The position numbers and the translations under genes were made by a program. Source: Comamonadaceae bacterium (lineage in GTDB: Bacteria; Pseudomonadota; Gammaproteobacteria; Burkholderiales; Burkholderiaceae_C). Taken from it: a stretch of 44,571 bases of DNA. This document shows, piece after piece, positions 1-44,571 of the stretch. Numbering within the stretch: the stretch's first letter is position 1; each line of letters starts with the position of its first letter. Where the stretch lies: positions 17,915-62,485 of the forward strand of contig JAJTGH010000071.1 of the NCBI GenBank assembly GCA_021299555.1, read 5' to 3'. The notes beneath the pieces were generated by a model. The model searched no databases, was not told the DNA's origin, and saw only the letters and a program-made list of their open reading frames with translations.

Positions 1-1678
1 TCTTGTTTTGCGCGGCGCTGCGCAGCTCAGCCTGAATGGCGCGCTCGTTGGTGGAGTCCAGCGCCGAGGTGGCCTCGTCAAAAATGAGCACCGGCGGGTT
101 TTTGAGCAGGGTGCGGGCAATGGCCACACGCTGCTTTTCACCGCCCGAGAGCTTGAGGCCGCGCTCGCCGACCATGGTCTCGTAGCCCTTGGGCGTGCTC
201 GCAATGAAGTCATGGATGCGCGCGGCGCGGGCCGCGTCTTGCACCTGCTCCATGCTGGCACCTGGCCGCCCGTAGGCGATGTTGTAAGCCACCGTGTCAT
301 TGAAGAGCACCGTATCTTGCGGCACGATGCCGATGGCGCGGCGCACACTGGACTGGGTGACCGCGGCAATGTCTTGGCCGGCGATCAGCACCCGACCACC
401 CTCGCCGCGATTGCTCACATCGTAGAAGCGATACATCAATCGAGCCAGCGTGGATTTGCCGGCCCCCGATGAGCCAACCACAGCCACGGTCTTGCCGGCG
501 GGAATCTCAAAGCTCAGGCCCGACAAGATGGGCCGATCGCGGTCGTAACCAAAGTCCACGTTCTCAAAACGCACATCGACCTGACCGTCGGGCAATTGAA
601 GTGCGGGCGCTCCCGGAGCGTCGGCCACCTCGCGCTCTTTTTCAAGCAGGCGAAACATCTTGTCCAGATCGGTCAGGCTTTGCTTGATCTCGCGGTAGAT
701 CACCCCGAGAAACCCCAAAGGAATGTAGAGCTGGATCATGAAGGCGTTGACCATGACCAGGTCACCGAGCGTCATGCGACCATCGATCACGCCCTGTGTG
801 GCCCGCCAGAGCATGGCCACCAGGGCCAGGGCAATGATGAGCTGCTGACCGGTGTTGAGCAGACTGAGCGTGGCCTGGCTTTTGATGGCCGCGCGCCGGT
901 AGCGCTCCAGGCTTTCGTCATAACGGCCAGCCTCAAAAGACTCGTTGTTGAAATACTTGACCGTCTCGTAGTTGAGCAATGAATCGATGGCCCGGCTGTG
1001 CGCCGAGGAGTCGAGCTCGTTCATCTGCCGGCGAAACTGGGTGCGCCATTCGGTCACCGTGACGGTAAAGGCTATGTAGAACACCAGCGCAATGAGCGTG
1101 ATGCCGGCAAACCAGACATCGAACTTGACCGCGAGCACGGTCAGCACCAGGGTCACCTCGATCAAGGTGGGCACGATGCTGTAGAGCGAGTAAGAGATCA
1201 GCGAATGCACCGCCCGGGTGCCGCGCTCGATGTCGCGCGTCATGCCGCCGGTCTGACGCTCAAGGTGAAAGCGCAAGCTCAGCGCGTGCAGATGGTTGAA
1301 CACCTCCAGAGAAATGCGCCGGGCCGCGCCTTCTGTGGCCTTGGAAAAGACCAGCTCGCGCAGTTCGGTGAACAGCGATGTGGACAGGCGCAGCAGGCCA
1401 TAGGCCAGCAGCAAACCCACCGGCACCACCAGCAAGGCGGCCGCCTCGCGCGTGGCCGGGTTCATGCTGTCGACCAAATTCTTGAGCAGGACCGGCACAC
1501 CCACGTTGGCCAGCTTGGCGCCCACCATGAAGCTCAAGGCGGCCATCACCCGCCATTTGTAATGCCACAAGTAGGGGAAGAGCCGCTGCAAGGTGGCCCA
1601 ATCGCTGCGCGGTGCCGCCCCCTGGCCGGGCACAGCAGGAGGCTGGGACGTATCCGATGAGGCGGCTCGGTGGCGCAT
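1..1678 (-). CDS. Atm1-type ABC exporter, fused permease-ATPase (3' end outside window)
   Basis: Half-transporter of the Atm1/HMT1 family: an inner-membrane exporter with a fused ATPase that works as a homodimer and, in relatives, moves glutathione- or heavy-metal-related substrates. From the ATG at 1678, 559 codons are visible before the window edge, so about 30-50 C-terminal residues are missing. The membrane domain spans roughly residues 35-330. The nucleotide-binding domain shows Walker A GSSGAGKST near residue 402, the signature LSGGEKQRV near 508 and Walker B VLIFDEATSALD near 531. The cytosolic loop motif VKYFNNE is typical of Atm1-type proteins rather than lipid A flippases of the MsbA type. 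The gene is divergent from the downstream thioesterase gene, with about 80 bp between them. The exact substrate cannot be read from the sequence. Confidence 0.9.
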   Translation of the reverse strand, partial: MRHRAASSDTSQPPAVPGQGAAPRSDWATLQRLFPYLWHYKWRVMAALSFMVGAKLANVGVPVLLKNLVDSMNPATREAAALLVVPVGLLLAYGLLRLSTSLFTELRELVFSKATEGAARRISLEVFNHLHALSLRFHLERQTGGMTRDIERGTRAVHSLISYSLYSIVPTLIEVTLVLTVLAVKFDVWFAGITLIALVFYIAFTVTVTEWRTQFRRQMNELDSSAHSRAIDSLLNYETVKYFNNESFEAGRYDESLERYRRAAIKSQATLSLLNTGQQLIIALALVAMLWRATQGVIDGRMTLGDLVMVNAFMIQLYIPLGFLGVIYREIKQSLTDLDKMFRLLEKEREVADAPGAPALQLPDGQVDVRFENVDFGYDRDRPILSGLSFEIPAGKTVAVVGSSGAGKSTLARLMYRFYDVSNRGEGGRVLIAGQDIAAVTQSSVRRAIGIVPQDTVLFNDTVAYNIAYGRPGASMEQVQDAARAARIHDFIASTPKGYETMVGERGLKLSGGEKQRVAIARTLLKNPPVLIFDEATSALDSTNERAIQAELRSAAQNK

Positions 1679-1756
1679 GTGTGAAACCTTGGAAGACAAT
1701 GCGGACGGGGGTTGAGACTTTGCGCAACGCCCCCGCCAAACCCAAGGATTGTGCCC

Positions 1757-2191
1757 ATGTCCCAAGTCCAGCCAACCGCCACCCCGGCAGCGACCCATGC
1801 ACCGCTGGGATTTGCGCCGCCCAGTCAGGGCGAGTTGGTGATGAAAGTCATTCCGATGCCCGCCGATGTGAACGCCAACGGCGACATCTTCGGCGGCTGG
1901 GTCATGGCCCAGGTGGACTTGGCCGGCTCGGTGCTGCCGGCGCGCCACGTCAAGGGCCGCATGGCCACGGTGGCGGTCAATGAGTTCATTTTCAAGCACC
2001 CGGTGCGGGTGGGCGACATCCTGTCGTTTTACTCGAACGTGCAGCGCATCGGACGCACCTCGATCACCATACAGGTGGAGGTCTATGCGGAACGCTATGA
2101 CGCGCAGGGAAATTACATGAAGGTGACCCAGGCCAACCTGACTTATGTGGCCATCGACGAACAAGGACGCCCGCGTCCGATTCCGCGCTGA
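1757..2191 (+). CDS. YciA-like acyl-CoA thioesterase
   Basis: Single hot-dog domain acyl-CoA thioesterase of 144 residues, the usual YciA size. It probably hydrolyses short- to medium-chain acyl-CoAs in the cytoplasm. The family motif NANGDIFGGWVMAQVD carries the catalytic Asp and lies near residues 38-53; it is followed by the conserved VNEFIFKHPVRVGDILSFY block. I chose the ATG at 1757 because AAGG lies about 9 nt upstream; an in-frame ATG at 1712 lacks such a site and would add a non-conserved leader. The stop at 2191 lies 12 bp from the convergent gpsA stop, with no clear terminator between them. Confidence 0.88.
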   Translation: MSQVQPTATPAATHAPLGFAPPSQGELVMKVIPMPADVNANGDIFGGWVMAQVDLAGSVLPARHVKGRMATVAVNEFIFKHPVRVGDILSFYSNVQRIGRTSITIQVEVYAERYDAQGNYMKVTQANLTYVAIDEQGRPRPIPR

Positions 2192-2203
2192 GCCACAGCG
2201 CGC

Positions 2204-3211
2204 TCAACGCAATTCGGGTGCGGGCTCGCGCCCCATGAGCATGGAGACGGCCTGATCGGGCTTGAGGCGACCGTCGAGCAGGGCCACCACCGCTTGCGAA
2301 ATGGGCAACTCCACACCGAGGGCGCGCCCCCGCTCGACCACGGTGCGCGCGCAATACACGCCCTCGGCCACATGCCCAAGAGCACCGAGCGCCTGCTGCA
2401 GGTTCATGCCCTGAGCCAATAGTAGGCCGACCTTGCGGTTGCGGCTGAGATCGCCCGTAGCGGTGAGCACAAGGTCACCCAGCCCCGACAAGCCGGTGAA
2501 GGTGTCCGCCCGCGCACCCAGGGCCACGCCCAGCCGGGTGATCTCGGCCAGGCCGCGGGTGATCAGGGCCGCGCGCGCATTGAGCCCCAGGGACAGACCA
2601 TCGCAAAAGCCGCTGGCAATGGCCAGCACGTTCTTGACCGCGCCGCCCACTTCCACGCCCACCAGGTCGTCGCTGGCGTAAACACGCAGGGTCGGCCCAT
2701 GAAAGGCCTGCACCAAAGACTGGCGCACCGCTTCGTGCTCGCTGGCAGCCACCAGGGCCGTGGGCATGCCCACAGCCACCTCGCGCGCAAAGCTCGGACC
2801 GCTGAGCACGCCGCAGCGCAGCAGCGGGGCCACCTGGGCCTGAATCTCGTGGACCATCAAGCCCGGCAGCGCCGGTGAGGCATCAGAGCGCTCGAAGCCT
2901 TTGGACAACCAGGCCACCGGCGCCGGTTGATCGCGCAGGGCCAACAGAAGCTGGCGCACAGCCGCCACCGGAGCGGCCAGCACAATCAAGTCCTGACCGG
3001 CCACGGCGGCCAGCAGATCACCGCTGGCAAAAGCAAGCCCCTCAGGAAGATCGACTCCGGACAGGTAGCGCTCGTTGATCCGGTGGCTTTGCAGGGCCTG
3101 CACGTGCCGGGCATCGCGCGCCCACAAGGTGACGCTGTGCCGGCCCTGGGCGGCCGCATTGGCTGCCAAAGCCGTTCCCCAGGCACCTGCGCCGACGACG
3201 ATGAGCTTCAT
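2204..3211 (-). CDS. gpsA: Glycerol-3-phosphate dehydrogenase [NAD(P)+]
   Basis: Cytoplasmic enzyme that reduces dihydroxyacetone phosphate to sn-glycerol 3-phosphate, the entry point of phospholipid synthesis. At 335 residues it is full length. The N-terminal Rossmann fold begins with [12 protein letters not shown] (residues 5-16). Lys104 and Lys193 (in [14 protein letters not shown]) match the substrate-binding and catalytic lysines of the family, and the C-terminal helical domain has the conserved [11 protein letters not shown] segment. The start at 3211 gives the canonical N-terminus MKLIVVGAG; the frame stays open upstream but without homology. It is the last gene of a minus-strand run rhodanese-grxC-secB-gpsA, an order also known from E. 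coli. Confidence 0.97.
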
Positions 3212-3272
3212 GGCTGCGGTCTTGCCAAGGTCCGGCCAGGCCCCCCTCATCGAGGCCAGGCGGCGCGCAGGC

Positions 3273-3731
3273 TCAGGCCGTTTGCACGCCCGCCTGGGCG
3301 GCTTGCTGCTCGAGCTGCTGCTGGTAGAGCATCTGGAAATTGATTTCCGCCAGATGCACCGGGGGAAAACCGGCACGCTGCACCACGTCGGCCACATTGC
3401 CGCGCAGGTAGGGGTAGATGATCTGCGGACAGGCCATGCCAAGAACCTGCCCCATCTGGTCGGCCGGCAGGTTGCGGATCTCAAAGATACCGGCCTGTTT
3501 GGCCTCGATCAGAAAGACGGTCTTATCGCCGATTTTGGTGTGCACGGTGGCCATGACGGTCGCCTCGAACACACCATCGGCGACCTGCTCGGAACCCACC
3601 GCGAGCTGGATGTCTACTTGAGGCTGCGCCTGCTCCAGCAAGATGGCCGGCGAGTTGGGCTGCTCAAGCGAAATGTCCTTGAGGTAGATGCGTTGAATCT
3701 GGAAGACGGGATCGGCTTGCTGGTCGGCCAT
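3273..3731 (-). CDS. secB: Protein-export chaperone SecB
   Basis: Tetrameric cytosolic chaperone that keeps preproteins unfolded and hands them to SecA. The 152 residues cover the whole family. Recognisable blocks are [19 protein letters not shown] near the start, the hydrophobic [23 protein letters not shown] core, and the C-terminal [18 protein letters not shown]. It lies 61 bp upstream of gpsA and 93 bp downstream of grxC on the same strand, the conserved arrangement in many proteobacteria. Confidence 0.97.
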
Positions 3732-3824
3732 GGACAGTCCTGAAAGTTTGAAGATGCCTGCCCGGCCCTCGGGCCGGCAAAGCGAGCATTATGTCAGGGC
3801 CCCCACGAGCAGGCGGGCCGTCGC

Positions 3825-4094
3825 TCAGGCGGTGGTCTGGCCCTGCAGCAGCGGCAAGAGGCCGCCCCGGGCGTCAAGGGCGATCAGGTCATCGCAGCCT
3901 CCCACATGGGTCTGGCCTATGAAGATCTGAGGCACGGTGCGCCGGCCGGTCAGAGCCATCATGTTTTCGCGCTCACCGGCCACTTGGTCGATGCGAACTT
4001 CTTCCACCTGCTCCACGCCGCGGAGCTTGAGCAACTGCTTGGCCTGCAGGCAATACGGGCAGACGGCGGTGGTGTACATCTTGACGGCTTGCAT
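3825..4094 (-). CDS. grxC: Glutaredoxin 3 (dithiol)
   Basis: Small glutathione-dependent disulfide oxidoreductase of 89 residues. The active site CPYC occupies residues 12-15, and the TVPQIFIG and GGCDDL glutathione-binding segments follow. I chose the ATG at 4094 because GGAG lies about 5 nt upstream; a longer in-frame start at 4118 has no site and would add eight unusual residues. It lies between the rhodanese gene and secB in a conserved operon, consistent with general thiol redox control rather than a specialised role. Confidence 0.95.
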   Translation of the reverse strand: MQAVKMYTTAVCPYCLQAKQLLKLRGVEQVEEVRIDQVAGERENMMALTGRRTVPQIFIGQTHVGGCDDLIALDARGGLLPLLQGQTTA

Positions 4095-4182
4095 GACAAC
4101 TCCGAATACTTCGATCAAACCTCAAGCTTGCCACAAGCGAGAAGTTTGCGCTTGCGGCGCGGGCCACCGGCCCGCCAAGCCA

Positions 4183-4593
4183 TCAGGCTTTTTCCAGCGG
4201 CAAGCTGGCGTCTTTCCAGGCTTTCAGGCCACCGGCGATCGACTGGGCCTGCTCGTAGCCCAGCTTCTTGGCCATGCCCGCCGCGCGGGCAGCGCGCGCT
4301 CCCACCGGGCAAACCATGATGACAGGCGTGGCCTTGTTCTTGACCAGGCCGGAGAGTTTGTCTTCGAGTTGCCCAAAAGGCAGGTTTTTGGAGCCGACCA
4401 CATGACCGGCTGCAAATTCGTGGGGCTCGCCCACGTCTATGACCACCGCCTTTTCACGGTTGATCAACTGCACGGCGGCCGCCGGACTCAGGCTGCCCGG
4501 ACGCGACCCGCCGGCGATCACCGGCCACAGCAACAGCGCGCCGGAGGTCAAGGCCACAGAGATCAGCATCCAGTTGTCGAGCAGAAATTTCAC
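4183..4593 (-). CDS. Membrane-anchored rhodanese-domain protein (YibN type)
   Basis: A single rhodanese domain of about 100 residues behind an N-terminal membrane anchor (residues 8-27, hydrophobic). The active-site loop CPVGARA holds Cys95, so sulfur transfer through a persulfide is possible, but the substrate is unknown. I propose a GTG start at 4593: AAGGA lies about 6 nt upstream and it gives the N-terminus MKFLLDNWML, matching the E. coli YibN layout. No ATG occurs at this position. It heads the rhodanese-grxC-secB-gpsA run and is divergent from gpmA; the 82-bp gap must hold both promoters. Confidence 0.88.
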   Translation of the reverse strand: MKFLLDNWMLISVALTSGALLLWPVIAGGSRPGSLSPAAAVQLINREKAVVIDVGEPHEFAAGHVVGSKNLPFGQLEDKLSGLVKNKATPVIMVCPVGARAARAAGMAKKLGYEQAQSIAGGLKAWKDASLPLEKA

Positions 4594-4675
4594 GGCAATC
4601 CTTAATTTCAGGCGGTGGGCGGAACCCTGGATTCTAAAATGCCGGGCTTTACCCCATTGAGGCCCAGGCCAGAAC

Positions 4676-5422
4676 ATGTACAAACTTGTGCTCATCCGCC
4701 ACGGTGAATCCACGTGGAACCTCGAAAACAGGTTCACCGGCTGGACCGACGTCGATCTGACGACCACTGGGCTGAACCAGGCCATCAGTGCCGGCCGGCT
4801 GCTCAAGGCCGAAGGCTACGATTTTGATTTGGCCTACACCAGCGTGCTCAAGCGCGCCACCCGCACGCTCTGGCATGTGCTCGACGAGATGGATCGAACC
4901 TGGCTGCCAGTGGTGCACAGCTGGCGCCTGAACGAGCGCCACTATGGCGCCTTGCAGGGTCTGAACAAGGCCGACATGGCCAAGCAATACGGTGACGAGC
5001 AGGTGCTCGTTTGGCGACGCAGCTACGACACGCCGCCGCCGGCGCTCGAGCCGGGCGATCCGCGCTGCGAGCGCGCCGATCGCCGTTATGCCCGGCTCGA
5101 AGCGGGCCAGGTGCCACTGACCGAATGCCTCAAAGACACGGTGGCGCGGGTCATCCCCTTTTGGAGCGAGTCCATGGCACCGGCCATCAAGGCCGGCAAG
5201 CGGGTGGTGGTGGCCGCGCATGGAAATTCGATCCGGGCGCTAATCAAATACCTTGATGGCATTTCCGACAGCGAAATCGTGGGCCTGAACATTCCCAACG
5301 GCATTCCGCTGGTCTACACCCTTGACGCCCAGCTCAAACCGCTCGGCCGCCATTACCTGGGCGACGCCCAGGCGATCGCGGCGGCCGCCGCGGCCGTCGC
5401 CGCGCAAGGCAAGAGCCACTGA
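4676..5422 (+). CDS. gpmA: 2,3-bisphosphoglycerate-dependent phosphoglycerate mutase
   Basis: Glycolytic and gluconeogenic interconversion of 3- and 2-phosphoglycerate. At 248 residues it is full length. The phosphohistidine motif RHGES contains His9, Glu87 lies in [12 protein letters not shown], and the second catalytic histidine is His182 in [10 protein letters not shown]. The C-terminal tail is Ala-rich (residues 232-243), an ordinary variation. The start gives the canonical [15 protein letters not shown] lies 14 nt upstream, a rather distant ribosome site. Confidence 0.97.
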
Positions 5423-5584
5423 GCGGGCGCACCAGGCCCGCGCACAAAGGCTTACAAGACGTTCCAATTTTCGGGGTCTGGACACACCAGCTCATCGGCG
5501 CGGGTGTATATTGACGACCAAATTCCGAACCGCTGCCTGGCCATCTGACGTCAGGGCGGGAGCGGGCATGCCGAAGAGGTCCAC

Positions 5585-7018
5585 ATGGGTCAAAAACTCA
5601 AGATAGCAGGCTGGATCAGCCTGGGCGCCATTGCTGGCGCGCTCACCACGGTGCAGTTGCAGGCCGTGGCGCGCAACAACTTCTCACCCCTGCCGCTGGA
5701 GGAGCTGCAACAGTTGGCCGCCGTCTTCAGCATGGTCAAGAGCGACTACGTGGATCCGGTGGATGACAAGAAACTGATTTCTGAAGCCATCTCGGGCATG
5801 GTGGCCAGTCTGGACCCCCATTCGGCCTACTTTGACAAAAAGACCTTCAAGGAATTTCGCGAGGGTACGACCGGCCGCTTTGTGGGCGTGGGCATCGAAA
5901 TCAGCCAGGAAGACGGGCTGGTCAAAGTGGTCTCGCCGATCGAAGGCTCACCGGCCGACCGCGCGGGCCTCAAGCCCAACGACCTGATCACCAAGATCGA
6001 CGATACCCTGGTCAAAGGTCTGTCGCTCAATGATGCCGTCAAACGCATGCGCGGCGAGCCCAACACCCGCGTGGTGCTGACGATTTTCCGCAAAGATGAG
6101 AACCGCACCTTCCCGGTGACCATCACCCGCGAGGAAATCCGCACCCAGTCGGTGCGCGGCAAGGTGTTTGAGCCAGGCTATGCATGGTTGCGCGTGTCGC
6201 AGTTCCAGGAGCGCACGGTTGAAGACTTTGTCAGCCGGCTCGAGACCATCTACAAGCAAGAGCCCAGCCTCAAGGGCTTGGTGCTCGACCTGCGCAACGA
6301 CCCGGGTGGCCTGCTCGACGCGGCCGTGGCCATCTCTGCTGCCTTCCTGCCTGAGAACGTGACCGTGGTCTCAACCAACGGACAACTGGCCGAAAGCAAG
6401 TTCACTTACAGGGCCTCGCCGCAGTTCTACGTGCGCCGCGGTGCCGACCCGCTCAAGCGCCTGCCTGCGGCCGTCAAGACGGTGCCGTTGGTGGTGCTGG
6501 TCAACGAGGGCTCGGCCTCGGCCAGCGAGATCGTCGCTGGCGCACTGCAAGATCACAAGCGGGCGACCATCATGGGCAGCCAGACGTTTGGCAAAGGCTC
6601 GGTCCAAACTGTGCGGCCGCTGGGGCCCGATACGGGCCTGAAGATCACCACAGCGCGCTACTTCACGCCAGAAGGCCGCTCGATCCAGGCCAAGGGCATC
6701 GTCCCCGACGTGCTGGTTGACGAAACCGCCGAAGGCAGCCCCTTTGCCATCCTGCGCTCTCGTGAGGCCGACCTTGACAAGCACCTCTCGGGCACCGGTG
6801 CGCCAGAGGTCAAGGACCAGGCGCGCGAAAAAGCGCGTGAAGAGGCCCTCAAGAAACTCGAAGAGGCCTCGCGCAAACCGGCCGATCAGCGACGCCCGCC
6901 AGAGTTTGGCAGCGACAAGGACTTCCAGTTGATTCAGGCGCTCAACAAGCTCAAGGGGCGCCCTGTGCTGGTGAGCAAGACCCAGACGACCCGGCCGGAA
7001 GTGAAGAAAGAAAACTGA
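5585..7018 (+). CDS. Carboxy-terminal processing protease (S41, CtpA-like)
   Basis: Periplasmic serine protease that trims or degrades envelope proteins from the C-terminus. At 477 residues it shows an uncleaved anchor or signal at residues 8-26, a PDZ domain around 95-175, and the S41 catalytic domain at about 195-375. The Ser-Lys dyad is Ser312 in GSASASEIV and Lys337 in TFGKGSVQ; the LRNDPGGLL loop is intact. The tail from about residue 390 is charged and rich in Lys, Glu and Arg. AGAGG lies just upstream of the ATG. The 162-bp upstream gap contains the 10-bp palindrome CTGACGTCAG at 5545-5554, whose significance is unclear. Confidence 0.94.
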   Translation: MGQKLKIAGWISLGAIAGALTTVQLQAVARNNFSPLPLEELQQLAAVFSMVKSDYVDPVDDKKLISEAISGMVASLDPHSAYFDKKTFKEFREGTTGRFVGVGIEISQEDGLVKVVSPIEGSPADRAGLKPNDLITKIDDTLVKGLSLNDAVKRMRGEPNTRVVLTIFRKDENRTFPVTITREEIRTQSVRGKVFEPGYAWLRVSQFQERTVEDFVSRLETIYKQEPSLKGLVLDLRNDPGGLLDAAVAISAAFLPENVTVVSTNGQLAESKFTYRASPQFYVRRGADPLKRLPAAVKTVPLVVLVNEGSASASEIVAGALQDHKRATIMGSQTFGKGSVQTVRPLGPDTGLKITTARYFTPEGRSIQAKGIVPDVLVDETAEGSPFAILRSREADLDKHLSGTGAPEVKDQAREKAREEALKKLEEASRKPADQRRPPEFGSDKDFQLIQALNKLKGRPVLVSKTQTTRPEVKKEN

Positions 7019-7065
7019 GCGCTGTGGCCATGCCGGTTGGGGCCGGCGACAGGCCCTTGCCGCCC

Positions 7066-7705
7066 ATGAACGACGATCAACTGCTGCGCTATTCACGCCA
7101 CATCCTGCTCGACGAGTTGGGCGTGGAGGGTCAGCAAAAGTTGCTTGATGCCCACGCATTGATCATCGGCGCCGGCGGGTTGGGTTCGCCGGTGGGGCTG
7201 TATCTGGGCAGCGCCGGGGTGGGCCGCATCACGTTGGTAGACCATGACCGCGTAGACGCCACCAATTTACAACGCCAGATCGCTCACCGGATCGATCGCA
7301 TCGGTCATTTCAAGCGTGGTGATCGACTGCACCGACAACTTTGCCACCCGCCAGATGATCAACCGCGCCTGCGTGCAGCACCGTGTGCCGCTGGTCTCAG
7401 GGGCAGCGATAGGCTTTGATGCGCAGGTCAGCGTCTACGACAGCCGCGATGGGGCCTGGCCCTGCTACGCCTGCCTGTTCGCACCCGACGCACCGCCTCA
7501 AGAGGTGCAGTGCGCCACCATGGGGGTGTTTGCGCCCCTGGTGGGCATCATCGGCAGCATGCAGGCGGCAGAGGCGATCAAACTGATCACCGGCGCCGGT
7601 CAATCACTGGCCGGCCGATTGCTGATGCTCGATGTCCGCACCCTGCAAACAAGCACCATCGCCATGGCCCGGGATCCGCACTGCCAGGTGTGCGGTGCGC
7701 GCTAG
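7066..7705 (+). pseudogene. moeB: MoeB/ThiF-family adenylyltransferase, internal out-of-frame deletion
   Basis: E1-like enzyme that adenylates the C-terminus of a ubiquitin-fold sulfur carrier (MoaD or ThiS). The N-terminal part is good: LLRYSRHILLDELG, the nucleotide loop GAGGLGSPVGLYL and the arginine-finger motif NLQRQ. After RIGHFK (about 7312) this frame loses homology. Homology resumes in another frame at about 7316 with VVIDCTDNFATR, then LVSGAAIGFDAQVSVY, zinc cysteines CYAC and the final CQVCG. Compared with family members of about 250 residues, some 35-40 codons are missing at the junction. Start to stop is 640 nt, not a multiple of three. As written no functional product can form. 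The start at 7066 follows family N-termini; a GTG at 7024 is also in frame. Confidence 0.88.
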
Positions 7706-7714
7706 AGCCGCCTC

Positions 7715-7730
7715 GGCAGGAACGCCTGCC
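7715..7730. terminator. Weak hairpin between convergent genes
   Basis: GGCAGG-AACG-CCTGCC forms a 6-bp stem with a 4-nt loop just after the moeB remnant and before the convergent response-regulator gene. There is no T-tract, so any terminator activity is doubtful. Confidence 0.25.
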
Positions 7731-7785
7731 ACGGGCTGAGTCTTCACTGGGTCCGTTGCGGGCTGCCGAAAACCGTGGTCAGTCC

Positions 7786-8427
7786 TCAGAAGGCTGTGGG
7801 CACCTGTGTGCGCAGGGGGACATAGTAGGTCAAATCGCTGTTGGAATTGAGACTCATCTTCTCCATCACACGGGTGCGGTATGTGCTGACGGTCTTGACG
7901 CTCAACGACAGTGCGCGGGCAATGTCGCCGGCCGTCTCTCCCTTGGCCAGTTTGAGAAAAACCTGAAACTCCCGCTCCGACAACTGCTCATGAGAAGCCA
8001 CATCGGCGGGCCGATTGAGTTGCTGGGCCAACAGCTCAGCCACACTGGGCGTGATGTAACGCTTGCCCAGCGCAATCACACGGATGGCCTTGACGATCTC
8101 GCCCGGATCGCACTCCTTGTTCAGGTAGCCGCTGGCGCCCTGACGAATCAGATTGACCGCGTAGTGCTCCTCCGGATAGCCACTGAGAATCAAGATGCCC
8201 ACATCCGGCGCCTTGGCGCGGATCATGGCCAGGGCATCTATGCCGCTTTGTCCTGGCATCGACAGATCCATCAACAACACGTCCAGTTCGGCCTTGCGCA
8301 CCAGATCGATCGCCTCCCGGCCGCTGCCGGCCTCACCCACAACCCGCAAATCCACCTGGTCTGAAAAGAACTGCCTGAGCCCCGACCGAACGATGGCATG
8401 GTCATCGACGATGCCAATTTTGATCAT
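7786..8427 (-). CDS. NarL/FixJ-type response regulator
   Basis: Two-component response regulator of 213 residues. The receiver domain (1-120) has acidic residues Asp8 and Asp9, the phosphoacceptor Asp54 in LLMDLSMPG and Lys104 in GYLNKE. The LuxR-type helix-turn-helix (about 145-205) contains LSEREFQVFLKLAKGETAGDIA and LSVKTVSTYRTRVMEKM. A strong ribosome site (AGGAGG) lies about 7 nt before the ATG. No sensor kinase is encoded nearby, so it is an orphan within this window. It is transcribed away from the AT-rich spacer 8428-8697. Confidence 0.93.
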   Translation of the reverse strand: MIKIGIVDDHAIVRSGLRQFFSDQVDLRVVGEAGSGREAIDLVRKAELDVLLMDLSMPGQSGIDALAMIRAKAPDVGILILSGYPEEHYAVNLIRQGASGYLNKECDPGEIVKAIRVIALGKRYITPSVAELLAQQLNRPADVASHEQLSEREFQVFLKLAKGETAGDIARALSLSVKTVSTYRTRVMEKMSLNSNSDLTYYVPLRTQVPTAF

Positions 8428-8697
8428 TTACCCCTCCTCCCTTTTTGTTCCAACGCCCGACAATTTCCACTCAAAACCGCTGAGTTAACGTTATCTGTCG
8501 ATTTTTTTAGCGATTGGCCATTATTGACAAATATCACCATTTCAGACACCTCATCCATAAACATAATCGTTGGGGCGAAACGGGCCTGCAGGCCATTGAA
8601 ACAGCGGCCAGTCACAGCCGCTTCCTACCCGCACTGGACACGCGGACCGACAGACGACTGGGCAACAGGCCGATGGGCACGGTGGGTCTGAACTTCG
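8428..8697. other. AT-rich intergenic region, probable divergent promoters
   Basis: The segment from about 8470 to 8570 is clearly richer in A+T than its surroundings. It holds the palindrome TAACGTTA at 8486-8493 and a consensus-like TTGACA at 8524-8529 on the plus strand, although no well-spaced -10 box follows within 17 bp (CATAAT at 8562-8567 is too far). The right part (8580-8697) has ordinary GC content and I see no gene in it. It separates the leftward response regulator from two rightward small genes and probably drives both. Confidence 0.45.
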
Positions 8698-9102
8698 ATG
8701 CTCGAGCCTGCACCCATGCTCCAACATCAAAGCCCCATGCTGCACCCGATCTACGCCGCCTTGCTGCAACGCCCCGACCTGCTGATCGGCCACGGTTTGG
8801 CCTATGCAGATTTGGTGACAGTCCAGGCACGGGCCATGCACAGTGCCCTGCAAGGGCGATTGCTGGCCGCCATGATGGCCCTGATTGGCGCAGTCGCTTT
8901 TGTGTTGTTTGCAGGTACGGCGCTGATGCTCGGCTTGATGCTCGATCGCTATCACCCGGTGTTGCTGCTCTTGCCCGGTCTGTGCCTGGCAACGGCCCTG
9001 CTGGGCGCTCTGATTGCCCGCCGGCCACTGCCCGAAGACACGTGGGCGCCATTGAAAACGCAGCTCGAAGACGATCTGCGTGCGCTGCGCTCGCTGGGCT
9101 GA
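8698..9102 (+). CDS. Small membrane protein, YqjE/phage-holin-family-like
   Basis: About 134 residues with two adjacent hydrophobic helices (roughly 55-75 and 80-103) and a soluble amphipathic N-terminus. This layout resembles YqjE-like proteins annotated as the phage holin family, which in proteobacteria sit beside ElaB/YqjD-like proteins and are not phage genes. In-frame ATGs occur at 8698, 8716 and 8737 and no ribosome site decides between them. The next gene starts 4 nt after its stop, so the two are probably co-transcribed. The assignment rests on topology and context only. Confidence 0.6.
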   Translation: MLEPAPMLQHQSPMLHPIYAALLQRPDLLIGHGLAYADLVTVQARAMHSALQGRLLAAMMALIGAVAFVLFAGTALMLGLMLDRYHPVLLLLPGLCLATALLGALIARRPLPEDTWAPLKTQLEDDLRALRSLG

Positions 9103-9106
9103 AACC

Positions 9107-9568
9107 ATGGCTGATCGCACCGCCTCGGAACATGCTTTGCGCAAGGCGAGCGAGCGGCTCGATCGTTCGCGGCTCGCATTGCTCGATCAGATGCGCCAGG
9201 TGCGCGGCTTCGAGCAGGGCGACTCAGCGCAAGATGCTCGGGCTCGCATGGGCCAAGGGCCATCACATCATCCGGTCTGGCAGATGCTGATGCAGGCCTG
9301 GCAGGACCACCCAGCCTACTGGGTGCTGCAGACGGCCCGACCGCTCTTTGGCGCGTACGCCAAGAGCCACCCCTGGCAATGGGTGGCCGTGTCCGCACTG
9401 GCAGGCGTCACCCTGGTGCTGCTTCGACCCTGGCGCAGGGTATCGGCCAGCGCACTGCTGACCACCGCGGTGCGCGCCCTACCCCTGTCGCGGCTGCTGG
9501 CCTTGTGGCGAGCGCAGATTCGCACTCAAGCGTCCCGCCAAACGGGTCAGACGCCAGGGGGCGGCTAA
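9107..9568 (+). CDS. Hypothetical protein with one membrane segment
   Basis: Protein of 153 residues that I cannot assign to a named family. The N-terminal 50 residues are charged and probably helical. A segment around 75-100 (WQMLMQAWQDHPAYWVLQTA) is followed by a hydrophobic helix WQWVAVSALAGVTLVLL and a basic C-terminus. The ATG at 9107 follows the preceding stop by 4 nt, so the pair forms a small operon. Similar two- and three-gene sets of small membrane proteins (YqjD/YqjE/YqjK) suggest an envelope or ribosome-tethering role, but that is inference. Confidence 0.6.
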   Translation: MADRTASEHALRKASERLDRSRLALLDQMRQVRGFEQGDSAQDARARMGQGPSHHPVWQMLMQAWQDHPAYWVLQTARPLFGAYAKSHPWQWVAVSALAGVTLVLLRPWRRVSASALLTTAVRALPLSRLLALWRAQIRTQASRQTGQTPGGG

Positions 9569-9594
9569 GCCCCACTGCCAGAGGCGGCGGCCGA

Positions 9595-10113
9595 TCACGG
9601 GGTCACTTTGCAGCTGCCGTGACGCTGGCGAAATTTGCGCGGCAGCTCGGGGCTGGGGTCGGCAAACAGGCCCAGCCTTTGTGCGCGCGCCAATTTCTGA
9701 TCGTCAGCGTAGGGGCCAGGGTCGCGGCCCACCCGGTAAGACCAAACCAGACCCTGCTGCACCAACAGGCGCGCCACATCCTGGCCCCGCCAGTAAACGA
9801 CGGCCAGCTCGCGCCCGTAGTCATCAAACCCTCGACGCAGCAAGCTCACGGCCTGACCCTGCACCCGCTCGCGCAGGGCATCGCGGGCCGCCGGGCCACC
9901 GCTCTGGCAGATCTCGGGCGCATCGATGCCCATCAGTCGAACTGAGACCGATGGTCCCTGGCCGGCCACTTGCACATAGATCGTGTCGCCATCGAGCACA
10001 TGGGTGACCACGCCCTGCCAGAGTTCCGAGGCGCGCGCCTGGCTGCAGCCGGTCAGCCAAGGGACCAGGCAAAGACTCAGGACCGTCGCACGAAAGACGC
10101 GCAACAGCCGCAC
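9595..10113 (-). CDS. Thermonuclease-family (SNase) lipoprotein
   Basis: Exported nuclease with a staphylococcal-nuclease fold. With a GTG start at 10113 the product is 172 residues: a hydrophobic signal segment ending in the lipobox LTGC (Cys23), then LDGDTIYV (metal-binding Asp), VRLMGIDAPE (catalytic Arg and acidic residue), YGRELAVVY and the C-terminal YADDQKLARAQRLGLF that is usual for the family. No in-frame ATG exists near the signal peptide; TTG at 10104 is an alternative. It follows the DUF429 gene by 40 bp on the same strand. The lipoprotein call depends on the start chosen. Confidence 0.82.
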   Translation of the reverse strand: MRLLRVFRATVLSLCLVPWLTGCSQARASELWQGVVTHVLDGDTIYVQVAGQGPSVSVRLMGIDAPEICQSGGPAARDALRERVQGQAVSLLRRGFDDYGRELAVVYWRGQDVARLLVQQGLVWSYRVGRDPGPYADDQKLARAQRLGLFADPSPELPRKFRQRHGSCKVTP

Positions 10114-10153
10114 CCCAAAAACATGGGGTCCGGCGCACCTCGTCTGGCCCCTG

Positions 10154-11026
10154 TTAGGCACTGACGATCCAACCTTCGAGCGCATCGATGTCGGACGGCA
10201 GTCCATAGTTGGGGTGGCCGCTGTCGTGCTGGGCTTGGGCCCAGGCCGCCTGCACCAGACACAACACCGCGTCGAGCCGGTCGCCACTGGCGTCATCGAC
10301 CAGCGCATCGCGCTGTGCATGACTGAGTTTGATCCGCAAGCCCAAGCGGGTCTGACCGTTTTCCAAGGCAGTGATCAGGTCTTTGCGGGCTATCAGGCGC
10401 TCCGGGGTCTGCTTGGCCTTGGCGTCGTTTTTATAGCTGCGCCGCTCGCCCCCAGGGCCCAACAGTTCGCGTGCAAGCAAACCGGGGTAGGCCTCGAGCC
10501 CCACCCGCAAGGGCAGGTGCGCGGTCTGCGGTGCCGTGCGCAGGGCCTGCTCCCGGCTGTGCAGGCCGGGCAGTTGTACGCCGGCCTCGATCAGGGGGGG
10601 CACGCCCGCGTGCAGCATGAAGGCCACCGGCGGGTTGATCCACTTCATGGAGGGGCTTGAGCCGGCCGGGCGGTCGGCCGCGCGGTGGGCAAACTTGCCA
10701 CCTGCGGGCCGGGCCGCGCAAAAAGCAGCAAAAGTCTGCGCAATCTGCGCCCGGCCCAGGCTGGCGTAGTGGCGCATGCAATCGAGCCAGTTGAGCGGCC
10801 AGCCCAGATGCTCGATCAACTCGCGCGGCAAGCCAAACGGGAAATCAAAACCACAGATCCAGGGCTGATCGCGCTGGAGCCACTGCGCATAGGCCTGCAG
10901 GGTCTGCGCCTCGTGCAGCCCATGCAACTGCACCCTGCCCCGCTCAAGGGCGCCGGTGGCAAAAACAATCGGCTTGCGCGGGCTCGGGCTGCTGGAGAAG
11001 TCGCAGCCGGCCAGCAGGGTGCTCAC
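10154..11026 (-). CDS. DUF429-family protein (predicted RNase H-like fold)
   Basis: Protein of 290 residues matching the DUF429 pattern: an N-terminal strand LLAGCDFSSSP carrying an Asp, the GFDFPFGLPRE motif around 58-68, EAYPGLLAREL around 182, and the C-terminal SGDRLDAVLCLVQAAWA. The spaced acidic residues support an RNase H-like nuclease fold, but no biochemical function is established. The proposed start is GTG at 11026 with only a weak ribosome site. It lies between a BLUF photoreceptor gene (22 bp upstream) and a secreted nuclease gene, all leftward. Confidence 0.8.
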   Translation of the reverse strand: MSTLLAGCDFSSSPSPRKPIVFATGALERGRVQLHGLHEAQTLQAYAQWLQRDQPWICGFDFPFGLPRELIEHLGWPLNWLDCMRHYASLGRAQIAQTFAAFCAARPAGGKFAHRAADRPAGSSPSMKWINPPVAFMLHAGVPPLIEAGVQLPGLHSREQALRTAPQTAHLPLRVGLEAYPGLLARELLGPGGERRSYKNDAKAKQTPERLIARKDLITALENGQTRLGLRIKLSHAQRDALVDDASGDRLDAVLCLVQAAWAQAQHDSGHPNYGLPSDIDALEGWIVSA

Positions 11027-11048
11027 GGCCAGGTGCTTCCCAAAAAAC

Positions 11049-11474
11049 TCAGGCCCGGCCCATGATGGAGGCGGTGACCATCAATTCCTGCAGCAAGGCA
11101 AGCGCCACGCTGCCGGAGATGGCGTAGGGGTCGAGCTCGGGACGCTCGCAATATTTGAGCACGATGGAGGCATTGAGCTTGGCCAGGTTGACGTGACCCA
11201 TGGTCCAGCCGCCAAAACTGCGTTCGCTGATTTCCTCGTAACTGAGCAGCACCACATCCTTGTGGCGAGGATCGCGCAGGATGTGCCCATACAGCTCATT
11301 GATCGGCGCACGGCCACCCTCTAGGGCTTGCAAAAACACGCCGCCACCGTGACACAAAATACCCGTGATGCCGCAGGCCGGATTGTGGCTGCGCGACTGC
11401 GCCAAGATGGCATCAGTGGCCTCCCCCGATTGCGGATCGGCAGCGCGGCTGGCATAAATCAAACGAACCAACAT
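11049..11474 (-). CDS. Stand-alone BLUF-domain blue-light photoreceptor
   Basis: Short protein of 141 residues consisting of a BLUF (FAD-binding) domain plus a C-terminal cap of about 45 residues. The diagnostic residues are present: Tyr7 (LIYASR), Asn31 (SHNPACGITG), Gln49 (FLQALEG), and the Trp90/Met92 pair (GGWTMG). Blue light rearranges the Tyr-Gln-flavin hydrogen bonds in this family; short BLUF proteins signal to partner proteins because they lack their own output domain. Upstream is folE (80 bp gap), downstream the DUF429 gene. No EAL, cyclase or MerR partner is encoded nearby, so its output is unknown. Confidence 0.92.
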   Translation of the reverse strand: MLVRLIYASRAADPQSGEATDAILAQSRSHNPACGITGILCHGGGVFLQALEGGRAPINELYGHILRDPRHKDVVLLSYEEISERSFGGWTMGHVNLAKLNASIVLKYCERPELDPYAISGSVALALLQELMVTASIMGRA

Positions 11475-11554
11475 GTGAATTTGCCCTGGATGTTGTCAAA
11501 CCATCGCCCGACCGACAACGCCGCATCCGAGCGACGTCGGCCGCGGCCTGTGCA

Positions 11555-12283
11555 TTAGTCGGATGTTTTCTTTGGAATCAAGGAAAGGAACTCGCGGCGC
11601 AGATTCGGATCTTTGAGAAAGACGCCACGCATGACGGAGTTGATCATCTTGCTGTCGAGGTCTTTGACGCCGCGCCAGCCCATGCAAAAGTGGGTCGCCT
11701 CCATGACGATGGCCAGACCATCAGGCTGCGTCTTTTCCTGAATCAGATCGGCCAGCTGAACCACCGCCTCTTCCTGAATCTGGGGCCGGCCCATCACCCA
11801 CTCGGCCAGGCGCGCGTATTTGGACAGGCCAATCACGTTGGTGCGCTCATTGGGCATGACCCCGATCCACACCTGCCCGATGACCGGACAAAAATGGTGC
11901 GAACATGCGCTGCGCACCCTGATTGGCCCAACTATCATCAGCTCGTTAAGGTGCTCGGCGTTGGGAAATTCGGTGATCGTCGGCGCCTTGACGTAGCGGC
12001 CTTTGAACACCTCCTGGATGTACATCTTGGCCACCCGACGCGCCGTGTCCTGCGTGTTGTGGTCGTTCTCGGTGTCGATCACCAGGCTCTCAAGCACACC
12101 CTGCATCTTGCCCGCGACCTCGTTGAGCAATTCCTCAAACTCGCCGGGCTCGATGAAGTCGGCGATGTTGTCATTGGCATTGAAGCGCCGACGCGCCGCA
12201 ACAATGCGCTCGCGGATCTTCACCGACAAAGGCACGCCTTGGTCGGTGGCGGTCACGGCGCTTGCGCTGGGATCTGATTTCAT
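11555..12283 (-). CDS. folE: GTP cyclohydrolase I
   Basis: Converts GTP to 7,8-dihydroneopterin triphosphate, the first step of tetrahydrofolate synthesis and other pterin-dependent routes. With the ATG at 12283 it has 242 residues. Zinc ligands Cys127 and His130 (SACSHHFCP) and Cys200 (THFCMGWRG) are all present, and the GLSKYARLAEW block is intact. Upstream in-frame starts at 12289 (ATG) and 12304 (TTG) exist; none has a clear ribosome site. The nudB product encoded 4.2 kb away would act on dihydroneopterin triphosphate, the product of this enzyme. Confidence 0.96.
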   Translation of the reverse strand: MKSDPSASAVTATDQGVPLSVKIRERIVAARRRFNANDNIADFIEPGEFEELLNEVAGKMQGVLESLVIDTENDHNTQDTARRVAKMYIQEVFKGRYVKAPTITEFPNAEHLNELMIVGPIRVRSACSHHFCPVIGQVWIGVMPNERTNVIGLSKYARLAEWVMGRPQIQEEAVVQLADLIQEKTQPDGLAIVMEATHFCMGWRGVKDLDSKMINSVMRGVFLKDPNLRREFLSLIPKKTSD

Positions 12284-12470
12284 AAGCATCAGCAATGTTA
12301 ACAAGCTTTGGTGGCGCTCAAACTTGAAGCCGGGAGAAGCCCAAATCGCTCGAACTTTAGATCACATGCGGCCCGGAGGGCTGTCTTAGGGCCGTCTTCG
12401 GGGCTTCTTGGGACGGTCAGGGTCCGCATGCGCCTTGCAGCATGGCCCGCCGCCCGAGACGAAGAGACAA

Positions 12471-14192
12471 CTACAAGCCTTTCTGCGCTGGCAGCAGAGC
12501 CTGCAGGTCGGCCAGGGTCGACGCTTCATGCAGGGGCTTGTCGGTGCGCAGTCGGCTGATGCGGGGAAAGCGCAAGGCCACACCGCTTTTGTGCCGCTTG
12601 CTCAGAGCAATGCCCTCAAACGCGAGTTCGAACACCAGGGTCGGACGCACACTGCGCACCGGGCCAAATTTATCGAGCAAGGTGCGCTTGATCTGCGCAT
12701 CGACCAGGCGCATCTCCTGATCGCTCAGGCCGCTGTAGGCTTTGGTGAAAGCCACCAGTTGCAGGGGTTGCTCGGCCAGAGGCAAGTCCGGGATGGATGG
12801 CAAAGGCTCCCGGCGAGCAATGGCGTCGATCACGGCTTGTGCTTGAGCGGCGTTTTCCACAGGCCGATTCCACACGGCAAATGTGTAGTCGCTGTAAAGC
12901 GAGGCACGCCGGCCATGTCCGGCCTGGGCATAGATCAGCACACCATCAACTACCATGGGGTCGCGCTTGAATTTGAGCCAAAGGCCCTCGCTTTTGGTGC
13001 GACCGCTGCCGTAGCCCGAGTCCAGCCGCTTGAGCATCAGGCCCTCGACGCTGCGTGCGTCGCGGCGCAGTTGCTCGACCGCCGCCCAATCGGCAGGGTG
13101 CAGGGCGGGCGATAAGGGCATTGCTTGGCCATGCAGCAATTGCTCCAGGCGCTCGCGCCTTTGGGCCTGGGGCAAGGCACGGATGTCCTGACCGCCTTGT
13201 TCAAGAAGATCGTAGGCCACAAAGGTCGCAGGAACACGCGCCAACAGACTGGCCGGCAGACGCTTGCGACCCAGGCGCTGCTGCAGCACAGCAAACGGTG
13301 CGGCAGCGCCCGCCTGCCAGGCCAGGAGCTCGCCGTCGAGCACCGTGCCCTCGGGCAGGTCGGCGGCCAAAGGCAAAACGTCCGCAAAAGACTCGGTGAT
13401 CAGTTCCTGCCCGCGCGACCATAAAAAAACGCCTGCAGCGCGCTTGACCAGTTGAGCGCGGATGCCGTCGTACTTCCATTCGATCAGCCATTGGGCCGGC
13501 TCGCCCAGGCTTTCCAGCGGCTCGTCGGCAGCCAGCGGATGAGCCAGAAAAAAGGGATAGGGCCGCCCATCTTGACGGCCTGCCTGCGCACCGCTGGCCT
13601 GCGGTGCAATCAAGGCCAGGTAGGACTGCGCCGTGGGCACAGCACGGCTGTCGGTATAGCCCATCATGCGTTCGGCCACGCAAGCGGGCTCCAGGCCCGC
13701 GTGAACCGCCAAGGCCCGCTGCACCAGCAGCCGGCTCACTCCCACCCGAAATCCACCACCAGCGAGTTTGACCCAAAGCAGGCGCCCCAGGCCATCGAGT
13801 TGCAGCCACTGCGCGCGCACGCGCGCACGCACCTGCGGCTCAGCCAAGCCGCGCAGAGGCAGCAGGCGCCCTTGCACCCATTGCGCCAAGCTCGCATCGT
13901 CTTGGCCGCAGGGCGCTACGGGCAGTACGTGCGCAATCGTTTCGGCCAAATCCCCGACCGCCTGGTAGCTGGCTTCAAACAGCCACTCTGGCAGATCGGC
14001 CATCTCGCAGGCCAGCGCCCTGAGCAGCGCCGGGCGCACCAGCTGCCTGGGCTTGCCGCCGGCCAAGAAATAAACCGCCCAAGCCGCGTCGGCCGCACTG
14101 GCCTGCGCCAAGTAGCCCTGCAAGGCGGCGATCTTGGCCGCCGTCGAGGTGCTGGCATCGAGCTCGCTATAGAGGGCTGCAAATTGCTTCAT
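12471..14192 (-). CDS. ATP-dependent DNA ligase (LigB/LigC-like, repair type)
   Basis: Monomeric ATP-dependent DNA ligase of 573 residues. An N-terminal DNA-binding helical domain (1-200) precedes the adenylation domain with the nucleotidyl-lysine Lys240 in EWKYDGIRAQ, then VLDGELLAW, EGLMLKR and WLKFKRD (motifs III-V), and a C-terminal OB-fold domain. The ATG at 14192 overlaps the stop of the upstream exonuclease gene (TGATG), implying translational coupling. In many proteobacteria this ligase is paired with an MBL-fold exonuclease and an Lhr helicase; here only the exonuclease partner is adjacent, and it is broken. It supplements rather than replaces NAD-dependent LigA. Confidence 0.93.
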   Translation of the reverse strand: MKQFAALYSELDASTSTAAKIAALQGYLAQASAADAAWAVYFLAGGKPRQLVRPALLRALACEMADLPEWLFEASYQAVGDLAETIAHVLPVAPCGQDDASLAQWVQGRLLPLRGLAEPQVRARVRAQWLQLDGLGRLLWVKLAGGGFRVGVSRLLVQRALAVHAGLEPACVAERMMGYTDSRAVPTAQSYLALIAPQASGAQAGRQDGRPYPFFLAHPLAADEPLESLGEPAQWLIEWKYDGIRAQLVKRAAGVFLWSRGQELITESFADVLPLAADLPEGTVLDGELLAWQAGAAAPFAVLQQRLGRKRLPASLLARVPATFVAYDLLEQGGQDIRALPQAQRRERLEQLLHGQAMPLSPALHPADWAAVEQLRRDARSVEGLMLKRLDSGYGSGRTKSEGLWLKFKRDPMVVDGVLIYAQAGHGRRASLYSDYTFAVWNRPVENAAQAQAVIDAIARREPLPSIPDLPLAEQPLQLVAFTKAYSGLSDQEMRLVDAQIKRTLLDKFGPVRSVRPTLVFELAFEGIALSKRHKSGVALRFPRISRLRTDKPLHEASTLADLQALLPAQKGL

Positions 14193-15186
14193 CACGCCTG
14201 CTGAGCCAGCTCGGCCTCATCGACCGGCTCGCCACCGTATTGCGTTTCAAAGGCTTGGGCCTGCAGGCCACGCTCCTGGAGGTGGCGCACCATCACCTCC
14301 ACACTGCCGTGGGTGACGATCACGCGCTGCGCGCCGGTGGCCGCAATGGCCGCGTGAAGGCCGGGCCAGTCTGCGTGATCGCTCAGGGCAAAGCCACGGT
14401 CATAGGCGGCACGCCGGCGCGCGCCGCGCAACTGCATCCAGCCGCTGGCAAAGGCGGTGGATGCATCGCCGAGTCGGCGCAGCCAAGACGGCGTCAAGGC
14501 GTTGGGCGGACACAGCAGCAAGGCGCCTGAAAGGCCGTCGCGCGCAGCAGCGGCCACACCAGACCAGGCCGACCAGGGCTCGGTGGCTGGCAGCTGCACG
14601 CCCGCATCGCGATACACCTGATTGATCGCGTCCACGGCCGGGTGAACAAGAATGGGGGCAATGCGCTCATCGAGCCCGCTGAGCAATTGGCTGCCCACCA
14701 GGCGTTCATGTCGGCAAACAGCGCCTCGTCGCTGCGCCAGCGGTAGATCGGCAGGCCGAAGGTCGACTCGGTGATGAACACATCGCAGCGCACCGGCTCA
14801 AACGCAGTGCAGGTACGGTCTGCAGCGACCTTGTAGTCACCGCTGGCCACCCAAATTCGGCCCGCGTGCTCCAGCCGCACCTGCGCCGAGCCCAGCACAT
14901 GGCCGGCCGGATGAAGAGAGAGCCTCACGCCATGGTGCACGATGGCCTGACCGTAGGCCAGGCATTGCAGTGACACCTGGCCCAGCCGCGCCCGCAACAG
15001 CCCCTCGCAGTCCTGGGCGGCCAGGTAGTGCCCGTGGCCTCGCCGAGCGTGGTCGGCGTGGGCGTGGGTGATCACGGCGCGATCCACGGGCCGCCAGGGA
15101 TCGATGTAAAAGTTGCCCGGCGGGCAATAGAGGCCTTCGGGCCGCTGCACGATGAGATCATCAGGATGAAACATCGCCGCGCCCAT
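14192..15186 (-). pseudogene. MBL-fold DNA/RNA exonuclease (ligase-associated), internal out-of-frame deletion
   Basis: Metallo-beta-lactamase/beta-CASP-type exonuclease that accompanies ATP-dependent ligases. The N-terminal half has the metal site THAHADHARRG, HPAGHVLGSAQ, the SGDYK loop and TESTFGLPIY. At NAWWA (about 14700) the frame breaks; homology resumes in another frame as QLLSGLDERIAPILVHPAVDAIN and runs to GGEPVDEAELAQQA. The normally intervening stretch of about 20 residues, with the ALGKAQR-type segment, is absent. Start to stop is 995 nt, not a multiple of three. The ATG follows the clsB stop directly (TGAATG) and the last codons overlap the ligase start, so the operon layout is otherwise intact. 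Confidence 0.87.
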
Positions 15187-16473
15187 TCAATACCGATGGC
15201 CGGTTAGAAACAAGGCCATGCGCACGAGGGCGTAGGCCAGCTTGTTGAGCAGGCGTTCGCGCCAGGGTCGGCGGCTGTAGTCTTGCAGGTTCACCGCCCG
15301 CCCATGGCCGTCGATGGCCTGCACCAGACGCTCGCGCAGTTGACCCGCAAAGGCCTCATCCTCAATGACGACATTGGCCTCCCGGGCCAGCAGCAGGCTC
15401 AAGGGATCCAGATTGGAAGAACCCACCGTGCTCCAGCGTCCGTCCATGACCGCCACCTTGGCATGCAGGAAACTGGTTTCGTACTCGTGAACTTCTACGC
15501 CGGCCTGGAGCAAATCGAGATAAACCGAACGCGCCGCGTGGTATTGCATGAAGTATTCGTAGCGCCCCTGCAGCAGCAATCGAACCCGCACACCCCGGCG
15601 GGCCGCCTGAATCAAGGCCCGGCGCAAACGGCCGCCAGGCAGAAAATAGGCGTTGGAGATCAGCACCTCATGGTGGGCCCTGCCTATGGCCTTGCGGTAG
15701 GCCCGCTCAATGCTATTGCGAAAACGCAGGTTGTCACGCAGCAGCAGATAAGCGCGCGCCGCACTGCGGCCGGACCGCCGCCATGCACTGAGGGCCTGCC
15801 GATTTGCCGAGCCCTCGCGCCAGGTTTCCCAGGCCTGACCGAGTTGTCGCTGTCGCACGCTGTCGCCCACCTGCACCCGGGTCCAAAGCATGGTCATGGC
15901 TTGTGCGGCCTGCTGGGCCACCAGTCCCTGGACACGGACCGTGAAATCGAAGCGCGGTGCGCTCAGGGGGCCGTAGTTGGGATCGTACAGGTCGTCGAGC
16001 ACATTGACGCCGCCGCAAAAAACGATCTGCCCGTCGATGGCGCACAGTTTTCGGTGCAAGCGCCGCCAGTAAGAGGGGGCGAACAAAAGTCGTGGATAGG
16101 GCCACAGCCGGCCCAGCGGCGCAAACACCTGCCACTGCACGCCAGCTTGCTCGAGTTCGAGCCGCCAGGGCTCAGCCAGGAGGCCGGTCCCCAGACCATC
16201 GACCAGCACCTGCACAGCCACGCCACGCCGAGCGGCGCGCATGAGTGCTTGCGCCACCTCGACACCCGAGCCATGCAGGTCAAAGATGTAGGTCTCGAGC
16301 TGAACCGTTTTGCCAGCGGCATCGATGTCGGCGATCAGCGCCGGAAAAAATGCCTGCGCACCCTGCAACAAGGCAAAGGCCGGCGCGGAGTCGGTCAGCG
16401 GATCAGGTGGGGCGGTGGCGGGCACGGCAAGCTTGTTCGGCGATGGCCAGTTGGGCTGTCGGAATTTGGTCAA
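15187..16473 (-). CDS. clsB: Cardiolipin synthase B-type phospholipase D family protein
   Basis: Phospholipase D superfamily enzyme with two HKD motifs: His140, Lys142 and Asp147 (HRKLCAIDG) and His337, Lys339 and Asp344 (HAKVAVMDG). It has no N-terminal membrane helices, so it is of the ClsB type that makes cardiolipin from phosphatidylglycerol and a second lipid donor. Length is 428 residues with a TTG start at 16473. No ATG exists near the N-terminus; a GTG at 16425 is the alternative, so the start is uncertain. It lies 45 bp downstream of nudB and directly abuts the exonuclease gene. Confidence 0.87.
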   Translation of the reverse strand: MTKFRQPNWPSPNKLAVPATAPPDPLTDSAPAFALLQGAQAFFPALIADIDAAGKTVQLETYIFDLHGSGVEVAQALMRAARRGVAVQVLVDGLGTGLLAEPWRLELEQAGVQWQVFAPLGRLWPYPRLLFAPSYWRRLHRKLCAIDGQIVFCGGVNVLDDLYDPNYGPLSAPRFDFTVRVQGLVAQQAAQAMTMLWTRVQVGDSVRQRQLGQAWETWREGSANRQALSAWRRSGRSAARAYLLLRDNLRFRNSIERAYRKAIGRAHHEVLISNAYFLPGGRLRRALIQAARRGVRVRLLLQGRYEYFMQYHAARSVYLDLLQAGVEVHEYETSFLHAKVAVMDGRWSTVGSSNLDPLSLLLAREANVVIEDEAFAGQLRERLVQAIDGHGRAVNLQDYSRRPWRERLLNKLAYALVRMALFLTGHRY

Positions 16474-16518
16474 TTCCGATTGTGCCCATCGAACGCACCC
16501 GTTGCAGCATCCGAAGGC

Positions 16519-16974
16519 TCAAACACTGCGGATGTCGTAGAAGCGGGACAGCAGCAAGATCGCCTCGGCATTGGACGGCGAGAAGCAGGCGTCGGCTGCC
16601 TCTCGCCAGTCCAGCCATTGCCAGGCCCGATGCTCGGCCGCGCTGAGAACCACAGGCGTTCCCTGCGGCACGCACAGGCTAAAAACGTGCTCGGTGTTGT
16701 GGGTCACCCCAGGCGCATAACGGTGTCGCCATACGGGGTAGATTTCATAAACGTTGCTCAACTGCCAATCGAGCAGGTCCTGCGGCGCGGCCATGATGCC
16801 GGTTTCTTCGCGCACCTCGCGCAGCGCGGTCTGGCGCAGGTGCGCATCGGCTTCGTCCTGAGAACCAGTGACGCTTTGCCAAAACCCAGGCTGATCGGCC
16901 CGCTCGATCAGCAACACACACCCCTCGGGCGTGTGGATGACCACAAGAACAGAAATCGGCCGCTTGTAAGGCAT
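16519..16974 (-). CDS. nudB: Dihydroneopterin triphosphate diphosphatase (Nudix)
   Basis: Nudix hydrolase of 151 residues. The Nudix box begins at GSQDEAD and ends in LREVREETGI. The start MPYKRPISVLVVIHTP and the position 44 bp downstream of aspS match NudB/NtpA in other proteobacteria, where the enzyme removes pyrophosphate from dihydroneopterin triphosphate in folate synthesis. I chose the ATG at 16974, which has AGG about 7 nt upstream; the longer open frame overlaps the aspS 3' end and lacks homology. Confidence 0.88.
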   Translation of the reverse strand: MPYKRPISVLVVIHTPEGCVLLIERADQPGFWQSVTGSQDEADAHLRQTALREVREETGIMAAPQDLLDWQLSNVYEIYPVWRHRYAPGVTHNTEHVFSLCVPQGTPVVLSAAEHRAWQWLDWREAADACFSPSNAEAILLLSRFYDIRSV

Positions 16975-17018
16975 GATCAGCCTGGCCGGCAGGCCCTCGA
17001 CGGGGCCGCCGCCGACAA

Positions 17019-18833
17019 TCAGGCCGGCTGCGTGTTGCGCAGCCGGATATGCAACTCGCGCAACTGTTTCTCGTCGACCGGGCTGGGCGCCTGCGTGAGC
17101 AGACACTGGGCACGCTGGGTCTTGGGAAAGGCGATCACATCACGGATCGACTCGGCACCGGTCATGAGCGTGACCAGACGATCGAGACCAAAGGCCAGGC
17201 CGCCATGGGGCGGCGCACCGTACTGCAGGGCATCGAGCAGGAAGCCGAATTTGAGCTGCGCCTCCTCTGGCCCAATCTTGAGCGCAGTGAACACCTTGCT
17301 TTGCACATCGGCACGATGAATACGCACCGAGCCGCCACCGAGCTCCCAGCCGTTGAGCACCATGTCATAGGCCTTGGCGATGCAGCGCCCGGGGTCACTG
17401 TCCATAAAGTCCTCGTGACCGTCTTTGGGCGCGGTGAACGGATGGTGCACCGCACTCCAGCGCTGCCCCTCTTCATCGAATTCGAACATCGGAAAGTCGA
17501 CCACCCAAAGCGGCCGCCAGCCGGCCTCAAAAAGACCGGTCTTCTTGCCAAAATCACTGTGGCCGACTTTCAGGCGCAGGGCGCCGATGCTGTCGTTGAC
17601 GATCTTGGCCTTGTCGGCGCCAAAAAAGATCAGGTCGCCGTTTTGCGCGCCCGTGCGCGCGAGGATCTGGGCGATGGCCGCCTCGTGGATGTTTTTGACG
17701 ATGGGGCTTTGCAGACCCTCGCGGCCCTTGGTCACGTCGTTGACCTTGATCCATGCCAAGCCCTTGGCGCCGTATATCTTTACGAATTCGGTGTAGCCGT
17801 CGATCTCGCTGCGGCTGATTTCGGCACCGCCGGGCACGCGCAGCGCGACCACCCGACCGCCGGGCATGTTGGCCGCGCCACTGAAGACCTTGAAGTCCAC
17901 ATCCCTCATCACCTCGGTCAGCTCGGTGAGCTCGAGTTTGACGCGCAAATCAGGCTTGTCCGAGCCAAACCGGTGCATGGCTTGGCCATACGGCATGACC
18001 GGAAAGGCACCGAGGTCCACGCCCATGGTGGAATGGAAAATCTTGCCGATCATGCCTTCGAACAGGTTGCGAATGTCCTGTTCGGCCATGAAGGAGGTTT
18101 CGATGTCGATCTGAGTGAATTCAGGCTGACGGTCGGCACGCAGGTCTTCGTCGCGAAAGCACTTGGTGATCTGGTAATAGCGATCGAAACCGGCGACCAT
18201 GAGCAGCTGTTTGAAAAGCTGGGGCGACTGCGGCAGTGCAAAAAACTGGCCGTCGTGCACCCGGCTGGGCACCAGGTAGTCGCGCGCGCCCTCGGGGGTG
18301 CTCTTGGTGAGCATGGGCGTTTCAATGTCCACAAAGCCATGCTCGTCGAGAAACTTGCGAACGCCCATGGCCACGCGGTAGCGCAACATCAGGTTGTTTT
18401 GCATGTACGGACGGCGCAGATCGAGCACGCGGTGCGTCAGGCGGGTGGTCTCCGACAGGTTGTCGTCATCGAGCTGAAACGGCGGAGTGACCGAAGGATT
18501 GAGCACGAGCAACTCGTGGCAGAGCACCTCGATCTTGCCGCTCTTGAGGTTGTCGTTGTCAGTGCCCTGCGGACGCTTGCGCACCAGGCCTTTGATTTGC
18601 ACACAAAACTCGTTGCGCAAGCCCTCTGCGGTCTTGAACATGTCCTGACGATCTGGGTCGCAGACCACCTGCACATAGCCCTCGCGGTCGCGCAGATCGA
18701 CAAAGATCACGCCCCCGTGGTCGCGCCGGCGGTTGACCCAACCGCACAAACTGACCGTTTGACCGAGAAGCTCTTCGGTCACAAGACCGCAGTAATGAGA
18801 CCTCATCTGTGAGGCGCTGGAGACCTGGGACAT
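17019..18833 (-). CDS. aspS: Aspartyl-tRNA synthetase (probably non-discriminating Asp/Asn)
   Basis: Class IIb synthetase of 604 residues, full bacterial length with the GAD insert. The N-terminal OB-fold reads [23 protein letters not shown]. Motif 2 is [21 protein letters not shown] and motif 3 is [14 protein letters not shown]; the flipping loop lies in [14 protein letters not shown]. The ATG at 18833 is preferred over TTG 18845 or GTG 18839. It lies in the conserved order fmdB-DUF502-aspS-nudB. Betaproteobacteria often use a non-discriminating enzyme with GatCAB; that cannot be proven here. Confidence 0.96.
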
Positions 18834-18872
18834 AAACACTCGCAAAGGTTTGGCGGACGCCGAGACAAAAAG

Positions 18873-19490
18873 TTACTTGGACTTCGGTGCAGAGGACGCA
18901 GGCACGACCACACCCATGGAAATGACATAGGTCAGTGCCTCATCGACGGTCATGTCCAGCTCGATGCAGTCGCTCCTCTTGAGCATGACGAAGTAGCCAC
19001 CCGTGGGATTGGGCGTGGTGGGCACATAAACGCTCAGGTAGTCGTCGGGCAGATGGTTGAGCACGTCGCCGCCGGGCGTGCCGGTCTGAAATGCGATGGT
19101 CCACACGCCTGGTCGAGGCCACTGGACCAGCAAGGCCTTGCGAAAAGCGTTGCCATTTTCCGAAAACAGGGTGTCTGAAACCTGCTTGACGCTGGAATAG
19201 ATCGAACGAACGATGGGGATGCGACCGAGCAAGGCGTCCCACCAGGACACAAGCCGACGGCCCATGAAGTTGCTGGCCACTGCCCCAATGACCAGAACAA
19301 TCAGCAGCGCCAACACCACGCCAAAGCCAGGAATGTGGATGCCCAACAGCAGGTCGGGCTGCCAGTTCGCAGGCAAGATTTGCAAAGTTTGATCGAGCGT
19401 GCCGACGATCCAGTTCAACACCCAGACGGTGATGATCAAAGGCACCAAGACCAGCAAGCCGGCCAGCAGCCAACGGCGTATGGCGGCCAT
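18873..19490 (-). CDS. DUF502 membrane protein
   Basis: Inner-membrane protein of 205 residues with two transmembrane helices (about 7-29 and 58-78) and a soluble domain carrying the family blocks RIPIVRSIYSSVKQVSDTLF and PTTPNPTGGYFVM. Function is unknown across the family. The ATG at 19490 overlaps the fmdB stop (TGATG), so it is translationally coupled to fmdB; aspS starts about 40 bp downstream. A GTG one codon earlier is also in frame. Confidence 0.9.
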   Translation of the reverse strand: MAAIRRWLLAGLLVLVPLIITVWVLNWIVGTLDQTLQILPANWQPDLLLGIHIPGFGVVLALLIVLVIGAVASNFMGRRLVSWWDALLGRIPIVRSIYSSVKQVSDTLFSENGNAFRKALLVQWPRPGVWTIAFQTGTPGGDVLNHLPDDYLSVYVPTTPNPTGGYFVMLKRSDCIELDMTVDEALTYVISMGVVVPASSAPKSK

Positions 19491-19843
19491 CACTGCCCCT
19501 TGGCCTCAGAGGAGACCGCAGGTGCTGGCGCTGGTGCTGGCACCGGTGCAGGGGCCGAAGCGGGGGCAGCCGCTGCACCGTCCGAACTGGCCGTCGTTGC
19601 TGCGGGCGTGGCGTCCGTGCTCTGGGCACCTGCCGACTCACCGGCTGCAGGCGCGGCCGAGCCGCCGCGAAAGTCGGTCACATACCAGCCCGAGCCCTTG
19701 AGCTGAAAGCCGGCGGCCGTCACCTGCTTTCGAAAGCTGTCGATGCCGCATTGCGGGCAGCTGTTGAGCGGCTCGTCAGAAATCTTTTGCAAGACGTCCT
19801 TGGTATGCCCGCAGGACTCGCATTTGTAGGCGTAAATGGGCAT
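19490..19843 (-). CDS. FmdB-family zinc-ribbon protein with Ala/Pro tail
   Basis: The first 60 residues are the FmdB/CxxC zinc ribbon: Cys8 and Cys11 (CESCGH) and Cys29 and Cys32 (CPQCG), followed by FQLKGSGWYVTDF. The family role is unclear (putative regulatory or metal-binding protein). Residues 60-117 form a low-complexity tail of Ala, Pro, Ser and Thr ending in alternating Ala-Pro pairs. The ATG at 19843 gives the canonical MPIYAYKCESCG. It is the first gene of the fmdB-DUF502-aspS run, with a perfect TATAAT about 36 bp upstream. Confidence 0.9.
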   Translation of the reverse strand: MPIYAYKCESCGHTKDVLQKISDEPLNSCPQCGIDSFRKQVTAAGFQLKGSGWYVTDFRGGSAAPAAGESAGAQSTDATPAATTASSDGAAAAPASAPAPVPAPAPAPAVSSEAKGQ

Positions 19844-19878
19844 GGTGAGGGTTTTTGGGTAAGACCGGACAACCCTCA

Positions 19879-19884
19879 ATTATA
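19879..19884 (-). promoter_or_regulatory. -10 element upstream of the fmdB-aspS run
   Basis: Reads TATAAT on the minus strand, 36 bp before the fmdB ATG. No good -35 hexamer is found at 16-18 bp spacing, so only the -10 box is supported. Confidence 0.45.
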
Positions 19885-19979
19885 GGCGTGCCCATCCAGT
19901 CAGAGGCAGCACCCGCAAGCGCTTGAAGCCCGAGCCGGGCACCCCCACTGCCCAGCGCCAGCCCAGCCGGCCGCCGCGA

Positions 19980-21455
19980 TCAGCGCCCGGCCGGATCGCG
20001 CGCTGCGTGACCCAGGGCGCTGGCCATCGATTGACCCTGGTTGGGAATCAACGTCGGTGCGATGGATCCCAACAACATGCCGACGATGGATGCACCCAAA
20101 CCCAGCAAATTGGCTGGCACCAGGGTTTCCGGTGCCAGAAAGTTGAACACCAGCCAGGTGCCCACGCCCAACACCACGGAGAACAAAGCCCCTTGCGTGT
20201 TGGCCCGACGCCAGAACGCACCAGCCACCAAAGGCACAAAGGCTCCGGTCAGGGTGACGTTGTAGGCGTTTTGGACCATCTCGTACATGGTGCTGGTGCT
20301 GTTGAGGGCAAACAGCAAGGCACAGGCAGTGAAAGTGACCAAGATGACGCGCAGAAGCAACAGGAACTGCCGGTCGCTCATGCGGGGCACGAAAGGCTTG
20401 AGCACGTTTTCGGTGAAGGTCGCAGTGGGGGCCAACAAAGCCCCGCTGGCAGTCGACAAAATGGCCGAGAGCAAAGCACCAAAGAACAAAATTTGCGCCC
20501 ACATGGGCATCTTGCCCAGCACCAGGTCGGGCAGGATGCGTTGTATGGCGCGGGCGTCCTCCGACTCGAACAAAGCCTTGAGTTCAGGGTGGGCGATCAG
20601 GGCGGCATAAGCGATGTACAAGGGAATGAAGGCGATCACGAAGTACATCAGGCCGCCGATGAGGGTGCCGCGCACCGCCGTCTTTTCATCCTTGGCGCTG
20701 GTCATGCGTTGAAACACATCTTGCTGTGGAATGGATCCAAAGGCGAAGGCAAAGAATGCGCCTGCCATGGCCCACCACGCTGCGGCATCCATGTCGGCCG
20801 GGAACATATCGAACTTGCCGTCGGCCGCCGCTTGTGCCACCACCTTGTCAAAACCGCCGGCATTGCCGCCCACCAGCATGGCCACCAAAATCAAGCCCAC
20901 CACGATCACCACCGTCTGAAACAAATCGGTGAAAGCCACCGACCACATGCCGCCAAACACCGTGTAGACCAGCACCACGGCCGCGCCCATCATGATGGCG
21001 TAGTTCAGATCAATGGCTCCTGACGACAAGACATGGATCACCAACCCCAGTGCCGTCAACTGGGCCGAAGTCCAACCCAGGTAAGACAAAACAATGGCCA
21101 TGCTGGTCAATACCTCGACGGATTTTCCGTAACGCACCTTGTAAAAATCCCCGATGGTCAGCAGATTCAGCCGGTAAAACAGCTTGGCAAACAGCAGCGC
21201 TGCCAGCACCAGGCAGACCGTCGCGCCGAATGGGTCGCCCGGAATGCCATTGAGACCATCCTTGGCAAAGGTGGCAGACACCGAGAGCACCGTCTCGGCC
21301 CCGAACCACGTGGCAAACACGGTGGCAACGTTCATGTACAGCGGCAAACTGCGACCGGCGACCAGGTAATCCTTGGCGCCGTGGACGCGGCGCGATGCCA
21401 ACAGACCGATGGCAATGGTGACCGCCAGGTAGGCAATAACAAAAGTCAGCAGCAC
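19980..21455 (-). CDS. Sodium/solute symporter (SSS family)
   Basis: Integral membrane secondary transporter of 491 residues with about 13 predicted helices, in the SSS family (PutP, PanF, SglT relatives). Typical segments are ASRRVHGAKDYLVAGRSLP near the N-terminus, ATWFGAETVLSVSATFAKDG, and the SILSTASGALLAP motif that forms the sodium site in this family. The substrate cannot be assigned. GTG at 21455 is used as start because AAGGAG lies about 8 nt upstream. It begins 24 bp after the ubiB remnant on the same strand and may be read from that operon. Confidence 0.9.
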   Translation of the reverse strand: MLLTFVIAYLAVTIAIGLLASRRVHGAKDYLVAGRSLPLYMNVATVFATWFGAETVLSVSATFAKDGLNGIPGDPFGATVCLVLAALLFAKLFYRLNLLTIGDFYKVRYGKSVEVLTSMAIVLSYLGWTSAQLTALGLVIHVLSSGAIDLNYAIMMGAAVVLVYTVFGGMWSVAFTDLFQTVVIVVGLILVAMLVGGNAGGFDKVVAQAAADGKFDMFPADMDAAAWWAMAGAFFAFAFGSIPQQDVFQRMTSAKDEKTAVRGTLIGGLMYFVIAFIPLYIAYAALIAHPELKALFESEDARAIQRILPDLVLGKMPMWAQILFFGALLSAILSTASGALLAPTATFTENVLKPFVPRMSDRQFLLLLRVILVTFTACALLFALNSTSTMYEMVQNAYNVTLTGAFVPLVAGAFWRRANTQGALFSVVLGVGTWLVFNFLAPETLVPANLLGLGASIVGMLLGSIAPTLIPNQGQSMASALGHAARDPAGR

Positions 21456-21479
21456 AGGCTTCTCCTTTGATTCGTAGTC

Positions 21480-22984
21480 TCAGTAAAAAACGCGCAGGTG
21501 CATGCCCACCTGCAAAACAAGCAAGGAAACCACAAAGCCCAGCCCAGCGTAAATCAGGGTTTGCAGCAGTCTGTTGGTTCGCCTTTGCTCAACCCGCAAC
21601 TGCTCGATCTGCCGCGTGTCGCTCGATTGCGACCGCCGCAGGTAATCGTGCAGCAAGCGCGGCAACTGCGGCAGCAGCTTGGCGTAAAGAGGGGCCTGGT
21701 CCTTGAGTTGCTCCCACAGCTTTTTGGGGCCGATCTGATCGATCATCCACTTTTCCAAAAAGGGCTTGGCCGTGCTCCACAGATCCAGGTCCGGGTCGAG
21801 GTCGCGTCCTAGCCCCTCAATATTGAGCAAGGTTTTCTGCAGCAGCACCAGCTGGGGCTGAATTTCGACATGAAAGCGGCGCGAGGTCTGAAACAGGCGC
21901 ATGAGCACCATACCGAGCGAGATTTCTTTCAAGGGGCGGTCGAAATAGGGCTCGCACACCGCGCGGATGGCGGCCTCGAGCGCATCGATCCGTGTGTTCG
22001 CAGGCACCCAGCCGGACTCCAAGTGCAGTTCGGCCACGCGCTTGTAGTCCCTCCTGAAAAACGCCGTGAAATTTTGCGCCAGGTATTCCTTGTCGACCTC
22101 CGTGAGTGTGCCCACGATGCCAAAGTCCAAAGAAATATAACGCCCAAAGGTCTCTGGCTCGAGGCTGACCTGAATATTGCCTGGGTGCATGTCGGCATGG
22201 AAAAAACCATCGCGAAACACCTGGGTAAAAAAAATCGTCACGCCGTCACGGGCGAGCTTCTTGATGTCCACCCCCGCCTCCCTGAGGCGCTGCACCTGAT
22301 TGATGGGAACGCCCTTCATGCGCTGCATCACCAGCACATCGGTCGTGCAGTAATCCCAGACCATTTCAGGAATGAGAACCAGATCCATGCCCTGCATGTT
22401 GCGACGCAACTGAGCCGCATTGGAGGCCTCGCGCAACAGGTCGAGCTCGTCGTGCAGGTAGGTGTCAAATTCGGCAACCACCTCGCGGGGCTTGAGCCGC
22501 TTGCCGTCCGACGATAACCGCTCAACCCAGCCGGCCATCATGTGCATCAGGGCCAGGTCTTTCTCGATGATCTTGAGCATGCCCGGGCCTGCGCAATCGA
22601 GGCACTGGCCACCGGTTCGCGCTCAAAGCTGGCAAATATCTTATCGATGGGCCGACCAAACGATTTTTCAATGATGCCCACCGCCAGGTCCGGGTCAAAG
22701 GCAGGCACGCGGTCCTGCAGGCGAGCCAGTTGATCGGCCAGGTCGGCCGGCAGCAAGTCGCGCCGGGTGGAGAGCACTTGCCCAAACTTGACGAAGATCG
22801 GACCCAGACTCTCCAGGGCCAGACGCAGCCGCTCGCCGCGCGGAGCACGCAGATCACGCCCAATGGAAACGATGCGGGTCAATAAGCGCAAGCCTGGCCG
22901 CTCGAAACTGGCCAGCACCAGCTCGTCCAAACCATAGCGCAACACCGTCCAAACGATGAACAGGCCGCGCAGCAGGCGGCTCAT
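21480..22984 (-). pseudogene. ubiB: UbiB ubiquinone-biosynthesis kinase-like protein, internal out-of-frame deletion
   Basis: ABC1/ADCK-family ATPase needed for aerobic ubiquinone synthesis. The first half runs from [21 protein letters not shown] through [17 protein letters not shown] to [13 protein letters not shown] (the Ala-rich loop). At about 22585 homology continues in a different frame with [25 protein letters not shown] (catalytic loop), ISLDFGIVG and two C-terminal membrane helices. The usual 20-23 residues between, including the AVKVLRPG strand with the ATP-site lysine, are gone. Start to stop is 1505 nt, not a multiple of three. The start overlaps the ubiJ stop by 4 nt (ATGA). Confidence 0.9.
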
Positions 22985-23547
22985 GCGCCGGCTCCCACAC
23001 CCTGACCACCGGCCGCGGCAGGATCAGCCGGTCGAGCCACAAAGGAGCGCAGCGCCTGCAACAGACGGCGCGTTGCATCGGCCAGAGCGTGGGCTGGGAC
23101 GTCACCGAGCAGGCGCGCCAGGTCCTCTTCCAGATCCCAGCGCAGGTTCTCGGCCAGCCAGGCCACTTCTGCGGCCAGCAGCACGTCGCCTTCGACTTGA
23201 ACCGGGGGGCGCTGCGCCTCGAGCAAGCAGCGAGCCACCTGAACCGGGGTTTGACCATCGAGCGACAACACCAGATCGGGTGCGGGGCCCTGCCCATCGG
23301 CAAGGTCGAGCAAGCCTGCGGCCGTAATCACCCATCGCAACTCGAGCCGACCCCAACGCAGGTGCACCACGCTGCCCTTGCGCCGGGCCAGCCTGATCTG
23401 TGCCTGCGGCTCGCGCTCCAGGACATGATTGAGCAGCAGCACGAGCCGGTGGCGCGCTTCATCGGCCAGCCAAGGGGGTGGCTGCAAACGGGCAACAGTC
23501 TGAACCAGCAAAGACTGAAACATGAAAAACGGGGACGAGGTGTTCAT
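22981..23547 (-). CDS. ubiJ: UbiJ-like ubiquinone biosynthesis accessory factor (SCP2-like)
   Basis: Protein of 188 residues with a lipid-binding SCP2-like domain (about 15-110) and a C-terminal helical region ([27 protein letters not shown]), the pattern of UbiJ, which organises the soluble Ubi complex with UbiK. I chose the ATG at 23547; 23523 (MFQSLLVQ) is an alternative. Its stop overlaps the ubiB start by 4 nt, and ubiE lies upstream with a Tim44-like gene between. The ubiE-ubiJ-ubiB neighbourhood supports the call. Confidence 0.85.
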
Positions 23548-23664
23548 ACACACCCGATTTTGACGGATAAAGCATAAGGCCGAGTTCAACCCGGCCTTGC
23601 AGAGATCCCAAGAGAAATGCCAGTGCCCCGGACCACAGGCGGTCACGGGGCAACCGGGCAGGAC

Positions 23665-24636
23665 TTACTGGAGGGCTTGGACGCCCGCCACCAGCCAGCC
23701 ACCTGCACGGTGACGTGGCTTGGTCATGTTCCAGACTTCCCGGAACGGATTGGGTCCGGCCGACTGATCTTCCCGGATCATGCCGGAAAACTCAACGCTG
23801 GCCATGTAGACATCTTCGAGTTCTTCGATGCCCAACAGCTTGGCGTCGAGCGACAGAACCTCGGTCTTGTTGAAGCTGCCGCCGGTGTGGGTCTCGCGCT
23901 CGGCCAGTTGCGCCTGGATCTGAGCGAGCATGTCATCGGTCATCATGGCGCGCAAGGAGCCAATGTCAGATCGGTCCCATGCGTCTTGGAGGGACACAAA
24001 ATTGCCCTTGGCAGCTGCCAGGAAGCCAGCAACGTCGAAGTCGGCCGGTACCCCCCAGGAGGACTGGGGGCCAGTGAGCGCCGAGCCAATCATGGAACCC
24101 GTGCTGCCGGCTGCGGCAGAGCCATCAAACTGGGTGGCTTGACGCTCCCAGGGACGGGCAGAAGCATCGTTGCCCACATTGTTGGGGCTGTATTGGGTGG
24201 GCAGCGTCGCCGCTCCGGCGCCTTGCATCGCAAAGGGCGACGGGCTGGCGGCCGGCTGGCTCGAACCCCGCATTTTCCTAAGCACCAGACCGACAATCAC
24301 CATCACGGCCAAGGCCAGCAGGGCGAACATCATGACCTGAGCCAGGCCTTCGCCAAAGCCCAGGCTGTGCGCCAGCCAAGCCAGTCCCAGGCCAGCGGCC
24401 AGGCCACCGAGCATGGCACCCCAGGGCTTTTTAGGCGCCGCGGCCGGCGCTGCAGCGGGGGCCGCAGCCGGTGCGGCAGGCGCTGCAGCGGGAGGCGTGG
24501 CCTCGCGCTGGGTCACATTGGACGACTGTTTGCCAACCGACTTGCCACCTGCGAGCCGCTTGGCCTGTGCATCGGCCGAAGCCAGGCCCAGGGTCACTGT
24601 CAGGATGGCTGCCATCACGGCGGACCAGATCTTCAT
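23665..24636 (-). CDS. Tim44-like domain inner-membrane protein
   Basis: Protein of 323 residues: a signal or first membrane segment (1-24), an Ala/Pro low-complexity linker (48-70), membrane helices around 73-92 and 98-118, a second flexible linker, then a soluble C-terminal Tim44/MBA1-like domain (about 195-315) containing FLAAAKGNFVSLQDAWDRSD and FREVWNMTKPR. Bacterial homologues are membrane-associated and of unknown function. It sits between ubiE and ubiJ, a recurrent arrangement in betaproteobacteria that hints at a link with quinone synthesis or membrane assembly. Confidence 0.87.
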   Translation of the reverse strand: MKIWSAVMAAILTVTLGLASADAQAKRLAGGKSVGKQSSNVTQREATPPAAAPAAPAAAPAAAPAAAPKKPWGAMLGGLAAGLGLAWLAHSLGFGEGLAQVMMFALLALAVMVIVGLVLRKMRGSSQPAASPSPFAMQGAGAATLPTQYSPNNVGNDASARPWERQATQFDGSAAAGSTGSMIGSALTGPQSSWGVPADFDVAGFLAAAKGNFVSLQDAWDRSDIGSLRAMMTDDMLAQIQAQLAERETHTGGSFNKTEVLSLDAKLLGIEELEDVYMASVEFSGMIREDQSAGPNPFREVWNMTKPRHRAGGWLVAGVQALQ

Positions 24637-24718
24637 GGTGTCTCCTCTTCAAAAAAACAAGTACGGACTGCCCGAGTTGTGAAATGTCGTCCCACACTCG
24701 CCTGCGGGACCCATTGTT

Positions 24719-25450
24719 TCAGCACTTGATTGCAACATGCAATGCAACCATACCACCAGTGAGGTTGTGATAGTCCACATGACCAAAACCGCCTTGTTGC
24801 ATCAGGGTTTTAAGCGCCTGCTGATCAGGGTGCATCCGGATGGACTCGGCCAGATAGCGGTAGCTGGCATCGTCACCCGCCACCGCCTTGCCCAAACGGG
24901 GTAGAACCTCGAACGAATACCAGTCGTAAATTTTCTCCAGTGGCTTGGCCACCTTCGAAAATTCAAGCACGAGCAACTTGCCCCCGGGCTTGATGACTCG
25001 GTTCATTTCAGCCAGGGCTTTGTCCTTGTGGGTCATGTTGCGCAAACCAAACGCAACGGTGACCACATCAAAGTGCGCATCGGGAAAAGGCAGCGACTCG
25101 GCATCGCACACCAAAGTGGGCAAAACCACACCGGCATCGAGCAGGCGGTTGCGCCCTTGGCCGAGCATGGCGGCATTGATGTCGGTGTGCACCACCACGC
25201 CGGTGGGCCCGACCTTGGGCGCGAAGGCCAGCGCCAGATCACCCGTGCCACCCGCAATGTCGAGCACCGCCATACCCGGCCGCACATTGGCCACCATGAC
25301 GGTATAGGCTTTCCAGGCGCGGTGCAGACCTGCCGACATCAGGTCGTTCATGAGGTCGTACCTGGACGCCACAGAGTCAAAAACGCCGCGCACCCGACTG
25401 GCCTTCTCACGCTCGTCAACCGACTCAAATCCGAAATGGGTGGTGCTCAT
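24719..25450 (-). CDS. ubiE: Ubiquinone/menaquinone C-methyltransferase
   Basis: SAM-dependent C-methyltransferase of ubiquinone synthesis (2-methoxy-6-polyprenyl-1,4-benzoquinol to the 3-methyl product). At 243 residues it is full length. [22 protein letters not shown] and the SAM loop [13 protein letters not shown] are canonical, as are [14 protein letters not shown] and the C-terminal [12 protein letters not shown]. It starts the ubiE-Tim44-ubiJ-ubiB leftward run. An 82-bp gap separates it from the Tim44-like gene. Confidence 0.96.
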
Positions 25451-25533
25451 GGCCTGTTGTTGAAATCAGTTCGTGCAATTTTAAAAGCGCATTGATATGA
25501 CACAGGGCTGTGTTCAATGCTCGCCGACGCTTC

Positions 25534-25947
25534 TCAATGGCTGGCACATGCCGAGCCCCCAGGCTGTTGCATGATGGCGTCACGGTCGGCACCAGCGTCC
25601 TGCAAGCGCTTGAGGTACTGCGCCCAAAGCCTGTCCTGATCGCGGCCGAGTTCGTACAGGTAAGCCCAGGAAAAAAGCCCGCTGTCATGTCCGTCGGAAA
25701 AGCGCGGCCTGACCGCATAGTGGCCCACCGGCTCGATGTCCTGGATGTCGACCTCGCGCTTGCCGGTCTGCAGCACCTCCTGGCCCGGACCATGGCCCTG
25801 AACCTCGGCCGATGGCGAGTACACCCGCATGAGCTCATAGGCGATGCGAAAGCGCTGGCCGTCGGCAAACGCGATCTCCAGCACGCGAGAGCGAGCGTGC
25901 AAGGTCAAATCGGTCGGCGCCGGGGTGTCGCGATCAAGTCCGGCCAT
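25534..25947 (-). CDS. DUF971-domain protein (gamma-butyrobetaine hydroxylase N-terminal-like)
   Basis: Small protein of 137 residues with the DUF971 core: LTLHARSRVLEIAFADGQRFRI, YELMRVYSPSAEVQGHGPGQ, and DIEPVGHYAVRPRFSDGHDSGLFSWAYL. The same fold forms the N-terminal domain of gamma-butyrobetaine hydroxylases and occurs alone in many proteobacteria, often in Fe-S or quinone contexts. Here it precedes ubiE by 83 bp, a common betaproteobacterial arrangement. Molecular function is unknown. Confidence 0.88.
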   Translation of the reverse strand: MAGLDRDTPAPTDLTLHARSRVLEIAFADGQRFRIAYELMRVYSPSAEVQGHGPGQEVLQTGKREVDIQDIEPVGHYAVRPRFSDGHDSGLFSWAYLYELGRDQDRLWAQYLKRLQDAGADRDAIMQQPGGSACASH

Positions 25948-26004
25948 GACCGACGCAGCTTTTCGCTAAGCGACCGAGACGCGGCAAAGGGCTGCGGCTT
26001 GTCT

Positions 26005-29000
26005 TCACACCAGCACCCGCTCGATACCCCCGCGATTGGCCTGCTCAACATAAGCGGGCAGCCAATCCGGGCCCAAGATCTGTTGGGCCATTTCGACCAC
26101 GATGTAGTCGGCCTCCAGCAGTCCGTTGTTCAAATCATTGCCGTAGCGAGACAGGCCCTGCAGACAGCTGGGGCAACTGGTGAGGATCTTGACCGGACCT
26201 TGATTTTCCAACATGCCGCTCGAACGCAAGGCCACCTCCCCCTTGCGCAGCTCTTCTTCCTTGCGAAAGCGCACCTGGGTGGAAATGTCAGGCCGGGTCA
26301 CGCCCAGGGTGCCGGACTCGCCGCAGCAGCGATCGCTTTTGATCACGTTGGGGCCGACCAGGGCCTTGACCGTCTTCATGGGGTCCTGAAGCTTCATGGG
26401 GCTGTGGCATGGATCATGGTAGAGGTAGCCCTGATTTGCGGCCAAGGTCACGCCCTTTTCCAGCAGGTACTCGTGGATGTCCACGATGCGGCAGCCCGGG
26501 AAGATCTTGTCGAACTCATAGCTCTGCAGCTGGTCGTAGCAGGTGCCGCAGCTGACCACCACCGTCTTGATGTCCAGGTAATTGAGTGTGTTGGCGACAC
26601 GGTGAAACAGCACCCGGTTGTCGGTGATGATTTTTTCGGCCTTGTCGAATTGTCCGCTGCCCTTTTGCGGGTAGCCACAGCACAAGTAGCCCGGCGGCAG
26701 CACGGTCTGAACCCCGGCGTGCCAGAGCATGGCCTGGGTGGCCAACCCCACCTGCGAGAACAGGCGTTCGGAGCCGCAACCGGGGAAATAAAACACCGCC
26801 TCGGTTTCGCTGCTGGTGGTTTGGGGGTTGCGAATGATCGGGACGTAGTCTTTGTCTTCAATGTCGAGCAGGGCGCGCGCGGTCTTTTTGGGCAAGCCGC
26901 CAGGCATTTTTTTATTGATGAAATGAATCACCTGCTGCTTGATCGGTGCCGCGCCCACACTGGCCGGCGGTTTGGCCGTTTGCTTGCGGGCCACGGTGCG
27001 CAGCAGGTCATTGGCCAAGCGCTGGACCTTGAAGCCCACGCCAACCATGGCGCTTCTCATGAGCTTGATGGTCTCAGGCTGGGTCGCATTGAGAAAAAAC
27101 ATGGCCGCCGCATTGCCCGGCCGGAACGACTTTTGACCCATTTTGCGCAGCAGGTTGCGCATGTTCATCGACACTTCACCAAAGTCGATATTCACCGGGC
27201 AGGGAGACAGGCACTTGTGGCAGACCGTGCAATGGTCGGCGACGTCCTCAAATTCCTGCCAGTGCTTGATCGAGATACCGCGGCGCGTTTGCTCCTCGTA
27301 CAAGAAGGCCTCAACCAGCAAAGACGTGGCCAGAATCTTGTTACGCGGTGAATACAGCAAATTGGCCCGCGGCACGTGGGTGGAACACACGGGCTTGCAC
27401 TTTCCGCAGCGCAGACAGTCCTTGACCGAATCGGCAATGGCGCCGATGTCCGACTGCTGCATGATCAAAGATTCGTGGCCCATTAAACCAAAGCTGGGCG
27501 TGTAGGCGTTGGTCAGGTCAGCCGGCAAAGACGGGTCGCGCAGCAGCTTGCCCTTGTTGAAGCGGCCCTCGGGATCGATGCGCTTTTTGTAGTCGGCAAA
27601 CGGCTGCAGCTCGTCCGCAGTCAGAAAGTTGAGCTTGGTGATGCCTATGCCATGCTCGCCCGAAATCACGCCGTCGAGCGATCGGGCCAGATCCATGATC
27701 CGTGCCACCGCTTCATGGGCGGTCTGCAGCATGTCGTAGTCGTCGCTGTTGACCGGCAAGTTGGTGTGCACATTGCCGTCGCCCGCATGCATGTGCAGCG
27801 CGGCCCAGACCCGGCCCTTGAGCACGCGCTGATGGATCTCCAGGCAATGCTGCAAGATGGGCTGCAAAACAGCACCCGAGAAAATCGCCTGCAAGGGCGC
27901 TCGCAAATCGCTCTTCCAACTGGCGCGCAAAGAATGGTCTTGCAATTGCGGGAACAGGCGGGCCACATCGGCCAGCCACCCCTGCCACTGATCACGAACC
28001 TGCGCAATCAGCGCCAAGGCCTGCGCCACGCGGTCGTCGAGCAACTCGGCCGATGGCAATTCGCCGGCGTCGTCGGACTTGCCCAGGGGCAAATTGCCGC
28101 GGCTGAAAAACGCCTCCAACTCGTCACACAGTCGGATCTTGTTCCTCAGGGACAGCTCGATATTGATGCGCTCGATGCCGTCGGTGTACTCGGCCATGCG
28201 TGGCAGCGGTATGACCACGTCTTCATTGATCTTGAATGCGTTGGTGTGACGCGAAATGGCAGCGGTGCGTTTGCGGTCGAGCCAGAATTTTTTGCGTGCT
28301 TCGGCGCTGATGGCCACAAAACCCTCGCCGCTGCGCGAGTTGGCGATGCGCACCACCTCAGAGGTTGCGCGGGCCACGGCGTCGGCGTCGTCACCGGCGA
28401 TGTCGCCAATGAGCACCATCTTGGGCAGGCCACCGCGCTTGGACTTCGTGGTGTAGCCCACTGCCTTGAGGTAGCGGTCGTCCAGGTGCTCCAAACCGGC
28501 CAGCAACACAGCTGCCGGTCCGCCCGGCTGCGCGCCCGATGCACTGCTTTTTTGCAGCGCAAACATGTAGTCTTTGATTTCAACAATGCTGGGCACCGCT
28601 GGATGCCCGGCAAACCGGATAGGAACTTGTCCGTGACGTCCTTGCCCAAGCCCTCTTTTCGAAACGACTTACCGGCAATATCCAGCCTCTCGGTGCGCAG
28701 CAGCGTCTTGCCATCGACTGCCAGGTGGCGCAGCTCGAAGCTGACCATCTCGGCGTCATGGATCTTGCCCAAGTTATGGCCCAGGCGCACCACCTCCAGC
28801 CAAGTGGCATCGGGTGTGACCATGCGCCAGGAGGCCAGATTGTCGAGTGCCGTGCCCCAGAGCACCGCCTTTTTGCCCCCCGCGTTCATGGCAATATTGC
28901 CCCCGATGCACGATGCCTCGGCCGAGGTCGGATCCACCGCAAATACAAAGCCCGCACGATCGGCCGCATCGGCCACGCGCTGGGTCACCACACCCGCTTC

Positions 29001-29807
29001 GGTCCAGATCGTGGGCACGGGATGCGCCAGGCCCGGCAATTGAATATGCTCGACCTCGCCCATGGCCTCGAGCTTTTCGGTGTTGATGACGGCCGACTTC
29101 CAGCTCAGGGGAATCGCCCCACCGGTATAACCAGTGCCACCGCCACGCGGCACGATGGTCAGCCCCAAATCGATGCAGGCTTGAACCAATCCCGCCATCT
29201 CAGCCTCGGTGTCAGGCGTAAGCACCACAAAAGGGTATTCAACCCGCCAGTCGGTGGCATCGGTCACATGGGAAACGCGCGAGAGACCGTCAAACTTGAT
29301 GTTGTCTTTGGCCGTGACTTTGCGCAGTCTGCGCTCGGCCTGATTGCGCAACTGGGCCACCTGCTCAAAGCCCTGGGCAAAGCGGCGCACGGCAGCGCTG
29401 GCCAGATCGAGCAGCTGGCCGACAATGCGGTCGCGCGGCACATCGAGCTCGGGCGTGCGGCGCTTTTGAACCTCGCCCAGGCGATGTTCCAAAGCCTCCA
29501 CCAGCAGACGGCGTCGGCCCGGGTTGTCCAGCAAATCGTCCTGCAAATAAGGATTGCGCTGTACCACCCAGATATCGCCCAGCACCTCATAGAGCATGCG
29601 GGCCGAACGACCCGTGCGGCGCTCATCGCGCAGGCGGTTGAGCAAGTCCCAGGCCGACTCGCCCAAGACCCGGATCACCACCTCGCGGTCAGAAAACGAG
29701 GTGTAGTTGTAAGGAATCTCACGGATTCGGGAGCGCTCGCCACCCTCGGTCAGACCGACGGGGTCGGCCATCGCATGCAAGAGCTGGGGCGAAGCAGGGG
29801 CGTTCAT
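26005..29807 (-). pseudogene. Large FAD-binding/Fe-S oxidoreductase (D-lactate dehydrogenase-like), internal out-of-frame deletion
   Basis: Normally a single protein of about 1300 residues. The N-terminal frame (29807 to about 28600) has a DUF3683-like domain ([21 protein letters not shown]) and an FAD-binding type 4 domain ([36 protein letters not shown]). It ends in homology at [10 protein letters not shown]. The second frame (from about 28596) begins [14 protein letters not shown] and carries the FAD-oxidase C domain (HAGDGNVH, SGEHGIG), two Fe-S ligand sets (CLRCGKCKPVC, CTVCHKCLSPC) and two CCG domains (CCGYP, CCGESG). About 35 residues are missing between the halves. Start to stop is 3803 nt, not a multiple of three. 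The role of intact homologues is probably respiratory oxidation of a 2-hydroxyacid. Confidence 0.88.
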
Positions 29808-29950
29808 CAGAAAAAAATCCAGGGCAAGCGGCCCCCAGCAATGGGGCTGCCGAGCTGCGGGCGCACAGGGGAAAAGTGGATGTTACCGCAGCGAATCAAA
29901 GGCCATGCGCCGACCCAACAGAGACCCGCCCGGTCCAGGGGTGCAAGTTG

Positions 29951-30232
29951 TCAGCGGCGCCAGCCGCCCAGCAGCACAAACTGGGTCAGTGCCGATGCGA
30001 CCACCAGGGCCCCGTAGATCAGGACTTTGCCCGGCGCAGCCAGGTACAGGCCAGCCGTAACCACCATGACGTTGACCAGCAAGCCCCAGACAAATCGCGC
30101 CGGCCAGCCCATGGCGGGCTTGTTGCCGCTCCAGCCGGGCAGCCTGGGCGCCAAAATGGCCATGAGCAGAGCCAGCGCCGCGGCAGGCGCCAATAAGTTG
30201 AGTCCATGAATCAAAAAAAGGTAAGTCGTCAT
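29951..30232 (-). CDS. Small hypothetical membrane protein
   Basis: With the ATG at 30232 this encodes 93 residues with three hydrophobic helices (about 5-26, 46-64 and 66-86) and a short loop containing RLPGWSGNKPAMGWPARF. The family is not recognised. A longer reading from 30454 would run across the hemA promoter region and start inside hemA, so it is not credible. It is divergent from hemA across a 182-bp spacer. Confidence 0.65.
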   Translation of the reverse strand: MTTYLFLIHGLNLLAPAAALALLMAILAPRLPGWSGNKPAMGWPARFVWGLLVNVMVVTAGLYLAAPGKVLIYGALVVASALTQFVLLGGWRR

Positions 30233-30344
30233 CAAAAACCCGGGCTGCATGCACGCCATCAGCGCCCAAAATCCACCGAGCCACAAGCCACCGCCTTCGC
30301 GACAGTTTGGTGCATACTCGGGTAAACCCGGGTGCCTACCTGAG

Positions 30345-30366
30345 GATGTCAATTTAAATTGACATC
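30345..30366. promoter_or_regulatory. Perfect 22-bp palindrome upstream of hemA (candidate operator)
   Basis: The half-site GATGTCAATTT is followed immediately by its exact reverse complement. The centre lies about 59.5 bp before the predicted hemA transcription start, the usual position for an upstream-binding activator. A second inverted repeat, CGGGT-AA-ACCCG, is at 30319-30330. The cognate regulator is unknown. Confidence 0.7.
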
Positions 30367-30380
30367 TGGCGCCGACACAT

Positions 30381-30408
30381 TTGCCTAAAGTCGCGCCGAA
30401 TTTATAAT
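30381..30408 (+). promoter_or_regulatory. hemA promoter predicting a leaderless mRNA
   Basis: TTGCCT (30381-30386) and a perfect TATAAT (30403-30408) are 16 bp apart. The -10 box ends 6 nt before the hemA ATG, so transcription would start at or within 1-2 nt of the A of the start codon. No Shine-Dalgarno sequence precedes the ATG. Confidence 0.65.
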
Positions 30409-30414
30409 CACGCC

Positions 30415-31695
30415 ATGCCAGTCTGGGCCCTCGGGCTGAACCATCATACGGCACCGCTGGACCTGCGCGGCAGGTTTGCTTTTGCCATCGATCAGGTCGC
30501 GCCCACCTTGCAGGGGCTGCGGTCGGCCTTCACGCGCCAGCCCGAGGCCACGCTGCTGTCGACCTGCAACCGCACCGAAATTTACTGCGCCGGCGAACGC
30601 GCCGAGGTCGACCACACCCTGGCTTGGCTGGCCGGCAGTGGTGGCGTTTCGCCCGAGGCCCTGCGAGAACACACCTATGCTCTGCAGGATGCGGACGCAG
30701 CCCGTCACGCCTTTCGGGTGGCCAGCGGGCTGGACTCCATGGTGCTCGGCGAGCCCCAAATTTTGGGTCAGATGAAAGACGCTGTGCGCGCAGCCGACGA
30801 GGCCGGAGCCATGGGCACCACCTTGCACCAGCTGTTCCAGCGCTCCTTTGCCGTGGCCAAAGAGGTGAGAACCAGCACCGAAGTCGGCTCGCACAGCATC
30901 AGCATGGCCGCAGCAGCCGTGCGTCTGGCTGGACAAATTTTTGAAGACCTGGGCAAGATCAATGTGCTGTTCGTCGGTGCCGGCGAGATGATCGATCTGG
31001 CAGTGACCCACTTCGCGGCCAAGAACCCGAAGTCCTTGGCCATTGCCAATCGCACGCTCGAGCGCGGCGAAAAACTGGCCAGCCGTTTTGGCGCTGAGGT
31101 CATGCCTTTGGCCGAGTTGCCCAATCGCCTGGGCCAGTTTGACGCCGTGATCAGCTGCACCGCCAGCACCTTGCCCATCATTGGTCTGGGAGCGGTCGAG
31201 CGCGCACTCAAGCAACGCCGGCGCCGGCCCATGTTCATGGTTGACCTGGCTGTGCCACGCGATATCGAGCCCGAGGTCAAACAACTGCAAGACGTGTACC
31301 TGTACACCGTCGATGATCTGGCCCGGGTGGTGCAAACCGGCAAAGAAAATCGGCAGGCGGCCGTGGCCGAGGCCGAGGTGATCATTGATGCCGGGGTGCA
31401 AAACTTCTTGAATTGGCTGCGCCAGCGCTCCACCGTGCCGCTCATTCAGCAACTCAACGCACAGGCCGACGAATGGCGTGCCGCTGAACTGGCACGCGCG
31501 CGCAAGCTGCTGGCCAAGGGGGAGCCGGTGGACGCAGTGCTCGAGGCCCTGTCCAAGGGCTTGACGCAAAAGATGCTGCACGGGGCCATGGCCGAGCTGC
31601 ATGGCAGTCAGGACGAACACCTCGAACTCACGGCGCAAACCGTCAGCCGCATGTTCCTGCGTGGCCACGGCCCGCGCGATCCCAACGGGCTTTAG
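30415..31695 (+). CDS. hemA: Glutamyl-tRNA reductase
   Basis: Reduces glutamyl-tRNA(Glu) to glutamate-1-semialdehyde with NADPH, the committed step of C5-pathway haem synthesis. At 426 residues it is complete. The catalytic Cys51 lies in [11 protein letters not shown], and [18 protein letters not shown] and the NADP-binding [17 protein letters not shown] (about 180-196) follow. The C-terminal dimerisation helices (about 310-420) are present. The start gives the canonical [18 protein letters not shown]. It is the first gene of hemA-prfA-prmC-grxD. An adjacent palindrome and a promoter placed right at the start codon suggest control at initiation. Confidence 0.97.
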
Positions 31696-31794
31696 CGCCG
31701 AAGGCAGCGCCCCCCGGCCCACGCCTCAAGCCGGCAACGGGCCTTGCCAGTCGGGTCGAACGACCCGCCCCGTTCGAACCAACGCGCAGCCAAA

Positions 31795-32898
31795 ATGAAA
31801 GATTTCCTTCGCCAGACCCTGGAGCGTCAGATCCTGCGTTTGCAGGAGCTCGACGCGCTGTTGTCGGCCGCGGACGTGGTCAGCGACCTGGAGCGTTTTC
31901 GCAAGCTCACCCGCGAGCATGCTGAAGTGGGTACCGTGGTCGAGCAGTACCGCCGCCTGACGCGGCGCGAGGCCGACCTGAGCCAAGCGCAGGCCATGCT
32001 GGGCGACGAGGAGTTGCGCGAACTGGCGCAGGAAGAAGCGGCTGCAGCCAAAGCCGACGTCGCCCGGCTGGACCACGAACTGCAGCTCATGCTCATCCCC
32101 AAGGATCCGGACGATGCGAGGCCGGCTTTCGTGGAAATCCGAGCCGGCACCGGCGGCGACGAATCGGCTCTGTTCGCCGGCGACCTGTTGCGCATGTACA
32201 CGCGCTACGCCGAGGGCTGCGGCTGGCGCTGCGAACTCATCAGCGCCTCACCCTCGGAGTTGGGTGGCTACAAAGAGGCAGTGCTGCGCATCGACGGCCC
32301 CTGCGACGAACGCGGCACGGGCGTCTACGGAAAGCTGCGCTTTGAGTCGGGCGGTCACCGGGTGCAGCGTGTACCGGCCACCGAAGCGCAAGGACGCATC
32401 CACACCAGCGCCTGCACCGTGGCGGTGCTGCCCGAGCCCGACGAGGCCCAGGCGGTCAAGATCAATCCGGCCGAGCTGCGCATCGACACCTTCCGCGCCT
32501 CGGGAGCGGGCGGGCAGCACGTCAACAAAACCGATTCGGCGGTGCGCATCACCCACTTGCCCACAGGCATCGTGGCCGAATGTCAGGACGACCGCAGCCA
32601 GCACCGCAACAAGGCCCGGGCTCTGCAGGTGCTGTCGGCACGCATTCAGGAAAAAGAGCGCAGCGAACGGGCGGCCAAGGACGCGGCCCTGCGCAAAGGC
32701 CTGATCGGCAGCGGCGATCGCAGCGACCGCATCCGGACCTACAACTTCCCGCAGGGCCGCCTGAGCGATCACCGGATCAATCTGACGCTCTACAAGCTCG
32801 CTCAGGTGATGGAAGGCGATCTGGCCGACGTGATCGCGGCGCTGCAGGTCGCCCGCGGAGCCGAACTGCTGGCTGACCTGGAGGGCGCCCAGCCATGA
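31795..32898 (+). CDS. prfA: Peptide chain release factor 1
   Basis: Class I release factor recognising UAA and UAG. It is 367 residues, full length. The stop-codon tripeptide PAT at 194-196 ([10 protein letters not shown]) marks RF1 rather than RF2, and the GGQ motif is at 239-241 ([11 protein letters not shown]). The ATG at 31795 gives the canonical [11 protein letters not shown]; a longer in-frame start at 31744 is unlikely. Its stop overlaps the prmC start by 4 nt (ATGA). Confidence 0.97.
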
Positions 32899-33746
32899 CG
32901 CTGGCGCAGGTGCTCGCCTGTGCCGGGCAGACCGGGCTCGAGCCGTTGGACGCCCAGTTGCTGCTGCTGCACGTGCTCGGCCGCCGGCACGACCGGGCCT
33001 GGCTATACGCCCACGACCGGGACCCACTGCCGGCGGCCAAGGAGACCGAGTTCAAAGCGCTGTGCGCCAGACGGCAGGCCGGCGAGCCGGTGGCCTATCT
33101 GATCGGGGAGAAGGAATTTTTTGGCCTGTCACTGCAGGTCGATCGGCGCGTGCTCGTCCCCCGGCCTGACACCGAAACCCTGGTGCATTGGGCGCTTGAG
33201 CTGGCCCTGCCGGCCGACACCCGTGTGATCGACCTGGGCACCGGCAGCGGTGCGATTGCGCTGGCACTCAAGCACGAGCGCCCCCAGTGGCGGCTGAGCG
33301 CACTGGACGCGAGCCCCGAGGCCTTGCAAGTGGCCCGGGCCAACGGCCAAGCCCTGAACCTGAGCGTCGATTGGTGCCAGGGCCACTGGCTGGCAGAGTC
33401 AGCCGGCCCTTTCGAACTGATTGTGAGCAACCCACCCTATATCGCCGATGGCGATGAGCACTTGCCCGCGCTCGCGCATGAGCCGCGGTCGGCGCTGACA
33501 GCCGGTGCCCTGGGGCTCGATGATCTGCGTGTGATCATCGACCAAGCCCCCAGCCGTCTGGCCGCAGGCGGCTGGCTGCTGCTCGAGCACGGCCACGATC
33601 AGGCCGGCGCGGTGCGCGACCTGATGCGCCGAGCCGGTCTGATGTCGGTACAAAGCCGGCGCGACCTGGCCGGCATCGAGCGCTGTAGTGGTGGCCAAAA
33701 AGCAACCACTTGCCCTAAGGCGCCTGGGGACATGGAGCAGGACTGA
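32895..33746 (+). CDS. prmC: Release factor glutamine methyltransferase
   Basis: N5-methylates the glutamine of the GGQ motif in RF1 and RF2, so it acts on the product of the gene it overlaps. It has 283 residues: an N-terminal helical domain, [27 protein letters not shown], the SAM loop [13 protein letters not shown], and the catalytic NPPY at 179-182. The 4-nt overlap with prfA implies translational coupling. The last 15 or so residues are less conserved. Confidence 0.96.
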
Positions 33747-33777
33747 TAATAGGAACCGGACTTTTGGAGGGCAGACC

Positions 33778-34095
33778 ATGAACGACACCCAGCAACGCAT
33801 CGACCAGATCGTCAAATCCAGCGACGTGGTCCTTTTCATGAAGGGCACGGCCCAATTTCCCATGTGCGGCTTTTCAGGCCGTGCGATTCAAATCCTCAAG
33901 GCCTGCGGCGTGGCCAAACCGGCCACGGTCAACGTGCTTGAAGACGAGGCCGTGCGCCAGGGCATCAAGCAATACAGCAACTGGCCCACCATCCCGCAGC
34001 TCTATATCAAGGGCGAGTTCGTCGGCGGTTCGGACATCATGATGGAGATGTACGAAAACGGCGAATTGCAGCAAATGCTGGGCAGTAACAACTGA
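33778..34095 (+). CDS. grxD: Monothiol glutaredoxin (Grx4 type)
   Basis: CGFS-type glutaredoxin of 105 residues that binds a [2Fe-2S] cluster with glutathione at dimer interfaces and acts in Fe-S trafficking. The active-site Cys30 lies in [10 protein letters not shown], and [19 protein letters not shown] supplies the glutathione site. A strong ribosome site, GGAGGG, lies about 6 nt before the ATG. It follows prmC by 31 bp and ends the operon before a bidirectional terminator. Confidence 0.96.
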
Positions 34096-34117
34096 TCGAA
34101 CGCGGTTGACGAAAAGC

Positions 34118-34152
34118 AAAAACCGCGCGGCGGCCAGCCCCGCGGTTTTTTC
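34118..34152. terminator. Bidirectional intrinsic terminator
   Basis: AAAAACCGCG (34118-34127) pairs with CGCGGTTTTT (34141-34150), giving a GC stem preceded by A and followed by T tracts. It lies between the converging grxD operon and the leftward small secreted-protein gene, and can serve both strands. Confidence 0.88.
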
Positions 34153-34179
34153 ACGCCCACGTCGCGCTCTTATCCAGAT

Positions 34180-34455
34180 CTACTGCGTGTAACCGGTGCA
34201 GGCGCCGGCATTGGGGCGGCCCTTGCATTCGCGCTTGAGCCGGGCAGCGCGCTCAGAGGCCGTTTCGCCCGAGCCACCGGGCAGCACCTTGGGCTGAGCC
34301 ACGCGAGGCTGAGCGGCCTTCGTGGTTTTTTTCTGCGTCGCGGCGGGCTTGGCATCCGGACCCTGGGGCTCGGTGGCACTGGCTTGCTGTGCCTGCACCG
34401 GAAGGTGCACGATGGCGCCCAAAAACAAAACTGCCCATGAAAGGTAGCCACGCAT
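34180..34455 (-). CDS. Small secreted hypothetical protein
   Basis: Protein of 91 residues: a signal peptide (about 1-22, ending HLPVQA-Q), a flexible Ala/Lys/Pro/Thr-rich middle, and a conserved-looking end SERAARLKRECKGRPNAGACTGYT with two cysteines that could pair. I do not recognise a named family. It is the last leftward gene of the coaE-zapD-yacG block, 9 bp after yacG. Confidence 0.65.
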   Translation of the reverse strand: MRGYLSWAVLFLGAIVHLPVQAQQASATEPQGPDAKPAATQKKTTKAAQPRVAQPKVLPGGSGETASERAARLKRECKGRPNAGACTGYTQ

Positions 34456-34464
34456 GCGGACCCA

Positions 34465-34680
34465 CTATTGCAGTTTGGGATCGCCAAAGCCCGAATCGTC
34501 AGGCGGGGCCTCGGCGGGAACGCGAAACTGTTCGCTGGCCCAGGCGCCAAAATCCATGTTTTTGCAGCGAACGCAGCAAAACGGCCGCGCCGGGTTGCCA
34601 GGGCCATACACGCTGTCCCCGCCACAGGCGGGGCAGGCGACGATGCGGTCAGGGCATGTGAAATCCGCGGACATGGTCAT
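34465..34680 (-). CDS. yacG: DNA gyrase inhibitor YacG (zinc-binding)
   Basis: Protein of 71 residues with the YacG zinc site formed by Cys16, Cys19, Cys35 and Cys39 (CPACG and CCVRCKNMDFGAWA). YacG binds GyrB and inhibits gyrase in E. coli. Position after coaE and zapD matches the usual pilD-coaE-zapD-yacG order. ATG at 34680 or 34674 are both possible. The C-terminal tail rich in Pro, Asp and Gly is normal. Confidence 0.93.
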   Translation of the reverse strand: MTMSADFTCPDRIVACPACGGDSVYGPGNPARPFCCVRCKNMDFGAWASEQFRVPAEAPPDDSGFGDPKLQ

Positions 34681-34725
34681 GCATGGGAAATCAGAGATCG
34701 CTGACAGGCGCCCCGGCCGTCGGGC

Positions 34726-35312
34726 TCAGGAGCACAGGGTGACTTCCAATTGTGCATCTTCCTGGGAAGATTGCATGCGCTGACCGTCAATGATGGTCAT
34801 CAAACGCACGGATACCACCAAGCGGTTACCACTGATCTCGGGAAACAGGCCCAACTGCGGGTCGATGCGAAGCCTCATGAGTTGAAAAGTGCGCCCCTGA
34901 GGCAGGTTCTGCTGAAAGTGGCCGCCGGCGCACAGCACCTTTTGCGGCACACCCGAGTCGCGCAACAGCTTGAGCAGCATGCCCACCGATTCGGCCAGCG
35001 GCAGCAAGCCCTCGATCCAGCGCTGCAAGTCTGCTCGCCGCTGATCCACATCGCGGTGGCGCCAGGCATGGTAGGCGGGCAGGTCAAATTCGCAAGTACC
35101 CCCCGGAATCGCAGCACGGCTGCGCAGACTCATGAGCCAGTCTTGAGTTCGGCACGCGCCCCCACCTCGATGATCTCGAATACGGTGGTGATGGCAAAGT
35201 GGTGATCGGTGGCGCTGCTGCGCCCCATCAACTCGCCCAACCTGAAAAACAAATGCTCCAGACGCAAATAGGTCCGGACGCGTTCGTTAAAGGGGTACTC
35301 GTACAGGATCAC
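34726..35312 (-). pseudogene. zapD: Cell-division protein ZapD, internal out-of-frame deletion
   Basis: ZapD (DUF1342) bundles FtsZ filaments. The N-terminal frame starts with GTG at 35312 (VILYEYPFNERVRTYLRLEHLF) and continues to EIIEVGARAELKTGS, then stops at once. Homology resumes in another frame at 35133 with MSLRSRAAIPGGTCEFDLPAYHAW and runs to SGNRLVVSVRLMTIIDG. The helical middle, about 55 residues in family members, is missing. Start to stop is 587 nt, not a multiple of three. The second part begins with an ATG and could be translated on its own, but without the N-terminal FtsZ-binding fold. Confidence 0.87.
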
Positions 35313-35351
35313 GGCGCAGGGGTTTGAAACCACGAGAAGCCAAAGCAACGA

Positions 35352-35987
35352 TCATAGCCCGAAGTGCTGCCAGACCTGCCGCACCTGCGCCTGCAACGCC
35401 GGCAAATCCATGCCTTCGTTGTACAAGCTGACGTCGGCAGCGGCCAGGCGTTGGGCGCGGCTGGCTTGCTGCGCGATGACTTTTTCAACCGCCTCGCGGC
35501 TCCAGGCGCTGCGCTCGATCACCCGCGCGATCTGGGTTGCAACGCTGCAGTCAACCACCAACACTGCATCGACCTGCGAGCGCCACCGGCCAGACTCGAC
35601 CAGCAGGGGCACATCGAACACCACGCACGGCGCCCCCGCAGCCCACGCTTCGTTGGCACGTCGGGCGGTCTCCTGGCCGACCAGCGGATGCACGATCGCC
35701 TCGAGCTGCAGGCGCGCCGCCGGGTCGCCAAAGGCGAGCGCGCGCATGGCCTCGCGGTTCATGGCGCCGTCGGCCTGCACCAAGCCCGGGCCAAAAGCCT
35801 GGGCAATGGCCGGCATGGCCGCACCACCGGCGAGCGTGAGCGCACGAGCAATCGCATCGGCATCAACCACGGCGGCGCCACACTGAGCCAGCATGGCAGC
35901 CACCGTGCTTTTGCCACTGCCAATGCCGCCGGTTAAACCGATGCGCCAGCGCCGCCGTGCCGTGCCATCCATGTGCGTCTGTTTCAT
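35352..35987 (-). CDS. coaE: Dephospho-CoA kinase
   Basis: Last step of coenzyme A synthesis. It has 211 residues with the P-loop GLTGGIGSGKSTVAAML (about 17-33), VVDADAIARAL, and VFDVPLLVESGRW. The ATG at 35987 overlaps the pilD stop by 4 nt (ATGA), so it is translationally coupled; a much longer open frame upstream lies inside pilD and is discarded. The pilD-coaE pairing is typical of beta- and gammaproteobacteria. Confidence 0.95.
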   Translation of the reverse strand: MKQTHMDGTARRRWRIGLTGGIGSGKSTVAAMLAQCGAAVVDADAIARALTLAGGAAMPAIAQAFGPGLVQADGAMNREAMRALAFGDPAARLQLEAIVHPLVGQETARRANEAWAAGAPCVVFDVPLLVESGRWRSQVDAVLVVDCSVATQIARVIERSAWSREAVEKVIAQQASRAQRLAAADVSLYNEGMDLPALQAQVRQVWQHFGL

Positions 35988-36895
35988 GGCCAAATCCATT
36001 GCGCCGTCAAAGTTGGAAAGAACATCATGAGCCAGCCAGCAAGCACCAAGTAGGGTCCAAAAGCCAGGGGCTGGCCCGCTCCCAGCCGGCCGCTGACGCG
36101 CAGGCCGATCCCCACCAGGGCGCCACCAGCCGAAGCCAGCAACAACAGCGGCGCCAGCGCCTGCCAGCCCAGCCAAGCGCCCAGGGCGGCGAGCAGCTTG
36201 AAGTCGCCCTGCCCCATACCGTGCCGACCCGTTGCCGCCTTAAAGCCATGGTAGACCAACCACAAAAGCAGATAACCGGCCACCGCACCCCACAGCGCAT
36301 CGACCAAGGCCGTGCCGCTCCAGCCCAGGGCAGCGACCATCAGGCCGCCCCACAGCAGCGGCAGGGTCAAAGCGTCGGGCAGCAGCTGGGTGTCCCAGTC
36401 GATGCAGGCAAGCGCCAGCAGCACGGCCGCAAAGCCGGCCCAGACCAAGGCCGGGGCGCTGACGCCCCAACGCCAGGCACAGGCGGCAAACAGCGCGGCC
36501 GTGAGCAGCTCGACCGCCGGATAGCGCCAACCGATGGCCCCCTTGCAGACCCTGCAACGGCCGCGCAAGACCAGGTAACTGAGCAACGGAATGTTTTCCC
36601 ACCAAGACAGGACATGGCCGCAGGCGGGGCAATGCGAGCCAGGGCGTGCCAGGTTGTAGGCGGGCTCTGCATTTGTCTGGTCGCAGGCAGTGGCCGCTGC
36701 CATCTCGCGCGCACCCGTGGGTGCGCTGGGCAAGTCCACAGACGATGCCCCATCCTGCTCGGCCAGCCACAGACCGACCTCCTGGGCCCACTGCCGCTGC
36801 ATCATGCGCGGCAGCCGGACGATGATCACATTGAGAAAGCTGCCGATGACCAGCCCGAGCAAGCCAGCCACCGTGAGCGCCAGCGTATCGGCCAT
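35984..36895 (-). CDS. pilD: Prepilin peptidase / N-methyltransferase (A24)
   Basis: Inner-membrane aspartyl protease that cleaves and N-methylates type IV prepilins. At 303 residues it is slightly long because of an insert around 45-85 between the first helix and the zinc site. Zinc cysteines are 89, 92, 114 and 117 (CPACGH, CRVCKG). Catalytic aspartates are Asp166 (IDWDTQLLPD) and Asp231 (MGQGDFKLL). Its ATG overlaps the pilC stop (TGATG). Confidence 0.95.
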   Translation of the reverse strand: MADTLALTVAGLLGLVIGSFLNVIIVRLPRMMQRQWAQEVGLWLAEQDGASSVDLPSAPTGAREMAAATACDQTNAEPAYNLARPGSHCPACGHVLSWWENIPLLSYLVLRGRCRVCKGAIGWRYPAVELLTAALFAACAWRWGVSAPALVWAGFAAVLLALACIDWDTQLLPDALTLPLLWGGLMVAALGWSGTALVDALWGAVAGYLLLWLVYHGFKAATGRHGMGQGDFKLLAALGAWLGWQALAPLLLLASAGGALVGIGLRVSGRLGAGQPLAFGPYLVLAGWLMMFFPTLTAQWIWP

Positions 36896-38121
36896 CAGAC
36901 GATCTGCCCCATTTGAAAAATCGGCAAATACAGGGCAAGAACCAGCGCGCCGATCATCACGCCCAGCACCACCACCGTGACCGGCTCGATCAGACCGGAC
37001 CAGTAACCGATGCGCTCATCGAGTTCGGCCTCTTCAAAGTCAGCCACCTTTTGCAGAAGGTGCTCGAGCGTACCCGACTCTTCACCGATGGCGCACATTT
37101 GTGCAAGCAAAGGTGAAAACAGGGGCGACGGGGCCATGGCCAGGCGCAGGCTGCTGCCGCGCACCACCTCGTCGCGCACACGCAAGGTCGCTTGTGCATA
37201 GGCCTGATGACCGCAGGCCCCACGCACCGAATTCAAAGCGTCTGTCAAGGGCAATCCGGCAGACAGCAAGGTGGCCAGGGTGCGACTCCAGCGCGCCACG
37301 GCCGCCTGACGCAAAAGCGCACCCCAGACGGGCAGTGCCAGCAGCGCATCGTCGACCCAGCGAACAAAAGCGGGGCTGCGCCGCCAGGCCCGCGCCAGCA
37401 CGATCGACAAAGCAAGCAAACCCGCCAGAAGAAACGGCCCCCACCGGACAAAAGAGCGGCTCACATCGATGACCCACTGCGTGGCCCAGGGCAACTGCGC
37501 CCCAAATGAGGCAAAGACTTTTTCAAAAGCAGGCACCACCGCGACCATGATGACCACCAGCACCAGCAAGGCCACAGTCAGCACCACCGCCGGGTAAAAC
37601 AAGGCTGCGCGCACACGGCGGGCCAAGGCCTGCGTTTTTTCCAGGTGATCGGCCAGGCGCTCGAGCATCACGTCGAGCCGGCCCGAGGCCTCACCGGCTT
37701 CGATCAAGGCCACGTAAAGAGCGCCGAATACCGACCCCTGCCGCGCCAGCGCGGCTGTCAAAGACATGCCGTTTTCCAGATCGACATGCAACCGCTCGAG
37801 CAAATGAACCACGCCACTGTGGGTCTGGGTACGACAGAGCATCTGCAGCGCTTGCAGCAAAGGCAACCCGGCTCGAAGCAAGGCGGCAAGCTGACGAGTC
37901 AGCTGGGCCACCTGGCGCGCCCGCACGGGGCGCATGCGGGCCGCCTGTACCGCCTGCAATTCGATCGCGTCCAAACCCCGGCGTCGCAAAAGGGCTCGCA
38001 ACTGGTTTTCACCGCCGGCTCGGCTGCGGCCGCGCTGCATCCGGCCCTGCTGATCTCGGGCCGACCAATCAAACCAGCGCTCGCCGGCCCTGCCCTGCCG
38101 GTCAAGCAGGCCCGTATTCAT
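36895..38121 (-). CDS. pilC: Type IV pilus platform protein PilC (T2SSF family)
   Basis: Polytopic inner-membrane protein of 408 residues with two T2SSF domains (about 70-195 and 270-395), each ending in a membrane helix, plus a long helix pair near 170-245. Conserved landmarks are LTRQLAALLRAGLPLLQALQ, LIEAGEASGRLD, and IGEESGTLEHLLQKVADFEE. It couples the pilus motor to pseudopilus assembly. pilB lies 48 bp upstream and pilD overlaps downstream. Confidence 0.94.
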   Translation of the reverse strand: MNTGLLDRQGRAGERWFDWSARDQQGRMQRGRSRAGGENQLRALLRRRGLDAIELQAVQAARMRPVRARQVAQLTRQLAALLRAGLPLLQALQMLCRTQTHSGVVHLLERLHVDLENGMSLTAALARQGSVFGALYVALIEAGEASGRLDVMLERLADHLEKTQALARRVRAALFYPAVVLTVALLVLVVIMVAVVPAFEKVFASFGAQLPWATQWVIDVSRSFVRWGPFLLAGLLALSIVLARAWRRSPAFVRWVDDALLALPVWGALLRQAAVARWSRTLATLLSAGLPLTDALNSVRGACGHQAYAQATLRVRDEVVRGSSLRLAMAPSPLFSPLLAQMCAIGEESGTLEHLLQKVADFEEAELDERIGYWSGLIEPVTVVVLGVMIGALVLALYLPIFQMGQIV

Positions 38122-38169
38122 GCCCCAGGCCCGCAGCGAGGCTGGACGGTCAAAGGGGCGCTCAGCGAT

Positions 38170-39408
38170 CTAAGCATGGGTGTGGGCCAGAACTTCTTCC
38201 ATGGAGGTCTGACCCAGTTTAACTTTGCGCCAAGCCGCCTGTCGCAGGCTGAGCACCGACTCCTGCGCCGCTTGCCGCGCAAGCTCAGCGGCGCTGCCCT
38301 CGCGCAAGACAATTTCAGCCATGGCCGCGCTGACCGGCATGACCTCAAACACGCCCACGCGTCCGAGGTAGCCTGCGAGGCAATGCATGCAGCCCACGGG
38401 CTGGTAGATGGGCACATCGGACTCAATCCAGGACGACGGACAGCCGGCCTCGATCATGAGCTGCCGCGGCGCCTCGATCGGTCGGCGGCAATGCGTGCAC
38501 AGCCGTCTGAGCAGGCGCTGGGCGGTGATCAGCACCACGCTGGCTGCAACGTTGTGCGCAGCCACACCGATCTGTCGCAGCCGGGTCAGCGTGCTCGGTG
38601 CGTCGTTGGTGTGCAGGGTCGAGAGCACAAGATGCCCGGTTTGAGCGGCCTTGAGCGCCATGTCGGCGGTCTCTAGGTCGCGGATCTCGCCGATCATGAT
38701 CACGTCCGGGTCCTGCCGCAGGAAAGCACGCAAAGCCGTAGCAAAACTCAGGCCGGCTTTTTCGTGGATGCTGACCTGATTGATCCCGGTCAGATTGATT
38801 TCACAGGGGTCTTCGGCGGTGCAAATGTTGACCCCTGGGCGATTGAGCATTTGCAGACAGCTGTAAAGAGACAAGGTCTTGCCCGAGCCGGTGGGGCCAG
38901 TCACCAGGATCATGCCGTGCGAACGCCCAATGGCCCGAAGCACCGCGGCCTTTTGCTCGTTTTCATAGCCCAGCGCATCGAGCTCAAGCTGAGCCGGCGC
39001 GGCGTCGATGAGGCGCACCACCAGCTTTTCGCCATGGACCGTCGGCAAGGTGCTGACCCGAAAATCCACCCACGGGCCGAGGGCCAGTTGATGGCGCAGC
39101 CGGCCGTCTTGCGGCAGGCGTTTTTCAGCGATGTCCAGTCGGGCCAGCACCTTGATGCGCGAGGCCAGGCGCTCACGCAGGCTCAAGGCCGGACGCAGCA
39201 ATTCCTGCAGCTGTCCGTCGATGCGCACACGGATCCGATAGTGCCCCTCGTAGGGCTCGAAGTGCAAGTCCGACGCCTTGAGCTCGTGGGCCAACTGCAG
39301 CAAACGATCGAGCAAACGCACCACCGCACCGTCGTCGGCCAGCCCGGACCTGAGCAGCGCCTGCAGATCGGCCTGGGCGGCGGCCAGCAAAGGAGCGGGG
39401 GTAGACAT
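38170..39408 (-). CDS. pilB: Type IV pilus / type II secretion ATPase (short PilB/GspE-like)
   Basis: Hexameric AAA-like assembly ATPase of 412 residues. Walker A is GPTGSGKT (171-178), the Asp box and Walker B lie in DPDVIMIGEIRDLETADMALKAAQTGHLVLSTLHTND, and the zinc site is CTHC ... CMHC. The N2 domain begins at once (ASDLHFEPYEGHYRIRVRIDG). The usual N-terminal MshEN/N1 region of about 150 residues is absent, so this is either a naturally short GspE-like ATPase or a truncated PilB. The symbol follows the pilC-pilD context. Confidence 0.88.
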   Translation of the reverse strand: MSTPAPLLAAAQADLQALLRSGLADDGAVVRLLDRLLQLAHELKASDLHFEPYEGHYRIRVRIDGQLQELLRPALSLRERLASRIKVLARLDIAEKRLPQDGRLRHQLALGPWVDFRVSTLPTVHGEKLVVRLIDAAPAQLELDALGYENEQKAAVLRAIGRSHGMILVTGPTGSGKTLSLYSCLQMLNRPGVNICTAEDPCEINLTGINQVSIHEKAGLSFATALRAFLRQDPDVIMIGEIRDLETADMALKAAQTGHLVLSTLHTNDAPSTLTRLRQIGVAAHNVAASVVLITAQRLLRRLCTHCRRPIEAPRQLMIEAGCPSSWIESDVPIYQPVGCMHCLAGYLGRVGVFEVMPVSAAMAEIVLREGSAAELARQAAQESVLSLRQAAWRKVKLGQTSMEEVLAHTHA

Positions 39409-39441
39409 GGTGCCGTCATGATGCGATCAAATCACAAAATG

Positions 39442-39467
39442 AATACCTAGGTGTTACACCAATACCT
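39442..39467. repeat. Palindrome flanked by direct repeats upstream of pilB
   Basis: GGTGTTACACC (39450-39460) is an inverted repeat flanked by two direct copies of AATACCT (39442-39448 and 39461-39467). It lies 34-59 bp before the pilB start codon and could be an operator for the pilus operon. Confidence 0.45.
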
Positions 39468-39646
39468 GCTCACCACCTCAAATGGCTGCAGACGGATCAA
39501 AACCTGATGAATCCGTTTCACGCCATTTTTCTCCTCAGCCGCCCGGACAAAAATGCGATGCGACACCGTCGATTGGGAGGCAGGGGGTCCCCCAGCGCCC
39601 CATGGCCGCTCATGCACCGGAGCAACAGGGCACAGCGACCGAAGAG

Positions 39647-40399
39647 TCAGGGCATGCGCGTGCTGATGTCGCTGGCGGCGCGCATGACGAGTTGGGCCAG
39701 TTTGGGCACATCGATCACGGCCAGACGCTGCACCGTGGTGACCACCGACAGCGCCCCGGCGATGCTGCCATCGGCATGGTGCAGGGGCGCAGCCAGGGCC
39801 GCCAAGTTGCTTTCGAGCTCACCGGATGACAGGTAATGGCCCGCTTTTCGGATGCGGCCATAGTAAGCGCGCAAACCCGGCCAATCACCGGGCAGACCCG
39901 CTGCGGCCGCATCCGCGGTGTGGGCGTCAAACAGCTTGTGCAAGGTCGCTGGCGGCAACCCGGCCAGGATCACCTTGGCGGCCGCACCCTTGAAGAGCGG
40001 CCTGGGCCGGCCCCTGCCATAGCTCAGACTGGCCGGCGCCTGACCAAGCTCGCGGTGGGTGTCGAGCAGTTGCTGGCCATGCAAGCTGGAGATCACGCTG
40101 TCAAAGCCGGTCTGCGTCACCAACTCCTTCATGAAAGGAACACTGCGCTGCAGCAGCGGGTCGGCCTGCCGGATGTAGTGATCGAGCACCACGATCCGGG
40201 GCCCCAGAGTGAACTGGGCGTCCTGACCGCGGCGCAGCAAACCCGCATCACAGAGCGTGCGCACATAGCGATAGCTGGTGGGCACAGACACGCCCAAAGT
40301 CTGGCTGATGTCTTCGGCGCTCCAGTGCAGGCGCTGCTCGGTAAAGAGATCGAGCACGCCGAGCATGCGCGCCAGGCTGGAATCGGCTTTATCGCCCAT
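39647..40399 (-). CDS. IclR-family transcriptional regulator
   Basis: Protein of about 250 residues: an N-terminal winged helix (about 10-65, with WSAEDISQTLGVSVPTSYRYVRTL) and the IclR effector domain (about 80-250, GRGRPRPLFKGAAAKVILAG and ESNLAALAAPLHHADG). IclR regulators such as MhpR and PcaR control aromatic catabolism. It is the last gene of the VOC-mhpA-iclR run, starting 13 bp after the hydroxylase stop (or 4 bp if the TTG at 40408 is used), so it probably autoregulates this operon. Confidence 0.9.
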   Translation of the reverse strand: MGDKADSSLARMLGVLDLFTEQRLHWSAEDISQTLGVSVPTSYRYVRTLCDAGLLRRGQDAQFTLGPRIVVLDHYIRQADPLLQRSVPFMKELVTQTGFDSVISSLHGQQLLDTHRELGQAPASLSYGRGRPRPLFKGAAAKVILAGLPPATLHKLFDAHTADAAAAGLPGDWPGLRAYYGRIRKAGHYLSSGELESNLAALAAPLHHADGSIAGALSVVTTVQRLAVIDVPKLAQLVMRAASDISTRMP

Positions 40400-40412
40400 C
40401 GCGGTCAAGGCC

Positions 40413-41909
40413 TCAGACGGTCTGGGCGCTGCGCTGGGGCAACAAGTTGCTCAGGCGGTCTAAATCGCCGCTGGCCTGGGCGAGGCCCATGATGTAGCGG
40501 TCGGGTCGCAGCATCACCGCACGCGAGCCGTGTTGCTGCAACCAGGCCAGCAGGACCGGCTCGGTGGCCGGCCATGTCAGCAGTTGCAGCGCCTGCCAGC
40601 GCTCACGGGTTTGCTGGCTGACGCCGGCCAAGACAGCCGGCTCGCCGATCACGGCAAAGCCAGGGCCCAGGGCTGCGTCGAGCAAACGTCCATCGGCCAG
40701 GACCGGCTGTGGGAACACCTGCGCCACCGGAGCACAGTCGCCGAGCCAGACTCCGGGGCCCAATCGGGGCGCGGGCAAATGAAAAATCTCCGGCCCGCCA
40801 GACTTGAACTTTTCGTCGCGCTGGCGCGCTGCCTGCGGGTCGGTGGTCTGGATGATGTCGCCCAGGCGGACCGCCAAATCAATAAAGGCCCGCACATGGG
40901 GCGAGCGCTCGGACTCATAGGTATCGAGCAAGCCCTCGCCTGCATGACCGCGGATCACAGCCTGCAGTTTCCAAGCCAAATTGGCCGCATCCCGAATGCC
41001 GGCACACATGCCCTGCCCCAAAAACGGTGGCGTCTGGTGCGCACTGTCGCCGGCGAGCATGAGGCGATCGCGTCGCCAGCCTTGCGCGATGACCGAGTGA
41101 AAGGTGTAGATGGCTGCGCGCTCGATGTCGGCCTGAGCCGGCGTGACCCAGCGCGAAACCAGACTCCACAGGGTTTGAGGCTGGACCATGTGCTCGGGGT
41201 CATCACCGGGCATGAGCATGATCTCCCAGCGGCGGCGCTTGCCCGTCACGTTGCAATAGGTCATGGGTCGCTGCGGATCGCAATGCTGCACCGTGTGATC
41301 GGGCAGATCGGGCACCTCGGTCTTCAGGCGCACATCGAACACCAACCAGGGCTGGTGCAGGCCCAGGTCGAGCATGAGGCTGCCCATCACTTTGCGCACC
41401 AGCGAACGGGCACCATCACAGCCCACCACATAACGGGCCTGTACCGAGTAGGCTTGACCGCTGTGCGGCTGGACCTCCAAGGTCACCGCATCGCAGCCTT
41501 GCTCAATGGACCTGACCTCGTGGCCGGTGTGCCATTGCACCGACCGATGACGCTGCAAGCCCTGGCGCAAAACGCCCTCAAGATCGGGCTGATGAAAATA
41601 ATGGTTGTTGGCACAGCCGTGGGGGCCTATCGATGCCGAGCCCGCCCGGATCAGCAGGGTTTGTCCGTCGGCGTTGTTAAAGTGCATGCCCTTGATGCCA
41701 GGGCGGGAAATCGCTTCCACCTGGCTGCGCAAGCCAGCGGTCTCGAACACCCGCATCACCTCTCCGTCAAAGTGTATGGCCCGCGGCAGCCCATAAATTT
41801 CGGGCTCGCGCTCAAGCACCAGCACCGTCAACCCATATTGCCCAAGCAAATTGGCCAGCGTCACGCCGGTCGGTCCGCAGCCGATGACGGCCACATCGAA
41901 CACGGTCAT
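40413..41909 (-). CDS. FAD-dependent aromatic hydroxylase, MhpA-like
   Basis: Class A flavoprotein monooxygenase of 498 residues. The dinucleotide motif VIGCGPTGVTLANLLG is at 8-23, a DG motif lies in VVGCDGARSLVRK, and the second FAD motif is LAGDSAHQTPPFLGQGMCAGIRDAANLAWKL. The FDGEVMRVFETAGL segment and overall pattern match 3-(3-hydroxyphenyl)propionate hydroxylase (MhpA), which inserts oxygen to make a catechol. Its ATG overlaps the VOC gene stop by 4 nt (ATGA). The exact substrate is not provable from sequence. Confidence 0.88.
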   Translation of the reverse strand: MTVFDVAVIGCGPTGVTLANLLGQYGLTVLVLEREPEIYGLPRAIHFDGEVMRVFETAGLRSQVEAISRPGIKGMHFNNADGQTLLIRAGSASIGPHGCANNHYFHQPDLEGVLRQGLQRHRSVQWHTGHEVRSIEQGCDAVTLEVQPHSGQAYSVQARYVVGCDGARSLVRKVMGSLMLDLGLHQPWLVFDVRLKTEVPDLPDHTVQHCDPQRPMTYCNVTGKRRRWEIMLMPGDDPEHMVQPQTLWSLVSRWVTPAQADIERAAIYTFHSVIAQGWRRDRLMLAGDSAHQTPPFLGQGMCAGIRDAANLAWKLQAVIRGHAGEGLLDTYESERSPHVRAFIDLAVRLGDIIQTTDPQAARQRDEKFKSGGPEIFHLPAPRLGPGVWLGDCAPVAQVFPQPVLADGRLLDAALGPGFAVIGEPAVLAGVSQQTRERWQALQLLTWPATEPVLLAWLQQHGSRAVMLRPDRYIMGLAQASGDLDRLSNLLPQRSAQTV

Positions 41910-42466
41910 GGCCCATATCCCATCAGCTGCTCCATCTCGCGCAGCCACTGCTCACGGCTGCGAAACCGGGGTCGGCTGCGTGCCAGGACCTCAGCAGCGG
42001 CCATCACTGCCTCATCGCTTTGGTCCAGATCGATCGGCTCGCGCAGCGGTTGTTCGCAGTACCAGGGGGTGTCCATGAACACCTCGAGCCGGTTGCCCTC
42101 GGGGTCACGAAAGTAGATCGAGACCGCGTTGCCGTGGGTGGCGCTGACCAGGTCGCTCACGTCCGGCTCAGCCGACACCAGGTCACGCACGCGCCGCAAG
42201 GTGGCCAGGTCGGGCACCCGCAAGGAAATCTGGTTGATCACGCTAAAGGACAGATCCTGCGGCCGGCCACTGGCCAGCACCAGCTGGTGGTGCTCGCGGG
42301 GATCGCGGCTGAGAAAAACCAGTTGCACCGGCCCCAGATCACCCTGGTCGGTTTGAAAAAATCCCAGCACGTCTTTGTAAAAGCTGGCCATGCGTTTGAG
42401 GTCACGCACGTAAAAGCCCATATGGCTGAACACCAGCGCATCGCGCTTGCTCAGGAGGTGCGACAT
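41906..42466 (-). CDS. VOC-family protein, probable ring-cleavage dioxygenase
   Basis: Protein of 186 residues with two beta-alpha-beta-beta-beta units of the vicinal oxygen chelate fold. Candidate metal ligands are His15 (VFSHMGFYV), His59 or His60 (HHQLVLASG) and Glu128 (GNRLEVFMDTPWY). The ending resembles extradiol catechol dioxygenase-like proteins. Position before an MhpA-like hydroxylase fits cleavage of the catechol it makes. Residue 79 is Gln where many extradiol enzymes have a histidine, so activity is uncertain. GGAG lies before the ATG. Confidence 0.85.
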   Translation of the reverse strand: MSHLLSKRDALVFSHMGFYVRDLKRMASFYKDVLGFFQTDQGDLGPVQLVFLSRDPREHHQLVLASGRPQDLSFSVINQISLRVPDLATLRRVRDLVSAEPDVSDLVSATHGNAVSIYFRDPEGNRLEVFMDTPWYCEQPLREPIDLDQSDEAVMAAAEVLARSRPRFRSREQWLREMEQLMGYGP

Positions 42467-42497
42467 GAGGGTCTCCAGATATGAAAATTTTTCTGAT

Positions 42498-42526
42498 TTT
42501 ATGAATTATTCGGTCTGAAAAATCAA
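42498..42526 (-). promoter_or_regulatory. Promoter of the VOC-mhpA-iclR operon with overlapping palindrome
   Basis: On the minus strand TTGATT (42521-42526) and CATAAA (42498-42503) are 17 bp apart, placing the transcript start near 42491 and a leader of about 25 nt. The AT palindrome AAAAAT-CA-ATTTTT (42518-42531) overlaps the -35 box and is a plausible IclR or other operator. The region 42480-42560 is strikingly AT-rich. Confidence 0.55.
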
Positions 42527-42559
42527 TTTTTTATCTTTATATGATAAATCAAACTATTT

Positions 42560-42910
42560 TCAAAGCCAAAGGCCCTTCAGCCACCCGATAGCTGCACAGT
42601 CATCGCAGCGACCCCGGCCCGGCGGATGAATGTGCAGCCCGAGACCATCTTCAGCCAGGCGGGATTTGCCCCGCTCGATGTGCGAGACTGAAAGGGGCTG
42701 GTGGGGCTCTTTACCTTGCCCGCACAGAGACTCGATCGCCGCAATGAGGCGGTGGTCGGGGCTCTGGTCGAGCCCGAAGTGGTGTAAGGATTTGCACAGC
42801 TGGTTCTGTTTTTGCAGGCCGGCAGTGCCAACGCCTTCGGCCAGTGGATCGAACAGGAAAGCCCCAAAGGGGGCGAGATGGTGAAGCGATCGAACACCTT
42901 GATGGAATGA
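42560..42910 (+). pseudogene. Possible decayed reading frame upstream of the NTF2-like gene
   Basis: One plus-strand frame reads like protein in three pieces (ending PLDVRD; KGLVGLFTLPAQRLDRRNEA to EPEVV; FAQLVLFLQAGSANAFGQW to SNTLME) separated by TGA at 42689 and TAA at 42785. Its final TGA ends 1 nt before the ATG of the next gene, as expected for an operon partner. I cannot name a family. The leftward frame over the same bases looks like an antisense shadow. Low confidence that this was a gene. Confidence 0.3.
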
Positions 42911-42911
42911 C

Positions 42912-43325
42912 ATGGACTCACATCACACTGACACCGCACAGGCCATTGCACGGGCCGTGCTGCAGGCCGAAGAAAAAAGGCGTCAGGCCTTGCTCGCCGG
43001 CGATCTCGATGCCCTCGATGCGATGCTCTCGCCCACGCTGGTCTACGTCCACTCCAGCGGCGGACAAGACAGCAAGGCCAGCTATCTGAATCACATGCGC
43101 AGCGGCACCCTGCAGTACCAAAGCATGTCTTTCGAGGCACTGCAGGCCCATCCAGCGAGCTCCTGCTGCATCGTCACCGGCCGCATGCTGGCCCAGGTGA
43201 CCCGCAACGGCCAGCCGATGAGCATCCGCAGCCTGTTCATGACGGTTTGGGCACCGGCCCCCTGCACCGCGGCCAAGCCGATGTGGCAGTTGCAGGCCTA
43301 CCAAGGCACGCCGTGGACCGGCTGA
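42912..43325 (+). CDS. NTF2-like / SnoaL-like protein (DUF4440 type)
   Basis: Protein of 137 residues in the NTF2-like alpha-plus-beta cone fold: an N-terminal helix ARAVLQAEEKRRQALLAGDLDALDAMLSP, then TLVYVHSSGGQDSKASYLNHMRSG, and a final sheet ending in WQLQAYQGTPW. Such proteins often hold small hydrophobic ligands or act as minor isomerases; no specific role can be assigned. It lies in a plus-strand stretch between a decayed frame and a truncated sulfatase. Confidence 0.78.
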   Translation: MDSHHTDTAQAIARAVLQAEEKRRQALLAGDLDALDAMLSPTLVYVHSSGGQDSKASYLNHMRSGTLQYQSMSFEALQAHPASSCCIVTGRMLAQVTRNGQPMSIRSLFMTVWAPAPCTAAKPMWQLQAYQGTPWTG

Positions 43326-43344
43326 TCCGGCTCGGCCTCGATGC

Positions 43345-43620
43345 ATGACCCACTTTGTCTTCATCGTGGCTGACGATCTGGGCTGCACCGACCAGAGGTG
43401 CTTTGGCGCGCGGTCCGATGCGGCCAGCCCGGCCTTGCCAGTGCTCGATGGGCTGGCGGCCCGCGCGCTGCGCTATGTCAACGGCTATGCCAACTCGCCT
43501 GCGTGCACAGCGACGCGCTTTGCGCTGATGACCGGACGCTACCAGTACGGGGTGTGCGGCAACCCCGACATCGGCCTGCACCCGCATCTGCCCACGCTGC
43601 TGGACATACCGACGCGCTGA
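43345..43620 (+). pseudogene. Arylsulfatase-like gene, truncated to its N-terminus
   Basis: The 91 residues begin like an arylsulfatase: THFVFIVADDLGCTDQRCFGA (metal-binding Asp pair), DGLAARALRYVNGYANSPACTATR with the formylglycine-type cysteine, and ALMTGRYQYG. Translation stops after HPHLPTLLDIPTR, where full sulfatases continue for about 350-450 residues. No later sulfatase block is visible before the convergent PhoX stop at 43660. The self-complementary GATCGATCGATC lies at 43624-43635, just after the stop. It starts 20 bp after the NTF2-like gene. Confidence 0.75.
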
Positions 43621-43659
43621 ACGGATCGATCGATCAGCCGCCAAGCGCACCCGCCGACC

Positions 43660-44571
43660 TCAAACCCCGATCACGCCACCATCGCTGCGCGTGATCACGA
43701 TGGTGGCCGAGCGGGGCCGGCCCGGGCGGCCATAGCCTTTGTTGCCCGGCCACTGGCTTTGCGGGTCGCTCACAGTCTTGCTGTCTTCACCCGGATGCTG
43801 GATGTTGACAAACAGCGCGCGGCCACCGGGCGCCTCGGTCACTCCGGTGATCTCGCAGCCCTTGGGGCCGATGAGAAAGCGGCGCAGCCGCGCATCGCCC
43901 AAAGTGGCGCCGACAAAGGTCTCCTGGATGCCGGACTGCTCGACGCCGTTGACCAGCATGCGGTTTTTGGCGGTGACCTTGCCACCGTCACCGACCTGCC
44001 CGGGCAAGGCGGCGAGCATCATGCAGTGCGTCTCATCGGTCATGGCACCGTCGTCGGTCTGTATCCAGCAGATGCCGGTGGTGGGGCTGAACCAAAGCCC
44101 ATCGGGGGAGGAAAAAGAATTTTTGGCGCTTAGACCCGACAGGTTGGCGTCGCCCGCATCTTCCTCTGCGCCGAACAGGAAAATATCCCAGCGAAAGCCA
44201 GTTGCGGCGGCAACATCGCCGTCCTCGCGAAAGCGAATGATGTGGCCATTGGGGTTGCCAGCGCCCTTCTTGCCATCGACGTCCATGTAGGCGCGCGGGT
44301 TGGCAGCATCGACCCGGCCCGGCGTGCGGTTGGCCGCGCTGTTGTTGGTTAGCGTGACATAGACTTCGCCGTTCTTCGGGTTGACGGCGGCCCACTCGGG
44401 ACGGTCCATCTTGGTGGCGCCCACCGCATCGGCTGCGATGCGCGTCTGGATGTAGATCTCGGCCTGGTTGTCGAACTTGAACGCGGCGTAGTTGGCAATG
44501 CGCGGATCCTTGATGCTCAGCTCGATCCACTGGCCGCGCCCATCGGCATCAAAACGGGCCGCATACAGCTT
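43660..44571 (-). CDS. PhoX/DUF839-family phosphatase (5' end outside window)
   Basis: The C-terminal 303 residues of a DUF839 protein; the reading frame is open to the window edge. The RIAADAVGATKMDRPEWAAV segment, DGLWFSPTTGICWIQTDDG, FLIGPKGCEITGVTEAPGGR and LFVNIQHPGE are characteristic of PhoX-type, calcium-dependent secreted alkaline phosphatases, usually exported by Tat. The N-terminal signal cannot be seen here. Family members are often induced by phosphate limitation; the promoter lies outside. Confidence 0.88.
   Translation of the reverse strand, partial: KLYAARFDADGRGQWIELSIKDPRIANYAAFKFDNQAEIYIQTRIAADAVGATKMDRPEWAAVNPKNGEVYVTLTNNSAANRTPGRVDAANPRAYMDVDGKKGAGNPNGHIIRFREDGDVAAATGFRWDIFLFGAEEDAGDANLSGLSAKNSFSSPDGLWFSPTTGICWIQTDDGAMTDETHCMMLAALPGQVGDGGKVTAKNRMLVNGVEQSGIQETFVGATLGDARLRRFLIGPKGCEITGVTEAPGGRALFVNIQHPGEDSKTVSDPQSQWPGNKGYGRPGRPRSATIVITRSDGGVIGV

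Follow-up and report, generated by a model that had tools for sequence, protein, structure and literature searches.

Five conserved genes in one stretch of a Comamonadaceae bacterium draft genome each lack an internal block of DNA, and we consider it highly probable (about 96%) that these breaks are assembly errors in a metagenome-derived draft, in which contigs were ordered correctly and the distances between them misjudged. The stretch (44,571 nucleotides, hereafter the window) comprises bases 17915-62485 of contig 136 of the draft, G000, which has 217 contigs totalling 2.97 Mb and is estimated to be 82.85% complete and 4.15% contaminated. Its fragmentation and the titles of its relatives' records suggest that it was built from metagenome data: by UbiB, its closest named relatives belong to the Comamonadaceae (Limnohabitans, Polaromonas, Rhodoferax and others), and the titles of many of these records mark them as metagenome-assembled. 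Window coordinates are contig 136 positions minus 17914, with the junctions taken from alignments. The broken genes are as follows.

7066..7705, plus strand: moeB (molybdopterin-synthase adenylyltransferase), split between two frames and lacking 110 nt between 7314 and 7315
14192..15186, minus strand: ligase-associated DNA damage response exonuclease, split between two frames and lacking 58 nt between 14685 and 14686
21480..22984, minus strand: ubiB, split between two frames and lacking 52 nt between 22587 and 22588
26005..29807, minus strand: FAD/Fe-S oxidoreductase, split between two frames and lacking about 106 nt between 28598 and 28599 (G012 alignment only)
34726..35312, minus strand: zapD, split between two frames and lacking 169 nt between 35139 and 35140 (G012 alignment only)

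Alignment to close relatives places each loss at a single abrupt point, out of frame. The best two references were G012 (contig 5, 71 kb) and G033 (contig 3, 39 kb), with both of which contig 136 is collinear over long stretches. Losses in moeB, the exonuclease and ubiB were measured against both references, and those in the FAD/Fe-S oxidoreductase and zapD against G012 alone because the G033 contig does not reach them. At the oxidoreductase the net loss is 100 nt rather than about 106 nt, due to an unrelated 6-nt difference nearby. In a three-way alignment of 29.5 kb, where a private deletion in G000 means that it differs where the other two agree, private deletions of at least 15 nt numbered three in G000, none in G012 and none in G033; two stretches were left out because of large insertions, so the surroundings of ubiB are covered only partly.

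Two blocks of contig 136 are missing at the corresponding place in both G012 and G033. About 8 kb at contig positions ~3564-11867, outside the window, resembles G012 contig 13 in part; another block of about 1.6-1.8 kb, at window ~19845-21630 between ubiB and the next gene, covers an ORF (19980-21455) that by eye encodes a solute-symporter-like protein. The window holds no tRNA genes.

An initial annotation of this DNA had described the five genes as split between two frames with an internal block loss, and this is confirmed both by the alignments to G012 and G033 and by NCBIfam. In four genes the two halves match the same family (MoeB, the TIGR04122 ligase-associated exonuclease, UbiB and ZapD), and in the FAD/Fe-S oxidoreductase the halves are complementary, with domains DUF3683, FAD_binding_4, FAD-oxidase_C, Fer4_8, CCG and DUF3400. 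The start-to-stop lengths (640, 995, 1505, 3803 and 587 nt) leave remainders of 1, 2, 2, 2 and 2 on division by three, as had been claimed, and the junctions, placed at about 7312, 14700, 22585, 28598 and 35135, were found at 7314, 14685, 22587, 28598 and 35139. Defining the missing bases against relatives, as had been proposed, yielded the 110, 58, 52, ~106 and 169 nt listed above. These correspond to about 17-56 residues per gene, against the 20-60 that had been claimed. The further claim that other genes in the window show no frameshift holds for credible changes of at least 20 nt; the one change of that size elsewhere is a doubtful 28-nt case at window 11026 (C136:28940), at the poorly conserved end of an ORF.

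Relatives mostly carry these genes whole. An open frame of at least 487 aa for ubiB is present in 55 of the 56 relatives with a match, the remaining one being cut by a contig end; the G000 frame is 380 aa. zapD lies in one piece in 37 of 38 relatives with a match, and in 38 of 40 relatives a single moeB match spans 244 or more residues, with a stop listed inside eight of these matches. The FAD/Fe-S oxidoreductase has a single open frame of at least 1275 aa in 24 of 40 relatives, is shorter in nine (six of which start at contig base 1-3) and has no close match in seven. Among the 22 relatives with any match to the exonuclease it is whole in 15, partial in one and weak in six. G000 shows just two halves for each of the five genes. 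The exception for zapD is G042, itself only 68% complete as a draft, where the gene is split between two frames at G042:C13:4696-5444. None of the relatives examined shares the G000 deletions; among the 86 other genomes of the genus, searched with the ubiB stretch, there is no near-identical genome for direct comparison, and the nearest reaches 79% identity across the 2 kb compared.

Both halves of each gene are open and conserved, which would fit programmed frameshifting or translational bypass yielding full proteins from the split frames. However, residues are missing from the DNA at the site itself, beyond a mere shift of frame, and relatives encode these residues in one frame. For zapD, the only gene tested in this way, the draft does not contain the missing stretch at any other place; the top remaining hit is 27 nt long (E 0.0086). 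We give recoding virtually no chance as an explanation, and recoding that gives the family's full-length protein is refuted.

A different reading takes the deletions as real: the lineage would have lost short stretches of many genes by an unusual process, for example through damage repaired by end joining, and what remains would be recent pseudogenes. The initial annotation had offered such a process as an alternative and had suggested looking for direct repeats at the edges. At the five junctions we found neither microhomology nor direct repeats, just 0-2 shared letters (zapD was read by eye). End joining could produce such edges, and the five genes include a member of a ligase-associated exonuclease family. 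Yet conservation persists on both sides of the breaks, with protein identities to G012 of 90 and 76% for moeB, 80 and 76% for the exonuclease, 84 and 88% for ubiB, 85 and 90% for the oxidoreductase and 85 and 79% for zapD. There is no sign in the five genes that constraint was lost beyond the break, since downstream identity is still 76-90% and the frames are open. Moreover, none of the five genes has another copy in the draft, and almost all matching relatives carry ubiB and zapD. Real deletions would also leave unexplained both the N runs whose flanks overlap and the 74-nt duplication, which resembles a contig overlap, described below. We therefore regard this reading as very improbable. Support for an unusual deletion process in the lineage was not found, and it is just as hard to credit a living lineage in which an active, microhomology-free process deletes blocks of 25-230 nt from many conserved genes.

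If the breaks are instead assembly errors, one possible cause within that artefact, rather than an alternative to it, is that the missing stretches were hard to sequence, so that contigs ended there and the assembler closed up. Taking the G012 sequence, the exonuclease stretch exceeds 97% of equally long stretches in folding stability, and drop-out may have contributed at this gene for that reason. In contrast, the G+C content of all five stretches (percentiles 0.16-0.73) and the folding of the other four (percentiles 0.29-0.62) are ordinary. We reject unusual composition or folding as a property of the missing stretches, except perhaps for that in the exonuclease, and consider drop-out an unlikely cause of the five breaks.

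Similar losses occur on other contigs of the draft. We compared G012 proteins with 45 sampled G000 contigs (whole or part, out of 217) amounting to 540 kb, in which 187 genes and 176,619 nt were aligned. Of the 23 frame changes found, 16 lose a net 20 nt or more and two gain a net 20 nt or more. Once these were checked at the nucleotide level, fourteen losses on seven contigs were kept as credible: the five in the window, one elsewhere on contig 136 and eight on six other contigs. The two remaining candidates were C139:5851, dropped as merely a 1-nt difference, and the 28-nt case at C136:28940, set aside as doubtful. The credible losses outside the window are as follows.

C136:8719, on contig 136 outside the window, 124 nt
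C15:12379, on another contig, 77 nt
C17:5218, on another contig, 82 nt
C17:8221, on another contig, 50 nt
C17:15295, on another contig, 25 nt
C121 near 6770, on another contig, about 227 nt
C124:10560, on another contig, 52 nt
C135:16802, on another contig, 140 nt, with one flank alone aligned as DNA
C139 near 4020, on another contig, 98 nt

Such breaks are rare in the controls. The reverse comparison gave a single break of at least 20 nt in G012 over 170,082 nt, and a control of 79 relatives' loci plus G033 gave two over 679,881 nt; contig 136, counted in the same way as the latter, has six in 42,567 nt, the doubtful 28-nt case included. The two control breaks lie in L056 and L082 (140 and 103 nt), which are metagenome-assembled by title and may share the fault.

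The draft also carries other marks of faulty joins. Nine runs of N (4, 4, 14, 22, 24, 29, 51, 56 and 98 nt) occur in 540 kb of G000, compared with three in 1.53 Mb of the controls. Exact overlaps between the flanking ends were found at four of the nine runs (42, 8, 6 and 2 nt), so that Ns despite overlapping flanks, one mark of a faulty join, are present in G000; at the other five the flank overlap is 0-2 nt and carries little meaning. A second mark, a contig overlap doubled without N, is present once (C3:3503). The clearest cases, and the run beside the window, are as follows.

C8:5754 (L134): NNNN between flanks sharing an exact 42-nt repeat
C3:3503 (L129): exact 74-nt tandem duplication without N, breaking the frame of a conserved gene
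Contig 136, 17886-17914: run of 29 N within an ABC transporter-like gene, ending directly before window base 1

At the 29-N run no sequence is missing, because the two flanks share 2 nt at their ends and follow directly on each other in G012. Short tandem duplications are not unusually frequent in G000, at 5.6 per Mb compared with 12.1 for G012 and 8.3 for the 79 loci, and among those in G000 the 74-nt unit alone stands out. From C10:7744 onward (L136), the right flank of the 56-N run has no G012 alignment and the left flank is 93% identical over 88 nt; this run is possibly a wrong join.

Assembly joins were the cause preferred by the initial annotation, and the evidence supports that preference: the losses are abrupt and private to G000, the relatives' genes are whole, the same fault appears on other contigs and is rare in the controls, and both the N overlaps and the 74-nt duplication fit. 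Directly observed are the missing stretches, the lack of such deletions in the relatives' genes, the N runs between overlapping ends and the duplication, and the errors are spread over contigs of one assembly yet rare in others. The fault is general in the G000 draft and hence most likely not a biological feature.

We envisage that neighbouring contigs would have been placed in the correct order with the distance between them wrongly estimated. Where that distance was estimated at zero or less, the ends would have been abutted without N and the intervening 52-169 nt lost; where contig ends overlapped, the overlap would have been retained twice, with or without a few Ns. Misjudged joins of this kind would account for the losses without N, the N runs over overlapping ends and the overlap kept twice. 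Two points count against this: losses without N are more numerous than N gaps, which would require gap sizes to have been systematically underestimated, and short tandem duplications as a whole are no commoner in G000 than in the controls. We infer the role of a scaffolder, as the analysis rests on the assembled sequence; a wrong path in local assembly would leave similar marks.

Comparable faults are known. Chen et al. 2020 (PMC7111523) describe local errors of metagenome assemblies that lack read support, which they suspect to feature prominently in assemblies made with IDBA-UD, and report Ns put between overlapping contig ends in IDBA-UD and CLC assemblies. The G000 breaks resemble the errors in that account: the consensus does not reflect the organism, protein-coding genes are left incomplete and Ns stand over overlapping ends. 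They differ in how they are recognized: Chen et al. 2020 (PMC7111523) define an error by missing read support, whereas G000 was judged from sequence alone.

The finding matters solely as a warning about this draft. Because conserved genes are cut at joins without N, it is unsuited for calling pseudogenes or gene loss. Drafts of this sort can be detected without reads, by adjacent open frames of one family with residues missing between them, together with N gaps whose flanks overlap.
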